Assembly: GCA_013298595.1 (NCBI GenBank)
Contig: JAAFIG010000010.1
Coordinates: 62,001-126,000, forward strand
DNA: 64,000 nt
Source: Deinococcales bacterium
GTDB lineage: Bacteria; Deinococcota; Deinococci; Deinococcales; JAAFIG01
Reading direction: 5' to 3'
Shown here: piece after piece, positions 1 to 64,000 of the stretch
Position numbering within the stretch: position 1 is the first letter of the stretch
How the letters are laid out: the number at the start of each line of letters is the position of its first letter
Notes under the pieces: model-generated
Told to the model about the DNA's origin: nothing
The model's input: only the letters and a program-made list of their open reading frames with translations
Database searches by the model: none
Translations under genes and position numbers: made by a program

Positions 1-102
1 GATGCTGGCAGAGTGCACCTGAAATTACAAATTAAAAGTGATCCAAATTATGTTAAAGATTGGGCTGTACTCGATATTTGCCAAATTGATTTGTGCAAAT
101 AA
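1..102 (+). CDS. C-terminal end of an unidentified protein
   Basis: Frame 1 is open from the window edge to a TAA at 100-102 and encodes 33 residues ending DICQIDLCK. The codons look like those of neighbouring genes and the stop is followed at once by the pilT promoter region. The fragment is too short to assign a family. It reads like the last beta-strands of a secreted or carbohydrate-binding protein, but that is only an impression. Confidence 0.5.
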   Translation, partial: DAGRVHLKLQIKSDPNYVKDWAVLDICQIDLCK

Positions 103-127
103 ACCACACAACCACCCATTTTTGGCG

Positions 128-133
128 TAAACT
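128..133 (+). promoter_or_regulatory. -10 box of a leaderless pilT transcript
   Basis: TAAACT lies exactly 6 nt before the pilT ATG and no Shine-Dalgarno sequence is present. The same TAnnnT-to-start arrangement recurs at about twenty genes of this window, so transcription probably begins at or next to the start codon. Confidence 0.65.
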
Positions 134-139
134 AATGCC

Positions 140-1327
140 ATGACTCAGCCAGCTCAGGAACTGAATATTGTTGATATTCTCAAGTACGCTGTTGAACGCG
201 ATGCCTCGGACATCATCATGACAGCGGGTTTACCACCTCAGTACAAAATTCATGGTGAATGGGGCAATGGCGAACATACCAACCCTTTAACTGGTCTCGA
301 GACGCGTAAATTGATGTACTCAACTATGAATGAAAAGCAGCAACGGGTTTTTGAAGAAAAACGCGATTTCGATTTTTCGTTCTCTTCCCAAGGTATTGGT
401 GGGCGTTTCCGTGTCAATATCTTTATGCAGCGCGGTACGGTGGGTGGTGTGATGCGGTTAATTCCGACCAAAACCCGTCCGCTTGAAGAAATTGGTTTAC
501 CCAAAGATATCCTGATTCAAGTCTCGAGTTTGCCACGTGGTTTGGTATTAGTAACTGGTCCAACAGGTTCAGGTAAAAGTACCACTTTGGCTGCCATGAT
601 CGACTGGATTAATACCAATAAGAAAAAACATATTGTGACCATCGAAGACCCTGTTGAATTTACTCATTCACATAAAAGCTGCATTATCAATCAGCGCGAA
701 ATCGGACCAGATACCCAAGATTTCGAGATGGCGTTACGAGCTGTACTGCGTCAAGCGCCTGATGTGATTCTGGTCGGAGAAATGCGCGACTTTGAAACCA
801 TTCGCAGCGCTGTCACCGCCGCTGAAACTGGGCACTTGGTGATGGGGACATTGCACACCAACAGCGCCCCAGAAGCCATTGACCGTATTGTGGACGTTTT
901 CCCAGAAGAACAACAAGAACAAATTCGCGTACAACTTGCCAATAACCTGAGCGCAATTATTACGCAGCAAATGTTACCAAAAATCAGTGGTGATGGACGC
1001 GTAGTTGCTTATGAAATTATGATTGCCACGCCTGCTGTGCGCGCCTTAATCCGCGAAGGTAAATCGTATCAATTGGTCAGTGTGATCCAAACCAACGCTT
1101 CACTTGGCATGATTACCATGGATGCTTGCCTTGCCGACATGTACAAAAAGAAAATCATTACTTTTGAACTCGGCGAAGCTCGTTCGGTAGATCCTAAAGA
1201 ATTTACACGCTTAGCCCGCCTTGGCGAAGGTCTTCCAGGGCAACCAGGGCAAGCTCAACGCCCACAACCAGGGCAACCAGCCCAACCACAAACACCACAA
1301 CCCGCCACAGGTTTTGGCAGACGCTAA
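140..1327 (+). CDS. pilT: Twitching motility retraction ATPase PilT
   Basis: PilT is the hexameric cytoplasmic ATPase that depolymerises type IV pili and so powers twitching and DNA uptake. The 395 residues show an N-terminal PAS-like PilT domain (about 1-100), a Walker A loop GPTGSGKST near residue 140, the Asp box, a Walker B ILVGEMRD near 210 and the His box GTLHTNSA near 236. The tail after about residue 365 is a Gln/Pro-rich low-complexity stretch that goes beyond the usual PilT length. The start follows a TAAACT box by 6 nt; an ATG at 135 is out of frame. No other pilus gene is adjacent, so the gene stands alone. Confidence 0.93.
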   Translation: MTQPAQELNIVDILKYAVERDASDIIMTAGLPPQYKIHGEWGNGEHTNPLTGLETRKLMYSTMNEKQQRVFEEKRDFDFSFSSQGIGGRFRVNIFMQRGTVGGVMRLIPTKTRPLEEIGLPKDILIQVSSLPRGLVLVTGPTGSGKSTTLAAMIDWINTNKKKHIVTIEDPVEFTHSHKSCIINQREIGPDTQDFEMALRAVLRQAPDVILVGEMRDFETIRSAVTAAETGHLVMGTLHTNSAPEAIDRIVDVFPEEQQEQIRVQLANNLSAIITQQMLPKISGDGRVVAYEIMIATPAVRALIREGKSYQLVSVIQTNASLGMITMDACLADMYKKKIITFELGEARSVDPKEFTRLARLGEGLPGQPGQAQRPQPGQPAQPQTPQPATGFGRR

Positions 1328-1395
1328 ACTATAAAATGCAACGGCAGGGCTATACTGCTCTGCCGTTTCTCATTGAAAAACGATAAGTTAACATC

Positions 1396-2580
1396 ATGAT
1401 TCACGCGCCCGAAGCCCCTGTATTCAAGGCGCTGCTCCTGATCTCGAGTTTATTACTGATTGGCATTGGCATCATTGCCAGACACCTCGAGCCACGAATA
1501 GCAACTCGTTGGCATTGGGGTATTCGGATTGGCGCGGTCATTCTGATTACCTCGAGTTTAGTTGATCTTGGTTTTACAGCTTGGCGTGCCCTACTCGAGA
1601 TCAACCCGTACTTGTATGGTGCGTATTTAACCAACAGCCGTCATGGACAATGGGTGATGGTTCGGGTGGTGTCGGCTGTTGTGCTGTGGTGGTTATCGGT
1701 CAAACCTCGAGCTGAACTCAACCGCTTACCGAATGCTAATAAAATAGATATTGGTTTACATAGTCTTGCCAGCATTGCCTTGGGATTGAGTATTTCTATG
1801 ACCACACATAGTGGTGCCAGCAACCAAGTTTTACCAATTTTTGGCGATCTGATGCACTTATTTGCCATGTACTTATGGATCAGTGGTGTAGCACTCTTGG
1901 CAATTCATCGTTTTAGTCCAAAAGATGGCATTGAAAAAGCCAAACTGATCTCGAGTGTCGCTGCTTGGAGTGTTGCAGCATTGACACTGACTGGGGTTTA
2001 CCAAAGTCTGATTAAACTCTGGTCGCCAGCTTTACTGGTCGAAACACAGTACGGCGCAACCCTGAGTATTAAACTTTTTTTATATGCCCTGGTGCTTGGT
2101 TTTGCAGCCATGAACCGCTGGTACTGGATGCCACAACTCGAGAAACGCCAAAACCTCTTTGTACGCTTCCAAGCTGCTACTCGCATCGAACTAGCTTTAC
2201 TTTGCACTGTCTTACTGGCAACAGCTACCTTAGGTAGCACAGCCCCACCAGAACGTGATGTCCGTCTGATTCAACCCATCGAAGTCGAAGAAAAACAAAA
2301 TATTTGGTTACTCAAAGCCAAAGGCATTACCCCAGCCATTGGTGGGTTACGTTTAACATTTCAAATTATCCCACAACCAGGCTATAAACTCGAGCCAGAC
2401 GCACGCCTTGACCTGAATTTAATTATGCCAGCCGATGGTATGAGTCTGCGCCAAAACCCAACCCGTAAAGCTGATGGCACGTACTACTTTGAGACTCGAC
2501 TTGGCATGCCTGGACAATGGAAGCTATTGATTAAAATACCCGGAGCAAAATGGGAAATACCATTTGAAGTGACAGATTAA
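1396..2580 (+). CDS. CopD-domain membrane protein with C-terminal YtkA-like domain
   Basis: The first 285 residues hold about eight transmembrane helices. They include the CopD signature region DLMHLFAMYLWISG near residue 155, in which conserved His and Trp sit at a membrane boundary as in copper-resistance CopD/PcoD. Residues 290-394 form a soluble beta-rich domain resembling the YtkA-like fold (ending MPGQWKLLIKIPGAKWEI), likely on the outer face. CopC/CopD-type proteins handle copper across the membrane, but no copC is adjacent and the copper role is inferred. The gene starts 6 nt after a TAAGTT box (1384-1389) and is followed closely by mqnC on the same strand. Confidence 0.75.
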   Translation: MIHAPEAPVFKALLLISSLLLIGIGIIARHLEPRIATRWHWGIRIGAVILITSSLVDLGFTAWRALLEINPYLYGAYLTNSRHGQWVMVRVVSAVVLWWLSVKPRAELNRLPNANKIDIGLHSLASIALGLSISMTTHSGASNQVLPIFGDLMHLFAMYLWISGVALLAIHRFSPKDGIEKAKLISSVAAWSVAALTLTGVYQSLIKLWSPALLVETQYGATLSIKLFLYALVLGFAAMNRWYWMPQLEKRQNLFVRFQAATRIELALLCTVLLATATLGSTAPPERDVRLIQPIEVEEKQNIWLLKAKGITPAIGGLRLTFQIIPQPGYKLEPDARLDLNLIMPADGMSLRQNPTRKADGTYYFETRLGMPGQWKLLIKIPGAKWEIPFEVTD

Positions 2581-2621
2581 AACGGTACATCTGATTCCCT
2601 CAAAGCGCCTAAACTACAAGC

Positions 2622-3707
2622 ATGATTCGCCCATCAGATGCACTCGAGAAAGCGGCTACTGGCATTCGTTTAGAAGCTTTAGAACTCCTTGCCTTATACG
2701 ATGCACCTTTGCCAGAATTAGCCAGTGTCGCTCATACTTTACGGCTCGAGCGAACAGCGGCTGAACGTGTGACGTATTTAATTGATCGCAATATCAATTA
2801 CACCAATATTTGTAATGTGGGTTGTAACTTCTGTGCGTTTTATCGCACACCACGACAAAATGATGCCTACACCCTTCGTTATGAACAAATTTCCGAGAAA
2901 GTTGCGGAACTCGAGGCAATTGGTGGTACACGGATTTTATTACAAGGCGGAGTCAATCCTGCTTTACCTTTTGAATGGTATCTCGAGATGTTGCAATACT
3001 TAAAAAAGCATCACCCAAGGATTAAACTTGATGCTTTTAGTCCCGAAGAAATTCTTGGTTTAGAAAAAATCACGGGTTTAAGTGCCTTAGAAATTATTAG
3101 CACCATGAAAAACGCTGGCTTGGATGGCTTACCTGGCGCTGGTGGTGAAATTCTCGAGGATGAAGTACGTTTAGAAGCAGCTCCTGCCCGCATTCCTAGT
3201 GCTGATTGGTTCAGAATTCTTGATGTTGCCCAAAGCCTTGGCTTGTACACCATTTCGACGATGGTGATTGGTTTTGGTGAAACCATGCAGCACCGCGTCA
3301 ATCATTTACTAAAAATCCGTGACCAACAAGATAAAGCCTTAAAAGAATACAACAATGGTTTTAGTGGTTTTGCGATGTGGACATTACAAACCGAACATAC
3401 GCGTTTACACGGTAAAGCCCCAGGAGCAACTGCTCATGAGTACCTGAAAAACTTAGCTGTCTCGAGAATTGCTTTAGATAACATTGTTAATATCCAAGTC
3501 AGTTGGCCAACCCTTGGTTTCAAAGTCGGACAGGTCGGATTATTTTACGGAGCCAATGACTTTGGCAGCACCATGATGGAAGAAAATGTTGTCTCAGCAG
3601 CAGGTGGTCATGACCGCGTGCGCGTGACCGAAAAAGAAATCATTCGTCATATCACCGATGCTGGCTTTACAGCTGCGCAACGCAACTCGAGATTCCAAGT
3701 GATTTAA
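2622..3707 (+). CDS. mqnC: Cyclic dehypoxanthinyl futalosine synthase (radical SAM)
   Basis: MqnC converts dehypoxanthine futalosine to its cyclic form in the futalosine route to menaquinone. The radical SAM cluster motif CNVGCNFC (CX3CX2C) is near residue 65. It is followed by the family blocks ILLQGG and LPGAGGEIL, which separate MqnC from the paralogous aminofutalosine synthase MqnE. The length of 361 residues is normal. The start lies 6 nt after a TAAACT box at 2610-2615. The stop overlaps the convergent downstream gene by 4 nt. The other mqn genes are not in this window. Menaquinone is the likely quinone partner of the succinate dehydrogenase at 36.4-39.8 kb. Confidence 0.92.
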   Translation: MIRPSDALEKAATGIRLEALELLALYDAPLPELASVAHTLRLERTAAERVTYLIDRNINYTNICNVGCNFCAFYRTPRQNDAYTLRYEQISEKVAELEAIGGTRILLQGGVNPALPFEWYLEMLQYLKKHHPRIKLDAFSPEEILGLEKITGLSALEIISTMKNAGLDGLPGAGGEILEDEVRLEAAPARIPSADWFRILDVAQSLGLYTISTMVIGFGETMQHRVNHLLKIRDQQDKALKEYNNGFSGFAMWTLQTEHTRLHGKAPGATAHEYLKNLAVSRIALDNIVNIQVSWPTLGFKVGQVGLFYGANDFGSTMMEENVVSAAGGHDRVRVTEKEIIRHITDAGFTAAQRNSRFQVI

Positions 3708-4069
3708 CCACTGGCTTTACGCTTTTTAAGCACATCTTGCAAAACCACAAAAGCACCAATCACTCGAGGAAAACCCAAGTAGGAAATAGCAAAGAGCAAC
3801 GTTTCTCGTAACTCGAGTTCAGTGGCTCCGTTGTTTAACGCACCACGAATATGGGTTTTGAGTTCTTCGGGATTACCAAGCGCACAAAGCATCACAATGG
3901 CAAGCAATTCTTGGGTTTTATGTGCCAGTACCCCTCGAGCGTAGACTGTGCCATACACAAAATCTTTGATGTATTGCTCGAGGTCTGGATCAAGGTCTTG
4001 TAAGCGTTTTTCGATGATATCTTTGTGTGCTCCCCAAATGGCTTCTCGAGGGTCTGGTTTGGTGTTCAT
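3704..4069 (-). CDS. Carboxymuconolactone decarboxylase-like protein
   Basis: The 121 residues match the all-helical CMD/AhpD-like fold: KTQELLAIVMLCAL in the middle, then HIRGALNNGATELELRETL and LLFAISYLGFPRV. The CxxC redox pair of AhpD is absent, so it belongs with PcaC-type or uncharacterised CMD proteins rather than peroxidase reductants. The reaction is unknown. Its ATG overlaps the stop of the upstream membrane-protein gene (ATGA), so the two are translationally coupled. It converges on mqnC with a 4-nt overlap. Confidence 0.8.
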   Translation of the reverse strand: MNTKPDPREAIWGAHKDIIEKRLQDLDPDLEQYIKDFVYGTVYARGVLAHKTQELLAIVMLCALGNPEELKTHIRGALNNGATELELRETLLFAISYLGFPRVIGAFVVLQDVLKKRKASG

Positions 4070-4677
4070 TTGGAAATGCCACCTCGGTAGAAGCCATGAA
4101 TGAACATTTCTTGGGTGATAACACCATGCACTGTATCGCCATCAGCAATGATGACAAATGGGTGTTTAGACAGTAAGCCACGTAATTCGGTGACAGCCAC
4201 GTTACCTTTGGCTTGTGGCACACTATCCCATTCGACATTGCGATCACGAATACCATCAAATAAACCAATCACTTTGCCTTGTTCGCGCAGCACAGCAATA
4301 TTCTGACCCATCTCGAGATTACTTGGAGAGAACTCCTCGAGTTTCTGGGCGAACATTTTAGCGGCTGGCGGGGTTTCTAAACCAGCTGATAACAACGTCG
4401 AAATTGGTAAGCGAAATAATTGCCGTGTCCATAACAAGCCATACGAGAAAACCAGCACAAAAGCCAGAATCTCGAGCACACCGCCTGGGTTTAAGTCCAC
4501 AAAACCACCACGTCCAGCTCCACCAAATAATAAGTGCATTAAAAACGAGGCAATAAAACCTGCAACACCCGATATGGCATATGCCACAATCGCTTGGACA
4601 CGCACAGCTTGCGGGGTACGAAGTGGTGGCGGCGAGGAACGCATTTGCGAAGGCGAACCAGAAACAGAGGTATTCAT
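4066..4677 (-). CDS. Two-helix membrane protein with a CBS-like cytoplasmic domain
   Basis: A Ser/Pro-rich N-terminus is followed by two transmembrane helices (about residues 26-50 and 67-90). A soluble domain follows from about 100 to 200, with the pattern IAVLREQGKVIGLFD, then TELRGLLSKHPFVIIADGDTVHGVIT. Alternating strands and a closing helix resemble a single CBS-pair half. The function is unknown. A sensor or regulator at the membrane is a guess. It is coupled by a 4-nt overlap to the CMD-like gene downstream. Confidence 0.6.
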   Translation of the reverse strand: MNTSVSGSPSQMRSSPPPLRTPQAVRVQAIVAYAISGVAGFIASFLMHLLFGGAGRGGFVDLNPGGVLEILAFVLVFSYGLLWTRQLFRLPISTLLSAGLETPPAAKMFAQKLEEFSPSNLEMGQNIAVLREQGKVIGLFDGIRDRNVEWDSVPQAKGNVAVTELRGLLSKHPFVIIADGDTVHGVITQEMFIHGFYRGGISK

Positions 4678-4769
4678 GCCTTATTGTGCACCATTTTTGT
4701 GCGTTCATGTGTGGCAAACGACCTAATTTAAATGGCGTACTGACACAAACTAAATAAACGCTCAATTTT

Positions 4770-5513
4770 CTAGGATTTGATAGCTATTTTTTCAAAAACA
4801 ATTTGTAAATCTTCGGGTTTGTCCACATCAAATCCAATTTCGGCAAACTCGGTAATCATAGCAATAGCGGGTACACCAAGGATTCTCGAGACTGTTTTTT
4901 CCAATTCGGTTTTGCTTAGTTGCCCTAGAACCAATTTGATTAATGCCAAAATACCGAACATACTGGCAAGGCGGAAAACATTTTTACGATTCTCGAGAAT
5001 AAATTCTAAACGTGGTAGAAAATCAGCCACTAAACGCGGCTCGAGTAAAAATAGGTTACCACCAGTAAATGTACCTTCACGCAATTTGGCATAGGTGCGC
5101 TTTCCACCTGGAAAATCACGTTCGGCTGCACTTCTAGCCACAACAGGGTAAACCAAACCAACTTTTGGATCTTGCTCGAGAATATGTTTCACAGCCTCTG
5201 CCGTTAGTAGTGGAATATCGGCAGTAACGACCAAAACTCGAGTTTGCTGCATTAAAGGTTGTAATCCAGCTTGTAAATTCTCGAGCATGGTGCCTTTAGC
5301 AGGCAGACAAATATCAATCAGCGGTGTTAGCTCAGGTGTGGTCGCACCCACATAAACAATGTGCTGCACACCTCCAGCCCGTAAAGCTTTAAGCACATAC
5401 GCTGCCATTGGGATGCCAGCTATTGGAATTAAGCCTTTGACACTAACAGCAGCAGCCACAGCCAAAGGATCGTTAGGGTTACCGCCACCTAAAATAACAG
5501 CACTGAGACTCAT
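4770..5513 (-). CDS. MobA-like nucleotidyltransferase family protein
   Basis: The 247 residues begin AVILGGGN, a glycine loop typical of NTP_transferase/MobA folds. They continue with KGLIPIAGIPMAAYVLKAL, the metal-binding TADIPLLT near residue 98 and GGNLFLL near 153. The canonical GxGxRM loop is altered (GGGNPNDPLA), so the nucleotide donor cannot be predicted. Deinococcota carry MobA-like proteins of this type with no assigned substrate. It stands alone between the membrane-protein pair and the aminopeptidase, all on the minus strand. Confidence 0.7.
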   Translation of the reverse strand: MSLSAVILGGGNPNDPLAVAAAVSVKGLIPIAGIPMAAYVLKALRAGGVQHIVYVGATTPELTPLIDICLPAKGTMLENLQAGLQPLMQQTRVLVVTADIPLLTAEAVKHILEQDPKVGLVYPVVARSAAERDFPGGKRTYAKLREGTFTGGNLFLLEPRLVADFLPRLEFILENRKNVFRLASMFGILALIKLVLGQLSKTELEKTVSRILGVPAIAMITEFAEIGFDVDKPEDLQIVFEKIAIKS

Positions 5514-5538
5514 GCTGCCCCGCTTCGGATTTTATAAA

Positions 5539-6588
5539 TCACACACTCCTCGAGAAATCCGTATCGGCTGATAAATCCAGAATAAAGTGCACCAATAAAT
5601 CAATACAAGCTTCGATATCCGAAATTTGCACCATTTCGTTGGGTGAGTGCATATACCGAATAGGCACGGATACCGCAGCACTTGGCACACCCTTACCAAC
5701 AACCGCTGTCACATCGGCATCAGTACCTGTTTGCGTTGGATACACCGAAACTGTTGTAGCAATGTTATGACGTTGCCCTGCCTCAAGCAACATACTATTT
5801 AAACGCGGATTCATAATCGCACCAACACTGATATTAACTCCGCTGCCAAAAGGCACTTCGCCAACATCGGTGGCATCAATACCAGGTTGACTGGTTTCAT
5901 ACGTCATATCCACAGCAATGGCAATGGTTGGCTCGAGTTGATTAGCCGCAATCCGAGCACCATAAGCACCAATTTCTTCTTGTGAAGTGGCAACAGCAAT
6001 CACTTCATGTAAACAAGGCAAGGTACTGAGTCGGCGTAAAACCTCGAGCACAATAAAACCACCAACCCGATTATCCAATGCTTTAGAAACCAATTTATCA
6101 TCGAGTTGCAATACAGGTTGCTCGAGCACAGCCACATCACCTAAGCGAATATTGCGTTTCACTTCGGCAGTTGGTAAACCCGTATCTAACCAGAGCTCAT
6201 TGATTTTTGTGGCTTTGCTACGCTCATCGCCTTCCATCAGATGAATTGGTTTACGACCAACCACACTCAGGATATCGCCATTCTGACCAAGAATTCGTAC
6301 CCGCTGACCAGGCAAAATTTGCGTATCCCAACCACCAAGTTCTTTGACTCGCAACAAACCATGATCATCAATACTCGAGATCATCAAACCAATTTCATCT
6401 AAATGCCCACACAACATGATCTTATACCCTCGATCCTGCCCAATCGTGGCATAGATATTGCCATGAGAGTCGTGTTTGACACTCGAGAAATCACTAGCAG
6501 CCGTCGCCCAAATACGCGCCACTCGGGATTCAAAACCACTCGGACCAGGAGTCTCGAGTAAACGCTTTAAGAGGTCGAGATTTTGCAT
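5539..6588 (-). CDS. M42 family glutamyl aminopeptidase/endoglucanase-like metallopeptidase
   Basis: M42 enzymes are dinuclear, usually dodecameric cytosolic aminopeptidases. The metal and catalytic motifs are present in order: GHLDEIG near residue 65, DNRVGG near 175, the catalytic EEIGAYG near 205, DMTYETSQPG near 230 and the last His in YMHSPNEM near 315. The longer reading from 6615 adds nine residues. I chose ATG 6588 because a TAAACT box (6596-6601, minus strand) lies 7 nt upstream, as in other leaderless genes here. The gene is divergent from the RNase/barstar pair and the two promoters share a short gap. Confidence 0.88.
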   Translation of the reverse strand: MQNLDLLKRLLETPGPSGFESRVARIWATAASDFSSVKHDSHGNIYATIGQDRGYKIMLCGHLDEIGLMISSIDDHGLLRVKELGGWDTQILPGQRVRILGQNGDILSVVGRKPIHLMEGDERSKATKINELWLDTGLPTAEVKRNIRLGDVAVLEQPVLQLDDKLVSKALDNRVGGFIVLEVLRRLSTLPCLHEVIAVATSQEEIGAYGARIAANQLEPTIAIAVDMTYETSQPGIDATDVGEVPFGSGVNISVGAIMNPRLNSMLLEAGQRHNIATTVSVYPTQTGTDADVTAVVGKGVPSAAVSVPIRYMHSPNEMVQISDIEACIDLLVHFILDLSADTDFSRSV

Positions 6589-6625
6589 GAATCGTAGTTT
6601 ACACCGTACAGCCATATGGTGTGAG

Positions 6626-7081
6626 ATGTGTCACAATAATACCGTGAAAAAGAATCGGAATATCGTTTCCATACTTGTACCTGCACTGATTGCACTGATC
6701 AGTTTTTTTGTGCAGCAGTACAACACCCGTAACACCCCAATAACCAATAACAACCCCAGCACCTCGAGCAATCCTTTTGTGGTACGCAACCAACAAATTC
6801 AGGATCAAACAGGCAAGATTGTTTTCACAGGCGATATCAACCTCGAGCCTGTGCTGGCACGCATTGCTCGAGGCGAACGCGATTCGCACCCAAATGATGG
6901 CAGTGTGCACAGCAACCGCGAAGGCAAATTACCCCGCCAATCAGATCGAAATTATTATCACGAGTACGTGGTTCGCACCCCTAATTTACGCAATGTCGGA
7001 CCCCAACGCCTAATTCTGGGAAAGCAAAACGAGGTTTTCTACACCCCCGATCATTACAAAACATTTCTCAAACTGAGGTAA
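6626..7081 (+). CDS. Membrane-anchored or exported guanyl-type ribonuclease (barnase/RNase Sa family)
   Basis: The C-terminal 75 residues match the microbial ribonuclease fold. They carry the general base Glu in YYHEYVV, the Arg of GPQRLILG and the catalytic His of YTPDHYKTF, in the order and spacing of RNase Sa. Residues 14-32 form one hydrophobic helix after VKKNRN, so the enzyme is exported or membrane-anchored. A low-complexity Asn/Thr/Ser linker follows. ATG 6626 is preceded by TATGGT (6615-6620) with a 5-nt gap; GTG 6644 is an alternative. The inhibitor gene follows after 3 nt, the arrangement needed to protect the cytoplasm from the enzyme before export. Confidence 0.82.
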   Translation: MCHNNTVKKNRNIVSILVPALIALISFFVQQYNTRNTPITNNNPSTSSNPFVVRNQQIQDQTGKIVFTGDINLEPVLARIARGERDSHPNDGSVHSNREGKLPRQSDRNYYHEYVVRTPNLRNVGPQRLILGKQNEVFYTPDHYKTFLKLR

Positions 7082-7084
7082 ACC

Positions 7085-7474
7085 ATGACCCTATTACAAC
7101 AATTACAAAATCAAAACGGTGGCATCATCAAAACCAACTCAGTCAACATCACTCAACTCGAGGCAGCTGGATACAGCTTACACCTGATAGATCGTGCACC
7201 CGTTTTTAACAAAGAAACGCTATTGCACGCCATCTACCAAGCAGGAGCATTCCCTGCCTACTTTGGTTTTAATTGGGATGCTCTCGAGGATTGTTTGACC
7301 GACTGCTCATGGATGACCAAAAGCCTAGGCATTGTGTTTATTTTGAGCAACATTGCATTACTCGAAACTCGAGAAGCCAACACACTAGCCACCTTCCTCG
7401 AAATTATTGAAGTGGTCAGCAAAAAACGTCACGCACAAAAACTCGAGCCACTGTACTTCATTATTGCTGAATAG
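7085..7474 (+). CDS. Barstar-type ribonuclease inhibitor
   Basis: The 129-residue protein carries the barstar core: a loop after LHLIDRAPVFNKETLLHAI, the motif FGFNWDALEDCLTD with the acidic helix that fills the RNase active site, and a C-terminal strand LEPLYFIIAE. Barstar binds barnase-like RNases one-to-one in the cytoplasm. Its start is 3 nt after the RNase stop, so it is the cognate inhibitor. The N-terminal 25 residues (LQQLQNQNGGI) extend beyond classical barstar (about 90 residues). Confidence 0.88.
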   Translation: MTLLQQLQNQNGGIIKTNSVNITQLEAAGYSLHLIDRAPVFNKETLLHAIYQAGAFPAYFGFNWDALEDCLTDCSWMTKSLGIVFILSNIALLETREANTLATFLEIIEVVSKKRHAQKLEPLYFIIAE

Positions 7475-7601
7475 AATGCACATCAATGCTTTGCTCGAGC
7501 ACCCATTTGCGCCGCTGACCAATGTTTAAGTCCATAAACCATCATACATGAGGTGAAAGCTCGAGTGGTAAGCACCAAATTATCCAGTATTTTCAAGTAA
7601 A

Positions 7602-10600
7602 TTAGTACATCGAAAATTCAACCTGTTGAGTCTCCACATTCCAAACGCGAATACCACGTGATGACGCAATTGCTAACCACGGATTATTCGGATGCCAACT
7701 GAGATCATTTGCTGCACCTGAGATCTCAAATTTTGTACTTAAATCGGCAGTCCGAAGGATCCTTGTGGTGATACCTGCATTAAAAATTTGTGTTTCAATC
7801 ACAGCAATGTTTTGCTGATCCATACTCCACTCGATGGATTTATACTTAACTTGAGCACTAGCACATCGCGCATTATTTTGATTTGTGATATTAATAATAC
7901 AAAAGGTACCATAGTAGTTATCCTGTGTTAAGCCAAAAGCCAACGTTTGCGAATCCGCAGCCCACGAAAAATCAAGAATAACTTCGTTTGAGTTGCCCTT
8001 ATTATAAATAACCTTGTTCTCTAGTAAGTCGTACACTTCTAATTGTTTTGTATTGACAGTAACATAAGCAACTTTATGCCCATTATCGCTCCAAGCTACT
8101 TTCGTAGCTGGTTGATTAGAAATTCTTCTTAGGATTTGCCCAGAGTTTGCATCACGTACCACAGTAAAATCCGTAGCATCTGATGTCACAATTTGTTGAC
8201 CATCAGGACTCCAATCAAATACCAGCCCAAAATTGATTTCTCGAGTTGAGCCACTGACCACATTCCAAATAGCAGCATTACCAGCCCATAACTGAGTATT
8301 ATCAGGATTCCAATTCAGCATGACCTGAGATCCAACATCTAAAGAGGTTAGTTCTTGCTGAGTACCCGCATCAAAAACCCATGTTTTTTCACCACTAGCA
8401 GCTAGTTTTTGACCATTAGGACTCCAAATAACTTGGTTATAAATTCTCGGTTGCACACTAATACTAATTTCATCAAAAATTGTGGGATCATCCCGTAAAC
8501 TGGCACGAACTGTCACAGCAGTTGGGGTTGTTGGGGCGACAAATTTTTGTACACCATCACCCTGGGGGATAAGAGAACCTGTACCTGTTAGTGTCCAATC
8601 AAGAGCAGCAACAGCTTTATCATGCGACGCAAATGCTTGTAAATTAATGGATTTCCCTTGCTGCAAAACAATATCTTTGGGAGTAATCACAACAAATTTA
8701 TTAGCGGGATCAAATTTCTCTGCAACAATAGCCCATATCTCATCTTTGGTTAAACCAATGTCAAAAACACAATTACGAAAAATTTCTGGTGTAATAATTT
8801 TTGCCGTCTTACAAGCCTTCTCTGCTAAAGCACGATCCTCAGCAGACAAGGCTGTAATACCAAACATTGAATAGTATTTTCGATCTCGAGGAAAACTTAG
8901 GTCATTAAAATTAGTGTTACTCTCGCTATTCTCATAATCAAATAAGGATTCTGCATCAGAAATTCGCCAAGCTTCAAGAAAATTATTCAACTTAGAAAAA
9001 TCAATAGGTGAACGAATTAATGTGCCATTTCGTAATCGAAAATCATCTAAACCATTACCATTAGCATCACCTAATAAGCCCCTAATCTGCCCTCGAGTTG
9101 AAGGTGGAATCATTACTTCTAACGTGTCAATAGCCGTTCCATAATTTCCCAACTTAATAGCGTAACCTGTCGAAGTTGTCAGACTAACAGTTGAACCGTT
9201 TAAACTAAGTTTTATACCAGTACCAACATCATAAAGACCATTAACTTGAACACTCTGCCCATTGACCTTGAAAAACCATTGACCAGACTTAAAATAAATT
9301 CCAATTCGGTACCCATTTAAGCGCATAGCAATGGCTGTAGTAGCAGACCAAACTTGGGAATCTTGTACATCCACAAAACGGGCTTGCAATTCAAAACCAT
9401 CGGATAATAAAGACTTAGCTAGAATAAATTCACCAGCTTTTTGGGCTTCAAAATGCGTACCATCAAACGAGTACATATGTGGGTCGCTTTGCACACCACC
9501 GATAGCTGGTCGGTTTGTTTCTTCGGGCGTTAGCACAGGTTTAGGTGTTTCTTTGCATTTTAAGTCCACAGGCACTTCGGCATACACAGTCGGAACAGCA
9601 TCGGTACTGAGCAGTTCAGTAGAAGTTGAATAATCCCCAGGACCATTCGGGCAATCCAATAACATATCCACGAAATCTCTTCCATTGGCTGGGACTTCCC
9701 GATCTTCAACAATGACATTGCCAAAAGGTGATTTGGACTTTGCAGTGTATTTCAGAGATTGAGCAGATTTATTCTTAATGGTACTGGTGGCAAGCCGTTT
9801 TGCGTACACAAACTTACCAGTCTCATCGGTGTAACCTTCAATTGTTTCTTTGATAGGGCTAGAAATAACATCTAAATACGCATTTAGAGTTCTGCATTGC
9901 ACATTCACCGCTACGCTAGTACTCTCGAGAATAGCCACTCCATTATCATCGGTTGCTCCTGTACTATACACAATATTAATATATCTTGTGAAATTACCTG
10001 AATTCGAGCAAAAGTACTGAACACTTGTGTTATTCGAGGGGTAATTATTTGAGTCTTTATTGGCTTGGGTGACTGTTAAACTATCTTCGCTTGTGGGTAT
10101 AGTAAATCTGTAATCCCGAATTAAACGGCTTTCAGGTGTGGGTGGCACAATCACATTTTGTAAACGCAAAGCGGCACTGGCATTATTATTCCCAGCATTG
10201 GCATTACCAAGTGGGTTGTTAGGGTTTAATAAGCTCGAGTCAATGATGTTCTCGGTGACATAGTATCGTTTGAACTCGAGAGTGGAATCTACATCTCCAG
10301 TGTTTTTAATTGATAGGATTTCAGTGTTTGTGGTTTGTCCGACTGTACCACTCAAAGAAATACTCGAGGGAACAGATATTGCAGGTGTGACAGAAGTTAC
10401 CCGAATCGTAAATTTATCAGGTGGAACTGCACTAGTATCTAAACGATTCCATTGTTGAGTACTTGATACAACAGCAGTGTATTCCATACCATCTTTAACG
10501 TTGGTTACGAAAGCATCACCAGGATTATTATTGCATTTATTGCGTAATGGTGGACTTTGATACCAAGTATCTTTTAAGGCTGCGGAATCTGTAATAACTT

Positions 10601-12965
10601 GGAGTTTATAAATTCTTCTTTTTTTGTTTGGATTAAGAAATCGAATTGTAGCGGCTCGAGTTTGCAAAGAGTAAATGGGTTCGTCTTTCCATAAGTTTGC
10701 TACACCAAAATTTGTTGAAACATCAATATCTGCTTTACGAGAAGCATAATCATCAATTATTGTGTTATTAATTTCTATAGTACAAGGTGCATTAAACATG
10801 CCGTATTGCGGGTTCTTTTCAAAAGCCTGATTCTTAGCCCAGTAATAATAAGCTCGTTCTAAACCATTTGGGAATCCAGCTGCGATTAAACCAGTATTTG
10901 CATTATTGATTGGTTGAGTTAAACCTGTTTTGAACACATTTTTTAAGTAAGGAAGCCCGACACCAAGCCAATTACCAGCGAAAACCCAGAAGTCTTGTGC
11001 TCTATAGGCTTGGTCTGTTTCTCTTGAAGATGCGTTAAGCAGAATATCCACTTGATGTAGTGAACGATCAGTTGTTCTTTGCATGCTTGTACGACTTGAT
11101 TTTTCAGCAGCAACGGCTGTACCTTCCATTATCCAAGCCCTTTTTGGGCGTAAAACATTATCTGGTTCTACCCATCTACGTTGTACAGCATGGGTTAATT
11201 CATGTTTTATGACATCGTCTATATTTAAGTTGGCTGTAATTGTCCAACTAGTGTTTACACAAATAACCACTTGACCATCATCGGCATTATAGTAAGCAAG
11301 TGTATCACCAGTACACTGTTCTGAACCATAAAAAACTAATTCGTGATTTGCTCGTAAAATCGGTTTAATTGTCATTTCAAAATCAAAAATAATATTTTTT
11401 AGTTTTCTAATTAAGATATTTTGATAGGTATTTGAAACTGCTTCAGGACAATCTAAACCTGTGGTATTGCAACCAAAAACGATGTCGTTTTCATTGAGAT
11501 ATATCGGTATACCTTGAAAATTTTCTACTTGCTGAAGAGATAACCGATTTAAAGTCGCTATTGATGTTTGTTTTCTTCTGACAAGCACAAAAATACCATT
11601 TGGATTAGCAAGTAGTGTTGTAGCACGAGAGATATAACCTGCTACTAAATCTTCTCTTCGTGTTGTCCAAACACTTTTATCGAAATGTGAACTAGTTAAG
11701 TATGTAGGAACAAATGCAGCAACTCTAAGTGTTTTATCAGACACAAAAGACGCAGGAATAGGGAAATCAAAGTTTAGAAGGACATCCGTAATACTGACCA
11801 CCTTTTCAGAAGTAGTTCCAATTTTTAAATAGGGTCCTATCGCTTCAAATTCGGCGGGTAAAGCTAGTTCTAGCTTTGCAGGATCAATAGATTCAACATA
11901 GACTTCCACAGGTTTCTCGATTGAATTTTGTGGAGCGACAATATTGACTCCCCAAGGTGTTGAAAAAGAACTATTTGGAGAAAGAATACCAACAGCTCGA
12001 GTACCAAATGGTAATTGCCCACCACCAAGCACATCACTGTTTAAATGACTCGAGACTTTAGCAATCGTTGTACTTTGATTCAAAGTGACTTTACCACCAG
12101 CCACAACACTACCCTCGAGATTACTACTCTGGTTAATAGTGATATTACTCGTTGCCCAAAGTGCCATCTTCCCACTCGAGCTTTGATTCAAAGTCATGTT
12201 CTGCCCAGCAATCACTGCCAGTTCACCACTCAAGCTTTGCATTCCATTATTATTACTAGTCAAGTTCTTCGCTGTGATAAGACTACTCAGTCCTGTACTC
12301 TCGAGTTTTCCATTCAAGGTTAAATCTTCATCTGTAATAATTCTCGAGTTGTTTAATACTGTGGTTTGGTTGAACCCAGCTCCTTTAGCAATGATTCTTG
12401 TATTCTCGAGGGTTAAACCTTTATTACTATTGATGGTCTCTTGAACTATTAGTGTGGCGTTTTTAATGGTAGCAATGGTGTTTAAGTTGAGGCTACCTTT
12501 GACCAGTACAATTTTATTATCGAATCGGTTGGTAATATCACTGCTCGAGTTCAGGGTTAAACTACCTTGAATCGTACTGGTAGGAATTGCGGTGTACTTG
12601 GTTTTTAAAGCAGTGATATCTGGTTTTGGAACAGTAACAATTGCACTAATAAATTTGGGTTTACCATTCAAACAAAAACCCATACCACTATTATCAGCAC
12701 AACTTGCAGCATTGGTACTCGAGACAACTCCACCATTTAAAACTATATTTCTCGAGTTGAGGATTAAACCAGTATTAGCATGGACACTCGAGTTGTTTTG
12801 CAATGTAAAACCTTGGTTACTTTGGAAGGTTAGCCCAGCGATGATACCGTGAAGCATGATATCTCGAGGGGTGGTTAAAGCTTGGGTTGATACTTGTTGT
12901 TCTTGTATTGCTGGAGCTTGAGGACAAGCGGTGAGGGCGGATGCCAGTAATGCGGCTGTGAACAT
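7602..12965 (-). CDS. Giant surface lipoprotein with metalloprotease-like, VWD and beta-propeller regions
   Basis: The 1787 residues start with a lipoprotein signal peptide ending LTAC (cleavage before Cys14). Residues 20-310 are Asn/Ser/Thr-rich repeated short strands (LTLNGKLES, MTLNQSSS) suggesting a parallel beta-helix. Residues 310-480 hold the GQLPFGT module shared with the next gene. Near residue 587 is HELTHAVQRRW, a gluzincin-type HExxH site. Near 1158 QSDPHMYSFDG opens a von Willebrand type D-like domain, followed by DANGNGLDD (calcium-loop-like). Residues 1500-1787 form about seven SPxGxxL blades of a beta-propeller. ATG 12965 is chosen because AAGGAGG lies just upstream; the longer frame to 13031 lacks support. 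Adhesion or surface processing is inferred. Confidence 0.8.
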   Translation of the reverse strand: MFTAALLASALTACPQAPAIQEQQVSTQALTTPRDIMLHGIIAGLTFQSNQGFTLQNNSSVHANTGLILNSRNIVLNGGVVSSTNAASCADNSGMGFCLNGKPKFISAIVTVPKPDITALKTKYTAIPTSTIQGSLTLNSSSDITNRFDNKIVLVKGSLNLNTIATIKNATLIVQETINSNKGLTLENTRIIAKGAGFNQTTVLNNSRIITDEDLTLNGKLESTGLSSLITAKNLTSNNNGMQSLSGELAVIAGQNMTLNQSSSGKMALWATSNITINQSSNLEGSVVAGGKVTLNQSTTIAKVSSHLNSDVLGGGQLPFGTRAVGILSPNSSFSTPWGVNIVAPQNSIEKPVEVYVESIDPAKLELALPAEFEAIGPYLKIGTTSEKVVSITDVLLNFDFPIPASFVSDKTLRVAAFVPTYLTSSHFDKSVWTTRREDLVAGYISRATTLLANPNGIFVLVRRKQTSIATLNRLSLQQVENFQGIPIYLNENDIVFGCNTTGLDCPEAVSNTYQNILIRKLKNIIFDFEMTIKPILRANHELVFYGSEQCTGDTLAYYNADDGQVVICVNTSWTITANLNIDDVIKHELTHAVQRRWVEPDNVLRPKRAWIMEGTAVAAEKSSRTSMQRTTDRSLHQVDILLNASSRETDQAYRAQDFWVFAGNWLGVGLPYLKNVFKTGLTQPINNANTGLIAAGFPNGLERAYYYWAKNQAFEKNPQYGMFNAPCTIEINNTIIDDYASRKADIDVSTNFGVANLWKDEPIYSLQTRAATIRFLNPNKKRRIYKLQVITDSAALKDTWYQSPPLRNKCNNNPGDAFVTNVKDGMEYTAVVSSTQQWNRLDTSAVPPDKFTIRVTSVTPAISVPSSISLSGTVGQTTNTEILSIKNTGDVDSTLEFKRYYVTENIIDSSLLNPNNPLGNANAGNNNASAALRLQNVIVPPTPESRLIRDYRFTIPTSEDSLTVTQANKDSNNYPSNNTSVQYFCSNSGNFTRYINIVYSTGATDDNGVAILESTSVAVNVQCRTLNAYLDVISSPIKETIEGYTDETGKFVYAKRLATSTIKNKSAQSLKYTAKSKSPFGNVIVEDREVPANGRDFVDMLLDCPNGPGDYSTSTELLSTDAVPTVYAEVPVDLKCKETPKPVLTPEETNRPAIGGVQSDPHMYSFDGTHFEAQKAGEFILAKSLLSDGFELQARFVDVQDSQVWSATTAIAMRLNGYRIGIYFKSGQWFFKVNGQSVQVNGLYDVGTGIKLSLNGSTVSLTTSTGYAIKLGNYGTAIDTLEVMIPPSTRGQIRGLLGDANGNGLDDFRLRNGTLIRSPIDFSKLNNFLEAWRISDAESLFDYENSESNTNFNDLSFPRDRKYYSMFGITALSAEDRALAEKACKTAKIITPEIFRNCVFDIGLTKDEIWAIVAEKFDPANKFVVITPKDIVLQQGKSINLQAFASHDKAVAALDWTLTGTGSLIPQGDGVQKFVAPTTPTAVTVRASLRDDPTIFDEISISVQPRIYNQVIWSPNGQKLAASGEKTWVFDAGTQQELTSLDVGSQVMLNWNPDNTQLWAGNAAIWNVVSGSTREINFGLVFDWSPDGQQIVTSDATDFTVVRDANSGQILRRISNQPATKVAWSDNGHKVAYVTVNTKQLEVYDLLENKVIYNKGNSNEVILDFSWAADSQTLAFGLTQDNYYGTFCIINITNQNNARCASAQVKYKSIEWSMDQQNIAVIETQIFNAGITTRILRTADLSTKFEISGAANDLSWHPNNPWLAIASSRGIRVWNVETQQVEFSMY

Positions 12966-13050
12966 AAAACCTCCTTTCTTTCTTCGGGAAGTGGCTTTAA
13001 GAATTGTAATTGGAGTTAGACGAAAAAACATAAGGAGAAGTCTACCCTTG

Positions 13051-13112
13051 AGCTAGAAAAACCCTTGTTATCTTTGACCACTCGAGATTTCAAAACGCAA
13101 TTCACGCTGTGC
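13051..13112. repeat. Promoter block shared by two lipoprotein genes, copy 1
   Basis: These 62 bp are nearly identical to 14321-14382. Each copy ends 7 bp before a TAnnnT box on the minus strand (TAGACT at 13039-13044 here), so the block covers the -35 region and the upstream 60 bp of the promoter. It contains one CTCGAG. The conservation of the upstream sequence suggests a shared activator site or a duplicated regulatory unit. Confidence 0.7.
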
Positions 13113-13137
13113 GAATTAGCTATTAGTTCAAATTATC

Positions 13138-14241
13138 TTATCGTCTTATGAATCCAAATACGACTGCTTTGTCTTGTTCAGAAATCAAAAAGGTATTACT
13201 GAAAACAGCATATTTACCACTTTGATCAAAACGTCCCGAAATTAGCCAGATTGGTGTTGTAGAAGTTGTATCTGAAAAAGTCCAACTTGGATGCAATGCA
13301 ATCGGAATTACCGTCTCAATCGTTTCACCGTCAGGTAATGGAACACTAAAAAGAAAAGTATTTTTCCCATCAAGTGTAGTAGTATCTTGTATTGCGCCAA
13401 CACGAAATAATGTACCAACTAATGGTCGTGAATATGGCGGCAAATTCGCGGGATTTTCTACTTTCACAAAAACAGGAATGTTTTCTGTCAAAGAGTTAGG
13501 TGGAGTCGTAATTTGTACACCTAACGAACTAATCCAAGGAGTATTTGGTTTTAGAATCCCTTCTTCTCGAGTGCCAAATGGTAATTGTTCAGAGTTCAAA
13601 GGGGTTTGTACATTTTTTTTAATAAACCCAAAAACAAGTGCACCGTCCGCTTCTGAAACGAGGAAATCTATTCCAAAGCTTAAAGTTTTTCCATTTTCGA
13701 TAAAACGACTGGGAAATGACTTCAGCCAAATGGGTTGATCTGATGAGTTCTCAGTAGTTTCGCTAGAAATCAACCATTTCGGAAAAAGTATAACAGGAGT
13801 AACTGAATCAGATGTTTCCCCTTCAGGAAGTGGGATATTGAAAGTAAAGTTTTTGCTATAATCAAGAGCTGCCGTTTCTTGAGAAGCACCTACCCGATAA
13901 AGTGACCCTACAAATTTTTCAGCTAGTGGTGGTAAATGAACTGGATTCTCGACTTTTACAAAAACAGGAATGTTTTCTTTTAATGCGTTAACTGGGGTTG
14001 AAATTTGTACACCCAATGAGCTAATCCAAGGAGTATTTGGTTTTAAAATTCCTTCTTCTCGAGTACCAAATGGTAATTGTCCATCTTTCAGCACAGCATT
14101 ACTTAAACGGCTCGAGGTTTTACTTATGGTTTGTGCTTGGTTCAGTGTTGCTTTGCCACTTGCCACAGCACTCCCCTCGAGACTCGAGAAGTGCCAACAA
14201 GTCATAAGTACGGATGCCAGCCAAGCAGCGGCTTTAAGCAT
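13138..14241 (-). CDS. Surface protein with two tandem GQLPFGT modules, paralogue of the giant lipoprotein
   Basis: The 367 residues begin with a hydrophobic signal (MLKAAAWLASVLMTC). Its lipobox is weak because Thr precedes Cys. A short LEGSAVASGKATLNQ segment matches the beta-helix end of the neighbouring 1787-residue protein. Two copies of a roughly 150-residue module follow, at about 54-205 and 217-367. Each starts GQLPFGTREEGILKPNTPW and closes with a VVFGFI-like strand. The giant protein has one such module. The gene therefore looks like a partial duplicate of the giant gene in which the module then doubled. SD is weak (AGCAGG). The function is unknown and the location is presumably the cell surface. 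Confidence 0.65.
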   Translation of the reverse strand: MLKAAAWLASVLMTCWHFSSLEGSAVASGKATLNQAQTISKTSSRLSNAVLKDGQLPFGTREEGILKPNTPWISSLGVQISTPVNALKENIPVFVKVENPVHLPPLAEKFVGSLYRVGASQETAALDYSKNFTFNIPLPEGETSDSVTPVILFPKWLISSETTENSSDQPIWLKSFPSRFIENGKTLSFGIDFLVSEADGALVFGFIKKNVQTPLNSEQLPFGTREEGILKPNTPWISSLGVQITTPPNSLTENIPVFVKVENPANLPPYSRPLVGTLFRVGAIQDTTTLDGKNTFLFSVPLPDGETIETVIPIALHPSWTFSDTTSTTPIWLISGRFDQSGKYAVFSNTFLISEQDKAVVFGFIRR

Positions 14242-14320
14242 AAAACCTGCTTTGTATACTTAGTTGGTTACTTATAGCTGGCAGAATGAACCACAAAATC
14301 ATGTTAAAAGTGTACTCTAT

Positions 14321-14382
14321 AGTTGAGAAAACCCTTATTGTTTTTGACCACTCGAGATATCAAAACACAATTCACGCTGTGC
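14321..14382. repeat. Promoter block shared by two lipoprotein genes, copy 2
   Basis: Matches 13051-13112 with few mismatches. Here the minus-strand box TACACT (14309-14314) lies at the same 7-bp distance, which places the transcription start about 60 nt upstream of the 14241 start codon. It marks the upstream edge of the duplicated lipoprotein unit. Confidence 0.65.
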
Positions 14383-14457
14383 CAGAAAAATCAAAGCATA
14401 TACTAAGGTTACGAATTCGCAAGCTCATCTAATTTAGTTTTGACTTAAAGCCAGACT

Positions 14458-15483
14458 TCACGCAGCTGCATCAGCTGGGCGTTTTAGTGCCAGTTGCCCA
14501 CAAGCTGCCCCTGCATCACGCCCACGTGAGCGTCTGACCGATACTGGTACCCCAAGTTTCTCGAGGGTGTCGTAGAACTCTTGGATTCGTTGTTCACTCG
14601 AGGATGCAAAACCAGATCCTGCCCATGCGTTCATGGGAATTAAGTTGACATGGGCAATCAAGCCGCGCAGTTGCTCGGCGAGCAATTCAGCTTGCCAAAG
14701 GTGATCGTTGACTCCTGCTAACATACTGTACTCGAAGGTGACACGGCGTTTGCTACGACGTTGGTATTCTCTGGCGCTCTCGAGAATATCTTTGATGCTG
14801 TGGGCATGAGCAGTGGGAATAATTTTTTTACGGGTTTCTTCGTCGGGTGCATGTAAAGAAATGGCAAGTTTAACAGTCACATCTTCGGAAGCAAGTTGAA
14901 TAATTTGTTTAGGTAAACCAACCGTAGATAATGTAATACGGCGTTGGCTCATGCCCAAGCCATCGGCGTGCAATAAAATCCGAGCGGCATTTAAAGTGTT
15001 CTGATAATTCAGTAGTGGTTCGCCCATACCCATGAACACAAGGTTACGAATAGTACTTGGTTGCCAACCCTGATCTCTGGCAGCATATAAAATTTGTTCA
15101 ACCACTTCACCAGCGGTTAAGTTGCGTCCAAAACCCATGCGCCCAGTAGCACAAAACGAGCATCCTGCTGGGCAGCCCACCATTGTTGAAACACAGATGG
15201 TCACTCGGTCTTGGTACGGCATTAAAACAGCTTCCATTTGCCGACCATCTAAAAGTGTGTACAGATACTTGGTGCTACCATCGGTAGAAGGAAATTTTTC
15301 GACTTTAGAAAAAGCACTTAAAGCATATGTTTGCTCGAGTTCAGCGCGAATATTTTGTGGCAAGTTACTCATATCTGCAAAATGAGCTACCCCTTGCACA
15401 AACACCCACTCAAGCAATTGTTTACGCCGATATCCCTCGAGAGGGTATGCGTCTGGGTGTAAATCAAGGAGGTAAGTTTTCAT
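14458..15483 (-). CDS. rlmN: Dual-specificity 23S rRNA A2503 / tRNA A37 C2-methyltransferase RlmN
   Basis: RlmN is a radical SAM enzyme that methylates C2 of adenosine 2503 in 23S rRNA. The 341 residues show the cluster motif CPAGCSFC near 102-109, the GxGEP-type GMGEPLLNY and a C-terminal catalytic Cys in AACGQLA. A longer reading to 15582 runs into the upstream gene. ATG 15483 was chosen because it begins [10 protein letters not shown] and sits 4 nt after the stop of the upstream small gene, indicating an operon. Confidence 0.92.
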
Positions 15484-15487
15484 AAGA

Positions 15488-15976
15488 TTAGTACTTTTGT
15501 TGCAATTGTTGTGGTTCGTCACCATCGGTAAAAACCAGCAGAATACGGCGATCATCGGGGTAACGAACAAATCGTAAAACATTGGCTTTTGGGAAATCGG
15601 TTTTTAATTCCTCGAGTAATACTTGGGCTGCTTTGGTTTCTTCTGGGGTTAACGGGAGGCTCTCGGCTTGTAATTGTGGCGTTGGCGTACTGGGTTTATG
15701 GATTGGTGCGCCACTGCCACTTGGGTCGGCTAATGAACCATCATAGGTTTCGCCTTCATTAGCAGCGTGTGGCAAATTGCTTTTGAAATCCTCGAGATCC
15801 GCAGCAAAAGCACCATTTTCAATCACAGCACCTGCAATTAAACTGCGCCCAATCGCAAGTTCTTCGGATAAACCAGGAAAACTGCTCGAGCCAGCAGGAA
15901 TTGCTTGATCCTCGAGTTCGACTTTTTGGCTGGTACGGACTTCGCTTGGGTAGGTGTGACCATTAACAACTATCAT
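15488..15976 (-). CDS. Hypothetical protein upstream of rlmN
   Basis: The 162 residues contain a disordered Pro/Ser/Gly-rich middle (about 40-105) and a compact C-terminal part (about 110-155, with [17 protein letters not shown] and [19 protein letters not shown]). There is no signal peptide or membrane helix and I recognise no family. It is leaderless: TAAACT (15983-15988, minus strand) lies 6 nt before the ATG. It ends 4 nt before rlmN, so the two are probably co-transcribed. Confidence 0.55.
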
Positions 15977-16003
15977 ATGCTTAGTTTAACACTGGAAACT
16001 GCT

Positions 16004-16528
16004 TTATGCTTTGTGTTGCAATAAAATACGTAATTCCTCGAGTGTTCCAGACAGGGTCGCAATTTGCAAAACGTCGCGTTGCAACAACATACCTTGCTCT
16101 GTTGGGTACGCATGCCAGCCTACAAAACCGCCAATACCCCGTAAATACTCGAGGGCAATGCTCAGATTTGGCAGGACGATTTTGACCATTTTCTGGCTAC
16201 TTTGAGTGGCTTCGTCTAAGTGTTGCATGGCAATTAATGCTAAGGAATGAACTGATTCGTGCATACTGCGGTGAATCGGTTGGGCAAAAAATTGGTAATT
16301 CCCGCGCCGAACTTGCAAAATTGCCAGTGCTGCTTGGCGTTGCTCGAGTCCTGGGTGATTGGCATGGGTAATAAAATGATTTTCGATATGTAACTCGAGT
16401 TGCCCTATGCACAAGATACCAATTGCACCATTATCACTGAGCTTTTCAACTAAACTGGCAGCGCCACCAGCACTTTCTAAACGACCAAAGATAGGAATGT
16501 CTAATATATTGGGTGGTTCTAAAATCAT
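16004..16528 (-). CDS. DUF4388-like protein
   Basis: The first 90 residues have the pattern of the DUF4388 (PATAN-like) domain: FGRLESAGGAASLVEKL, then GAIGILCIGQLELHIENHFITHA, strands that typically report a small sensory or scaffolding domain in Deinococcota and myxobacteria. The remainder is helical with no known motif. ATG 16528 is preferred over the ATG at 16540 because GGAG lies 6 nt upstream. The neighbours give no functional hint. Confidence 0.55.
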   Translation of the reverse strand: MILEPPNILDIPIFGRLESAGGAASLVEKLSDNGAIGILCIGQLELHIENHFITHANHPGLEQRQAALAILQVRRGNYQFFAQPIHRSMHESVHSLALIAMQHLDEATQSSQKMVKIVLPNLSIALEYLRGIGGFVGWHAYPTEQGMLLQRDVLQIATLSGTLEELRILLQHKA

Positions 16529-16630
16529 GTAAAACTCCATGCCAGTGAGACTTAATCCTTATTACAAAAACATCATAAATCACTTTTGTTACTCAAAATT
16601 GTATTTTTCCGACATTAACTTTGTAGGCTT

Positions 16631-17485
16631 TCAAACAATGTTTTTGGCTTCTTCGGCAAAACTTGCCAGTACCGCAGCACCTAAAACCAAAACAGCACCT
16701 AAAATTGTTTCGATGCGCGGTGTTTCAGCAATTAGCCACCAAGCCAGAAACGCTGCAAACACAGGTTCAAGAGTACTGATTAAACTGGCTCGAGAAGCCC
16801 CAATTCGGGCAATCGAGGCGTACAGCATGGGTAATGCCAGCAGTGTAGAAATTATTGCCATGGCTGCTACCACACCCCAAGCTGATAAAGAATCTGGGAT
16901 TCGGTTACTACCAAAAACAATGTTCCAAATAGCAAAACCAATTGCACTGCCAAGTGCCCCATGGGCTGTAAATGCCATAGGTGGAATATGGCGTTGTGTT
17001 TCTGTTGCTACCAAGTACGCGCCATACCCAATGCCTGCCAATGCCCCACAAATCACCCCAATCGGATTGGCATCTCGAGCACTGGGTAAACCAATAATCA
17101 CCAGTAAACCAGCACTCGCAAAGGCAGTTGCCAGTAACTGCTTGGATGTTGGGCGTTTACCTAAAAAAGCACGAATCACAATCACCGCAATGGGTGATAA
17201 ATAAACCAACAAAGCAGCTGTAGCAGCTGATATTCGCTCGAGCGAGGCAAAATAAAGTGCAGTAAAAACAAAGTAGGCAAGTCCAAAAGCAATCATCCGC
17301 AAACGATCTATCCAGCGAAAACCTTTGCCGTAACCAACAACAAAAAGTACTAATGCTACCAAACCAAAACGCCAAACCAATAAACTACTCGAGGCAAAAC
17401 CGAGTTGTTGGGCAAATTTCCCCCAAATTCCAAGGGTTGAAAAGCACAATGCACTGGTTGCTGCAAGTAAAACGCCAAGCCACAT
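16631..17485 (-). CDS. EamA (DMT superfamily) permease
   Basis: The 284 residues form ten predicted membrane helices arranged as two EamA repeats, with the typical inner-repeat motifs ALYFASLERISAATAALLVYLSPI and the C-terminal ISTLEPVFAAFLAWWLI. Drug/metabolite transporters of this type export amino acids or other metabolites, but the substrate is not predictable. ATG 17485 is chosen over 17521 because TAGTAT (17491-17496, minus strand) sits 5 nt before it. Confidence 0.8.
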   Translation of the reverse strand: MWLGVLLAATSALCFSTLGIWGKFAQQLGFASSSLLVWRFGLVALVLFVVGYGKGFRWIDRLRMIAFGLAYFVFTALYFASLERISAATAALLVYLSPIAVIVIRAFLGKRPTSKQLLATAFASAGLLVIIGLPSARDANPIGVICGALAGIGYGAYLVATETQRHIPPMAFTAHGALGSAIGFAIWNIVFGSNRIPDSLSAWGVVAAMAIISTLLALPMLYASIARIGASRASLISTLEPVFAAFLAWWLIAETPRIETILGAVLVLGAAVLASFAEEAKNIV

Positions 17486-17612
17486 ACTGCATACTAACGT
17501 GTTTACCGTGATGCAATTCATATGCTTATTGGCTTATTAAAGGATTAAGGTTTTTTGCCCGAATCTGTTTTTCTGGTTGAGCAAATAAAACAATTTTCAA
17601 CTCGAGAAAAAT

Positions 17613-18014
17613 CTAGGGTTGAAGTTCAGCAATATTATGTTCGCAATCTGCCAAAGTAGAACATTGACAAAGCATGCCTAATTGCAAAATTTGTTTCATT
17701 TCTTGCGCTCGAGCTATCAGCGCTTCGATTTCAAGCAATTTGGTGGTCGCCAGTTGTTGCCAACGAGTACTCGGTCGAGTTTCGAGAGGAAACTCATAGA
17801 TCAGGGTTTTAATTTCCTCGAGTTGAAATCCGGCTCGTTGAGCAATTTGAATATACTTGATTCGCCCAACAACACTGGGCAAATACCTGCGTTGACCACT
17901 TTGGCGTTGAGGGGCAACCAGCAAACCCAGTTGTTCATAATAACGCAGGGTTGCGGTGCTAACTTTGGCTTGAGCAGCAACTTGACCAATGCTGAGTGTA
18001 TTTGATGGATTCAT
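17613..18014 (-). CDS. MerR-family transcriptional activator with Cys-rich tail
   Basis: The 133 residues start with a winged helix (IGQVAAQAKVSTATLRYYEQLGLL), then the MerR dimerisation helix and a C-terminal CQC...C cluster (CQCSTLADC) near residues 114-122, the position where metal-sensing MerR proteins bind their ion. ATG 18014 has AGAGG just upstream; the longer reading from 18071 runs through its own operator and is unlikely. It is divergent from the 106-residue gene and overlooks the operator at 18026-18045, so it probably activates that gene on metal or oxidant binding. The effector is inferred. Confidence 0.85.
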   Translation of the reverse strand: MNPSNTLSIGQVAAQAKVSTATLRYYEQLGLLVAPQRQSGQRRYLPSVVGRIKYIQIAQRAGFQLEEIKTLIYEFPLETRPSTRWQQLATTKLLEIEALIARAQEMKQILQLGMLCQCSTLADCEHNIAELQP

Positions 18015-18022
18015 GGTTCCTC

Positions 18023-18053
18023 TTGACTTCAAGTCAACTTGAAGTTCTAGGCT
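18023..18053 (+). promoter_or_regulatory. MerR-type promoter with 19-bp spacer and palindromic operator
   Basis: TTGACT (18023-18028) and TAGGCT (18048-18053) are separated by 19 bp, the over-long spacer that makes MerR-regulated promoters inactive until the regulator twists the DNA. Between them lies a perfect inverted repeat, ACTTCAAGT-CA-ACTTGAAGT (18026-18045). It faces the 106-residue gene. Confidence 0.85.
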
Positions 18054-18059
18054 TGGCAC

Positions 18060-18078
18060 TCGAGAGAACAACTCTCGA
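18060..18078 (+). other. Hairpin in the leader of the MerR target gene
   Basis: TCGAGAG-AACAA-CTCTCGA is a 7-bp perfect stem just upstream of the AAGGAG ribosome binding site (18081-18086). It contains one CTCGAG. It could modulate translation or mRNA stability. Confidence 0.4.
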
Positions 18079-18092
18079 ATAAGGAGTTTATT

Positions 18093-18413
18093 ATGCCATT
18101 AAACCCAGTCATTGCTTGTCAGCTTAACGCCCACACACCAGAACAACGAGCGCGTCACCGCGAATTGTTACAGCACATATTTGCTCATAAACTCAAATTA
18201 CACGAACAAACGCATGGTTACATTTTCACCTTCAAAGCTGAATTGTCCTTAGCTTTGCAAATTACTGAGTACATCATGCTTGAGCATCTCTGTTGCCCTT
18301 TCTTGGCATTAACATTGCATCTCGAGCCAGACTTGGGTTTACAACTCGAGATCAAAGGGTCAGTCGAGGCAAAACCTCTGATTTGGTCGAATCTTCAAGC
18401 TGCAATGCAGTAA
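18093..18413 (+). CDS. Small CC-motif protein under MerR control
   Basis: The 106 residues contain the sequence EHLCCPFLALTLHLEP near 66-80. Small proteins with an E-x-L/F-CCPF motif often sit beside MerR-type regulators, but I know of no proven function. The adjacent cysteines suggest metal or thiol chemistry. The gene has a strong SD (AAGGAG, 7 nt spacing) and the MerR promoter directly upstream, so it is the obvious target of the divergent regulator. Confidence 0.7.
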   Translation: MPLNPVIACQLNAHTPEQRARHRELLQHIFAHKLKLHEQTHGYIFTFKAELSLALQITEYIMLEHLCCPFLALTLHLEPDLGLQLEIKGSVEAKPLIWSNLQAAMQ

Positions 18414-18481
18414 AGGCTTAGCTTGAACAAAAAATTGTCATCTTAAATCAGCTTTTTATGCAGCCTAAAACGCCGACAGCA

Positions 18482-18506
18482 GTATATCTCTCGAGTTAAG
18501 ATATAC
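18482..18506. promoter_or_regulatory. Palindrome overlapping a -10 box
   Basis: GTATATCT (18482-18489) and AGATATAC (18499-18506) flank CTCGAGTTA. The right arm overlaps the TAAGAT box (18497-18502) that lies 7 nt before the next ATG, so a bound repressor would block that promoter. Confidence 0.45.
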
Positions 18507-18509
18507 CTT

Positions 18510-19076
18510 ATGAAACCTTGGATTTACTACATCATTGGCGCTGCAATCCTGATTGCAGGAGCAGTTTTCGCTCGAGGTTTTTCGCAAGTCAGTGTTGGTA
18601 CTGTGCAACGCAACCCAACCGATGCGGTGCGTTTCCCTGAAGTGCAAGGCTCGAATCTCGAGGGGCGCAAATTTAATCTACCAACTGATTTTGCCGGTAA
18701 ACTCAACCTTGTAGCAATTGCTTTTTTTCAGAGCCACCAAACCCTTGTAGACTCTTGGTCGCCCGCTGTGACACGATTACTAGGCAAATACAACACCTTA
18801 AAATTCTATGAATTACCAACGCTTTCTAAGGAAAATAGTATCGCTCGAGCATTTATTGATGGTGGCATGCGCGCAGGTATTGCCAGCAAAGCCACTCGAG
18901 AAATTACGATTACGTTGTACTTAGATCGGGCTGCGTTTATTAAAGCCATTGGTGAAACATCCGATCAAACCCTAATAACACTATTGGTCAATCAAAAAGG
19001 CGATATTTTATGGCGTGGACGTGGTGCGTATAGCCAAGCTCAAGAAGAATTGCTCGAGAGAATACTCAAACAATAA
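18510..19076 (+). CDS. Membrane-anchored thioredoxin-fold protein lacking CxxC
   Basis: One N-terminal membrane helix (about residues 4-22) is followed by a domain with the order of a thioredoxin-like fold: NLVAIAFFQSHQTLVDSW, then ITITLYLD and TLITLLVNQKGDILWRGRG. The usual CxxC position reads FQSHQ, so no dithiol chemistry is expected. The GMRAGI segment before a strand resembles the ATP10/TlpA-like group. An assembly or chaperone role outside the membrane is plausible. Leaderless start (TAAGAT, 7 nt). Confidence 0.6.
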   Translation: MKPWIYYIIGAAILIAGAVFARGFSQVSVGTVQRNPTDAVRFPEVQGSNLEGRKFNLPTDFAGKLNLVAIAFFQSHQTLVDSWSPAVTRLLGKYNTLKFYELPTLSKENSIARAFIDGGMRAGIASKATREITITLYLDRAAFIKAIGETSDQTLITLLVNQKGDILWRGRGAYSQAQEELLERILKQ

Positions 19077-19077
19077 C

Positions 19078-19461
19078 TTATGGCTCGAGTGTTTTAGCAC
19101 TGCTTAGCAATACTCGGTATTCATTTTTATACGTCCAAAGCGTCACCAGATACGTTGCAAAGACAATAATGCCGATGGGGATACCACCCGCTTGTGGGTT
19201 TGCTAAATGAATCAACAAAATATTGAGTGTGATTGGCGCTAGTACCAATAGCGTTAGTGGTACAAAACGGTTTAATAACAAAGCCACGCCTGCAACCATA
19301 ATGATCACACCAACCAGCGTCCACATATAGCCTGTTTGGTCTAAAGCATCAATCAGTGGTACCCGCCAGTTGCTGGCGGGAATTGTGAAGTGCATGATGC
19401 CACCTGTCAGCATCAGTAACCCCAGCATTGTTTGTATGCCTGCTCGAGTGGTGTTTTTCAT
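19078..19461 (-). CDS. DoxX-family membrane protein (second of tandem pair)
   Basis: The 127 residues form four membrane helices with the DoxX-like pattern RFVPLTLLVLAPITLNILLIHL. It is a clear paralogue of the gene immediately upstream (2-nt gap): the segment LAPITLNIL is conserved in both. DoxX proteins are linked to oxidative stress or membrane quinone chemistry, but the reaction here is unknown. It is the distal gene of a TetR-controlled operon. Confidence 0.75.
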   Translation of the reverse strand: MKNTTRAGIQTMLGLLMLTGGIMHFTIPASNWRVPLIDALDQTGYMWTLVGVIIMVAGVALLLNRFVPLTLLVLAPITLNILLIHLANPQAGGIPIGIIVFATYLVTLWTYKNEYRVLLSSAKTLEP

Positions 19462-19463
19462 GG

Positions 19464-19889
19464 TTAGTAGCTGGTTTCTAAGATGGGGGTTTTATCAGCA
19501 AGGCTCGAGTTGGGTAAGAAAAGGCTCGAGTAATACCGACGGTATAACCATGCCAACACCAGTTGCAATGCAACTATAAAAACTGCGATTCCAATACCAT
19601 CTGGGGTTGCATGAGCAAGATGAAAAAACAAGATATTCAGGGTAATCGGAGCCAGTAACACCAGTGCCAGTGGGATAAACCGACCTGCTAAAATTGCGAT
19701 GCCAGCCAGAAGTTCAATAATACCAATCATTTGCCATAAATAACCTGTATTGACCATTGCTGTAATAAATTGGCTGTTGTTCATCGCGCCTTCTTTAACA
19801 TTGGTGATATGGGTAACAAAGCCGAGCACCATCAGTAAACCCAGCAGTATCCGAGCAGCCCACCAAACAATTTTTGTTGTTAATGTCAT
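19464..19889 (-). CDS. DoxX-family membrane protein (first of tandem pair)
   Basis: The 141 residues show four helices and the DoxX core RFIPLALVLLAPITLNILFFHLAH. GAGG lies upstream of the ATG. The TetR operator at 19907-19930 covers the likely -10 (TAGAAT, minus strand) of this gene, so the pair is repressed by the regulator encoded just upstream. Tandem duplication produced the two copies, which now differ at most positions. Confidence 0.78.
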   Translation of the reverse strand: MTLTTKIVWWAARILLGLLMVLGFVTHITNVKEGAMNNSQFITAMVNTGYLWQMIGIIELLAGIAILAGRFIPLALVLLAPITLNILFFHLAHATPDGIGIAVFIVALQLVLAWLYRRYYSSLFLPNSSLADKTPILETSY

Positions 19890-19906
19890 ATATTTTTCCT
19901 CAAACT

Positions 19907-19930
19907 ATTCTACTAACCGATTAGTAGAAT
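19907..19930. promoter_or_regulatory. TetR-type operator of the doxX pair
   Basis: A perfect 10-bp inverted repeat, ATTCTACTAA-CCGA-TTAGTAGAAT, lies 17 nt before the doxX start and overlaps a TAGAAT box on the minus strand. Length and symmetry fit a TetR dimer site, and the tetR gene is the next gene upstream. Confidence 0.8.
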
Positions 19931-19953
19931 TTTTGTAGTGAAAAACACATAAT

Positions 19954-20559
19954 CTATCCTCGAGCCATGCCGTGCCAAAACATTGCGAACATCTCTCGGT
20001 GTCCTGCTGCTGACAATCCGCCTTTTTCCATACCTCGCATAGATGAAACCAGCACACAAAAACCCAGAAACATGGAACTGGCAGCACTGACATTTTTTAA
20101 CTGCACTTCTTGGCGCTCGAGTGCTAAAGCAAAAGCTTGTTTAATCGGACGGAACAACTTCTCGGTACACACTTGCTGCAATTGGACTTGTTGCTCTGGC
20201 AGTAAATACTGCTGCTCGGAACGCAAAAACCGAAACGCATCAAACATCGGTTGTGCCGATAATGCCCACGATAACGCTAAAAACTGGGCTTCACTCGAGT
20301 TCTTCGGTTTTGCAAAATGCTCGGTAATAATACCACCGTAGCGTGCAAGCATCGTCTCGAGCATAGCAACAAACAAAGCTTGTTTATTGGCAAAATGGTA
20401 AAACAAAGCAGCTTTGGTCACACCCACTTGCTCGGCAACAGTTTGTAAATTAATCGCATCGTAACCACCATGTGCATACAAACGCTCCGCCTCTAGCAAT
20501 ACTTGCAACCGAGTTTGCTCGCTGCGTTTTGGTGTTTTAACTAATGGCTTACTGGGCAT
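19954..20559 (-). CDS. TetR-family transcriptional repressor
   Basis: Residues 15-65 form the TetR helix-turn-helix (AINLQTVAEQVGVTKAALFYHFANKQALF), followed by a helical ligand domain of normal length (201 residues in all). The gene is leaderless: TAATAT (20566-20571, minus strand) lies 6 nt before the ATG. It precedes the doxX pair on the same strand with the operator between them. The ligand is unknown, perhaps a quinone or electrophile if the DoxX link holds. Confidence 0.88.
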   Translation of the reverse strand: MPSKPLVKTPKRSEQTRLQVLLEAERLYAHGGYDAINLQTVAEQVGVTKAALFYHFANKQALFVAMLETMLARYGGIITEHFAKPKNSSEAQFLALSWALSAQPMFDAFRFLRSEQQYLLPEQQVQLQQVCTEKLFRPIKQAFALALERQEVQLKNVSAASSMFLGFCVLVSSMRGMEKGGLSAAGHREMFAMFWHGMARG

Positions 20560-20813
20560 ATAGGTATATTACTTGATTCAAAAAATTCAGACAAACCGAC
20601 ACTGGTAAATTCTTTGCGATTTACATTGTCTATAACTATATGTAATTTCTATCTGGCATTACTTTACAAAAATTGCAGTAAACTAGAAATCGCTGCATAA
20701 CAGTTCAAAAGAAAAAATTTACAACCCACCATAGAAGCGTACCTCGTTTGTTTCAAGCCAAACAATTTCTGAAGGATTCACTACGAACCGTAAAAGCCAA
20801 CACTGGAGGTTAT

Positions 20814-22853
20814 ATGTTACTTCGTTATGCCGAACCCAATAAAGAACGTTTAATGGCTCGCACCCAAGCAATTCTTGGCGACCGTGTATCTGCCAAAGAC
20901 TTTGCCAGTATTATTGCTGGGGATCTCACAACCATCGAGGAATTACCACAACCATTGGCGCGTCGTGTGCTTGATTTAACCCTACCAGAACAAGGTTTAG
21001 AAGCTATTCAAGGCAAAACCATTGATTTCCTCGAGGTTGCCAATTTAGATTTAGCCCGAGCTGCCTCGAGAAGTGTGATGCGTATTCAAGTTGGGCAAAG
21101 TCTTGGTACTGGTTTTATGATCAGCCCAACATTGTTAATGACTAATCATCATGTGCTACCAGATTTTATCTCTGCCAGTCGTGCCAAAATTCAATTTGAT
21201 TACGAAAATGATATTCATGGCGCAATCCGCGAAATCACCGAATTTAACCTCGAGCCTAACCGTTGCTTTTTAACCAGTCCGATAGACGAGCTTGATTACA
21301 CCATTGTTGCTCTTGGTACTCGTTTTCGTGGTGAAAAAGAGTTAAGCGAATTTGGTTATTTACCATTATCCGCTGCAGGCAATAAGCACGCAATTCATGA
21401 GTTCTTAAATATTATTCAGCATCCAGAAGGTTCGCCAAAAATGATTGCTCTGCGTGAAAATCGAGTTTTTGGGCGCGGAAAAAAAGGCTTTACGCTGTAT
21501 TATGGTGCAGATACTCTACCTGGCTCGAGTGGTAGCCCTGTGCTCAATGATGAGTACGAAGTGGTGGCATTGCATCATGCAGGCGCACCAATGAATGATA
21601 AGACTTTTGAAGATGGTCGGCAAGCTGCTAGTGGCAACGAAGGTATTCGCATTAGTGCAATTATTGACCACTTACAAAACCAAATGCCAACACTTCCAAG
21701 CGAGGCTCGAGATTTATTGAATGCAATGATTCAAACCAAGTTTCGCGGACCGAGCTTGATGTTTGACCCTCCTTTTGAAGCGTATGCGCGTAGTCAAAAA
21801 ACTTCGCAATCAGAACAAGGGGTTTTAGAAGCTGACGGTAGTGTCCGTTGGACAATCCCTGTACATCTGAGTATTAAAGTTGGTGATATTGCAGCACCAA
21901 ATAAGCCAGTCACAAAAGCCATATCTCAGCCCGCTATAATCCCCCAGCAACCTGCTGTGGCACAACTCGAGAATCGTCGTCCATTGCCTGATTATGAAAC
22001 GCGCCAAGGGTACGACCCAATGTTCCTTGGTGTCGAATTGCCCTTACCAAAACCCTCTAAAGTCTTAACTAAACAATTGCTCAAAATTGCAGCGAACCAA
22101 GCCAGTATCGGTGATTTAATTGGTGCACCAAAAACCGTGCTGCATTATCATCATTACAGTTTAGCTATTCATCAAGCACGAAAATTGGCTTGTTTTACCA
22201 TTGTCAATATAGATGGCAGCAGCCATGTTGCAATTAAACGCGACGAAGCATTTACTCCCAGTCAAACTGTACTCGAGGCACTTGAAGGAAACGATGTTTG
22301 GATCGACGATCCGCGCATCCCGATTGGTAGTGTAACCAATCAAAAGTGGTACTCGAGTAACAGCCGTTTTTTTGATCGTGGGCATTTGGTGCGTCGTGAA
22401 GACCCAAATTGGGATCCAGCAGGCGACCGAGATTTTATTCTTAAATGCAACGATGATACCTTTCATTTTACCAATTGCTCACCACAAATTTGGTTCTTTA
22501 ACCAAAGAACCAATCATTGGTTAGGTATCGAAGATTATGTCCTCGGTACAGCTCGAGCCTTTCAAGCACCGATTACTGTTATTTCGGGTCCGATTTTTAA
22601 GCCCGACGACCCTGAAATTGATCGTATGCAAATTCCACAAACTTTTTTTAAAATCATGGCATTCATTGATAGCCAAACCAATCAATTAAGCCATCAAGCT
22701 TTTTTAGCTAGCCAAGAAGATTTAATGAATATGCAACGACCCGCTCGAGAATTATTTGAAGCTCGAGAGGCAAAAATTGTTTATCCTGAAGCATTTGAAG
22801 CAGATATTCAAGAGATTGAAGCTTTAACGGGTTTACATTTTTCACTTTCCTAA
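20814..22853 (+). CDS. Trypsin-like serine protease fused to a DNA/RNA non-specific endonuclease
   Basis: The 679 residues hold three parts. Residues 1-85 form a small helical domain (KERLMARTQAIL) of the effector-associated type. Residues 90-285 are an S1-like protease with the triad His in TNHHVL, Asp in ELDYTIVAL and Ser in GSSGSPV. Residues 390-660 are a ββα-metal nuclease with DRGHLVRREDP (catalytic His) and FTNCSPQIWFFNQ (Mg-binding Asn). There is no signal peptide, so it acts in the cytoplasm. ATG 20814 follows GGAGG. An upstream TTG at 20748 would add 22 residues. Such fusions are thought to act in conflict or programmed death, with the protease possibly freeing the nuclease; that is inferred. 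Confidence 0.82.
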   Translation: MLLRYAEPNKERLMARTQAILGDRVSAKDFASIIAGDLTTIEELPQPLARRVLDLTLPEQGLEAIQGKTIDFLEVANLDLARAASRSVMRIQVGQSLGTGFMISPTLLMTNHHVLPDFISASRAKIQFDYENDIHGAIREITEFNLEPNRCFLTSPIDELDYTIVALGTRFRGEKELSEFGYLPLSAAGNKHAIHEFLNIIQHPEGSPKMIALRENRVFGRGKKGFTLYYGADTLPGSSGSPVLNDEYEVVALHHAGAPMNDKTFEDGRQAASGNEGIRISAIIDHLQNQMPTLPSEARDLLNAMIQTKFRGPSLMFDPPFEAYARSQKTSQSEQGVLEADGSVRWTIPVHLSIKVGDIAAPNKPVTKAISQPAIIPQQPAVAQLENRRPLPDYETRQGYDPMFLGVELPLPKPSKVLTKQLLKIAANQASIGDLIGAPKTVLHYHHYSLAIHQARKLACFTIVNIDGSSHVAIKRDEAFTPSQTVLEALEGNDVWIDDPRIPIGSVTNQKWYSSNSRFFDRGHLVRREDPNWDPAGDRDFILKCNDDTFHFTNCSPQIWFFNQRTNHWLGIEDYVLGTARAFQAPITVISGPIFKPDDPEIDRMQIPQTFFKIMAFIDSQTNQLSHQAFLASQEDLMNMQRPARELFEAREAKIVYPEAFEADIQEIEALTGLHFSLS

Positions 22854-22857
22854 AAAC

Positions 22858-22899
22858 AAAATTTCCACCTCGAGACAATTATCTCGAGGTGGAAATTTT
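22858..22899. terminator. Bidirectional terminator built on paired CTCGAG motifs, left copy
   Basis: An 18-bp perfect inverted repeat with loop CAATTA carries CTCGAG in both arms and runs of A and T at its ends. It lies 4 nt after the protease-nuclease stop and serves both convergent genes. Confidence 0.85.
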
Positions 22900-22908
22900 T
22901 ATACACTT

Positions 22909-23178
22909 TTACGATCTAGCCGCTACGCTGTTACTTCTAGCAATTCGTGGTGGCATATCCGTCGGTACGTCGTATTCGGGTAAATGCCCTCTGCCCCGAA
23001 AAACAATTAAGGTGATATATTCAAATTCGCCGCTGCGTTCCTTGATTTCGGCTGGGTCGCTATCGCGTGCCCCTCGAGAGTATTTGATTGCTGCTGCCAG
23101 TTTCATTTTTTTATTTTCGACTGGCTCGAGGTCTCGGCGTTTATAAAAATCGCCTTTGTACCAAACACCAGCCTCGAG
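22909..23178 (-). pseudogene. Truncated copy of the 166-residue beta-grasp-like gene
   Basis: Reading the minus strand from 23178, the frame encodes LEAGVWYKGDF through to VAARS and a stop at 22909. It matches the last 89 residues of the intact gene at 25319-25819 with only three amino acid differences. The N-terminal half and any start codon are missing, because unrelated DNA replaces it beyond the CTCGAG at 23173-23178. Confidence 0.85.
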
Positions 23179-23204
23179 TTTTAGCTTTGCTCGAGTAAAA
23201 ACAG

Positions 23205-23238
23205 TTTAAGAAAAAGGCGTTACAGTCGGCGTAACAAA
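23205..23238. repeat. 34-bp flanking repeat, left copy
   Basis: Matches 25079-25112 at 31 of 34 positions and contains the imperfect dyad GTTAC-agtcggc-GTAAC. Together the two copies bracket the lipoprotein gene, one 71 bp beyond its stop and the other 43 bp before its start. Confidence 0.7.
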
Positions 23239-23308
23239 TCTTTGTATACGTCTTTCAAAGCGTTCATTCTCCTTGAGCGGGTCAACCCGAGGGGTAAGCA
23301 TTTTGGGC

Positions 23309-25036
23309 TTATGGCTTAGGCTTGAGAATAGCCGCTTCAAAGTTGTTATTGGACTGGGCTAAGATGTCGCCATTGTCATTGATTTTGAGAAGGAAGGCAT
23401 TTTCATAACCAGAGCCAGTCACATCAATTTTCTTGGTTGCACCATTGGTGGTGTTGTAAACGTAATACAACCTACCTTGAGGGTTTGCAGGATCATCTGT
23501 GTAAAATAGTATTTCACCATTGTTATTGACATCCATAACCTCAAAACCATTGGTATTGGCTAAAGGTTTGGGAATACTTGTAGCAGCTTGAGCGCCCGTC
23601 CAATACTTCCAATCAAAACTAAGTTTACCGTTGATGAACGCAGTTTCTTTGGCAGCAATCAACTCATTATCATTGAATACCATTGCGTTGCCCTTCTGGT
23701 TTGCTGCAAATGGCGTATATGCACCATTTTTTGAGATGCCTTCACTCCATAAAACACTTCCAGAAGCATTGACACCTCGAGCGTAATTGAATGAGCTACC
23801 ACTTGCCATGACTGTTGTGCTAACGCCATTGTTCCAAATAAATGCCGAATTTTTAGTACCGAGGCTTGTTCCCAAAATTGTTCCATTGTCGTTCAGACCA
23901 ACAAGAGATGCGCTGTTCGGGTCAACCAATCCAAAATCAACTTCTGTTACGGTAGAACCATTGTAGTAGACAGGCTGATTTTTCCCATCTTTGGTGGCGT
24001 AAAACATCACTTGACCACTCGAGTTGATGATTTCGCTAAAGGCAAGAATTGAGCTTCTACCGCGTAGTAAATTTCCAAAATCAGCACTTAACCCATTTGG
24101 AAAGATTATTTTCGTCAAAGAAGCTGGCGCACCAACATGGACATCTGCGTTCAAAGAACCAACATTGCTCCGCGTTGCAATCATGACCTGTCCAGCGTTG
24201 TTAAACCCAAAAGGAACAACTTGTACTGCGCCTTGCGGAGCTGGAATTTTAACCACGTCATAATTGGCTGTACCACCATTTGAACTTGTCACAGTCATAC
24301 TCACGGAGTTCGAGGTGATACCACCAGCACTGGCAGTGATGTTGCTTGTGCCAGTCGCCGCACCCGTGACCACACCTGCACTCGAGACTGTTGCTTTGCC
24401 TGTATCGCTCGAGGTAAAGGTAAAGGTGGGTTGCGTAGCAAGGTTTGTACCGCTCGAGTCTTTAGCAATGGCACTGCAATTGCTGCTCGTACCAACAGCA
24501 ATGCTGGTTGGGGTGCAAGTCAAAGCGATGCTCGGGAGCGTATCAGGAGGGGCAACGTTTGGAACCACCAAGCTATACGTACCAAATCCAGGAATGATGA
24601 CTGTCAGAATGTTCGTGGCTGTATCAAAGGTGTACGAAATTGTGATCCAAGTGCTGCCATTAAGTTGTAATACCACAACATCAGAGATAATCGCTTGAGG
24701 GCGCAAGTGACCCAGACCAAGCGCCGCGATTTCGCTTGGCTGGAGTTTGATTTTCAGGGCGGCAGGATTGGCGAAATTACCTGTGCCACCGCCAACTGTG
24801 AAAGTCTTTCCGAGAATAAATTTTTGATTACTCGGAGCGGCTGGCGGGTTGGTGGTCTCGGTGATGGTCACAACGGTGTCCTGAGTTAATGCCCCTGTTG
24901 GGAAGACCACGCTGGCAACTCCATTGCTCGAGGTGACTGTGCCACCATTTGTGCCAATCACTGGTGTGGGGTTTGGTTGTGGACAAGCCACCAAAACTGC
25001 TGCAAGAACTGCGCTGAGGAACAACCGACGTTTCAT
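23309..25036 (-). CDS. Lipoprotein with Ig-like (BIG2) domain and HAF-like repeats
   Basis: The 575 residues begin MKRRLFLSAVLAAVLVAC, a lipoprotein signal with Cys18 followed by PQPNPTP. Residues 30-150 resemble a ZU5-like sandwich. Residues 165-245 form a BIG2-like domain (ending GVVTGAATGTSNITASAGG). The rest has four or five repeats of the form LNDNGTILG, VNNNGEILF and INDNGDILA, like HAF propeller blades. ATG 25036 is chosen because AAGGAGG lies just upstream; the frame could extend to 25078. It sits between two diverged copies of the protease-nuclease/small-gene junction, so it arrived by insertion or recombination. A surface role is presumed. Confidence 0.75.
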   Translation of the reverse strand: MKRRLFLSAVLAAVLVACPQPNPTPVIGTNGGTVTSSNGVASVVFPTGALTQDTVVTITETTNPPAAPSNQKFILGKTFTVGGGTGNFANPAALKIKLQPSEIAALGLGHLRPQAIISDVVVLQLNGSTWITISYTFDTATNILTVIIPGFGTYSLVVPNVAPPDTLPSIALTCTPTSIAVGTSSNCSAIAKDSSGTNLATQPTFTFTSSDTGKATVSSAGVVTGAATGTSNITASAGGITSNSVSMTVTSSNGGTANYDVVKIPAPQGAVQVVPFGFNNAGQVMIATRSNVGSLNADVHVGAPASLTKIIFPNGLSADFGNLLRGRSSILAFSEIINSSGQVMFYATKDGKNQPVYYNGSTVTEVDFGLVDPNSASLVGLNDNGTILGTSLGTKNSAFIWNNGVSTTVMASGSSFNYARGVNASGSVLWSEGISKNGAYTPFAANQKGNAMVFNDNELIAAKETAFINGKLSFDWKYWTGAQAATSIPKPLANTNGFEVMDVNNNGEILFYTDDPANPQGRLYYVYNTTNGATKKIDVTGSGYENAFLLKINDNGDILAQSNNNFEAAILKPKP

Positions 25037-25078
25037 AAAACCCTCCTTGAAATACTCGAGTCTCGAGTTGGGAGGCAT

Positions 25079-25112
25079 TTTAAGAAGAGGGCGTTACAGT
25101 TGGCGTAACAAA
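25079..25112. repeat. 34-bp flanking repeat, right copy
   Basis: Second copy of the 34-bp sequence at 23205-23238, with three mismatches. On the minus strand it lies upstream of the lipoprotein start, so it may also contain its promoter or an operator. Confidence 0.7.
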
Positions 25113-25166
25113 ATTGTTCTTGTTGTTTTTCACGGTTTCAAATTATTTTTTCAGTTTAATCTTTCT

Positions 25167-25262
25167 GAAGCTCGAGAGGCAAAAATTGTTTATCCTGAAG
25201 CCTTTGAAGCAGATATCCAAGAGATTGAAGCTTTAACAGGTTTGCATTTTTCACTTTCCTGA
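25167..25262 (+). pseudogene. 3' remnant of a second protease-nuclease gene
   Basis: Thirty-one codons plus TGA encode exactly the last 31 residues of the protein ending at 22853 (EAREAKIVYPEAF to HFSLS) with only synonymous base changes. No start or upstream domain is present. Confidence 0.85.
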
Positions 25263-25266
25263 AAAT

Positions 25267-25308
25267 AAATTTTCCACCTCGAGACAGTTATCTCGAGGTG
25301 GAAAATTT
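25267..25308. terminator. Bidirectional terminator built on paired CTCGAG motifs, right copy
   Basis: An 18-bp perfect stem with loop CAGTTA. Relative to the left copy one A-T pair is exchanged for T-A, so both copies keep a perfect stem. Confidence 0.85.
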
Positions 25309-25318
25309 TTATCCATTT

Positions 25319-25819
25319 TTACGATCTGGCTGCTACGCCATTGCTTCTGGCTGTGCGTGGTGGCATATCAGTTGGTACATCGTACTCGGGCAAATGCCCA
25401 CCGCCTCGGAAAACAATTAAGGTGATGTATTCAAATTCGCCGCTGCGTTCCTTGATTTCAGCTGGGTCGCTATCACGTGCCCCTCGAGAGTATTTGATTG
25501 CTGCTGCCAGTTTCATTTTTTTATTTTCGACTGGCTCGAGGTCTCGGCGTTTATAAAAATCGCCTTTGTACCAAACACCAGCCTCGAGGTTTTGGGTGGT
25601 GTTGTTACGCAGTTCGGCTGGTCGAGCACCGATTAAACGCCAGTCGAAGCGTTCGGCATTCTCGAGTGGTAAGCGTAAACCGCCGCTTTTGACAACATCG
25701 CCGCTGGTCCAACCCATTGCGCCGTGTTTGCGAAGGGCATCGTGGACTGTTTCGTGATTCTCGAGTTCAACGCTGATACTCGCGCCGAGTGGGGTTGCAA
25801 AGTGAATGGTGGTGGGCAT
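25319..25819 (-). CDS. Small protein with beta-grasp-like N-terminus, partner candidate of the protease-nuclease
   Basis: The 166 residues start TIHFATPLGASISVELENHETVHDALRKHGAMGW, strand-turn-strand-helix as in ubiquitin-like beta-grasp folds. A basic middle follows (YKRRDLEPVENKKMKLAAAIKYSRGARD) and then a C-terminal part (EYITLIVFRGGGHLPEYDVPT). I do not recognise the family. SD AGGAG precedes the ATG. Ancestrally it lay directly convergent with the protease-nuclease gene across the shared terminator, as the repeats show, which suggests a linked role such as inhibitor, tag or target. Confidence 0.55.
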   Translation of the reverse strand: MPTTIHFATPLGASISVELENHETVHDALRKHGAMGWTSGDVVKSGGLRLPLENAERFDWRLIGARPAELRNNTTQNLEAGVWYKGDFYKRRDLEPVENKKMKLAAAIKYSRGARDSDPAEIKERSGEFEYITLIVFRGGGHLPEYDVPTDMPPRTARSNGVAARS

Positions 25820-25862
25820 GGTTTCTCCTGTATGAGCTGGTGAAGGGCGAGGGTTGACATGG

Positions 25863-25896
25863 CGTAATTAAGGATAAAAAATCATCCTTAATTACG
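25863..25896. promoter_or_regulatory. 13-bp inverted repeat upstream of the beta-grasp-like gene
   Basis: CGTAATTAAGGAT and ATCCTTAATTACG are perfect complements separated by 8 nt. The element lies 44-77 bp before the ATG, next to AT-rich promoter-like DNA (TATGAT-type box on the minus strand), so it could be an operator. It lacks a T-run on the minus strand, making a terminator less likely. Confidence 0.5.
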
Positions 25897-26007
25897 TTAA
25901 TATCATAACATGGGTTATGGCTCGAGTCAAGATAGTCGATTAAAAATAAGTTTTGCATATGTAAAGCACGATCAATCATAAACTGCACATTGAATATATA
26001 CTGCTTT

Positions 26008-26850
26008 ATGCGCGATCAAAACCAAATGCTCGAGATTATTCTTGCCACTGCCGAAAACAATCCTCGAGTTCGGGCTGTGATGCTGAATGGTTCTCGAGCT
26101 AATCCAAATGCCATACCCGATATTTTTCAGGATTTTGACATTGTGTATTTAGTAACTGAACTCGAGTGGTTTAAGCAAAACCCGAGTTGGATTGATGGCT
26201 TTGGTGAACGCATGGTGTTGCAGTGTCCAGATGATTTTGGCAATCAAACCCGAGGCAATTCGTATGCTTATTTAATGCAGTTTTTGGATGGCAACCGACT
26301 TGATTTAACATTGCAAACGGGGCAGTTTTTGCCTGATAGTCTCAGTGTTTTGCTATTGGATAAAGACAACGCCATACTGCCTTTGCCTGCTCCGCAGGAT
26401 TACTTACCCGAACCACCAAATCATCAAACTTTTTTTGAATGTTGTAACGAATTCTGGTGGGTTTGTCCTTATGTTGCAAAAGGCTTATGGCGCAAAGAAG
26501 TGATTTACGCTCAACATCATCTCGAGATTTTACGCAGCCAAACGCTGAGAATGTTGTATTGGCAAGTGGGTCTGCAAACCAATTTTTCGCAACCACTCGG
26601 GAAATTAGGAAAGCACTTACGGGCGTATCTGACACCAGAGCAACACACTCTGTTGCTCGAGACGTTTAGCAATGCCGAATTTACTCAGATGTGGCAAGCA
26701 TTATTTGCCCTGACCAAAATTTTTAGAAATGCCGCGCTTGAGGTTGCCCAGCACTTTTCATTCCAATACCCACTGCAAGATGACACTCGAGTTAGCCAAC
26801 ATTTACAGCATGTGCAAGCCCTTGCTCGAGATGCAAAAACCATGTACTGA
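26008..26850 (+). CDS. AadE-like aminoglycoside 6-adenylyltransferase family protein
   Basis: The 280 residues begin with the nucleotidyltransferase motif [13 protein letters not shown] and the metal-binding pair in [10 protein letters not shown] near residue 47, followed by RLDLTL. A helical C-terminal domain typical of ANT(6) follows ([17 protein letters not shown]). Members may modify streptomycin, but many chromosomal homologues have no resistance role. The start is leaderless (TATACT at 25997-26002, 5-nt gap). argC follows at 24 nt. Confidence 0.8.
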
Positions 26851-26873
26851 TAAAATTGGGTAGAATACCAATG

Positions 26874-27842
26874 ATGAGCAACAAGCCCTGCATTTACATC
26901 GATGGTGAAGCTGGTACGACTGGTTTGCAGATTCGTGCTCGGTTACAACATCGCTCCGACCTCGAGTTAGTTTCGATAGACCCTGCCAAACGCAAAGATG
27001 AACTCGAGCGTAAACGCCTGTTAAATAGCGTGGATATTGCTGTACTGTGCTTACACGATAATCTGGCTAAGGAAGCCATTGCCATGCTCGAGAATCCTGC
27101 TGTGCGAGTGTTAGATGCCAGTACAGCACATCGGGTGGCGGATAACTGGGCGTATGGTTTTCCCGAATTAACAGCCCAACAAAGTGAGTTGATCCGCGAG
27201 GCACGTTTTGTGGCTAACCCTGGTTGTTATGCCCAGAATGCGATTGCTTTGTTGCGTCCGTTGGTGAACGCTGGTGTAATACCAGCAGATTACCCACTGA
27301 GTATCCAAGGTGTACAAGGGTACAGCGGCGGTGGGCGGCAACTAATAGATGCCGTTGAAGGCAAAGGCGGGGAGCATCATCTGGCAGGAGCGTACCGTGC
27401 TTACGCGCTGAGTTTAAACCATAAGCACTTACCTGAAATAACCAAATACAGTCAACTCGAGACAGAACCGATTTTTACGCCCGCTGTTGGCAAGTGGTTC
27501 AAGGGGATGTTGGTGCAAATTCCGTTGCATTTAAAGAATCTACCAAAACGCCCCAATGCTTCAGATTTACAACATATTCTCGAGGCGCATTATGCAGGGC
27601 AGCCTTTTATCAAAGTTTTACCACTCGAAGAAAATGCTGGTGCGACTAGTATTCTCGACCCAGAAACCTTAAATGGCAGTAATCAAATGGAACTAATGAT
27701 TTTTGCTCATCCACAAAAACAACAAGTTTTGTTGGTGGCTCGAGCTGATAACCTTGGCAAAGGCGCATCTGGTGCGGCTGCTCAAAATTTAGATGTGATG
27801 CTTGGACTCGAGACAAACCAAGACTACGCTCTTGATGATTAA
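26874..27842 (+). CDS. argC: N-acetyl-gamma-glutamyl-phosphate reductase, short type
   Basis: ArgC reduces N-acetylglutamyl phosphate to the semialdehyde in arginine synthesis. The 322 residues begin with [12 protein letters not shown] (NADP loop) and carry the catalytic Cys in NPGCYAQ and the GYSGGGR block, as in the short ArgC2 type. TAGAAT (26861-26866) lies 7 nt before ATG 26874, which decides the start against the upstream frame. Other arg genes are not nearby. Confidence 0.88.
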
Positions 27843-27869
27843 AGAGGAAAGCATTTTGCTTTCCTCTTT
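27841..27869. terminator. Bidirectional terminator between argC and the MFS gene
   Basis: AAAGAGGAAAGCA-TTT-TGCTTTCCTCTTT, a perfect 13-bp stem that begins within the argC stop codon and ends 16 nt from the stop of the convergent MFS gene. Confidence 0.85.
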
Positions 27870-27885
27870 AATCTTTTCTTCTACC

Positions 27886-30177
27886 CTACTCGGCAGCTGG
27901 AGCGGGCATACCCGCTGTTGAACGTAATGGTAATTCTGGTAAAGCTAAGGTCATTAAGAACGCTAAGAATGCCACAATAACACCAAGTTTATAAATGGTG
28001 GTAATTGCGTCAGTCAGGACTTCTTTAAAGGTTTTATCGACTTTATCAATGGTTGAAATAATCGTGGTTTTTGTTGCTTGGAGATTTTTCAAGCTACTTT
28101 GGTAAATGGAATTGGCAATGGTTTTTGGTTGTGGTTGATTTTTTGCAATGGCTGCTAATGCGCTGTTAATTGCACCCGAAATTGCTTGTGGTGCGGCAGC
28201 ATCTAAGTTCTTTTTGATTTCAACTAAAATGTCAGCTCGGCGATCTGGGTAAGTTAAAATAGCGGCTGGAATACTGGTTAAACGCGCTTTTAATGGGGTT
28301 GGAATGCTCGGGTTCTTTGCTAAGGCTGCTAAGGCAACAGCTGGTTTTTCAGCATTCATAGCAGCAGCAATGGCTTGGTATTGTGCCTCGAGACTTTTCC
28401 TGACTTGAGCAGCAATACCACCAGCGTTTAAAGTCTCTTTTAATTGTTGTGGAATTTGTGGATTTTTGAGTAATGCAGCTTTTGCAACAGCATCATTATC
28501 CCGAAGTGCTTTCACAATCAGATCTTGCACCCCCCGATTTTGTGCCTCGAGGAATTGCCAGAAACCACCTGCTTTCACAGCCGCTGCTAATTGGGTTTGC
28601 ATTTCGGCAGGCATTTGTTTATTGGAAGCTAAGGCAGTTAAAGCTTTTAAATTATTTTTCAAAAAAGCTGCCTCGAGATTTTTTTCGGTTGCGGTAATCC
28701 CTGCAAGGGCTGTTTTCTTAACGGCTGCACCATCAAAACGCAAGTTATTATTACCACCTTCGGCATTAGCGGTTCCGCCACCAACTTGAAACTGGGCGCG
28801 TAAAGCAACAGGGACATCTTTGGTGACTTCCGTTAATTTTGGTCCAAGATTTTGCGAAATCAAATTCCCAAAAACACTAAAGAAAATCGCTAAGCCAACG
28901 CTACTACCCATGCTGCGAAAAAACGTAGCACTCGAGGTAGCCACTCCCATTTTTTGTGGTGGAGCAGCGGTTTGGATAGCAAGAGTATAGAGGGGAATAC
29001 TTGGTCCTAAGCCCATACCCATAACCAGCATTTTGGCAAAAACCTCCCAGAACGTACTTTGTGGTGTTAAGGTAAAACCAGCAATCGCAAAACCAAGCAT
29101 CATGATGATTAAACCAACTAGCATCAGTGGTTTATAACGTCCAAAACGGCTGACCAATTGTCCACTCATGACATTGCCAATCACTAAACCAATCACCAGT
29201 GGTAACCCCGCAAAACCACTCGAGGTAGCACTTAAACCAACCACATTCTGCATAAAAATTGGCAAGAAAATAATGGCAGCTAAGAAACCCATACCAACAA
29301 TAAAAGCAGCAGCATTACCAATGCTAAAGGCTGGATTTTTAAAAAGATTCAAATCAAGCAAAGGGTCTTTAGCACTACGTTCAATCAAAATAAAAGCGAT
29401 TAAACCAACCAAGGCTAAACCAAACATGCCGATAATTTCTGGGCTACCCCATAAAAAACCTGTTTCGCCAGCCCGTACAACAGTTTTACCTAAGGATAAA
29501 GCTAGCAACAAAGGAATGGTTGAAACCAGCAAAGCAACTGCGCCAGCGTAATCAATACTTGGTTTATTTTGTACTAAATTAAGGTTTGGCATTTTAGAAA
29601 CAATAAAAGCAATTGCCAAAGCACCAACAGGTAAATTCACAAAGAACACCCAGTGCCACGAGAAGTTATCGGTTAAGAAACCACCAACTAGCGGACCGAC
29701 CACACTCGAGAGTCCGAATACAGCGCCAAATAACCCACTGTACTTACCGCGTTCTTGAGGCGGGAACATATCAGAAATAATGGCTAATGCACTGGTAAAA
29801 AGTGCTGCACTGCCAAGCCCTTGGATGGCTCTGGCAATAATAATTTGCCAAGTATCGGCAGCCACACCACAAAAAACACTGCCTGCAAGGAAAATCGCAA
29901 TACCAATTAAGAGAATGGGTTTACGACCAAAAATATCGGATAATTTTCCATAAATCGGCACCATGACGGTACTCGAGACAATATAAGCTGTGGAAACCCA
30001 ACCAAACAATGTAGCTTCGATTTTTAAGTCAGCTTGAATACTTGGACCAGCTGTAGCAACAATAGTTTGGTCAAGTGCGGCAAGCAGAACACCAAGAAAT
30101 GCACCAATTAAAGTAAACATTTTTTGTTGTTGCGTAAGTTGCGGAATTTGCGGTATTGGGAAACTCGGGGCGGACAT
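27886..30177 (-). CDS. DHA2-type MFS drug exporter with a giant extracytoplasmic loop
   Basis: The 763 residues include the 14-helix EmrB/QacA layout: LDQTIVATAGPSI in helix 1, GKLSDIFGRKP after helix 2 and ARAIQGLGSAA. Between helices 13 and 14 (about residues 440-728) is an Ala-rich, mostly helical insertion of about 280 residues with three imperfect repeats of the form KNPxIPxxLKxxLxAGG. Normal family members are about 500 residues. ATG 30177 is supported by AAAGGAG. The marR gene ends 31 nt upstream on the same strand, so regulator and pump form an operon. The exported compound is unknown. Confidence 0.85.
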   Translation of the reverse strand: MSAPSFPIPQIPQLTQQQKMFTLIGAFLGVLLAALDQTIVATAGPSIQADLKIEATLFGWVSTAYIVSSTVMVPIYGKLSDIFGRKPILLIGIAIFLAGSVFCGVAADTWQIIIARAIQGLGSAALFTSALAIISDMFPPQERGKYSGLFGAVFGLSSVVGPLVGGFLTDNFSWHWVFFVNLPVGALAIAFIVSKMPNLNLVQNKPSIDYAGAVALLVSTIPLLLALSLGKTVVRAGETGFLWGSPEIIGMFGLALVGLIAFILIERSAKDPLLDLNLFKNPAFSIGNAAAFIVGMGFLAAIIFLPIFMQNVVGLSATSSGFAGLPLVIGLVIGNVMSGQLVSRFGRYKPLMLVGLIIMMLGFAIAGFTLTPQSTFWEVFAKMLVMGMGLGPSIPLYTLAIQTAAPPQKMGVATSSATFFRSMGSSVGLAIFFSVFGNLISQNLGPKLTEVTKDVPVALRAQFQVGGGTANAEGGNNNLRFDGAAVKKTALAGITATEKNLEAAFLKNNLKALTALASNKQMPAEMQTQLAAAVKAGGFWQFLEAQNRGVQDLIVKALRDNDAVAKAALLKNPQIPQQLKETLNAGGIAAQVRKSLEAQYQAIAAAMNAEKPAVALAALAKNPSIPTPLKARLTSIPAAILTYPDRRADILVEIKKNLDAAAPQAISGAINSALAAIAKNQPQPKTIANSIYQSSLKNLQATKTTIISTIDKVDKTFKEVLTDAITTIYKLGVIVAFLAFLMTLALPELPLRSTAGMPAPAAE

Positions 30178-30208
30178 ACGGACTCCTTTGTGACTAAATG
30201 GCTCGAGA

Positions 30209-30691
30209 TTAGTCGGTATCTGAGACAAATTGGGCTTGGACATTACTGGTCATGGTTTGCATGGTCTGAGCAAAATGCTCGAGTTCAGTAGCTGGAATAT
30301 GTTCTAGTGCTCGTAAAATATGGTTACCAACACCGTGACGCATTTTTTCGACTGTAGCTTTGCCATGTTCGGTTAGTAAAACGCGAATTCTGCGTGAATC
30401 TTCGGTATCTAAACTGCGAGTGACTAAGTGTTTTTCCTCGAGTTTCTCGAGAATACGGCTGATGTCTGATGGATTGGTGGCTAAGCGAGTACAGATCAGT
30501 TTCGGGTATTCAATGCCTTCAAAAATTGCGGTCAATGCCAGAAAATCCTTAAATTCTAAATCCAATTCTCCAATCACTTTTGGCATGATTCGTTGGCGCA
30601 TGAGTTGCCCAAATGTCCACCAAGACTCGAGTAACGCTTGCGCGTGGGCGCTGCGTTTTAAGTTTGTGTCTTTGCTGGGTATTTTTGCCAC
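30209..30691 (-). CDS. MarR-family regulator of the adjacent MFS pump
   Basis: The 160 residues contain the winged helix ICTRLATNPSDISRILEKLEEKHLVTRS and the wing with DSRRIRVLLT, as in MarR. I chose GTG 30691 because TACAAT (30698-30703, minus strand) lies exactly 6 nt before it and the resulting length is normal; the frame is open further, to 30808. It precedes the MFS gene by 31 nt and likely controls the pair together. Confidence 0.82.
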   Translation of the reverse strand: MAKIPSKDTNLKRSAHAQALLESWWTFGQLMRQRIMPKVIGELDLEFKDFLALTAIFEGIEYPKLICTRLATNPSDISRILEKLEEKHLVTRSLDTEDSRRIRVLLTEHGKATVEKMRHGVGNHILRALEHIPATELEHFAQTMQTMTSNVQAQFVSDTD

Positions 30692-30817
30692 AAGATTATT
30701 GTAATCCAAAATAGTTTCAAAATGCAAATAAATAAGATGGCGTATTGTCATATCCATGCCAATCCAATTTTGAACAGCAAGCAACCCAGTTGTAGAATCC
30801 AAGTTCAAGGTTTGTAT

Positions 30818-32056
30818 ATGTCCAACTCTATGAAATCTGTTTTACTCGAGGCATTCCAAGCAGCTGTAGCCGCTGCTCAACCTGCTGCTGCCATCCCATT
30901 GCACTTACCCAGCCCACCCAAAGGCAAAACCATGATTATTGGTTTTGGTAAAGCCGCTGCAACAATGGCTCGAGCCTTAGAGCAACATTATCCAGCGCCT
31001 CTCGAGGGAGTGGTGGTCACACGTTACGGACATATTCTCGAGCCATGCCAACAGATTCGGGTACTCGAGGCAGCCCACCCAATCCCTGATGCAAATAGTG
31101 TTTATGCAACTCAGCAAATTCTTGCGGCTGTGCAAAATCTACAACCCGAAGACTTGGTTATTTGCCTTGTTTCAGGTGGTGGAAGTGCCTTACTTTGTGC
31201 ACCCGATGGTATTACTCTCGAGACAAAAAAACTGGTAACACAAGCATTACTTTCCTCGGGTGCAAGCATCCAAGAAATGAACGTGATTCGTAAACACCTT
31301 TCCTTAGTCAAAGGTGGGCGCTTAGCCGTTGCTTGCCAACCTGCTCGAGTTCATACCCTAATTGTCTCGGATGTGGTTGGTGATGATTTAAGCAGCATTG
31401 CTTCAGGCGCAACCGTACCAGACCCGAGCACCTACGCCGATGCCCTCGAGATACTGCAACGTTACAGCATCAACATCCCCGAAGTGCAATACCTGCTCGA
31501 ACATCGAATGCACAGCGGTACTGATACGCCAAAAGCAAATCATGCAGCCTTTACTCGAGTGACAAACAATTTAATTGTCACCAATGGCATTGCCTTACAA
31601 GCCATCGAAAAAACGCTGACTCAACACAGTATCCAATCACAAATTCTTTCTGATAGCATCGAAGGTAATGCTCGAGTCGCAGCCCAAAGCCACGCACAAG
31701 CCTTAGAAAAACTCGAGCCAAATACTGCCCTATTATCTGGAGGTGAAACCACTGTGCTTGTCCAAGGTCATGGGCGCGGCGGACGCAACTTAGAATTTAT
31801 ACTAGCCCTTGCCCTCGAGCAACCCAATTGTTATGCCTTAGCTGCCGATAGTGACGGTATAGATGGCTCGAGCAATGCTGCAGGCGCGATCATTACCCCA
31901 GATACCCTGAATCGAGCTGCGGCACTGGGGTTAGATGCCAAAGCGTATCTCGAGAATAATGATGCACACACATTTTTCGAGCATTTAGGCGATTTAGTCA
32001 TAACAGGTGCAACAGGAACAAATGTGAACGATATTCGTATTCTGATTCAAGCCTAA
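30818..32056 (+). CDS. Glycerate 2-kinase (MOFRL/DUF4147 family)
   Basis: The enzyme phosphorylates D-glycerate at C2 in glyoxylate or tartrate breakdown. The 412 residues show GFGKAAATMARAL near the N-terminus, VSGGGSALL, RKHLSLVKGGRL and the C-terminal MOFRL domain with ALLSGGETTV, GRGGRNLEF and TGATGTNVNDI. A TAGAAT box is at 30793-30798 and a weak AAGG precedes ATG 30818; ATG 30830 is possible. It is divergent from marR. Confidence 0.85.
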   Translation: MSNSMKSVLLEAFQAAVAAAQPAAAIPLHLPSPPKGKTMIIGFGKAAATMARALEQHYPAPLEGVVVTRYGHILEPCQQIRVLEAAHPIPDANSVYATQQILAAVQNLQPEDLVICLVSGGGSALLCAPDGITLETKKLVTQALLSSGASIQEMNVIRKHLSLVKGGRLAVACQPARVHTLIVSDVVGDDLSSIASGATVPDPSTYADALEILQRYSINIPEVQYLLEHRMHSGTDTPKANHAAFTRVTNNLIVTNGIALQAIEKTLTQHSIQSQILSDSIEGNARVAAQSHAQALEKLEPNTALLSGGETTVLVQGHGRGGRNLEFILALALEQPNCYALAADSDGIDGSSNAAGAIITPDTLNRAAALGLDAKAYLENNDAHTFFEHLGDLVITGATGTNVNDIRILIQA

Positions 32057-32234
32057 ATAGAACCTCTATATTTAAAAATTGCCTTTCAGACATAGCTTCC
32101 ACTATTCTCGAGTCTTTACAACTGGCAGAGTACTTTCGTTTTGATACTCCCGAACCAATTAAGTATTGGCATTTTTGCAAACATCGTAGTAACTGCACTT
32201 GTTTTCTAGCCTTGCAAAACGTAACCTGCCAATC

Positions 32235-32654
32235 ATGAAGCAATACCCTCTTCCCGCTGTCGCTGCTTTAATTGCCCATCAAGGCAAAGTGTTAATTGTT
32301 CGCACCCACAAATGGAATGGATTATGGGGTGTCCCTGGTGGCAAAATAGATTATGGCGAAGACACTTTAACTGCTCTGGCTCGAGAGATGCGTGAAGAGG
32401 TTGGGTTGGAAATTCGAGATGCAGTTTATGCGTTTTACTCCGATATTATCGAGGATGCAAATTTTTATAAACCCGCACATTTTCTCAGTCTCGAGTTTGT
32501 TGCGTACTCAGATTCGGATGCAGTTGTGTGTAATGAAGAAATTGCCGAATTTGCTTGGGTCAGTCTGCAACAAGCTTTCGAGTATCCTGTGAATGTGTAC
32601 ACGAAACGCTTACTCGAGTGGTGCATCGAACATCACTTTCCGGTATTGGTATGA
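32235..32654 (+). CDS. Nudix hydrolase
   Basis: The 139 residues contain a complete Nudix box (GGKIDYGEDTLTALAREMREEVGLEI, quoted here as GX5EX7REUXEEXGU) at about residues 38-60. The N-terminal VAALIAHQGKVLIVR and length resemble MutT/ADP-ribose-type enzymes, but the substrate is unknown. The start is leaderless (TAACCT at 32222-32227, 7-nt gap). Its stop overlaps the next gene (ATGA), indicating translational coupling. Confidence 0.85.
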   Translation: MKQYPLPAVAALIAHQGKVLIVRTHKWNGLWGVPGGKIDYGEDTLTALAREMREEVGLEIRDAVYAFYSDIIEDANFYKPAHFLSLEFVAYSDSDAVVCNEEIAEFAWVSLQQAFEYPVNVYTKRLLEWCIEHHFPVLV

Positions 32655-33361
32655 AAACGGCTTTAGTGACTGGCGCAGCCAAAGGGATTGGTAAAGCTAT
32701 TGCTTTGCGGCTGGCTCGAGATGGGTATAGCGTAGCAGTGCATTATCACACTTCACAAATCGAAGCTGAAAAATTGGTCAAAGAACTCGAGACATTTGGT
32801 GTTCAAGCCATTGCTTTACAAGCTGATATCCGCGACTCGAGTCAAGCTGAAAATCTGGTACTCACCACTGCTCGAGAACTGGGTGGGCTAGGGGTGCTTG
32901 TCAATAATGTTGGTAATTACATCAAAAAACCGTTGATGGATTTAACTGTTTTAGATTGGCACGAAATGCTGAACAGCAATCTCAATAACACTTTTTATAT
33001 GTGTCATGCTGCTCTGCCAATCATGCGCCATCAGCGCTATGGCAGGATTATCAATTTAGGATTTGCTGGTGCTCAAAATCTCGAGGCTCGTCCGCATATT
33101 TTGCCGTACACCATTGCAAAAACAGGGGTGATTTTACTGACCAAAAGTATTGCTAAAACCGAAGCGGCTAATGGCATTACTGCTAACGTGGTTAGTCCTG
33201 GAGTGATCGAAAATAGTGTTTCTAAACCACTCGAGTTGATTCCTGCTGGGCGGCTTGGTTCATTCGAGGAATTAGCTGATGCCGTGATGTACTTTTTGCA
33301 ACCCAACGCGGCTTACACCACTGGGCAGATTCTCGAGGTCGCAGGTGGTTTTAATTTATAA
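32651..33361 (+). CDS. Short-chain dehydrogenase, coupled to Nudix hydrolase
   Basis: The 236 residues have the cofactor loop TGAAKGIG, NNVG and the catalytic YTIAK. The strand before the active site reads INLGFAGAQ, where typical SDRs have a catalytic Ser (N-x-SS), so the Ser is missing or displaced. The reaction may be altered. It starts inside the Nudix stop (4-nt overlap) and ends 11 nt into the convergent trpF. Pteridine-reductase-like activity is one possibility. Confidence 0.75.
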   Translation: MKTALVTGAAKGIGKAIALRLARDGYSVAVHYHTSQIEAEKLVKELETFGVQAIALQADIRDSSQAENLVLTTARELGGLGVLVNNVGNYIKKPLMDLTVLDWHEMLNSNLNNTFYMCHAALPIMRHQRYGRIINLGFAGAQNLEARPHILPYTIAKTGVILLTKSIAKTEAANGITANVVSPGVIENSVSKPLELIPAGRLGSFEELADAVMYFLQPNAAYTTGQILEVAGGFNL

Positions 33362-33947
33362 CAGCTCGAGCTGCTGTTATAAAATTTTGAATTTTTGTTG
33401 CATCTTTAATACGAACAATACTCTCAACACCACTGGCAACATCCACTCCCCAAGGCTGTAAGGTTTGCACCGCCGCAGCCACATTCTCTGGGGTTAAACC
33501 ACCCGCCAGTAACCAGCGCCGCCCTTGCAAGCTCGAGGTATCCAGTACAGACCAATCAAAGGTTTGTCCTGAACCACCCTCGAGACTATCTATCAACAGT
33601 GTTTGTGCTACGGGTAAAGCCGCGCTAAAAGCTACCACACGAATCACAGGAATATGCGTTTCGACCAGTGCAGCAAATTCATCAGATTCATGCCCATGCA
33701 ATTGCACTGCACTAAGTTGTACAATTTGTGCTACACGCAAAATTTCCTCGAGAGGTGCATCTCGAAAAATGCCTACTCTCGAGATCAACGCACCTACATG
33801 CTTAGTTATGTTGGCTGCCTCTTCGGGCAAAATAAAACGCTTAGTATTTGGTACAAAATTTAAACCAATCGCATCTGCCCCAGCGCTTTCGGCAACCAGC
33901 GCATCCTCGAGCCGTGTGATACCACAAATTTTGATTCGCAAAGTCAT
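33351..33947 (-). CDS. trpF: Phosphoribosylanthranilate isomerase
   Basis: TrpF catalyses the Amadori step of tryptophan synthesis. The 198 residues begin MTLRIKICGITR with the catalytic Cys, followed by GADAIGLNFVPNTKR, VQLHG and the phosphate-binding LLAGGLTPENV. Length is normal. TAGAAT (33954-33959, minus strand) lies 6 nt before ATG, giving a leaderless start. No other trp gene is adjacent. Confidence 0.93.
   Translation of the reverse strand: MTLRIKICGITRLEDALVAESAGADAIGLNFVPNTKRFILPEEAANITKHVGALISRVGIFRDAPLEEILRVAQIVQLSAVQLHGHESDEFAALVETHIPVIRVVAFSAALPVAQTLLIDSLEGGSGQTFDWSVLDTSSLQGRRWLLAGGLTPENVAAAVQTLQPWGVDVASGVESIVRIKDATKIQNFITAARAVIN
33356..33382. terminator. Hairpin in the overlap of the SDR and trpF ends
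   Basis: TTATAACAGC-TCGAGCT-GCTGTTATAA, a 10-bp stem with part of CTCGAG in the loop. It lies over the SDR stop and the last codons of convergent trpF and is followed by AAAATTTTG, so it can terminate both. Confidence 0.6.
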
Positions 33948-33953
33948 AAAAGC

Positions 33954-33963
33954 ATTCTACCCT
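33954..33963. promoter_or_regulatory. Overlapping divergent -10 boxes of trpF and an SDR gene
   Basis: TAGAAT on the minus strand (33954-33959) serves trpF; TACCCT on the plus strand (33958-33963) serves the next gene. They overlap by 2 bp, so polymerase cannot occupy both at once. Confidence 0.55.
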
Positions 33964-33971
33964 TACAATGA

Positions 33972-34829
33972 GTGATGCACCCTTTACTGCGTTTTTTGAT
34001 TGCCCCACCACTCGAGGAAAATCTCGAGCGTTTAACAGCTGCGGTGAGTGAAAAAACCGTGTTAATAACAGGTGCATCTTTTGGTATTGGCGAGGCAACA
34101 GCACAATTACTTGCCAGTGCAGGTGCAACAGTTTTACTACTGGCACGCACCACAGAAAAACTCGAGAGCCTTGTGCACACCATTAGTAGCAGCGGCGGTA
34201 CAGCCTTTGCTTACTCCGTGGATTTAAGCAAACTCGAGGATATTAAAAGCATCATGGCACAAATTCAACTCGAGCATCCACAAATTGATATTGTTATTTG
34301 TAATGCTGGAAAATCTACTCGTCGTAAAATCACGGATTCTTTTCTTCGTAACGACCTCGAGCGTTTAATCGCACTGAATTTCTCGAGTCCAAGCTCAATG
34401 CTACTGTGTTTATTGCCACGAATGCTCGAGCAAGGCGGTGGGCAAATTATTAATGTTTCCACTGTTTCGGCAAAGTTACCCGGTGTGCCAATGTGGGCAG
34501 CCTATCAAAGCAGCAAAACAGGTTTTGATCTTTGGCTTCGTGCTGTTGCTAACGAATTACGACCACAAAAAATTCTAGTCTCGAGTATTTATATGCCTTT
34601 GGTCCGAACCCGTATGAGTTCTGCTCATCAATTTGCTAATGCACCTGCTTTAACACCACTCGAAGCTGCACAGACCATAGCGTATGCCATTGTAAAACGC
34701 GTCCCTCGAGTTGCACCGTGGTGGTTGCGCTGGGCAGAATTGGGTGCTGTGATTCTCGAGTACCCTGTGCAACTTTTATTAACTTGGTTATTTCGGTATA
34801 GCGTCTCGAGAGCAGAAAAAAATACATAA
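33972..34829 (+). CDS. Short-chain dehydrogenase of the fatty-acyl type
   Basis: The 285 residues contain TGASFGIG, the NNAG-like CNAGKS, a catalytic Ser in NVSTVSA and YQSSK as the catalytic Tyr-Lys pair. A C-terminal hydrophobic helix (VQLLLTWLFRYS) suggests membrane contact. The start is GTG 33972 or ATG 33975; TACCCT 8 nt upstream favours the former. The acyl-CoA synthetase follows after 11 nt on the same strand, so a shared lipid pathway is likely. The gene is unusually dense in CTCGAG (about 11 copies). Confidence 0.78.
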   Translation: MMHPLLRFLIAPPLEENLERLTAAVSEKTVLITGASFGIGEATAQLLASAGATVLLLARTTEKLESLVHTISSSGGTAFAYSVDLSKLEDIKSIMAQIQLEHPQIDIVICNAGKSTRRKITDSFLRNDLERLIALNFSSPSSMLLCLLPRMLEQGGGQIINVSTVSAKLPGVPMWAAYQSSKTGFDLWLRAVANELRPQKILVSSIYMPLVRTRMSSAHQFANAPALTPLEAAQTIAYAIVKRVPRVAPWWLRWAELGAVILEYPVQLLLTWLFRYSVSRAEKNT

Positions 34830-34840
34830 GGCGAATTGTC

Positions 34841-36301
34841 ATGATACTGAACGATTTACGATTTGCTTACCGCGCATTAAAACGCACAGGTGTTCTTGGT
34901 TCATCGCCACTACAACAACTGATTAGTTTGCTGCGTTGCTATATTGCTTATGGCGTATCACTTTACACAATTTTAGCATGGGCAGCTCAACGTTATCCAA
35001 CAAACACGGCTGTGCAAACCGAAAAAGAAAGTATCAATTTTTCCAGATTATTACTGAGGACTGAAGAACTGGCAAAATCGTTAGATGCCAGTGGTTTGCA
35101 ACCAAAACAAACTGTAGCATTACTGATGCAAAACAATTTGCATTTTATCGAAAATATTCTTGGCTGTGCTCGAGTTGGTGCCAATATTCTTTTACTGAAC
35201 ACAAAATTCTCGAGTGCAGAAATACAAGATGTATTCCAAAATCAAGCAATTCATTTGATTATTTGCGATACCGAATTACAACATTTACTGCCAATGAACA
35301 CAAAAATTCCTCTGCGACTTAGCCACACTCGAGATGGTAACCCTCAAAAAAAATTATCAAAGCGCAAAGCAGGAAGCATTTCAATACTCACATCAGGTAG
35401 TACAGGACGTGCTAAAGCAATTCGCCGTAAACCCAAACCAAAAGCCGTCCTGCAAACGCTAACATTTTTACTCGAGCAATTTTCGTTGCAATCCGAACAA
35501 AAAATCTTACTCACACTACCAATGTTTCATGGTCACGGCTTAGCAACACTGCTGTTAAGTTTAGTCACAGGTTCGACTTTGCATATTTTTAACCAAGGCA
35601 ACACAAAAAACTTTCTCGAGCGCATCGAAAAGTACAACATTAATGTGCTGGTATTAGTACCAACAATTTTGTATCGTATCCTCGAGCAAACCCTAACACC
35701 AACAAGTATCACCACGATTATCAGTGGTTCAGCACCACTCAGTCCAGAACTGGTAGTCCACACCACCAAGCGATTTGGTCATGTGCTGTTTAACATTTAT
35801 GGCTCGAGTGAAGCAGGTATTATTGCCGTTGCCACCCCCACAGATTTAGCGCAAAACCCGAGCACCGTTGGCAAACCATTACCTCATACAAAAATACAAC
35901 TCCTCGAGGATCAAGAAATCCAAATTCACAGCGACTTTGCCAATGCAATCATCAACACAGGCGACCTTGGTTACCTCGAGCATCACCGCTTATTTTTACT
36001 TGGCAGAAAAGATGATCTGATTATTTGTGGAGGCGAAAATATATACCCAGAGCAACTCGAGCAAAAAATTCTACAACTCGAGCAAATTGCAGAATGCGCG
36101 GTCAAAGGCATACCCGATGACGAGTACGGACAAGCTATTCACTTATTTGTCGTACTAAAAAACAATGCCACACTCGAAGCACTCGAAGCTGATTTACAAC
36201 GCATTTTACCTCGAGCTTCACGCCCAAAACGTATATCTGTATTGCTCGAATTGCCCAAAAATGCTATCGGCAAATTACAACGACATCGGCTGGATAGTTA
36301 G
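34841..36301 (+). CDS. Acyl-CoA synthetase / AMP-dependent ligase
   Basis: AMP-forming ligases activate fatty or other carboxylic acids as CoA thioesters. The 486 residues include the P-loop TSGSTGRAKAI, the Y-x-SSE motif YGSSEAG, the hinge TGDLGYLEHHRLFLLGRKDD, GGENIYP and the C-terminal catalytic Lys region NAIGKLQR. The N-terminal 50 residues are extra to the core fold. It lies 11 nt downstream of the SDR. Confidence 0.85.
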   Translation: MILNDLRFAYRALKRTGVLGSSPLQQLISLLRCYIAYGVSLYTILAWAAQRYPTNTAVQTEKESINFSRLLLRTEELAKSLDASGLQPKQTVALLMQNNLHFIENILGCARVGANILLLNTKFSSAEIQDVFQNQAIHLIICDTELQHLLPMNTKIPLRLSHTRDGNPQKKLSKRKAGSISILTSGSTGRAKAIRRKPKPKAVLQTLTFLLEQFSLQSEQKILLTLPMFHGHGLATLLLSLVTGSTLHIFNQGNTKNFLERIEKYNINVLVLVPTILYRILEQTLTPTSITTIISGSAPLSPELVVHTTKRFGHVLFNIYGSSEAGIIAVATPTDLAQNPSTVGKPLPHTKIQLLEDQEIQIHSDFANAIINTGDLGYLEHHRLFLLGRKDDLIICGGENIYPEQLEQKILQLEQIAECAVKGIPDDEYGQAIHLFVVLKNNATLEALEADLQRILPRASRPKRISVLLELPKNAIGKLQRHRLDS

Positions 36302-36313
36302 ATACCACCACGT

Positions 36314-36333
36314 GCGACACTCAAACGTGTCGC
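36314..36333. terminator. Weak hairpin after the acyl-CoA synthetase
   Basis: GCGACAC-TCAAAC-GTGTCGC, a 7-bp stem 12 nt after the stop; no T-run follows, so termination is uncertain. Confidence 0.4.
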
Positions 36334-36366
36334 TCCAAATAATAAACATGCCATTTCTCGAGTAAA

Positions 36367-36392
36367 AACCCGAGCGCCAAAGCGCTCGGGTT
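36367..36392. terminator. Bidirectional terminator between acyl-CoA synthetase and sdhB
   Basis: AACCCGAGCG-CCAAAG-CGCTCGGGTT is a perfect 10-bp GC-rich stem 11 nt from the sdhB stop, so it most likely ends the sdhCDAB transcript. Confidence 0.75.
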
Positions 36393-36403
36393 ACACGCAA
36401 AAT

Positions 36404-37105
36404 TTAGGTGTTGCTGTATAAAATAGCGCGTTTGACTTGTCCAATCACATCAGTAATCGGAATATCTCGAGGGCAGGCTTCGGTGCAGTTATAGGCGGTG
36501 CGGCAACGCCAAACGCCTGTGTTTTGGTTGAGCATGGCAAGCCGAGCTGCGCCACCTTTGTCTCGAGAGTCAAAAATAAAACGGTGGGCTTGCACAATCG
36601 CGGCAGGTCCGAGGTAACTGCCATTAACCCAGAAAATTGGACAAGATGTTGTGCAGCAAGCACAAAGAATACACTTGGTGCTGGCATCGTAGATTTCGCG
36701 GTCTTCGGGGCTTTGCAAGTGCTCTCTGGCGGGCATGGCATCGTCATTAATAAAAAATGGCATGACGGCTTCGTAACTTTCAAAGAACGGAGTCATGTCC
36801 ACAATTAAGTCTTTTTCGACACTTAAACCTCGGATTGGTTCGACCGTCACGGTATTACCGCCCAAATCCATCATCAGCACTTTGCAAGCTAACCGATTCT
36901 TCCCGTTAATCAGCATCGCATCCGAACCGCAAATACCATGAGCACAAGAACGCCGAAACGATAAACTGCCATCTATTTCCCATTTGATTTTATGCAATAC
37001 ATCCAGCACTCGGTCTTTGGCATCTACCTCGAGTGTGTACTCCGCCCAGTACGGTTTTTTATCCTTCTCAGGATTAAATCGGTGAATTTTGAATACAGCT
37101 TGCAT
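36404..37105 (-). CDS. sdhB: Succinate dehydrogenase iron-sulfur subunit
   Basis: SdhB passes electrons from the flavin to quinone through three iron-sulfur centres. The 233 residues contain the plant-type ligands RRSCAHGICGSDAM and the C-terminal CILCACCTTSCP and CRTAYNCTEACP clusters. AAGGAG precedes the ATG. It is the last gene of a C-D-A-B operon and is separated from sdhA by 80 bp that hold an inverted repeat. Confidence 0.95.
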   Translation of the reverse strand: MQAVFKIHRFNPEKDKKPYWAEYTLEVDAKDRVLDVLHKIKWEIDGSLSFRRSCAHGICGSDAMLINGKNRLACKVLMMDLGGNTVTVEPIRGLSVEKDLIVDMTPFFESYEAVMPFFINDDAMPAREHLQSPEDREIYDASTKCILCACCTTSCPIFWVNGSYLGPAAIVQAHRFIFDSRDKGGAARLAMLNQNTGVWRCRTAYNCTEACPRDIPITDVIGQVKRAILYSNT

Positions 37106-37116
37106 AGTAACTCCTT

Positions 37117-37172
37117 CAGAAAGAGGAGAGCGAAAGGAGGAAAGTTAAACTATTTTATCTTTTCTCTTTCTG
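37117..37172. other. Imperfect inverted repeat between sdhA and sdhB
   Basis: CAGAAAGAGGAGAG (37117-37130) can pair imperfectly with CTTTTCTCTTTCTG (37159-37172). Purine-rich and pyrimidine-rich arms flank an AT loop. It could be an intercistronic processing or attenuation hairpin, or an ancient terminator remnant. Confidence 0.35.
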
Positions 37173-37185
37173 CTTTCCTCTGCTT

Positions 37186-38940
37186 TCAATACGTTCTTGG
37201 TTTTGGTTCGTATTTGCCAAGCACAACGTCTTTCCATTTGATTTCGGTTTTACCCGGCTCGAGTTGGTAGCACATGGTGTGTTTGAGGAATTCGGTGTCG
37301 TTGCGTTCGTTGAAATCTTCTCGAGCGTGTGCACCTCTGGATTCACGGCGGTTCAGAGCGCTGTGTACAAGCGCTTCGGCATTGTCGAGTAAAAAGCCAA
37401 GTTCAATCGCTTCGAGTAATTCGGTGTTGAATTTTTCACTGCGATCAGAAATTCCAATGTTTTGGTAACGAGCAATTAAGCCTCGGAGAATTTCGACTTG
37501 GGTGGACAGGGTTTCTTCGGTACGGAAAACACTGGCGTTGTCCTGCATGGATTGCTGCATTTCCAAACGAATTTTTGCCACGCTTTCTTTACCACTGGCA
37601 TTGCGAATTCGGCTAACCAAATCGGTGGCTCGAGCATCCGTATTTTCGGCAATCGGCTCGAGTGTAGCCGTATTAGCGTATTTGGCAGCCGCTACTCCTG
37701 CACGTCGCCCAAAGACAATCAGGTCGCCAAGGCTGTTGGTACCAAGTCGATTTGCACCATGCAAGGAAACACAGGCAACTTCGCCAGCGGCGTATAAACC
37801 ACGCACTTTTTGCTCGTTGGTTGTACCCCAAATCACTTCGCCATTGAGCGTAGTTGGGATACCACCCATGGTGTAATGAGCGGTTGGTTGAATTGGCACA
37901 GGTTCTTTGGTTGGTTCAACCCGCAAATACGTGCGACTAAAATCCATGATGTCGGGCAAGCGTTCCTCGAGGATTTTAGGGTCTATATGCGTCACATCTA
38001 AATGAATGTAATCTTTGTTTGGTCCGCAACCCCGACCTTCTCGGATTTCAAAGTACATGCTTCTCGAGACAATATCGCGTGGCGCAAGGTCTTTGATAGT
38101 TGGCGCGTAGCGTTCCATAAAACGTTCACCGCTGGCATTGCGTAAAATACCACCTTCACCACGGACACCTTCGGTTAACAGCACACCGAGTTTGTACAAA
38201 CCCGTGGGGTGAAACTGATAGAACTCCATATCCTCGAGTGGAATGCCTCGACGATACGCAATGCTGGTTAGGTCGCCCGTTAAAGCATGGGCATTGGAGG
38301 TTACTTTGAACATCCGTCCGTTGCCACCTGATGCCAGTACCACGCTTTTGGCATGGAAAGTATGGATTTCGCCTGTGGCAAGCTCGTAAGCCACCACGCC
38401 CTTACAGGTTTTACCATCTATATCGTCATCGAGAATTAAATCCAGCACCACATATTCGTTGTAAAACGTGACACCATGCTTAATGCTTTGCTGGTACAGC
38501 GTTTGTAAAATCATATGCCCAGTGCGGTCGGCAGCATAACAAGCTCTGTGCACAGGGGCTTTCCCAAATTCTCTGGTATGCCCACCAAAGCGGCGCTGAG
38601 CAATTTTACCATTGGGCAAACGACTAAATGGTAAACCCATATGCTCGAGTTCAAGCACTGCTTCGATCACGTCTTTGGCAAAAATTTCGGCAGCATCTTG
38701 GTCGGTTAAGTAATCACCACCTTTGATGGTGTCAAACATATGCCATTCCCAATGATCTTCGTCTACATTACCAAGGGCGGCTCCAACACCACCTTGGGCT
38801 GCGCCTGTGTGCGAACGGGTCGGGTAGAGTTTAGAAATCACTGCCACTGTACCTTGGGCATTTTGTTTAGCATACAAAGCAGCCATTAAACCGCTGCCAC
38901 CTGCGCCAACCACAATCACATCGTATTTATGAACTTGCAT
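37186..38940 (-). CDS. sdhA: Succinate dehydrogenase flavoprotein subunit
   Basis: SdhA oxidises succinate to fumarate and carries covalent FAD. The 584 residues contain the FAD loop VVGAGGSGLMAA, the FAD-linking His in RSHTGAAQGGVG, the active-site HPTGL block and HRACYAADRTGH. AAGGAG precedes the ATG. Order and spacing with sdhC, sdhD and sdhB indicate a single operon. Confidence 0.95.
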   Translation of the reverse strand: MQVHKYDVIVVGAGGSGLMAALYAKQNAQGTVAVISKLYPTRSHTGAAQGGVGAALGNVDEDHWEWHMFDTIKGGDYLTDQDAAEIFAKDVIEAVLELEHMGLPFSRLPNGKIAQRRFGGHTREFGKAPVHRACYAADRTGHMILQTLYQQSIKHGVTFYNEYVVLDLILDDDIDGKTCKGVVAYELATGEIHTFHAKSVVLASGGNGRMFKVTSNAHALTGDLTSIAYRRGIPLEDMEFYQFHPTGLYKLGVLLTEGVRGEGGILRNASGERFMERYAPTIKDLAPRDIVSRSMYFEIREGRGCGPNKDYIHLDVTHIDPKILEERLPDIMDFSRTYLRVEPTKEPVPIQPTAHYTMGGIPTTLNGEVIWGTTNEQKVRGLYAAGEVACVSLHGANRLGTNSLGDLIVFGRRAGVAAAKYANTATLEPIAENTDARATDLVSRIRNASGKESVAKIRLEMQQSMQDNASVFRTEETLSTQVEILRGLIARYQNIGISDRSEKFNTELLEAIELGFLLDNAEALVHSALNRRESRGAHAREDFNERNDTEFLKHTMCYQLEPGKTEIKWKDVVLGKYEPKPRTY

Positions 38941-38973
38941 ACATCTCCTTGTTCGTTGCTGATACGAGTTGCT

Positions 38974-39384
38974 TTATCCCACACCTGGTACGGGAATTTT
39001 GACAATCAGTGCGAGTAATCCAAAAACCAAAGCAGCCCCGATTAGGGTATATGCAATACTTTTCATCCAGAATCTGGCAACAGGGTTTTTAGCGGTGGCG
39101 TCGTCTATCACATAACGTAAACCATTACCACCATGCATCATGCCTAAGCCAAGCAAGGCAAATAAGTACAGTTTATTCCACCAATCGGCATAACTCGAGG
39201 CGACAGCTTCGTAATCCCAGCCTGCTTCATCAGTTGCGATATGGTTCTTAAATAAATGAAAGAGTGTTAGTAAAACCAAAGCTGTACCAGATAAGCGCAT
39301 AAAAACCCACCAGACAAGTTCTGGGTTGCTTTTAGCTTGGGCTTTGGCATCACGGAAAGAACGGGCTTTAATTGCCATTTTCAT
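38974..39384 (-). CDS. sdhD: Succinate dehydrogenase membrane anchor subunit SdhD
   Basis: The 136 residues include three membrane helices and a conserved His in helix 2 region (LFALLGLGMMHGGNG) that would ligate haem b or lie near the quinone. ATG 39384 overlaps the sdhC stop (ATGA), which decides the start over an in-frame TTG at 39393. Confidence 0.85.
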   Translation of the reverse strand: MKMAIKARSFRDAKAQAKSNPELVWWVFMRLSGTALVLLTLFHLFKNHIATDEAGWDYEAVASSYADWWNKLYLFALLGLGMMHGGNGLRYVIDDATAKNPVARFWMKSIAYTLIGAALVFGLLALIVKIPVPGVG

Positions 39385-39764
39385 CGCCCCCAAATTGTTT
39401 TATAGGTAAAAATGTCTGGAAATAAGCGCGGCAAATTAGCATACAACGTTAAAAGCATAAATAAGGCTGCCATCACCAAAGCTGCGTACCAAAGTTGGCG
39501 TTGGTATTTGACACCCCAACTTGTAAAATCCATTGCCACAATACGTAAACCATTAAACGCATGGTAAGCAACTGCTCCCGCTACACCAATTAAACCTAAA
39601 CGAAACGGCATTAGTTCGTAGAGTTTATGAACGGCTCCGTACACTTCTTCACCAAGCATAGTTGAGCCTATTGAAACAGTGTGTAGAATCAGGTACAGCA
39701 AAATGGCGACACCAGATAAGCGATGCAGAAAAAATGCCCATTGTCCTTCTCGACCTTTGTACAT
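39381..39764 (-). CDS. sdhC: Succinate dehydrogenase cytochrome b556 subunit SdhC
   Basis: The 127 residues form three membrane helices with the family motif WAFFLHRLSGVAILLYLILHT and a second conserved His in AVAYHAFNGLR. AAGGAGG precedes the ATG. First gene of the operon. Confidence 0.88.
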   Translation of the reverse strand: MYKGREGQWAFFLHRLSGVAILLYLILHTVSIGSTMLGEEVYGAVHKLYELMPFRLGLIGVAGAVAYHAFNGLRIVAMDFTSWGVKYQRQLWYAALVMAALFMLLTLYANLPRLFPDIFTYKTIWGR

Positions 39765-39913
39765 ATTCCCTCCTTGTGGGAAAATTGTTTAACTAGGTTA
39801 AATATATCAGATTTGTATTCTTTGAAACAGTGACCCACGCCAAGTATACGCAATTTGTCAATAACAAACCCAGACTCAGCCCAAAGCTCGAGTCGAAAAA
39901 GGAATACTGTGTC

Positions 39914-40915
39914 CTACTGCGTTATGACTTGTATGGCATGCTCGAGCATTTCATCAGTAATTTGAAAATGCGTCACTAAACGCACCAAATCCTCGGTCAT
40001 CATTCCTGCTCGCACACCTTGCGCTGCCCATTGCTCGAGACGAGCTGGTGCATCTGATAAACGAATGTAAACCATATTGGTTTGGACTCGCTCGAGATCA
40101 ATTTCAAATCCTTTAGTGGCTAGGTAGTGCCCAAGGTGCTTAGCTTGGGCATGGGTTTTCTCGAGTAAACTTTGATGATTGGTTAAAGCGTACATGCCAG
40201 CTGCTGCTAACATACCCGCTTGGCGCATACCTCCACCCAACATTTTGCGGTAACGATGACATTCTTTAATAAAGGCTTTGGAACCTGCGATCAGACTACC
40301 AACAGGCGCACCCAAACCCTTAGATAAGCAAACCGCTGCACTATCAAAATGCTGCATCATGACTCGAGGTTCAATATGTAAAGCAGTCAAAGCATTCCAC
40401 ACCCGAGCACCATCTAAATGCAGCGGAATACCTTCTTCAAGCGAAATAGCCCGAATTGCAGCAATTACATCCAGTGGCACCACCGTACCCCCAGCCCGAT
40501 TATGCGTATTCTCGAGGGCAATTAACCCACTGGGGCTTTGATGCACACTGCGCCGAATGGCTTTACGCACCTCGAGTGGGTCAGGCACACCCTTAGGGGC
40601 TGGTACAAAACGCGGCACTACCCCCGCAAAAGCTGCCATCATACCCAATTCGTACTCGTAAATATGCGCTCCTTCGGTACAAATCACTTCTTGTCCACGT
40701 TGTGTATGAGCAGCAATGGCAATTTGATTGGCTTGCACTCCGCTGGTGGTAAACAAAGCAGCTTCAAAACCCAGCAAATCTGCTACAAGTTCTTGCAAGG
40801 CATTGACGGTTGGGTCTTCGCCGTAGACATCATCACCAACCGCTGCCTCAAGCATCACCTGACGCATTTGCAAAGTGGGCACTGTCACTGTATCGCTTCG
40901 TAAGTCAACAATCAT
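39914..40915 (-). CDS. ltaE: Low-specificity L-threonine aldolase
   Basis: A PLP enzyme that cleaves threonine and allo-threonine to glycine and acetaldehyde. The 333 residues start [10 protein letters not shown] and contain [20 protein letters not shown] and the PLP-binding Lys in [17 protein letters not shown] (40921-40926, minus strand) lies 5 nt before the ATG. Stand-alone gene, divergent from the next one. Confidence 0.92.
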
Positions 40916-40972
40916 AAATTACTCTACCGTACTCGAGCCAACAGCGTCAGCAAGATGTATTATCAACCTAAG

Positions 40973-41338
40973 ATGGCGCGAATTTGGAAAGAACAATTAC
41001 CAAAAACCAAACTCCGACCACGCTGGAAATACCATGTACAGGTCTGCAGTTTTACTTTTGAATTCTGGGATTTAGCACAAGTACAAGCCACCCTCGAGTT
41101 TTACCAACAAAAAACCCATCCCAGCTCGAGATGGGCTAAACCCAAATCCTTACAAAACGAGCGTTACTCTGCCAGCAGACGCGCCGAAACACTGCGTTGG
41201 GTTCGCGCCGAAGGATATGTGGTACAACGTTGGTGGGAACGCTTACCGATGCGTTTACAACAGAACAATAAACGCTTAAAAGTAATTAAAGCCTTACAAC
41301 AAGCGCTAACAGAATTTACAAAAACCGAGTTTTCCTAA
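40973..41338 (+). CDS. Hypothetical basic protein
   Basis: About 121 residues, rich in Lys, Arg, Trp and Gln (RWVRAEGYVVQRWWERLPMRLQQNNKRLK). No membrane helix or known family. A TATTAT box at 40958-40963 favours ATG 40973; ATG 40955 is also possible. Codon use and CTCGAG content match the surroundings. The basic, aromatic character suggests nucleic acid or membrane-surface binding. Confidence 0.5.
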   Translation: MARIWKEQLPKTKLRPRWKYHVQVCSFTFEFWDLAQVQATLEFYQQKTHPSSRWAKPKSLQNERYSASRRAETLRWVRAEGYVVQRWWERLPMRLQQNNKRLKVIKALQQALTEFTKTEFS

Positions 41339-41393
41339 TCTTTGTGCGTTCACACCAAATACAATGCACACATTTTCATGTAGACTAACCCTC

Positions 41394-42089
41394 GTGGAGT
41401 ACACAAGTCTTGTTTGGCACTTAAAAAGCACCAGTCTATTCGAGGATTGGGAGCTTGATGATTTAGTAAAATTATCGCGTACCACACCATATCGTCGGTT
41501 TGCGGCGGGTGAGATTATCTACCACATGGACGACCCAGCCGATGCTATCTATTTCCTGCGTAATGGCTTAGTCAAAGTTTCTAAATTATTCCCAAATGGC
41601 AAAGAAGCCATTTTAGGTGTCGTTGGACAATACGGCGCATTTGGCGAATTGTTACTAACACCCGAAGAGCAACGCCCACACCAAGCCGAAGCCATCGAAG
41701 ATACTGTACTCATTACGCTTCCTCGAGAAGAACTCGAGAATTTACTACGTGAACGCCCACCACTCGCCTTGAAATTTATTCAACTCATGGCACAACGCCT
41801 CTTTGAAACCCAATCTTGGCAAGCCGAAGTCAGTGCTTTTAGCGCCCCAGCTCGCTTAGCCAGTTTGTTATACCGTTTTGCTCTCGAGTTTGGAAAACAA
41901 GGCACAGACGGAGTACGCATCCACTTAAAACTCACCCAAGAAGACTTATCACGTATGATTGGTGCAACTCGAGAAACCGTATCACACAGCTTAAACCGCT
42001 TAAAACGCGAAGGCGCAATTGCCCGCACTCGAGCACCATTCATTGTGAATTCCGAGAAACTCGAGGCATTCATCGCTGCTGACGAGTGA
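41394..42089 (+). CDS. Crp/Fnr-family transcriptional regulator
   Basis: The 231 residues have a cyclic-nucleotide-binding fold (FAAGEIIYHMDDPADAIYFLRNGLVKV, then GAFGELLL) and a C-terminal winged helix (LTQEDLSRMIGATRETVSHSLNRLKREGAI). The Fnr cysteines are lacking. The cyclic nucleotide cannot be predicted. GTG 41394 is chosen since TAGACT (41381-41386) precedes it by 7 nt; the frame is open from 41364. A 93-residue gene follows after 3 nt. Confidence 0.88.
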   Translation: MEYTSLVWHLKSTSLFEDWELDDLVKLSRTTPYRRFAAGEIIYHMDDPADAIYFLRNGLVKVSKLFPNGKEAILGVVGQYGAFGELLLTPEEQRPHQAEAIEDTVLITLPREELENLLRERPPLALKFIQLMAQRLFETQSWQAEVSAFSAPARLASLLYRFALEFGKQGTDGVRIHLKLTQEDLSRMIGATRETVSHSLNRLKREGAIARTRAPFIVNSEKLEAFIAADE

Positions 42090-42092
42090 ACC

Positions 42093-42374
42093 ATGTATAT
42101 CTTGTACTTAGAAGTGACCCTGCCAGGAGTGGCAGACCCCGCTGCTATGGACGCATTACGCCACCTCGGAAGAATCTTTGATACTGTCGAAGGTGTTATC
42201 AGCACACGCTTACTCCGCAACACCGAAGACCAACGCGTCATACTGCTTGAGGTTGCCAGCAAAGGCAATTTACTCGAGACAGTCCGCAAAGCAGATTTAA
42301 CACTGGATAATGTGAAAACTCGAGTGTGGGCATTTGAAGTGCTGAGCGAACCAAGCAGCAAACCAAGTGCCTAG
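42093..42374 (+). CDS. Small ferredoxin-like fold protein, co-transcribed with the Crp/Fnr regulator
   Basis: The 93 residues show a beta-alpha-beta pattern (MYILYLEVTLPGV, DALRHLGRIFDTVEGVISTRLLRN, QRVILLEV) similar to dimeric alpha-beta barrels such as ABM proteins, but no catalytic residue is evident. It starts 3 nt after the regulator stop. Unknown function. Confidence 0.5.
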   Translation: MYILYLEVTLPGVADPAAMDALRHLGRIFDTVEGVISTRLLRNTEDQRVILLEVASKGNLLETVRKADLTLDNVKTRVWAFEVLSEPSSKPSA

Positions 42375-42425
42375 AAAACTTGTGCTCGAGAGATGGATGA
42401 GGAATAAATCTTGATACTTTATGAT

Positions 42426-43256
42426 TCACCTCGCCTTAAAAACTTTGTTAATTGCTTGGCGCACATCCACAGGGGTTAAACCTGCTCCTAAAAACTTGCT
42501 TTCATTTTCCAACCACACCTCGAGTAATAATCGTGCGTTGTTCTGATTGCCTCGAGTACCATCAAGTGTGCCGCTGTTGCCAACGTATCCGATGATGTCG
42601 CCGCGTTTGACTATGCTGGCATAAGTGAGGTTCTCGGCAATTTTGGAGAGATGCCCGTATCGTGTCACCATACCGTTGCTGTGGAGTAAATGGACTTGCC
42701 TGCCGCGTAGTACGTTCAGGTCGTCTAAACTTGCGCCATCCTTGACTTTCTCGAGTAGTTTGAGGAATTCGGCTGTGGTTAATTCTTTGAAGTTGCTGAC
42801 CAGTAATTTGATTTTGCCATCTGCTACGGCTTGTACAGGCATCCCATAAGTAACACGCACACCAGCGTCTACACCCGTAAAAACCATACCTTGCGATACG
42901 CCTCGGCGGTATGGTCGGGGGGCATTGGGTAGGTTATCCACATTTTGTGGCACGGTTGCACTAAGAATGGGGAAGATTAACTTGGCATTTTCAAAAGCAG
43001 CGGCTTTTTCAAAAACAGCAAGTTTGGCTCGGCTTTGGGTTAATTGTGCAGTAGCACTTTGCCATTGAATGGTTGCAAATACCGAGTAAAGTAATAATCC
43101 AAGTAAAACATACCAACCAGGTCGAACTCGAGACCAAGGTACTGTACGCAAAAAACGTTGGGTTTCTTGCCAAGCTCGAGTCAGGTAACGCTGTGCACTT
43201 GGAATGCTTTTACTGAACCAAGCACGAATTTGTTGCATCGGCTCTGATGGATTCAC
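42426..43256 (-). CDS. Membrane-anchored M23-type protein with degenerate active site
   Basis: The 276 residues have one membrane helix near 50-68, a short coiled segment, then a LytM/M23 beta fold (VTYGMPVQAVADGKI, TRYGHLSKIAE, VKRGDIIGYVGNSG). The zinc ligands are mostly lost: FTGVD replaces HxxxD and RLLLEV replaces HxHxE. It is probably a non-catalytic regulator, like EnvC. GTG 43256 is leaderless: TAAAGT (43263-43268, minus strand) lies 6 nt before it. Confidence 0.72.
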   Translation of the reverse strand: MNPSEPMQQIRAWFSKSIPSAQRYLTRAWQETQRFLRTVPWSRVRPGWYVLLGLLLYSVFATIQWQSATAQLTQSRAKLAVFEKAAAFENAKLIFPILSATVPQNVDNLPNAPRPYRRGVSQGMVFTGVDAGVRVTYGMPVQAVADGKIKLLVSNFKELTTAEFLKLLEKVKDGASLDDLNVLRGRQVHLLHSNGMVTRYGHLSKIAENLTYASIVKRGDIIGYVGNSGTLDGTRGNQNNARLLLEVWLENESKFLGAGLTPVDVRQAINKVFKAR

Positions 43257-43299
43257 CCTTTCACTTTACAGCCAATAACTGAATGCTTGCTTAGATTTT

Positions 43300-43704
43300 T
43301 CATATTCTTTGTAAACGCCAAGTTTTTGGGCGGCTGCGTTGCTCTCGGGGACGCACCGTACGTTCTCGGCGTTCCGAAACCAGAATGGCAACCCGTTCTC
43401 TCGAGATGACTCTGTAGGGCTGGTCGGGGATATAAGCAGTGACAATATCTAACCAGCGATACGGCGAGTAATCCACAACCACATGCAATGGAATGTGTAA
43501 CTGTGGACTAAACGAAATATAACCAAGTACCAGCATCCGACAATCTTCTGGGTACACTGCTAACTCGCGTCCGTTCTCGAGTACATGTACCATGTCCGCT
43601 TCGGTGAAGCCTTCAGCTCTGGCATGCCGAGCCGCGTGGCTTTTCACGGAATAGCGTCCGTGCCACAGGAGTTCTTGAAGGTCTATGAGGCTTTCTCGTC
43701 TCAT
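43300..43704 (-). CDS. DUF4258-like protein
   Basis: The 134 residues contain YSVKSHAARHARAEGFTEADMVHVLENGRELAVYPEDCRMLVLGY and HVVVDYSPYRWLDIVTAY, the pattern of DUF4258, a family with RelE/ParE-like folds. The C-terminal 25 residues are Arg-rich. GGGGG precedes ATG, and a terminator hairpin lies in its leader. A toxin-like role is possible but unproven, and no antitoxin is evident. Confidence 0.62.
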   Translation of the reverse strand: MRRESLIDLQELLWHGRYSVKSHAARHARAEGFTEADMVHVLENGRELAVYPEDCRMLVLGYISFSPQLHIPLHVVVDYSPYRWLDIVTAYIPDQPYRVISRERVAILVSERRERTVRPREQRSRPKTWRLQRI

Positions 43705-43742
43705 GGTTATCCCCCTCGCGTTTCACACTTTTTAAGAAAAAG

Positions 43743-43768
43743 CCCCTCGCGCATATTTGCGCGGGGGG
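43743..43768 (-). promoter_or_regulatory. Terminator-like hairpin in the leader of the DUF4258 gene
   Basis: On the minus strand a GC-rich stem (10 bp, one mismatch, AAATAT loop) is followed by CTTTTTC. A TATACT box on the same strand is at 43810-43815. Transcription would therefore run about 40 nt, meet the terminator, and only reach the gene on read-through, the layout of an attenuator or a short sRNA. Confidence 0.45.
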
Positions 43769-43882
43769 TGATATGTGAAGTCGCGTAACCCTTAAAAGGT
43801 CATACTAAGAGTATAGCAAGAGTCTCGTAAAAATGCCACTCATTTGCGATGAGCTGCTACCAGACAGTAGACTGCTGCTCTC

Positions 43883-44701
43883 ATGTCACGTATTGCTTTT
43901 CAAGGAGTTCCTGGCGCGTATGGCGAAATTGCTGCTCGAGCCGCCCACGACAATGCCGAACCAATTGGTTTTCCAACCTTCCATGAGGTTTTAGAGGCGG
44001 TTGCGACCGAAGCTGCTGATTTTGGTGTGATTCCTGTGGAAAATAGTTTAGCGGGTTCGGTTTTACAAGCCGTGGATTTACTCCCCGATACCGATTTGCA
44101 AATTATTGGTGAGCGTATCGTTCGGGTTAATCATCAATTACTGGCATTACCTGGAGTGAAACTCGAGGATATCCGCCGTGTGTATTCGCATCCGCAAGCC
44201 TTAGCTCAATGTGATGGGTTTTTAGCTAAACACCATCTTGTACCAGTCAATGCTTTTGATACGGCAGGGGCAGCTGCCGAACTTCGTGCTCGAGGTGCCC
44301 GAGATGAAGCTGTCATTGCTAGTCAAAGAGCAGCTGAGTTATACGATTTAGATATTCTAGCAGCAGGTATCGAAGATGAAACTTTTAATTTCACTCGGTT
44401 TTTAATGTTCTCGAGATTGCCAATAGCAATGCAAAATTCGCCTTATAAAACCAGTTTGGTTTTTGCTGTGCGTCACACACCAGGTTTTCTGCTCGAGACG
44501 CTGAATTTACTCAAAGGTATTAACTTAACCCGTATTGAATCCCGACCTCGCCGCGACCGAGCATTTTCTTATTTAATTTACTTAGATTTTGAAGGTGGTA
44601 TGCACGAACCACACATCGCCAGTGCTGTGCAAGCTGTGATTGCAACAGCCAGTTTTGCCAAGGTAATTGGCTCTTACCCTCGAGCTGAATTACCAGAATG
44701 A
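43883..44701 (+). CDS. pheA: Prephenate dehydratase
   Basis: The enzyme makes phenylpyruvate for phenylalanine. The 272 residues begin [12 protein letters not shown], show [10 protein letters not shown] and the substrate motif TRF in NFTRFLMF, and end with an ACT domain ([32 protein letters not shown]) for phenylalanine feedback. Monofunctional: there is no chorismate mutase domain. A TAGACT box is 9 nt before the ATG. Confidence 0.93.
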
Positions 44702-44763
44702 TTAAAATTAAAATTGTTGGTTAGTGCAGAGTTATTTTTCATCAAACGTCCTATACTTTTACA

Positions 44764-46365
44764 ATGAATACTCGAGCGGTTTTGGGTCTAACGGCAGCCT
44801 CTTTGGTTTTGCTTGGTTCAGCTGTAGCTGGGGTGCGTTTTTTCGGGGTTGGTCAAACCCGTCCTGTACAGCAACTAGCTCATGTCAAACATGGTATGGC
44901 AAATCCGCGAGAGGTGCTGAGTAAGTTGCCACCTTTGCTGCCATATATCCCCAATTATTATTCGCATGTCCGACCAATTCTCGAGCAAAAATGTGTGGGT
45001 TGTCATACGCAAAATGGGATTGCACCAATGGTCTTAAATTCGCCCGAAATGGCAGTCAAGTACGCTCGAGCTGCTCAACTCGAGGTACAAGCCAAACGCA
45101 TGCCACCGTTTTTGCCGGGGGGTGAATCCCCAGCTTTTCGGGATGATGCAAGGCTTTCTGAAAACGAAATAGCGATTATTGCCAATTGGTCTTGGGCTGG
45201 AGCGCCGCTGGGTAAACTCGAGAATGCTGCGCCTGTACTGGCTCGAGCACCTGCGCCAAAATTTGATTTAACTGTCGATATTGGCAGGGATTTTCAGCCA
45301 CAGTCGGATTATTCGGACGAGTATCGTTGTTTTTTAATTGATCCACAACTGACCGAACCGCGTTGGATTAAAGGCTACGATGTGCTGCCCGGCAATCGGC
45401 AAATTGTGCATCATGTCATTGCCTATCAGGTCACTGGGCGTTTTGTTGAAGAAGCCAAGCAACTCGAGGCAAAGCAAGATGGTCGTGGTGGTTGGACATG
45501 TTTTGGTGGTCCAAATATTGGCACCGATGCTTTGCGTGATGTAGCGTACCGAGCTGCGTTATCTGGGGAAAGTTCGACGGCAACCTCAGGTGGCAATATC
45601 GAAGTGCCAAATGGCTTGCTGGGCTATGTTGGCTCGTGGGTACCCGGCGTTTCTGGGGTGCGTTTTCCCGAAGGTACGGGTGTGCTGCTGCGACCCGGTG
45701 CAAAATTGGTGGTGCAAGTGCATTACAATTTACTGGCTGGCAATGGCAAAGATCGCACAGCATTTGCTTTTCAATTTGCTGACAAAAACACGCAACTTAA
45801 ACCACTGGGGTTGCTTGGCTTAGCCTCGCCTGTCGAAATTCCTTGCGCTGGTGCCTACCCAACCGATCCAACCGACCCGTGTCACCGAGAAGCAGCTTAC
45901 AAAGCTGTCGAAGCGTATCAGGAACCGTGGCTGACAGGTTTATTCAAAGGTGGTTTATTACAAACGTATTGTAAGCAAAGTTTGCCAACCCGTGGCTCGA
46001 GTGGCAAAGTGCAAACAACTTGCGATTTCCCTGTGTCGAAAACGCTTTTGGCTTTGGGTACGCAAGGGCATATGCACACTCGAGGGGTGAGTTTAAAAAT
46101 CGAGGTCAATCCTGATTCGGTGCAGCGCAAAGTGGCGTTGGATATTCCGCGTTACGATTTTCATTGGCAGAGCAGTTACTTTTTTGCCAAACCATTGCGG
46201 CTCGAGAAAGGTGATGTGGTACGGATGACGTGTGTTTTTGATAATTCTGCTGAGATGCAACCGTGGCAAAATGGGGTGCAACAAAAACCGCGTTATATTG
46301 TTTGGGGTGAAAGTACGCAAGATGAAATGTGTGTTGGGAATTTACAAACTATCGCGGCGAATTAA
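44764..46365 (+). CDS. Cytochrome c-like domain fused to PHM-type copper monooxygenase
   Basis: The 533 residues have an N-terminal signal anchor, a haem motif CVGCH near residue 78, and two copper-domain folds. All six copper ligands of the peptidylglycine/dopamine monooxygenase family are seen: HHV in QIVHHVIAY and the His of VQVHYN (first copper), then HMH in GHMHTRG and the Met in TQDEMCV (second copper). The organic substrate is unknown and probably periplasmic. The cytochrome could feed electrons in place of ascorbate. TATACT (44752-44757) lies 6 nt before the ATG. The next gene starts directly after its stop. Confidence 0.82.
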   Translation: MNTRAVLGLTAASLVLLGSAVAGVRFFGVGQTRPVQQLAHVKHGMANPREVLSKLPPLLPYIPNYYSHVRPILEQKCVGCHTQNGIAPMVLNSPEMAVKYARAAQLEVQAKRMPPFLPGGESPAFRDDARLSENEIAIIANWSWAGAPLGKLENAAPVLARAPAPKFDLTVDIGRDFQPQSDYSDEYRCFLIDPQLTEPRWIKGYDVLPGNRQIVHHVIAYQVTGRFVEEAKQLEAKQDGRGGWTCFGGPNIGTDALRDVAYRAALSGESSTATSGGNIEVPNGLLGYVGSWVPGVSGVRFPEGTGVLLRPGAKLVVQVHYNLLAGNGKDRTAFAFQFADKNTQLKPLGLLGLASPVEIPCAGAYPTDPTDPCHREAAYKAVEAYQEPWLTGLFKGGLLQTYCKQSLPTRGSSGKVQTTCDFPVSKTLLALGTQGHMHTRGVSLKIEVNPDSVQRKVALDIPRYDFHWQSSYFFAKPLRLEKGDVVRMTCVFDNSAEMQPWQNGVQQKPRYIVWGESTQDEMCVGNLQTIAAN

Positions 46366-47406
46366 ATGAAAGTATTGCGTTTTTCAGACGCTTTTTTATT
46401 TTTCTTTGCACTGTTAGCGGTCTTATGGTGGCTCATGCCAATTCCCAATACCCTGATTGAGTCTGTGTACTCGAGAGGGCTTTTTCGATTTGTGGCAACG
46501 GTGCTGATACCGCTCAGCGACTGGTTACCGATTTCGTCGGCAGGGTTGATGCTGGCGTTTACTCCAATTGCATTGATCATTTTTTTTTGGCGAAGGCGCA
46601 AGAAAATTCGTTTCTCGAGTTGGCAAATTTGGTGGCGAGTTCCACTGGTTTTGCTGGCTTTGTATGGTGTGTTTGTACTCTGTTGGGGAGCCAATTATCG
46701 GCGTTTATCAATCGAAAAATTGTATGGTTTAGAAACACAAAAAGTGCAAGCAAGCAATCTCGAGGCAGTGGTAACAGATTTACTTTTGGTTTTGCAAACA
46801 AATGCGGATGCTCCTCGAGAGGCAGCCCAAGCCCTCGCAGCGATTCGTCAGGCAATCTCGAGCGAAGTGACCAAAATAACGGGCAGTACACCTACGCTAC
46901 CAACTCGAGTTAAAAGCACACCCGCTGGGCTATTACTTATCCTTAAAACCGTTGGTGTAGTTGCCCCGTGGACCCTCGAGGCACATGTGGATGCTGCTTT
47001 ACCCGAGGCAATAAGGCTGGCTGTTGCCGCACACGAATTGGTGCATACCACTGGTTTTGCTGGCGAAGCTGATACCGATTTTGTGGCTGTGCTGGCAGGT
47101 TTACAAGCTGATAATGCCTATGCTAAGTACGCTGTGGCATTGTTGTATTTTGCTAAAACCATTGGTGATATTCCACGCCAACAACAAGAAAAACTTATTC
47201 AACAATTACCTAAACAAGCCTTCGAGGATTTTGCTGCGTTACGAAAAGCCAATGCAACCTATTCCTTACCGCTGATTGGAGAACTATCGCAGCTGTTGTA
47301 CGGCAATTACTTGCAAAGCCAAGGGGTCAAAGCGGGCATTGGGGATTACTCGAGAATTGGGCGTTTACTGGCAGCCGCTAAACGCCAGGGGCTGTTCAAT
47401 CCATAA
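46366..47406 (+). CDS. DUF3810-like membrane metallopeptidase
   Basis: The 346 residues have three N-terminal membrane helices and, near residue 225, HELVHTTGFAGEADTDF, an HExxH zinc site with a downstream acidic residue as in DUF3810. The substrate is unknown. It abuts the monooxygenase stop with no gap and so is translated with it. Its 3' end overlaps the convergent acetyltransferase by 11 nt. Confidence 0.78.
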   Translation: MKVLRFSDAFLFFFALLAVLWWLMPIPNTLIESVYSRGLFRFVATVLIPLSDWLPISSAGLMLAFTPIALIIFFWRRRKKIRFSSWQIWWRVPLVLLALYGVFVLCWGANYRRLSIEKLYGLETQKVQASNLEAVVTDLLLVLQTNADAPREAAQALAAIRQAISSEVTKITGSTPTLPTRVKSTPAGLLLILKTVGVVAPWTLEAHVDAALPEAIRLAVAAHELVHTTGFAGEADTDFVAVLAGLQADNAYAKYAVALLYFAKTIGDIPRQQQEKLIQQLPKQAFEDFAALRKANATYSLPLIGELSQLLYGNYLQSQGVKAGIGDYSRIGRLLAAAKRQGLFNP

Positions 47407-48106
47407 TTTTCTCGAGGAGATAAGCGGGTTCTGGCTCGAGGATAAAATTTGTGATTTGATACCCACTGGCAAAGTGGGCTTGTAACGCACCGCGAATTTC
47501 CATGCGCCATTGCAAGGCTTCGGATTGTGGTAATTGCGTGAAGTTATGGGGGATAGGAATTTTTTTTGCCTCTGGAGGAATGACTATTGTTTTCTCCTCG
47601 AGTCTTAAAAGCACATTGGGTGCGAGTAAATCCCACTCTGCCATGATACGGTCACTGGGTGTACCCGCGTTGATGCCGGTCATATCGCCGTAGTAATTTT
47701 CAAAATACAAATGGCTGGTCGCTCCAAGTTTCAGGATATTCAGTTTGGCATTGGCAAGGCGTAACGGATCAAATGTCCACCGCACTTTTTCAATACCTCG
47801 CTCGAGACACCAGTTGCGTTGCCACCATTTGAGTTGCGCCCCTAAACCTGCGCTGCGGTGCGCCTCGAGTACACCAAGGGCATGTGAGTGTTGCACATTA
47901 GCGTACTTGGTTGGTAAACCAAAAACAAATGCCACCAAGTGCTGGTCGGGGGTAAATGCCCCTGCGATCAAACCGCCTTCATCTTGAATAGCTCGCAGCA
48001 ATTCTGGTGGCATGACCAAACCATCGGCTCCCCAAATTTGCCGCTCGAGATCGGGGAGTAATGCCAGTTCGTGGATGCCTTGAAATTCGCGTAACTCGTA
48101 ATTCAT
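47396..48106 (-). CDS. GNAT-family acetyltransferase (COG3375 type)
   Basis: The 236 residues have GNAT features, with [40 protein letters not shown] as the acetyl-CoA loop region (R/Q-x-x-GxG/A at SAGLGAQ). The family is typical of Deinococcota and is often paired with an amino acid racemase. Its start overlaps the stop of that gene by 4 nt (ATGA), so both probably act on the same amino acids. Confidence 0.82.
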
Positions 48107-49209
48107 TGCTTAAATTCGACTTTCGATAAGGTCACTTTCTCGAGCACTGGGTAATTGAGGCTGACTCCAATACCATGACCAGTTGGCACAGGCATTAAAC
48201 CATTGGTGACTTCTAATGGCTCGAGGATAATATCTTCAACCCAGTACCGACTCGAGGAACTGGTATCACCCGGTTTACTAAAATTGGGCAAGCTACTGAG
48301 GTGAATATTATGGGCACGTCCAACACCAGCCTCAAGCATCCCACCGCACCAAACAGGTACAGCAAAAGCTTGGGCTAAATCATGAATTCGTCTCGCCTCG
48401 AGATGCCCGCCAACTCTGCCAACTTTGATATTCACCACTCGGCAGGCTTTGATCTCGAGGGCTTTGCGGGTGTCTATTACACTGCCGATACTTTCGTCTA
48501 AGCACAGTGGCGTACGAATACGGCGTTGCAGTTCGGCATGGTCGTGCAAATCATTCCAAGCCAGTGGTTGCTCGATATAATCTAAGTTGTATTCGTCTAA
48601 AGCCGTAAAAACTCGAGTATCAGCTAGGGTGTAAGCACTGTTGGCATCTACGGTCAACGCAATGTTTGGAAAAGCTTGGCGCACCGCTGCGACTGGCACA
48701 ACATCCCAACTTGGTTTGATTTTGAGTTTAATGCGTTTATAGCCTTGCTCGAGATGCGATGCCACCAAATCCACAGTGGCTTCAGGGGTTTTTTGAATTC
48801 CAAGGCTAACCCCAACAGGAATCTGTTGCCTTGTACCACCCAGTAATTTCCATAATGGCAACTCGAGAGAATGTGCCCACGCATCCCAGAAAGCCATTTC
48901 GATGGTGGCTTTTGCCATGTAATTGCCTCGGAAAGGCTCGAGGAAAGCTGCTAAGGCTTCGGGATTCGCAAAATCTTTACCAATCAACATGGGGAGCCAC
49001 TCGGTTAAAAGCGCCATTGCACCTTGGACAGTTTCTTCGCGGTACAAAGGAAATTGGTCATCCATGACTCCTTCGGATAAACCAGTAATACCATCGGCAG
49101 TTAAAGTTAAAAGCGGGAAAACCCGTTCAGATTGCACGCCAAACGATGTTTCAAAAGCAAAACGTAGCGGTAAACGAACAACACGTAATTCAAAACGTTC
49201 TATTTTCAT
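48103..49209 (-). CDS. N-acylamino acid racemase / o-succinylbenzoate synthase family enzyme
   Basis: Enolase-superfamily enzyme of 368 residues. The catalytic Lys pair is in RIKLKIKP near 163-165, the metal ligands are in [15 protein letters not shown] and CLDESIGS, and the second catalytic Lys is in NIKVGRVGG. The family includes MenC. Because menaquinone is made here by the futalosine route (mqnC), MenC is not needed and racemase activity on N-acyl amino acids is more likely, fitting the coupled acetyltransferase. AAAGGA precedes the ATG. Confidence 0.85.
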
Positions 49210-49221
49210 GATTTTCCTTTT

Positions 49222-50028
49222 TCACAACTCAAAAGTTGCAAATTCTTGCCATAATTGCTCGGATTGCTCGAGTCTTTGCGTTCCGATAGCCTGAGCGCAA
49301 CTAATCACTAAGGCATGGGCTAAACTGAGCACAGGGGAAATTGAATCAAACGGTACAACTCCTTTGGTTGGCACACGAATGGTCAGTTTGGCATGTCGTA
49401 CCAGTGGCGACATACCCATATCGGTAATCAGTAAAAGTACTGCGCCACGCTCAAGCAATTGTTCGACAATTTGCCGAGTTGCTGTGGCATAACGCCGCAC
49501 TGTAAATGCCAGTACAACATCACCTTGTTTTGCATCAAGCAGGATATCAGGGCGATGCGTAATTTCTGGTGTCAGCAAATGCACATCACTGCGTAAACCA
49601 CCCAGAAAATGTGCCACACTATAAGCAAAAGACATTGAAACTTGCGCGCCTGTAATCCAAACACGTTGAGCTTCGACCAGCATTTGAGTGGCTTCTGGCA
49701 ATGCAGTGGCTTGTTGGGCTAATTCCTCGAGGTTACGGATTTCATGTTTCCAGTAGCCTTGTAATCCATTTTTTTCGATTGGTACATTGAGGGCGAGTTG
49801 GTGTTTCATTTCTTGGCGAGCTTGGCGTTGCAAAGCTGGGTAGCCTTCGTAGCCAAGCCGCTGGGCAAAACGGGTTAAACCCGAGGAATTCAGTTGCAGT
49901 TGCGAAGCGATATCGGTCGCACTAAGAAATGGGATTTCTTGAAAATTTCTTGCCAGAAAATCCAGAAAAGTTTGTTCGGCTTTTGAAAGATTTTCAATAG
50001 GTTGTTGTAACACTGTAAAAAGACTCAT
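49222..50028 (-). CDS. RpiR/MurR-family regulator
   Basis: The 268 residues have an N-terminal RpiR helix-turn-helix (FLSATDIASQLQLNSSGLTRFAQRLGYEGYPALQRQAR) and a SIS sugar-phosphate binding domain (VWITGAQVSMSFAYSVAHFLGG). It is 12 nt upstream of the racemase gene and likely controls the racemase/acetyltransferase pair. ATG 50028 follows GAGG; the frame extends to 50217. Confidence 0.85.
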   Translation of the reverse strand: MSLFTVLQQPIENLSKAEQTFLDFLARNFQEIPFLSATDIASQLQLNSSGLTRFAQRLGYEGYPALQRQARQEMKHQLALNVPIEKNGLQGYWKHEIRNLEELAQQATALPEATQMLVEAQRVWITGAQVSMSFAYSVAHFLGGLRSDVHLLTPEITHRPDILLDAKQGDVVLAFTVRRYATATRQIVEQLLERGAVLLLITDMGMSPLVRHAKLTIRVPTKGVVPFDSISPVLSLAHALVISCAQAIGTQRLEQSEQLWQEFATFEL

Positions 50029-50198
50029 GATGAAACCTCGAGGGTTGATTTGCCCAGAAAATTGATGATTCAAAAATATTTGTAGAATTACTAAAATATA
50101 CAAAGTATTTTGAATATCGTCAAGTTGGGCATCAAGTCGTATTTGCTCCATTGCGTTCGAGTTATTCAATGGCTTGACATGAATGGGGTTACCTCGAG

Positions 50199-50237
50199 AA
50201 AACAATGCCGCCATCAATCGGATGGCGGCATTGTTTT
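50199..50237. terminator. Strong bidirectional terminator after the rhodopsin operon
   Basis: A 17-bp perfect stem (AAAACAATGCCGCCATC with its complement), loop AATCG, followed by T-runs on both strands. It ends the small membrane gene 6 nt away. Confidence 0.9.
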
Positions 50238-50243
50238 TTGTGT

Positions 50244-50456
50244 TTACTTGGTATTTGTACTCAGCGTGTATATGTACCCAACCAACAGCGCCATCAGCCC
50301 AAAATAGACCAAGCGCAAGCCAATCAGATTTTCGCCACCAAAACCAATAAAGTAATCAAAAGCCAGTGTTAGCAACACCAAAGCGCCTAAAGCAAAACCA
50401 ATCGCATTTTGATTCTGAACCACAAATTGACGTACCAAAACTTGGGTCATGTTCAA
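50244..50456 (-). CDS. Small two-helix membrane protein coupled to rhodopsin
   Basis: The 70 residues form two membrane helices (about 20-34 and 47-63) with a short acidic linker. No family is recognised. Its ATG overlaps the rhodopsin stop (ATGA), so the two are made in fixed proportion. A subunit, insertion factor or light-protein partner is plausible. Confidence 0.65.
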   Translation of the reverse strand: MNMTQVLVRQFVVQNQNAIGFALGALVLLTLAFDYFIGFGGENLIGLRLVYFGLMALLVGYIYTLSTNTK

Positions 50457-51304
50457 TCACCTGCCACTACTAACTTGCTTGCGCCTACTTTATTTTCGTT
50501 ATCAACACGGGTTTTCTCGAGAGCAATAAAGTAAATCAGCGTACCGAAACCAGCTTTGGCAATAATATCGGCAAGGCTATACCCAACTTGTAAAGCAACA
50601 ATGCCAGTGGCGGATAAAGCACCAAAAACCAAAGGTAGCAGGTAAGCGATTGGGTAGAAACCCCATGATCCAAACAATAATAAACGCAAGTTGCCCATCA
50701 GCAATTGAACTCGAGGCGGTTGGCTTTGTAAGGATTTACCAAGTTCAACAAACAAGGTGTAGATGATGTACAAGAATGGGATGGTGCTGAGCGTACCCCA
50801 GAGTAAACGGGTGCCAGTATCGGTTGAAACTTCGCCTGGATAACCCAGAACGATCATTGCTAAAGCTGCCACAACCAAACGTCCAATCATGCCTGAAGCG
50901 ATGTTGCTGGCAAGCGCCAATACCGCAACTGCTTCGACCAACAACAATGGCACGGTCAGCACCCAATCGGCATAACGGTAAGCATCGTTGAATGGAATGC
51001 CTGTGGCTTTGTAAACACCATCCACAAAAGCATAGGATTCTTTCCAAGATTCAAAAATTCGCACGTAATGATAACAAGCGACTGCCACCACCAACGCCGA
51101 AACAAGCATGGCGGGTTGGTACTTTGCACTGAGATTTTGTTTGCCCAGCACAAAGAAAATAAAAGCTGCTCCCATACAGGCAATAGCAATTGACAGCAAT
51201 TGGTAAACCAAACCAAATTGACCTGCGCTAAGCTCGAGTGGAGCAGCCAGTGCTGAACTGCTCAGTAAGGCTGCAACTGTAACTCCTAAGACCGATTTTT
51301 TCAT
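50453..51304 (-). CDS. Light-driven proton-pumping rhodopsin, xanthorhodopsin-like
   Basis: The 283 residues have a cleavable signal peptide (MKKSVLGVTVAALLSSSALA) and seven helices. Helix C reads RYADWVLTVPLLLVE: Asp acceptor, Thr and Glu donor match the DTE motif of outward proton pumps, and Leu two residues after Pro suggests green absorption. A His in CYHYVRIFESW fits the acceptor partner of proteorhodopsin. LWGTLSTIPFLY in helix E keeps the Gly whose small side chain opens a window for a carotenoid antenna. The retinal Lys is in ADIIAKAGFG. GGAGG precedes ATG 51304. Retinal or carotenoid genes are not adjacent. Confidence 0.9.
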   Translation of the reverse strand: MKKSVLGVTVAALLSSSALAAPLELSAGQFGLVYQLLSIAIACMGAAFIFFVLGKQNLSAKYQPAMLVSALVVAVACYHYVRIFESWKESYAFVDGVYKATGIPFNDAYRYADWVLTVPLLLVEAVAVLALASNIASGMIGRLVVAALAMIVLGYPGEVSTDTGTRLLWGTLSTIPFLYIIYTLFVELGKSLQSQPPRVQLLMGNLRLLLFGSWGFYPIAYLLPLVFGALSATGIVALQVGYSLADIIAKAGFGTLIYFIALEKTRVDNENKVGASKLVVAGD

Positions 51305-51720
51305 ATTTTCTCCTCCATATACATCTCGGGTCAAAAAGGCAGGTAAACCTAACCCCAAGCTAGGTTTTTCTAAAGCAATGCCTTTATGACTAATAAAATA
51401 CTATTCCTCGAGATTGCCTAAGCACAGTTCAAGCGGATACCATTTCTTTTATGTATGCGTGTATATTCAAATGTACTTCGAGTTACCGAAAAACCTATTT
51501 TGCCAAAGTTTACATGTACTGTATGGCTAAAATAAGTTGTCCCTGAAAGCCCAAAAGCTATTTTAAGAAGGGTAGCCTTGCGATACCTTAGTTGTGTTTG
51601 TAATGCTGACCTTGTTATGGTCAAATACGAGCAAAAATTGTGTCTTTTTTCGCATTGACCTACTACATCTAGCGTTTACAAAAACGCTGACCTCGAGCAG
51701 CAGTATGCTAGACTAATACA
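51305..51720. other. 416-bp regulatory gap between rhodopsin and ftsK
   Basis: No convincing gene. It must hold the rhodopsin promoter (minus strand) and the ftsK promoter: TAGACT at 51709-51714 lies 6 nt before the ftsK ATG. A 7-bp inverted repeat, AGCGTTT-ACAA-AAACGCT (51671-51688), sits just upstream of it. The rhodopsin -10 is not evident. Confidence 0.5.
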
Positions 51721-54700
51721 ATGGCAAGTCCCCAAGTCTCACCACCTCCTGCACCTCGAGCCAAATCGGTGCGTAAACGCAAAAAAGCGGCAGTGACCCC
51801 AACGGTTTCTCGAGCCGCCGATGTTGAAGCAATTGGTTTGATTCTTTTTGGCGCAGCAGTTGTTGCGTTGTTCACTGTGTTATCACCACCTAGTTTTGCA
51901 GCCTTTGCCAATTGGCAAAAGGCTTTACGTGGCGCTTTGGGTTGGGGTATGTATTATGTGCCTTTGCCATTTTTGGTCTTTGGTGGATTACTACTCTTAA
52001 AACAAAAAGTGGGCATCGCTGCGCGTATTTTGCTAGGCATTCTGATTATGACCGTGGCAGGGTTACTTGGCACAGCTTTATTTGATGCCAAAGCCGCAGG
52101 TAGTTTAGCCACCAGTGTGGTTGTACCAATGAAAGTGGTCACGCCATTAGCGCTGATTCTGATTGCATTTTTAGGCAGTCTTGGTTTGGAATTTTCGCTT
52201 GGTTGGCGACGCACCCGCATTGCCAGAGCCGCGGCTCGAGTCACCAGTTTGGGTATGCTCAGTGCTGCCAGTGCCACAGGAGCCGCTGCCAAACGCGCCA
52301 AAGATGCCACCAATCGGCTGACATTACAACTGGCAGCTCGTCGTGGTTTTGACAGCGCCAACCGCGACATTGCCGAATTGCTCGATTTGCACGCTGGCTC
52401 GAGCGACTTAACCACTTGGCAACGCGAAATCGAACGAAGCTCGGATCAGATTAACGACGCTGAAGAAAGCAAACTTGCTTTGTTACGTGACGAATCCAGC
52501 GAGTACCGCTCTCGAGTGGCTGCTTTTACCCAAGCTCGAGGTAAGGATTTAGCCGAAGCCTTTGCCTTAGAAGATGCTGGCATCGCAGCGTTACTCGAGG
52601 AAGCCCGTAAGCAATTACTCAATCCTGTTCTAGCGCAAAACACAGCAGCCAAAGCTTTAGACCAAGTGCGGCGCGGCTTGCAACTCGAGACCAAAAGTTT
52701 AGAGGATATCGAACGTAAAATTCTGCGTGAACGCGACACCGCCAGCCGCAATGTGGCTGCCAGTTTGCGCCCCGCCGATTTACGCCTCGAGACAGAACGT
52801 CATCAAGAACGCCTTGAACGTGGTAAGCAATTACGGGTCAAAGCCGAGCACTTGTTAACTCGAGTGGCTCCGTTAACTGGTTGGCACGAATTTATTGCTC
52901 GACTCGAAAATCGCTCCGAAACCGATGTAGTGGCATTTATAGACAACCTCGAGTCTTCCTTAAAAAATGGTAGCGCTGATGTTCTCCCCGAGTTACCCCA
53001 TTGGACCAGCGATCTTGACAGTTTAGAACGCACCTTACTGACTCGCCAAGAAGCTGCTTTGGAAAAAGAAACCCCTGTTGTTGCCCCGTGGCAACAACCA
53101 ACGGTTTACAATGCCACCTTCGACCTCGAGTTTCCCAACGGCAACCATGTTAGTGGCGAAGATGCCCAACGCCTGATGTCTGGTGGTTTAGAAACCGTGG
53201 ACATCGGACTCGAGGAGGATGCTCCGTGGGTTTCGCCAGCCGAACGTGCTGCTCAAAAAGTGGATGCTGCCGAGCGTGCTCGCCTGCAACGAGCCGCCAA
53301 TTTAGAACAAAACACCGAGCGTCACTTCCAAGACAACCAAGGTATCGCACCCGGTATTGCCGACAGCGGTGTTGGCGAACGCTTGCGGTTTGACCCAAGT
53401 AAAGCCGTTGGGGCGATTCCAATTCAAGTGCCAAGCACGGGTTTTCTTGACCCCATGCAAGTTTCAGGCATTGATATGGTCGCTTTTGATCGCGCAGCCA
53501 GAGAACGCGGCGCAATTTTAGACGAGACCTTCAAAAATTTTGGTGTCAATGCCAAAGTCCTCACCTTTGCCAGAGGTCCAACCGTCACCCGTTTTGAAGT
53601 CGAACCCGCCCCAGGCGAAAAAATCGCCCGTATTGCCAGCCTACAAAACGACATCGCTCGAGTCTTAGCGGTTGGAGGAATCCGCATCGAAGCCCCTGTG
53701 CCGGGTAAAAGCGTGGTTGGTATCGAAGTACCAAACATTGACCGCGAACCAATTACCTTTAGGCAAGGTATCGAGAGTAAAAGTTTTCAGAGCGGTAAAC
53801 AAAAATTACCACTGATGCTTGGCAAAAGCATCGATGGCGAAATGGTCATAGACGATCTTGTCCGCATGCCCCACCTGCTGATTGCAGGCAGCACAGGTTC
53901 AGGTAAATCGGTTTGCGTGAATACCCTAATCATGAGCTTGTTATTTCGCTACTTACCAACCCAAATGCGCTTTGTGATGATCGACCCAAAAATGGTCGAG
54001 CTAACCCCCTACGATGGCATCCCACACCTTGTCCGCCCTGTTGTCACCAACCCCAACGATGCCGCTGGTGTGTTGCTAGGTTGCGTAGCCCACATGGAAC
54101 GGCGTTACAAAATGATGTCCGAAGTACAAGCCAAGAATTTAGAACAATACAACGAAAAAGCTCGAGCCACAGGCGACCCAGAATTACCATTTTTAGTGAT
54201 TATCATCGACGAGTTAGCCGACCTGATGATAACCAGCCCCAAAGAAGTCGAAAGCAGCATCATGCGACTCGCCCAAATGGCTCGAGCCACAGGTATGCAC
54301 TTGGTACTAGCAACGCAACGCCCCAGCGCCGACGTGCTGACAGGTTTAATTAAAGTCAACGTTCCAGCCCGAATTGCCTTTGCTGTCTCGAGCGGTATCG
54401 ACAGCCGCACTATTCTTGATAGCACCGGAGCCGAACGTTTAACCGGCAACGGCGACATGCTTTTCTACCGCCCCGGACTGAGCAAAGCCACACGTCTCCA
54501 AGGTCCGTATATCTCCGAAGCCGAACTTGCCCGTATCACCGAATTTCTACGTAAACAACATTACGAAGACGATTTCGGCGAAACCTACGGCTCGGACTTT
54601 GACGGCATAGTCGAAACCGCCAGCAGCGGCAAAGTAGATGCCAGCATGATTGACTTTGGCGACCCCTTAATTAAAAAAGCTGCCGAAGTTGTGGTCGAAG

Positions 54701-54879
54701 AAGGCTACGCAGCCGTCTCGAGATTACAACGCCGATTAAGCGTCGGACATGCACGCGGTGGCAAACTCATAGATGCTCTCGAATCCATGGGTATTGTTGG
54801 TGGGTACAAAGGCAGCAAATCTCGAGAAGTGCTGATTACGTCCGATCAGTTACCAGAATACTTTGGCAAACCCAATTAA
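51721..54879 (+). CDS. ftsK: DNA translocase FtsK/SpoIIIE
   Basis: The 1052 residues include N-terminal membrane helices (about 40-150), a long coiled-coil-rich linker (180-480), and the motor: an alpha-domain near 560-680, Walker [10 protein letters not shown] near 722, Walker [12 protein letters not shown] near 825, then ATQRPSADV. The C-terminal gamma domain (about 975-1050) ends with [24 protein letters not shown], which reads KOPS-like sites. The protein moves chromosome ends through the septum. Leaderless start. Confidence 0.93.
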
Positions 54880-54910
54880 AATCCGCTACACTACGACCAG
54901 AGGTGATGTC

Positions 54911-55174
54911 ATGACGCTGCAACTCGAGCTAACAAAAACCGCTGAACAAATCCTGACCAGAAATGCTCAGCAAAATGGCATGGAGCTTGCTGAGTACGCC
55001 ACGTATTTGCTGGAGAAAAGTTTACAGAACACAACAGGTGTTGAATTACTCGAGCAGTGGTTAAGTGATAAAAACCCAGAAAGTATTACGGAACAAACCC
55101 AAACATTTCAAGAACTGCAAAAAAACCTTGATCAAAACAGAGTCCATTCAGCACGTAAACTCTTTAGTAAATGA
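54911..55174 (+). CDS. Antitoxin-like small protein
   Basis: The 87 residues have a short helix-rich pattern (LELTKTAEQILTRNAQQNGMELAEYATYLLEKSL) like ribbon-helix-helix antitoxins. AGAGG precedes ATG 54911. Its stop overlaps the toxin-like gene start by 4 nt, as in vapBC-type modules. Confidence 0.65.
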   Translation: MTLQLELTKTAEQILTRNAQQNGMELAEYATYLLEKSLQNTTGVELLEQWLSDKNPESITEQTQTFQELQKNLDQNRVHSARKLFSK

Positions 55175-55626
55175 ACCACGTCATTTTGCTCGACACTGGA
55201 CCATTAGGAATGGTGACTAACCCCAATTCTACTGCCAAAAATTTAGCTTGTACCACATGGTTGTTAACCCAAGCTCGAGCTAAAAAGCGAATTATTATTC
55301 CAGAAATTGCCGATTACGAATTGCGGCGCGAACTATTACGGGCTGATAAAATTAAGGGTTTAGAACGCCTCGAGCAGTTAATCTCGAGTTTTGAGTATTT
55401 GCCAATTGATACTTTAGCCATGCGAAATGCTGCAGCAAACTGGGCAGAAGCAAGGCGACTCGGGCAACCAACTGCTACCGATGCTTCTTTAGATGGTGAC
55501 ATGATACTTGTTGGTCAGTGGCAGAGTTTGAACAGCCCACAAGCAATTATTGCAACAACAAATGTGCAGCATATCTCAAGATTTGCTAAGGCAATGCTCT
55601 GGGAAGAAATAACAATTGAACAATAA
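55171..55626 (+). CDS. PIN-domain toxin-like protein
   Basis: The 151 residues carry the PIN acidic quartet: Asp in LLDTGPLG, Glu in IPEIADYELRRE, and Asp in DASLDGDMILVG, followed by IIATTNVQHISRF. PIN toxins cleave RNA such as initiator tRNA or rRNA. The preceding gene is the presumed antitoxin. The position just behind ftsK looks like an insertion. Confidence 0.78.
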   Translation: MNHVILLDTGPLGMVTNPNSTAKNLACTTWLLTQARAKKRIIIPEIADYELRRELLRADKIKGLERLEQLISSFEYLPIDTLAMRNAAANWAEARRLGQPTATDASLDGDMILVGQWQSLNSPQAIIATTNVQHISRFAKAMLWEEITIEQ

Positions 55627-55702
55627 TCATTGGCACTCAAGTATTTGGATATTAACTACACTAATTGTGGTACACACCAAGGCTATTGACATTTCCTGAT
55701 TT

Positions 55703-56875
55703 TCAAATGGCATTAAGTGCTACTGCTAATTCCTCGAGTAAATCGGCACTATCTTCTATTCCCACCGATAAACGCAGTAAACCATCGGTGACACCAATTT
55801 TGGCTCGAGCTTCGGGGGTTAAGGCTCGGTGACTGGTGCCTGCAGGGTACGATAAGGTACTCGAGACATCCGCCAGACTGGGTGCCAGTGGAATGGCGTG
55901 GTTGATGGTTTTAACAAAGTTCGAGGCTGCGGGTAATCCACCTTGAACTTCAAAGGACATCATGGCACCGAAACCGTTTTTCAGAATGGCTTGGGCTAAA
56001 TCGTGTTGCGCGTGCGAAGCCAATCCTGGGTAGTCCACTCGAGTGATTTTGGGGTGGGCTTCGAGAAATTGGGCGATGGCGAATCCGTTTTGGCTGTGTT
56101 GTCTCATGCGTAAACTCAGTGTTTTTGCGCCGAGCAATGCCAACCATGAATCAAAGGCTGCCATAGTGCCACCAAAGCGCAGCAGTGCAGCTCGAGCCGC
56201 TTGCACAATGCCACTGCGCCCAATCACAGCGCCACCCATGACTGCACCATGCCCTCCGATGTACTTAGCAAGGCTATGCACCACCACGTCCGCGCCTAAC
56301 TCGAGTGGATTGAGTAACGCTGGACTGGCAAAAGTATTGTCCACACAAACTGTGACACCTCGAGTTTTGGCTAATGCCGATAATTGCGTTATATCAGCAA
56401 TGCGAATGGTTGGGTTAGACATACTCTCGAGATGCAACCATTTGGTATTGGCTTGGAATGCCGCTTCTACAGCGTGAATGTCTTGTACATCAACAAAAGA
56501 AACTTCTAAACCAAAACGTGGTAAATCTGCTGTTAAAAGTGCAAAGGTTCCACCATACGCATTTTGATCGGCAATAATATGATCGCCGCTGCGTAAATTG
56601 CCGAGCAGCACAGCTGAAATAGCTGCCATACCGCTGCTGGCAACTGCTGCTGCTTCACCATGCTCGAGTTGCTGCAAAAGCGTTTCGAGAGCTGTGGCAT
56701 TGGGGTGTCCATTGCGATAATAAAAATACCCTGCTTCACCCTGAAAAACCCGTTCTAAATCCTCTAAACTTGGGAACGCATAGACCGTACTCTGATGAAT
56801 CGCTGGGTTGATAGGTGTGCCAAGTCCAAGCTCGAGTTCAAGTCCTGCTCGAGCCGCTAAAGTATTTGCTTTCAT
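55703..56875 (-). CDS. Cys/Met metabolism PLP-dependent enzyme (cystathionine gamma-synthase/methionine lyase type)
   Basis: The 390 residues show FYYRNGHPNATALE, VCVDNTFASP, the PLP Lys in HSLAKYIGGHG and the C-terminal LRLSVGIEDSADLL. The exact reaction (synthase, beta-lyase or gamma-lyase) cannot be settled from sequence. TACACT (56882-56887, minus strand) lies 6 nt before the ATG. Here a CTCGAG (56878-56883) overlaps the end of the -10 box. Confidence 0.85.
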   Translation of the reverse strand: MKANTLAARAGLELELGLGTPINPAIHQSTVYAFPSLEDLERVFQGEAGYFYYRNGHPNATALETLLQQLEHGEAAAVASSGMAAISAVLLGNLRSGDHIIADQNAYGGTFALLTADLPRFGLEVSFVDVQDIHAVEAAFQANTKWLHLESMSNPTIRIADITQLSALAKTRGVTVCVDNTFASPALLNPLELGADVVVHSLAKYIGGHGAVMGGAVIGRSGIVQAARAALLRFGGTMAAFDSWLALLGAKTLSLRMRQHSQNGFAIAQFLEAHPKITRVDYPGLASHAQHDLAQAILKNGFGAMMSFEVQGGLPAASNFVKTINHAIPLAPSLADVSSTLSYPAGTSHRALTPEARAKIGVTDGLLRLSVGIEDSADLLEELAVALNAI

Positions 56876-56890
56876 GGCTCGAGTGTAACC

Positions 56891-57703
56891 CTAACGAACA
56901 AGTCGCTGCAAAATTTTCCAATAACTAATCGGCATCAGCCGCGAAATCCAATCTAAAAATATGGCATCTTGTCCAATCAAAATTCGTTTTTGATTACGCT
57001 CCAACCCACGTAAAATCGTGGCAGCTGCTACTTCGGGGCTGGTCACAAATAAGCGTTCCATATCGGCTAAACCTTTGGCATGTTCGGCTGCGGAAATACC
57101 CAAAGAACTAGGCACTCGAGCATTTTGAGTAATGCGTGTTTTAATCCCACCGGGATGCACACACGCCACCAAAACACCCGATCCCTCGAGTTCGTGGCGC
57201 AGCACTTCGGTAAAACCACGCACTGCAAATTTCGCAGCGCTGTACGCACTTTGCCCAGTCGGAGCAATCAAACCAAAAACACTCGAGATATTCACCAGTG
57301 CCGCAGATTGCACTTTTTTCAGATGCGGCAAAAATGCTCTCGAGCCATTGACCACACCACCAAAGTTAATCGCAAATAACCAATCAAAATCAGCGGCACT
57401 GGTTTGTTCAAACGAACCAAACAATGCCACACCAGCATTATTAAAAACCAGATTAACCACACCATGCGCCTCGAGTACCGCAGCCGCAAAATCGTTAACC
57501 TGCAGTGCCACACTGACATCCACAAGATGGGTCGAAACTCGAGAAGCACCATAACAACTCTTAGCGGTTTCCTCGAGTGCCACTGTGTTGATATCAGCTA
57601 ATGCCAAAGCCGCACCACGCACTGCTAAAGCTTGCGCTAATGCTCGACCAATGCCACTACCAGCGCCCGTAATCACAGCCACCAAACCCGAGTTCAGATT
57701 CAT
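56891..57703 (-). CDS. Short-chain dehydrogenase
   Basis: The 270 residues contain ITGAGSGIGRALA, NNAGVALFG, NISSVFG and YSAAKFAVRGFT, a complete classical SDR catalytic set, with a C-terminal extension (KRILIGQDAIFLDWISRLMP) common in lipid-modifying SDRs. The substrate is unknown. TAAACT (57710-57715, minus strand) lies 6 nt before the ATG. Its promoter overlaps the end of the upstream GGDEF-EAL gene. Confidence 0.85.
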   Translation of the reverse strand: MNLNSGLVAVITGAGSGIGRALAQALAVRGAALALADINTVALEETAKSCYGASRVSTHLVDVSVALQVNDFAAAVLEAHGVVNLVFNNAGVALFGSFEQTSAADFDWLFAINFGGVVNGSRAFLPHLKKVQSAALVNISSVFGLIAPTGQSAYSAAKFAVRGFTEVLRHELEGSGVLVACVHPGGIKTRITQNARVPSSLGISAAEHAKGLADMERLFVTSPEVAAATILRGLERNQKRILIGQDAIFLDWISRLMPISYWKILQRLVR

Positions 57704-57712
57704 GGCTTTAGT

Positions 57713-60067
57713 TTACACAACTGGTGCAATCACACCGATTTTGAGTAAAGGTTCGAGATCAGCAGTTTTTAAGGGTTTAGCAAAATAATACCCTTGAATC
57801 AGATTAGCACCCATACCTGTTAGCACAGCAATCTCGGCGGCCGTTTCGACACCTTCGACTACTGTATGAAAACCAAAAGCTCGAGCAATTGAATAAACCG
57901 CATCTATTAACGGGCGGCTATCTCGAGTTTCGGTATTTAAGGCTTGTACAAAAGAACGATCAATTTTAATAGTATCAAAAGGCAAACGATGCAAATAAGC
58001 TAAGCTCGAGTACCCTGTACCAAAATCATCCAAAGCAAAATGCACACCCAGTTGTCTTAGACGCATCATTTTCTCAGCAATATCATCAAAACGTGTCACT
58101 AAAACCCGTTCTAATAACTCGAGTTCAAGCAATTCTGGACGTAATTTGGTGCGTTGCAACACCTCTGTAATCACTTCAACAAAATCGGGGCGTTCAAATT
58201 GCACTGTAGACACATTAACACTGACAGGCACTGCAAAACCCAGCGCATCCCAACGGGCTGCATCGGTACAGGCTTGCTCGAGCGACCAAGTACCTAAACG
58301 CACAATGATCCCGCTTTCCTCGGCAAGTGGAATAATCTGCCCAGTCGCATAGGTACGATGCCGCAACAGCGCTTCAACTGCAATAATTTTTTGTGATGAT
58401 AACTCAACAATTGGTTGGTACATCATCCAAAAAGCTGTTTCTGGTTGCTCGAGATCACGCCGTAAACGCCCCTCTATTTCTAAACGCTCCACGGTTTCGC
58501 TCCGCATTTCTGCAGAGAACTCTGCATACCGCGAACTATTACGTTTCGCAAAATACATTGCGGTATCGGCTTGTTGCTCGAGCACACTGACCGTACTGCC
58601 ATTAAGTGGTGCAAAACTGATACCAATACTCATATCCAGATACAATTCGGCACTTTCAATACAAATCGGGTTTTGTAATGTTGCTAGTAATTGCTCAACA
58701 ATATCAAGCGTTGTTGCTCGAGCCGAAACAGTTTCAAGCCGTGGTAACAACAACATAAATTCATCACCACCATGCCGAGCCAGCATTGCATTTTCGGGTA
58801 AAACTTGCTGCATACGCCAAGCAACTTCACGCAACGCCTGATCGCCAAGTGCGTGACCAAGTGAATCATTAATTTGCTTAAACCGATCCAAATCCATAAA
58901 AAGCACAGCCGTTACTCGAGTAAAGTCTGAAATCGCTGAAGATAAAGCCTGCTCGAACACATCACGATTGGCTAAACCCGTTAATAAATCATGTGAAGCC
59001 CGAAATGATAACGCGGCTGTACGTTGCTGCACACGCTCCTCGAGTGACACCGATAATTCTTGTAATTCCTTATTGGCTTGCTCGAGATGCAAAGAAAACA
59101 CCAATTGCCGTGCAATCACTAAAATAACCAAAATACCAATACCGACTTGCACACCAACTCGCTGAAAATCGGTGGTGTTTTGCGGCACAATAATAACCAA
59201 TGGCAACACAACCAGTAATGCGCCATAAACACCAAATTGCCGTAAACGAACATTGGTTTTTTGCGAGGAAACGGGTGTGGACTCATGCGTAACTCGTAAG
59301 CTTTGCAACCCCGCCATTGAAAAACACAATGCCCACAAATTCCAACCTGTTTCCAATGGATGACTGGTGGGTAAACCATTCAAAAAGCAACGCGCTAAAA
59401 AATACCCATCAGCAACACTGAAAACAACAATGCCAATCAAAAACCACCAGCCGACACGTTGAAAATTTTCCCGTGTCCAACGTCCCATACAAACCAACAA
59501 AACACCTAAAACCACCAAGTCCAGTGTCAAATACAAAGTGGCTAGTACAATCGGCAAACCCAAAGTACCACGCGCCAAATGCGCTGCTAAAGCAGGTGCC
59601 AACAAGGCATACCAAATAAAAACCGAAACGACCATCGCAATAATTAAGGCATCCAAAGTGAGACGCAAACGTTCACGTGGATGAAAACGCCCTTCAACAA
59701 ACAAAAAGAAGCCAATAATCAAAAATAATGGATTCAATGAAAAAGCAATATCTGCCACTGAAGGAAAAGGGGTTAAACCAGCAATCAACAAGACTTGATA
59801 GGTTAGTGAAGCCAACGAATAACAACCCATTGCAGCAGCCACCCATAACCAACCCAAACGTGCCCGACCTGTATGAACTCGAGCCACCAAAAAACAAATC
59901 AGTGCTCCTAAAGCTCGAGGGACGACATACTCGAAAGCTTCAATCCACTGGTTTTGCACCAGATTATCAAGTGTGATAAATGCCCAAACAATACTGCTCA
60001 GCGTGAGTACAACCAACAACCAAAACCACGGCATTAATTTCTGCCGCAACAATATTTGTGAATTCAC
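57713..60067 (-). CDS. Membrane GGDEF-EAL cyclic di-GMP enzyme
   Basis: The 784 residues begin with about nine membrane helices (15-305) like a MASE-type sensor, then a short coil. A GGDEF domain with intact HGGDEF near 440 and an EAL domain with VEALLRH near 565 follow. DDFGTGYSSLAYLHRLPFD closes the phosphodiesterase site. Both activities are possible. The start is GTG 60067, overlapping the stop of an 8-codon reading frame (60064-60090) that itself lies just after a TATACT box, so translational coupling is likely. Confidence 0.88.
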   Translation of the reverse strand: MNSQILLRQKLMPWFWLLVVLTLSSIVWAFITLDNLVQNQWIEAFEYVVPRALGALICFLVARVHTGRARLGWLWVAAAMGCYSLASLTYQVLLIAGLTPFPSVADIAFSLNPLFLIIGFFLFVEGRFHPRERLRLTLDALIIAMVVSVFIWYALLAPALAAHLARGTLGLPIVLATLYLTLDLVVLGVLLVCMGRWTRENFQRVGWWFLIGIVVFSVADGYFLARCFLNGLPTSHPLETGWNLWALCFSMAGLQSLRVTHESTPVSSQKTNVRLRQFGVYGALLVVLPLVIIVPQNTTDFQRVGVQVGIGILVILVIARQLVFSLHLEQANKELQELSVSLEERVQQRTAALSFRASHDLLTGLANRDVFEQALSSAISDFTRVTAVLFMDLDRFKQINDSLGHALGDQALREVAWRMQQVLPENAMLARHGGDEFMLLLPRLETVSARATTLDIVEQLLATLQNPICIESAELYLDMSIGISFAPLNGSTVSVLEQQADTAMYFAKRNSSRYAEFSAEMRSETVERLEIEGRLRRDLEQPETAFWMMYQPIVELSSQKIIAVEALLRHRTYATGQIIPLAEESGIIVRLGTWSLEQACTDAARWDALGFAVPVSVNVSTVQFERPDFVEVITEVLQRTKLRPELLELELLERVLVTRFDDIAEKMMRLRQLGVHFALDDFGTGYSSLAYLHRLPFDTIKIDRSFVQALNTETRDSRPLIDAVYSIARAFGFHTVVEGVETAAEIAVLTGMGANLIQGYYFAKPLKTADLEPLLKIGVIAPVV

Positions 60068-60090
60068 GACCTGACTCCCAAAAGGTGCAT
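60064..60090 (-). CDS. Possible 8-codon leader peptide of the GGDEF-EAL gene
   Basis: ATG 60090 lies 5 nt after TATACT (60096-60101, minus strand). The frame reads MHLLGVRS and its TGA overlaps the GTG of the next gene (GTGA). This would make the leaderless transcript begin with a tiny frame whose termination feeds the large one. It may instead be a chance ATG. Confidence 0.4.
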   Translation of the reverse strand: MHLLGVRS

Positions 60091-60353
60091 AAAACAGTAT
60101 ACCCGAGTCAGATAAAAGAAAACGCCCTTAGATTCTGTTCAATTTAAACCCAAGAAAAACCATAAAACACGTCCCTAACACGATACTCAAACAATCTTAA
60201 CTTATCAGAAATATAGTCAGTTTAGTTTTCTAAACTCGAGCTATTCAAATACCCAAATCACCATACCTCAAGATCAAAAGCATGTATCTCTTTTGTGCGC
60301 TCACTTCTGCTACGCTAAAGCCGACTTATCATAAAGTCGAAGGGAGCAAAATT

Positions 60354-61475
60354 ATGGATCTGATGGGAATGATCAAAGGACAACTCAGCGAGGCTGTTGT
60401 TGGTCAACTGGGCAAAGCGGTAGGGCTTGCACCAGATGATGTCAACAAAGCCATGAGCGTCATTGTACCAGCACAAGTCAATGTACTAGCACAACACGCA
60501 GCTACACCACAAGGCGCACAAGGCATACTGGGTTTACTCGGTAACTTTGGCAATCTAGGCAACTTCGCCAGCTTACTCGGTGGCGTTGGTGGCGCAGGCA
60601 GCTTACTCAAAATTGGTGAAAGCGTATTACCTGCCTTATTTGGTAATAAATTACCAGGGGTACTATCTGGACTTGCTTCACACACAGGCTTGAACCAAGG
60701 CGCGCTCGGTAGCCTGATGAGTCTGGCTGGACCATTGGTGCTTGGGCAACTAGGCAGCCATGCAAAAGCCACAGGGATGAATGCCGCAGGTTTAGGCGGC
60801 TTACTCGGTGGTTTACAAGGCGCAGTGGGCGGTATGCTACCCGCAGGTCTCTCGAGCGCACTCAATCTTGGTTCGGCAGCAGGTGTGCTTGGCGCGATTC
60901 CTAACCTTGGTGGCATGATGCAAGGACTAAGCGGGATGGTTGGTGGAGCCGCTGGACAAGTTGGCGGAGCCGCCGCAGGAGCACTTGGTGCAGTTGGTAG
61001 TGTTGCCGCAGCAGGTGCAGCTGCCGCTAATGCCCCACAAAAAGCAGGAATGCCAATCTGGTTACCCATTTTAGGAGCCGCAGCTATTGGTGCACTCGGC
61101 TGGATATTTTTACGCCCTAATAACTCGAGTACCGTCACAACACCTGGTACCACAAGCACAGATAGCACTATGTCAACAGACACCACCAACACCTCGAGCA
61201 CAGCAGTCATGTGCGACAAAACCTACTCGCTAGGCGTGACCGATGGTGCAACTGTTACTGAACCATTCCAATTTGGTGGAACAGGCAAAGGCAAAGGCTA
61301 CAACATCACTGTCTACCAAGCCGATGGACGCAAAATTGGCACCAAAGATTTACCAAACGATGCCAGTTGCAACTGGGGTTACTTGAGCAAACCAACCAAA
61401 GGACAAATCAAATACGAAGTCCGCGAAATTGGCGGCACCGATATTGTTTCAACAGTTACCTTAAACGTACAATAA
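60354..61475 (+). CDS. DUF937 (YidB-like) protein with membrane anchor and C-terminal domain
   Basis: The 373 residues open with the DUF937 pattern (LMGMIKGQLSEAVVGQLGKAVGL) rich in Leu, Gly and Ala up to about 235. One membrane helix follows near 245 (IWLPILGAAAIGALGWIFL). A Ser/Thr-rich linker and a beta-rich outer domain (CDKTYSLGVTDGATV) follow. The function is unknown; DUF937 homologues are sometimes linked to colony or surface traits. AGGGAG (60341-60346) supports ATG 60354. Confidence 0.75.
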   Translation: MDLMGMIKGQLSEAVVGQLGKAVGLAPDDVNKAMSVIVPAQVNVLAQHAATPQGAQGILGLLGNFGNLGNFASLLGGVGGAGSLLKIGESVLPALFGNKLPGVLSGLASHTGLNQGALGSLMSLAGPLVLGQLGSHAKATGMNAAGLGGLLGGLQGAVGGMLPAGLSSALNLGSAAGVLGAIPNLGGMMQGLSGMVGGAAGQVGGAAAGALGAVGSVAAAGAAAANAPQKAGMPIWLPILGAAAIGALGWIFLRPNNSSTVTTPGTTSTDSTMSTDTTNTSSTAVMCDKTYSLGVTDGATVTEPFQFGGTGKGKGYNITVYQADGRKIGTKDLPNDASCNWGYLSKPTKGQIKYEVREIGGTDIVSTVTLNVQ

Positions 61476-61483
61476 AACATCAA

Positions 61484-61517
61484 ACTCGAGCCGCCCATAA
61501 ATATGGGCGGCTCGAGT
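61484..61517. terminator. Terminator of the DUF937 gene with paired CTCGAG
   Basis: ACTCGAGCCGCCCAT-AAAT-ATGGGCGGCTCGAGT, a 15-bp perfect stem with CTCGAG in both arms, 8 nt after the stop. Confidence 0.85.
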
Positions 61518-61583
61518 CTATTTTAATGTGAGTTCGGGTTAAAGTTATGTCCGAAACCGAACGCAAAATTTAGTATTGAAACA

Positions 61584-61604
61584 GGGAGGGTACAAGACCC
61601 TCCC
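61584..61604. repeat. REP-like palindrome, GGGAGGGT-ACAAG-ACCCTCCC
   Basis: 8-bp stem with loop ACAAG, followed by CCTAC. The same architecture occurs twice inside the RAYT gene at the window end. Confidence 0.75.
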
Positions 61605-61642
61605 CTACATGAAAATCATGGTTTTGACTTTGTAGTGTGCGA

Positions 61643-61694
61643 GCGACCCAAGCCCGAAGGTGCTGTTGTAAGGGTCAAGAACCCTTGTGGTCGC
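61643..61694. repeat. Compound REP-like hairpin
   Basis: Outer arms GCGACC (61643) and GGTCGC (61689) enclose an inner stem AAGGGT-CAAGA-ACCCTT (61670-61686). The CTTGTGGTCGCCC part matches the palindrome at 63753-63773. It fills the 3' gap before the thiolase gene. Confidence 0.65.
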
Positions 61695-61726
61695 CCTGCC
61701 CTTATCCCGAACTGACGTTATTTTAA

Positions 61727-62902
61727 TCAGTTCAGTAATTCAAAAATACCAGCCGCACCTTGCCCACCACCAACGCACATCGTCACCATGCCGTAACGCC
61801 CACCACGACGACGAAGTTCACTCAGCAAAGTCGCCGTTAATTTCGCACCCGTACAACCCAACGGATGCCCAAGCGCAATAGCACCACCATTGACATTAAG
61901 CTTATTCGGATCAATCCCCAGTTCGCGCACCACAGCCAAAGCTTGCGCGGCAAAAGCTTCGTTCAATTCAAACAAATCAATATCTTTCAACTCGAGACCC
62001 GCCAGTTTTAATGCCTTAGGCACAGCTGCAACAGGACCAATTCCCATGATTTCAGGTTCAACCCCAACACTGGCAAAACTCACAAAACGCGCAAGTGGTT
62101 TCAAACCCAGTTCTTTTGCTCGAGAAGCACTCATCAGCACGGCAGCAGCCGCACCATCGGAAAAAGGACTCGAATTACCCGCTGTTACACCACCACCCTC
62201 TTTGAAAGCACCACGCAACTTACCCAACCCCTCGAGCGTGGTATCCCGACGCAAAAGTTCATCCGTATCAAACATCAATTCACTCGAGACGGTTTTCGTA
62301 CCTTTGAGCTTATCCACACGCACAGGCACAGAAACAATTTCATCCTTGAACTTACCAGCATCCTGAGCCGCCGCTGCCCGCATATGAGACTCGAGCGCAA
62401 ACGCATCCATATCCGCCCGATTAACACCATATTTTTCAGCAACATTCTCGGCAGTATGACCCATACCAATATACGCACCCGGTCTCGAGTGCACCAAGGC
62501 ATTATTAGCAGAAAAAGCAAAACCAGACATTGGCACAAGGCTCATGCTTTCCGCACCACCAGCGATAATACAATCATTCGAGCCAGAACGAATCGCCTGA
62601 GCTGCCATCGCAATAGTTTGCAAACCAGAAGCACAAAAACGATTGATTGTCACACCAGCCACGGAATCAGGCAAACCAGCTCGCAAACTCGAGAGACGTG
62701 CAAAATTTAGTCCCTGCGAACCCTCAGGCATGGCACAACCAAGAAAAACATCCTCGACAAGATTTGGGTCAACACCCGCCCTCGAGACAGATTCTTTTAA
62801 CACAACAGCCGCGAGATCATCAGCTCGAGTATTTGACAATGTGCCTTTTAAGCCACGACCAACGGCAGTACGGACGGCGGATACGATAACAGCTTCATTC
62901 AT
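61727..62902 (-). CDS. Acetyl-CoA acyltransferase (thiolase)
   Basis: The 391 residues contain the catalytic Cys in [10 protein letters not shown] near 88, the His in [15 protein letters not shown] and the second Cys in [13 protein letters not shown]. The long AESMSLVPM block is typical of degradative FadA-type thiolases, so beta-oxidation is likely. GAAGGAG precedes ATG 62902, which overlaps the stop of the SUKH gene (ATGA). Confidence 0.92.
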
Positions 62903-63432
62903 GGGGTTGCTCCTTCGAGGGTTAGCTTGAAATAATTTTCCATATATGTATCTAGGTTCGCAGCTTGAAAAGTAATTTGAGGATCGGTATTTTCTTTTAC
63001 TATTTCAGCATAAAACTGATAAAAACCTTGTTGGGCGATCATAGAATTGTCCGAATTAGAATCAAAATAATAAAATGAGCCAAGTCCCGATGCACCATCA
63101 TTAGCATCATCTATTGGAATTATCTTAAAATTTTTTAACACCTTTGGATATTTTATACGGAAAATATAATCTGTATCTATTACTATTTCCTTGTAGCCCA
63201 TTTTAATTGCTTTTAGATTTAATACAACATCTTGGGTCGAAGCGATAATTTGATAACTCCATCCGTTATTATCACCATAAATGCCATTAGCAAACGTATA
63301 AAAATCTCTTAAATCTTCGGGCAACACAAAACCAAGTTCGTTCTCTAATTGAGAAATTTCAGTATTTTTTGCAGAAGGACGAATATCAAAGCCCCTGTAT
63401 GTAAGTTTTCTAATCGCTTCTAGCCATTGCAT
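62899..63432 (-). CDS. SMI1/KNR4 (SUKH) family protein
   Basis: The 177 residues have the SUKH signature: [22 protein letters not shown] near 25-50, then YYFDSNSDN and the C-terminal [11 protein letters not shown]. Many SUKH proteins are immunity factors for contact-dependent toxins. No toxin is adjacent; it is upstream of and coupled to the thiolase, an odd pairing. AT-rich codons and few CTCGAG motifs suggest acquisition. Confidence 0.8.
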
Positions 63433-63449
63433 TTTTGCCTTTAGTGATG

Positions 63450-63498
63450 GGTAGGCTTTGCCTACGGTTTTATGTACGATATGTGGGTAAAGCCTACC
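63450..63498. repeat. Inverted repeat next to the RAYT gene
   Basis: GGTAGGCTTT (63450) pairs with AAAGCCTACC (63489-63498); a second, nested palindrome GTAGGCTTTGCCTAC lies at 63451-63465. Two alternative hairpins are possible. REP elements associated with RAYT genes often look like this. Confidence 0.6.
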
Positions 63499-63752
63499 TA
63501 CTTTCTAATCTATTCAAACTCCTTTTTCCTTCTCGAGCCACCGCGCAGGATTACCTTCAATATAATCACGGCATCGCTCGAGTTCAGCATTATTACGAAC
63601 AATACGATCATAAAACCCGCGTTGCCAAAAACGTTTTTCAAATGGCATCCAATTGTGTTCACGCACCCCACGAATGTATTGATTGGTGGTGATGGATTTG
63701 AATGCACTAATCACATTACCCAACACAGGATTCATTGCCATATTATGTGTAG

Positions 63753-63773
63753 GGGCGACCCTTGTGGTCGCCC
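63753..63773. repeat. REP-like palindrome inside RAYT, GGGCGACC-CTTGT-GGTCGCCC
   Basis: 8-bp stem whose loop is the reverse complement of ACAAG, so it is an inverted member of the same class. It translates in the RAYT frame as RATTRVAP. Confidence 0.8.
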
Positions 63774-63869
63774 TGTGCGACACGAAATCGTTCAAAACAG
63801 TTGCATCAATATTGTTTTTCACGTCATTGAATACAGGCACGCTGATAATCGAATCGTTATTAGTCACGC

Positions 63870-63890
63870 GGGCGGGTACAAGACCCGCCC
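63870..63890. repeat. REP-like palindrome inside RAYT, GGGCGGGT-ACAAG-ACCCGCCC
   Basis: 8-bp stem followed by CCTAC-type flank; differs from the 61584 copy only by compensated G/C and A/T pairs. In the RAYT frame it reads GAGLVPAR. Confidence 0.8.
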
Positions 63891-64000
63891 CTACGGGGTT
63901 ATGGACAATTGATTTGTTATTAACGCCAACCACATTTTCATTATTTCCATTCAATACGATAATGCCGTGAACATGGTCTGGCATAATAATAAATGCGTCT

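Follow-up and report, generated by a model that had tools for sequence, protein, structure and literature searches.

The palindrome CTCGAG is iterated, as a unit of exactly six base pairs, through the whole genome of an uncultured member of the Deinococcales, in genes and gaps alike, at densities shared by related genera, and its copies are conserved between species and spaced apart from one another. The stretch analysed, called the window below, is 64 kb long and contains 388 copies where base composition predicts 12.3 (a 31.6-fold excess) and a site-masked Markov model predicts 7.0. The initial annotation had estimated about 50 copies against about 2 in the first 10 kb and had the excess run on to the end of the window; the count is 51 against 1.9, and every 4-kb bin holds between 8 and 38 copies. 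Its extension of the claim to the genome was also borne out, the count outside the window being far from normal: the assembly (G000, 4.58 Mb in 68 contigs) carries 27,159 copies, that is about 5.9 per kb or 5,900 per Mb and some thirty times over chance, while the reversed string GAGCTC occurs 15 times. In a 1.28-Mb sample of G000 the density was 5.86 per kb with a standard deviation of 0.97 across pieces of mostly 20 kb.

Specificity for CTCGAG was a test set beforehand, and when the hexamer palindromes of the window were counted CTCGAG was the sole strong outlier; the second, TTGCAA, reached 2.7-fold and no other palindrome showed the excess. The positions flanking the sites carry almost no information, which sets the extent of the unit. 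The poorest bin, 8001-12000, holds 8 copies where 17-38 are typical. Neither helical nor longer periodicity was seen in the placement of the copies, in which only the codon period of three stood out.

Other palindromes are strongly avoided in the window, including GGCC (2 copies against 162 expected) and CCGG (19 against 162). Fifteen of the 64 six-base palindromes are absent and most others are depleted. The avoidance is similar in G001, G003 and, GGCC excepted, G012, and suggests pressure, past or present, from many restriction enzymes.

Coordinates of the features discussed (strand given where assigned)
Feature	Location	Strand	Remarks
CTCGAG copies	window, 1..64000	.	388 sites, spaced 164 bp apart on average; all three frames as well as non-coding DNA
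Longest CTCGAG-free stretch of the window, about 1.3 kb	window, 10655..11994	.	within the 1809-aa ORF
1809-aa ORF	window, 7602-13031	(-)	von Willebrand type D domain and WD40-like beta-propeller; CTCGAG-poorest part of the window
AT-rich, CTCGAG-poor ORFs	L454:9507-10571; L460:17425-19822; L422:4796-5875; L413:15775-18303		G000
N6/N4 methyltransferase, then NotI-type nuclease	L125:8650-10496		G000; probable restriction-modification pair
C5 methyltransferase adjoining RlmKL-like methyltransferase gene	L124:9908-12246 (and L127)		G000, G001; order same in both species

Reading frames, codons and dipeptides

Coding and gap classes are approximate, as the gene calls are uncurated longest-ORF approximations. 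Within ORFs of the window 342 copies were found against 22.9±4.6 after shuffling of synonymous codons, a procedure that preserves both proteins and codon usage. Frames 0, 1 and 2 hold 172, 96 and 74 copies (11.8, 8.5 and 2.6 after shuffling), and a further 46 fall in the gaps between ORFs against 1.1 expected, an excess of about 40-fold. This agrees with the earlier statements that the word sits in all reading frames and in gaps and that codon preference cannot explain it. Coding and intergenic densities are 5.85 and 5.86 per kb, and the profile around ORF starts and stops is nearly flat; a role as a regulatory element was rejected on the latter ground.

An origin in codon preference or base composition would fit the predominance of frame 0 and accounts for the modest count in GC-rich Thermus, but it is refuted by the shuffle and the gaps, and we give it practically no credence. 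Outside Leu-Glu pairs the codons concerned are minor ones in G000, CTC serving for 8% of leucines and GAG for 18% of glutamates, so that 1.5% of Leu-Glu pairs should read CTC-GAG; 66% do. Slots in the other frames are also filled, [SPTA]R[VADEG] at 64% and xS[SR] at 37%.

Leu-Glu is the most over-represented of 399 dipeptides in G000 (ratio 2.32) and is also top-ranked in G001, G002, G003 and G012; the ratio is 1.05 in G004, a related genome that lacks the excess, and 0.84 in Thermus. G000 and G001 apart, the samples are small, with some 7,000-20,000 dipeptides. Because Leu-Glu leads in the CTCGAG-rich genomes, the word appears to influence the choice of amino acids besides that of synonymous codons, and CTCGAG is thus a short DNA word that measurably shapes protein sequence.

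Conservation and spacing of the sites

Two species of one genus, G000 and G001, were compared over 78 kb of alignment at 76% identity, in which 307 of 482 CTCGAG sites (64%) are conserved; the word ranks first of 321 hexamers, the median being 25%. Against G003 the figures are 48% for CTCGAG and 16% for other hexamers with four G or C, and against the element-free G004 they are 11% and 11.5%, with no excess conservation; both comparisons rest on small numbers. Unshared sites mostly differ at two or more positions, and one-mismatch states are scarce among diverged sites (18% versus 45%). An argument for conversion drawn from this shortage was dropped because codon analysis showed that lost sites drift to TTA-GAA, the preferred codons, a course that the unshared sites fit. 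Relative to codon expectation the decay products CTTGAG and CTCGAA are enriched 5.8-fold and 2.9-fold; lost sites are therefore not quickly removed.

Sites avoid one another below roughly 20-50 bp. In G000 the fraction of Leu-Glu pairs written as CTCGAG rises from 0.21 when the nearest other site lies within 12 bp to 0.78 at 80-100 bp. The same effect is seen in the other two frames and in G001, there more weakly for Leu-Glu, and pairs less than 18 bp apart have low counts in G001, G002, G003 and G012. Its reach is about 60 bp in G000 and about 20-30 bp in G001. Avoidance of hairpins was discarded as the cause, generic GC-rich inverted hexamers of equal hairpin potential being undepleted at 12-60 bp, and the effect points to interference or redundancy of neighbouring sites. 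Occupancy drops again beyond 300 bp, which probably reflects CTCGAG-poor, recently acquired stretches. Several AT-rich ORFs of G000 (28-37% GC; see the table), among them one for a glycosyltransferase and one for a UvrD-like helicase, have few or no copies and are probably recent, foreign acquisitions. No viral contig with the CTCGAG signature was evident among the 80 loci listed.

Related genomes and the search for a matching enzyme

The density recurs in relatives, as a comparison proposed by the initial annotation has now shown: four genomes from the family of the window have 5.9-7.7 copies per kb, and so have two congeneric genomes from a second family, four genera in all. Across G000-G003 and G012 the range is 5.9-6.5 per kb, despite a GC content of about 45 to 60% in the sampled stretches. 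Within the second family G008 is intermediate and G004 lacks the element. Meiothermus and Calidithermus have a weak form, 2.5-3 times over codon shuffling and about 9-11 times outside ORFs, and Thermus has no excess. The assignment to Deinococcota is therefore right as to the relatives, which are Deinococcales and Thermaceae, but too broad for the element, which is strong only in the two uncultured families. In an SdhA tree, which is that of a single gene with some open forks, the window's family stands apart from the second one and the latter groups with the Thermaceae; given this tree and the patchy densities, the element must have been gained or lost more than once. Among named genomes the nearest is the Deinococcales MAG JAAFJQ01 (92% SdhA identity), and G012 shares an identical SdhA with the 339R MAG. 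L001, very probably from the same genome as G001, was not counted as independent.

CTCGAG is the recognition sequence of the XhoI and PaeR7I restriction-modification systems. The XhoI nuclease (PF04555) and its methyltransferase are absent from G000-G003, G008, G012 and G016, and XhoI restriction-modification was rejected as the explanation. The nuclease occurs in three genomes with far fewer CTCGAG (0.7-1.0 per kb), G018, G041 and G042, and in pieces in G009. It adjoins a beta-type methyltransferase (L113) in G018 and a gamma-type one (L149) in G009, a linkage which suggests that both types are CTCGAG-specific. Neither type occurs in G000, G001 or G003; the gamma type is found in some genomes of the Meiothermus group, and many equally CTCGAG-rich genomes of that group are without it.

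In five Pfam families (PF00145, PF01555, PF07669, PF02384 and PF02086) no orthologous group of methyltransferases spans G000-G003 and G012, the main assemblies being of 91-94% completeness (58% for G016), so that any one of them may lack a gene. Each genome also has methyltransferases without an assigned specificity. The matching methyltransferase supposed by the initial annotation thus did not emerge from this search; such an enzyme may belong outside the five families, or specificity may have arisen by convergence. The only C5 methyltransferase of G000 above the cut-off, L081, was rejected as the cognate enzyme. It is missing from G002 and G003 and probably CCGG-specific, since its best plasmid relative (58%) adjoins an HpaII-type nuclease and CCGG is avoided in G000. 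L108 adjoins a NotI-type nuclease. No Vsr occurs in G000-G003, G012 or G016, and the mismatch-repair bias also supposed earlier thus finds no support in a Vsr-type form.

The likeness to HIP1 holds only in part. HIP1 (GCGATCGC in cyanobacteria) is likewise a palindrome in excess throughout the genome, within genes and outside them, but it is another word, of 8 rather than 6 bp, in another phylum; the window has no CGATCG, and a 50-kb stretch of a Trichormus plasmid contains 26 HIP1 copies against 0.26 expected and no CTCGAG. With the wider HIP class (Elhai 2015) CTCGAG shares the extreme genome-wide excess of one palindrome. It departs from the class in that the search yielded no putative methyltransferase for the word, in GC content (67%, where HIP words have at least 75% with one exception of 50%; PMC4390886) and in density, being at least three times denser than the roughly 1,000-2,000 per Mb of the class and above the 300-2,700 per Mb given for HIP1 (PMC4390886). 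The alternate HIPs, GGCGCC in Calothrix PCC 7103, GCsGC and rCCGGy, are short palindromes too and each the sole outlier of one genome, but they were seen in single genomes and go with cognate methyltransferases (PMC4390886), whereas CTCGAG spans genera and families. The initial annotation was not aware of an equivalent described from Deinococcota. In agreement, the open-licence literature, outside which most subscription papers lie, yielded no account of CTCGAG as an iterated palindrome and none of an element of this kind in Deinococcota.

Possible causes of the excess

Our leading explanation, tentatively held, is that selection maintains CTCGAG throughout the genome, at about one copy per 170 bp, as the scattered recognition site of a putative sequence-specific DNA-binding or DNA-processing factor. 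A site would be favoured where none is near and would be of little value, or obstructive, within about 20-50 bp of another. Most likely the reader would be a nucleoid-organising or a recombination or repair protein. That the sites persist through selection rather than conversion bias, and that they are read by a protein, we infer from the conservation, the slot occupancy, the Leu-Glu bias, the equal coding and intergenic densities, the similar density in genomes of differing GC content, the spacing and the probably foreign genes without the word. Conservation, occupancy and dipeptide bias could, however, also stem from strong biased repair or conversion, and the differing spacing range between genomes and the persistence of CTTGAG and CTCGAA speak against selection. 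A fuller version, in which the palindrome is independent of methylation and a DNA-binding system in uncultured Deinococcales branches favours one 6-bp site per about 170 bp with a minimum spacing, so doubling Leu-Glu in the proteome, is possible, but is put forward with more reserve.

It is less likely, though still to be reckoned with, that a solitary methyltransferase modifies CTCGAG and that the sites arise and persist through methylation-directed repair or some function dependent on methylation. In cyanobacteria an over-represented HIP word was always accompanied in its genome by a putative enzyme for methylating it (PMC4390886), and G000 has several methyltransferases without assigned specificity, e.g. 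L169 and L217; against this stand the missing orthologous enzyme, the absent XhoI-linked types and the probable CCGG specificity of L081. The repair model of Elhai (2015) moreover requires a GC dinucleotide (PMC4390886) not contained in CTCGAG, and the mark of an m5C hotspot is lacking, the excesses of CTTGAG and CTCGAA being about equal in number. We regard as unlikely a drive in which repair or recombination resolves mismatches towards a functionless CTCGAG. There is precedent in principle for a drive of this sort, as repair by Vsr raises CCWGG in E. coli, and high occupancy with an effect on amino acids demands a strong and general process. Apart from the absence of Vsr, the transition near-miss words are enriched over codon expectation rather than depleted, interference between neighbours is no obvious product of such a drive, and the odds are higher in Leu-Glu slots (66% against 1.5%) than in gaps (about 40-fold), where a uniform per-site drive predicts otherwise. 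An improbable reading is that of a word for DNA uptake or self-recognition, as in Neisseria and Pasteurellaceae. Known uptake words are also dispersed and conserved, and the AT-rich, probably foreign genes without CTCGAG would fit, but these words occur about once per kb, far below 6 per kb, we know of none that is a palindromic hexamer, and a minimum spacing would be unexpected. Chi sites, like uptake words, resemble CTCGAG as dispersed, over-represented and functional short words; both are, to our knowledge, non-palindromic, rarer and without a comparable reported minimum spacing.

The descriptions of HIP1 come from cyanobacteria, in which it occurs together with methyltransferases. CTCGAG constitutes an independent case in a second phylum, denser and with no recognisable cognate methyltransferase. 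As close relatives are without the element (Thermus, G004) or have it in a weaker form (the cultivable Meiothermus and Calidithermus), models of methylation, selection, repair and uptake become separable by experiment. The weak excess is present in the cultivable Calidithermus roseus and Meiothermus granaticius (L010, L015), which offer an experimental system.

Follow-up and report, generated by a model that had tools for sequence, protein, structure and literature searches.

Light-driven proton pumps are, to our knowledge, generally regarded as single-protein machines, and we know of no small partner in the structures of xanthorhodopsin (XR), Gloeobacter rhodopsin, Kin4B8, psXR or thermophilic rhodopsin. 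The closest described small protein is that encoded by bap, named by Sharma et al. in 2007 for an ORF of 50–70 amino acids that is predicted to encode a two-pass membrane protein and is frequently linked to, and co-transferred with, haloarchaeal bacteriorhodopsin genes (PMC1885257). The authors liken the product to the membrane-embedded portion of Htr transducers and suggest a transient role in insertion; Bap (bacterio-opsin associated protein, VNG1468H/OE3107F) is described as occurring solely alongside rhodopsins (PMC1885257, PMC3184054). The Htr transducers themselves provide a further comparison, the two-helix membrane part of SrHtrI being encoded beside, and binding, the rhodopsin SrSRI (PMC3274258), and pHtrII and its rhodopsin joining in a 2:2 complex (PMC12917780). 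A preliminary description of the DNA studied here had held that no small subunit was described for pumps of this kind. That statement fails on the haloarchaeal precedent, Bap being a described small two-pass protein encoded behind bacteriorhodopsin (PMC1885257, PMC3184054). For a bacterial proton-pumping rhodopsin, no report of a small partner was recognised in the open-licence PMC literature searched, as far as its text was available.

The window, a 64-kb stretch of Deinococcales DNA, carries a rhodopsin gene with a small membrane protein gene directly behind it (Table 1). The rhodopsin belongs to Pfam Bac_rhodopsin PF01036 (130 bits, E 1.2e-37), and its best PDB sequence matches were psXR, Gloeobacter rhodopsin, XR, Kin4B8 and thermophilic rhodopsin, with which it has fold and motif set in common. 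An AlphaFold2 model built from 12 sequences (pLDDT 81.7) was matched by Foldseek to psXR (rmsd 1.2, TMt 0.96) and 3ddl_A (0.93), the structural matches having 49–58% identity. In the printed alignments D113, T117, E124, H79, K250 and G170 correspond to XR positions 96, 100, 107, 62, 240 and 156. D113, T117 and E124 form the DTE pump motif, H79 is the His near the acceptor and K250 the retinal lysine of the rhodopsin fold, and the pump motif set is complete. Both the XR Gly156 and Tyr207 equivalents of the carotenoid site are present (G170 and Y221); PMC12308411 puts the glycine first among the criteria and names the tyrosine as a further residue of importance. The antenna-type pump claimed in the preliminary description from the DTE motif and the window Gly was thus borne out at the level of motifs, which justify the term 'antenna-type' and would at most predict carotenoid use. 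Outward proton pumping and energy transfer from carotenoid to retinal are what such a residue set would suggest. We read the N terminus of the rhodopsin as a signal-peptide-like stretch.

Table 1. Features of the rhodopsin locus, in positions of the 64-kb window.
Feature	Position	Strand	Details
Shine-Dalgarno-like GGAGGAG	51310..51316	minus	5' of rhodopsin ATG
Rhodopsin gene	51304..50453	minus	283 aa; ATG 51304-51302, stop 50455-50453
Stop/start junction	50448..50456	minus	TGA, 2 nt, ATG; or TTG overlapping TGA
Small two-helix membrane protein gene	50450..50244	minus	68 aa from ATG 50450; alternative TTG 50456 gives 70 aa
Hairpin with A/T tracts	50197..50239	unassigned (.)	19 pairs; 4 nt past the small gene's stop

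The preliminary description had the rhodopsin stop overlapping the start of a 70-residue ORF. This holds if translation begins at TTG 50456; since AGGTG lies 7 nt 5' of ATG 50450, the ATG seems the likelier start, and the literal stop/start overlap is therefore optional. Four of the five loci at which the pair was found (see below) have a start no more than 8 nt from the rhodopsin stop. In G016, the fifth, the probable ATG comes 17 nt past it, with its own GGAGG, and an overlapping TTG is found there too. The operon probably consists of just the rhodopsin and the small gene, because the upstream neighbour, which we read from its ORF as an FtsK-like gene, is divergent and the 19-pair hairpin follows so closely downstream. 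This hairpin, which the terminator scanner calls for the plus strand only, would serve as the terminator of the rhodopsin operon; the region holds three terminator-like sites against 2.3 expected from shuffles, the other two having 5 pairs each. An Rfam scan of the window returned zero families at gathering score.

The small gene is real and not a chance ORF, because four diverged homologs are found elsewhere, each directly behind a rhodopsin, and because of its codon-position pattern: in all 10 pairs, codon position 2 was conserved best and position 3 least. Pairwise identity among the five members was 34–54%, or 36–57% with trimmed starts, and the members as trimmed are 68–75 residues long. 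The five-row alignment contains twelve invariant positions, including G18, A30, D32, R46, Y49 and Y59 (P0002 numbering). All five proteins have two hydrophobic stretches and a net positive charge over the first 17 residues, and the last 10 residues are net positive or neutral in each. Modelling of 69 residues predicted, at low confidence (pLDDT 67.9, pTM 0.36), a surface helix followed by a hairpin of two long helices (15–36 and 43–67). Foldseek returned 14 matches to this hairpin model, the best at E 4.2, and so no meaningful fold match. No family in Pfam or NCBIfam reached its cut-off, and the best PHROG match was at E 0.026.

Rhodopsins were found in 29 of the 111 Deinococcota genomes and convincing homologs of the small gene in five, all five directly behind a rhodopsin, starting within 17 nt of its stop. 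The carriers are all four genomes of family f1, namely the window's own and three more, together with G016 of the sister family f2; the three other f2 genomes listed have neither rhodopsin nor small gene. Named copies, in Deinococcales MAGs, are on JAAFJQ010000014.1, JACMOA010000297.1, JANXTZ010000044.1 and JANYHH010000084.1. The other 24 rhodopsin-bearing genomes gave no small-gene homolog. Weak matches in G045 (E 0.0037, 21 positions) and G056 (E 0.008, 40 positions; another place, E 0.057), which fell in frames of 181–449 amino acids in genomes without a rhodopsin match, were taken as chance. The unlinked small gene that the preliminary description had named as evidence to the contrary was therefore not found in the relatives, and its rhodopsin-linked two-helix protein stood up as a conserved one, the hairpin itself coming from a low-confidence model. 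When the five neighbourhoods (9.5–18 kb) were compared by blastp at 1e-5, they had in common only the pair, frames that overlap it and two matches between other ORFs (35% over 156 amino acids and 22% over 160). The two genes thus remain side by side in surroundings that are otherwise unlike.

A wider sample of 71 rhodopsin loci (L014–L056, L072–L099) yielded 68 usable and 61 distinct rhodopsins, 57 of them with at least 250 nt downstream. An ORF of 45–120 residues with two hydrophobic stretches within 60 nt behind the rhodopsin was present for exactly the five, and absent for the remaining 52 of the 57. As background, 9 of 134 ORFs of at least 150 amino acids had such a small two-helix ORF behind them, and 7 of these 9 were the pair or its shadow frames. 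No such ORF was seen at loci L057–L066, which lie outside the 57 (L066 without a usable rhodopsin), at the fragments L100 and L101, or behind the bop gene of a Haloplanus rallus plasmid. Outside the clade of five, 42 of 56 distinct rhodopsins carry the same Trp-Gly carotenoid-window motif; taken with the 52 of 57 that lack the small ORF, this means that an antenna-type pump as such can do without the small gene.

The plasmids and viral contigs searched contained no homolog of the small protein. Searches at E up to 0.001 gave no match in 396 genomes of the phylum to which the Ilumatobacteraceae locus L051 belongs (at most 14 candidates scored per genome), nor in 368 of the phylum that includes the Bacteriovoracaceae locus L048, an empty answer that, with no positive genome in either set, shows nothing. 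At the Bacteriovoracaceae locus (L080, the same locus as L048) the rhodopsin is followed, 88 nt past its stop, by a different hydrophobic ORF of 69 amino acids, which showed no similarity in a profile comparison (hhalign probability 0.2%) and has one hydrophobic stretch at the threshold used.

In the rhodopsin tree (59 rows, two fragments dropped, with a long-branch warning elsewhere in the tree) the five form one clade with support 100/99, and the small-gene label needs a single change. The rhodopsin of G016, from family f2, nests among those of family f1, in line with the two genes having been transferred together. The G016 rhodopsin contig has a GC content of 0.54, against 0.56–0.57 in three other stretches of its genome, and a density of the palindrome CTCGAG of 6.6 per kb against 7.8–12.3; this composition makes a binning error less likely. 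Eight clade-specific positions were compared with 44 related rhodopsins, 12 distant or partial rows having been dropped; Q35, I39, V75 and F259 are invariant in the five-member clade and occur in at most 2 of the 44. Gln35 stands where all 44 related rhodopsins outside the clade have Asn. Phe259 takes the place of what is mostly Ala or Trp, Phe being found in 1 of the 44.

The reading we favour, with a probability of about 0.6, is that the small protein is a dedicated partner of the pump that docks to it in the membrane and helps its insertion, assembly or stability, perhaps remaining as a lasting subunit. The two-gene operon would then encode a xanthorhodopsin-clade pump that moves protons outward, together with a membrane partner of its own. 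The latter is probably a helical hairpin of N-in/C-in topology whose N terminus forms a short surface helix of positive charge. Translation of the hairpin would be coupled to that of the pump, beside which it would insert, packing on the pump's lipid-facing helices as the Htr two-helix part does on sensory rhodopsins and as proposed for haloarchaeal Bap. From there it could help the pump to insert, to assemble into oligomers or to remain stable, and possibly persist as a subunit. A functional link between the two proteins is likely; the five loci belong to one clade and are not fully independent, which counts against the partner reading. So do the 52 of 57 distinct rhodopsins that lack the small gene, the faster evolution of the small protein than of the pump (36–57% against 64–83% identity), the weak correlation of their distances given below, and the low confidence of the hairpin model, with its lack of a meaningful fold match.

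The hairpin is best read, by analogy, as a bacterial counterpart of the Bap or Htr hairpin. Compared by description, the window protein resembles Bap in size (68 against 50–70 amino acids), in its two predicted helices and in the placement of its gene behind a rhodopsin gene and only with one. It differs in setting: Bap is archaeal and encoded beside bacteriorhodopsin, often with the Cdc48-like bac, whereas the present protein is bacterial and encoded beside an antenna-type pump. No Cdc48-like bac, which is associated with Bap but not strictly defining, was recognised by eye in the ORF lists among the immediate neighbours. The Bap precedent strengthens the finding, as bacteria with an antenna-type pump seem to have a comparable arrangement. 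If the partner reading is true, hairpin partners in bacteria and haloarchaea would make a small membrane partner a recurring element in rhodopsin biogenesis or function, and the pair would be a tractable two-gene cassette for testing the role of Bap-like proteins in E. coli.

That the small gene is instead a passenger, encoding a membrane protein of unrelated function that shares the operon by chance, is unlikely. All known copies, five loci, go with one rhodopsin clade, so that common descent accounts for part of the linkage. Moreover, when small-protein and pump distances are compared across the five loci, the correlation is weak (r 0.41, a value equalled or exceeded in 20 of 120 relabellings). 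Against this, the pair has been kept in five different neighbourhoods and two families while small-protein identity fell as low as 36%, and the genomes searched contained no convincing copy away from a rhodopsin.

A stronger form of the partner reading, that the hairpin is a permanent second subunit lying by the carotenoid window or between protomers, where it would tune carotenoid binding or pumping, and that it evolved independently of Bap, also seems improbable. We know of no earlier subunit of this sort in a proton-pumping rhodopsin from bacteria. Rather doubtful, too, is a role as antenna holder, in which the hairpin would cover the carotenoid groove by the window glycine and fix or deliver the carotenoid, giving a two-protein light-harvesting unit. 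Retention of both XR-type site residues and the presence of a phytoene synthase in the window's genome are in keeping with it. The Kin4B8 carotenoid-site residues named in PMC13093654 are Gly153, Thr157, Tyr204, Ser208 and Tyr209. The first three are kept in the window rhodopsin as G170, T174 and Y221, the threonine being a further point in favour, but the other two, as read from the alignment, are replaced by L225 and F227, so that two of five site residues have changed. Moreover, XR and Kin4B8 are described there as binding carotenoid themselves (PMC13093654), the Trp-Gly motif is common outside the clade where the small gene is missing, and no feature of the hairpin points to pigment binding.

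As a two-helix membrane protein encoded beside a rhodopsin, as in SrSRI–SrHtrI, the small protein might also be thought of as a shortened transducer that reads the photocycle of the pump and relays it to another protein in the manner of Htr. This is very improbable. The window protein ends 2 residues past its second modelled helix, and the other four at most 8 alignment columns further, leaving no HAMP or signalling domain and no cytoplasmic domain after the helix; its neighbour, with the full motif set, is by motif a pump and not a sensor. The PDB holds Htr chains, and the family profile found zero PDB sequence matches at E up to 10.

Gene position gives the small protein a likeness to the Blh/Brp beta-carotene dioxygenases: behind at least nine xanthorhodopsin-type genes (L086–L093, L098) the next ORF, often overlapping, is Blh-like with a PHGALD-like motif, in the very place that the small gene occupies here. 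Neither of the retinal-forming families Blh (PF15461) and RPE65 (PF03055) was matched in the five pair-bearing genomes (G000–G003 and G016, the last only 58% complete), the PF15461 search having matched 2 of 21 genomes (no control genome) and that with PF03055 0 of 21 (2 control genomes). That the small protein stands in for Blh as a supplier or carrier of retinal is nevertheless the least probable reading of all, as a comparison with 13 rhodopsin-linked Blh-like ORFs gave an hhalign probability of 0.5%, which also disposes of a Blh fragment or retinal-enzyme remnant, the protein has 68 residues and no invariant histidine, and a genome of the Thermaceae family (G019, f5) has a rhodopsin with neither a PF15461 match nor the small gene. 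The single-contig genome G009 of family f3 has four rhodopsin matches on its contig (C1), one of which immediately precedes a Blh match that is split in two.

The window is also rich in the palindrome CTCGAG, which occurs 388 times in the 64 kb against a mean of 5.95 in 100 dinucleotide shuffles (largest 14). It is the only 6-base palindrome more than 3-fold enriched in the window, and stands 32-fold over base composition. No flanking base is fixed, and the enrichment is just as strong in the inner pentamers (highest-order Markov expectation 324). In comparison samples (L102–L107, L117–L119, L121–L128), the density of CTCGAG per kb was 5.5–7.4 in family f1 together with the window and 6.6–12.3 in G016, at GC contents of 0.45–0.61; it was 3.1 in G008 and 0.07–1.1 in G004, G005 and G007. 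The repeat looks like a highly iterated palindrome of the type known from cyanobacteria as HIP1.
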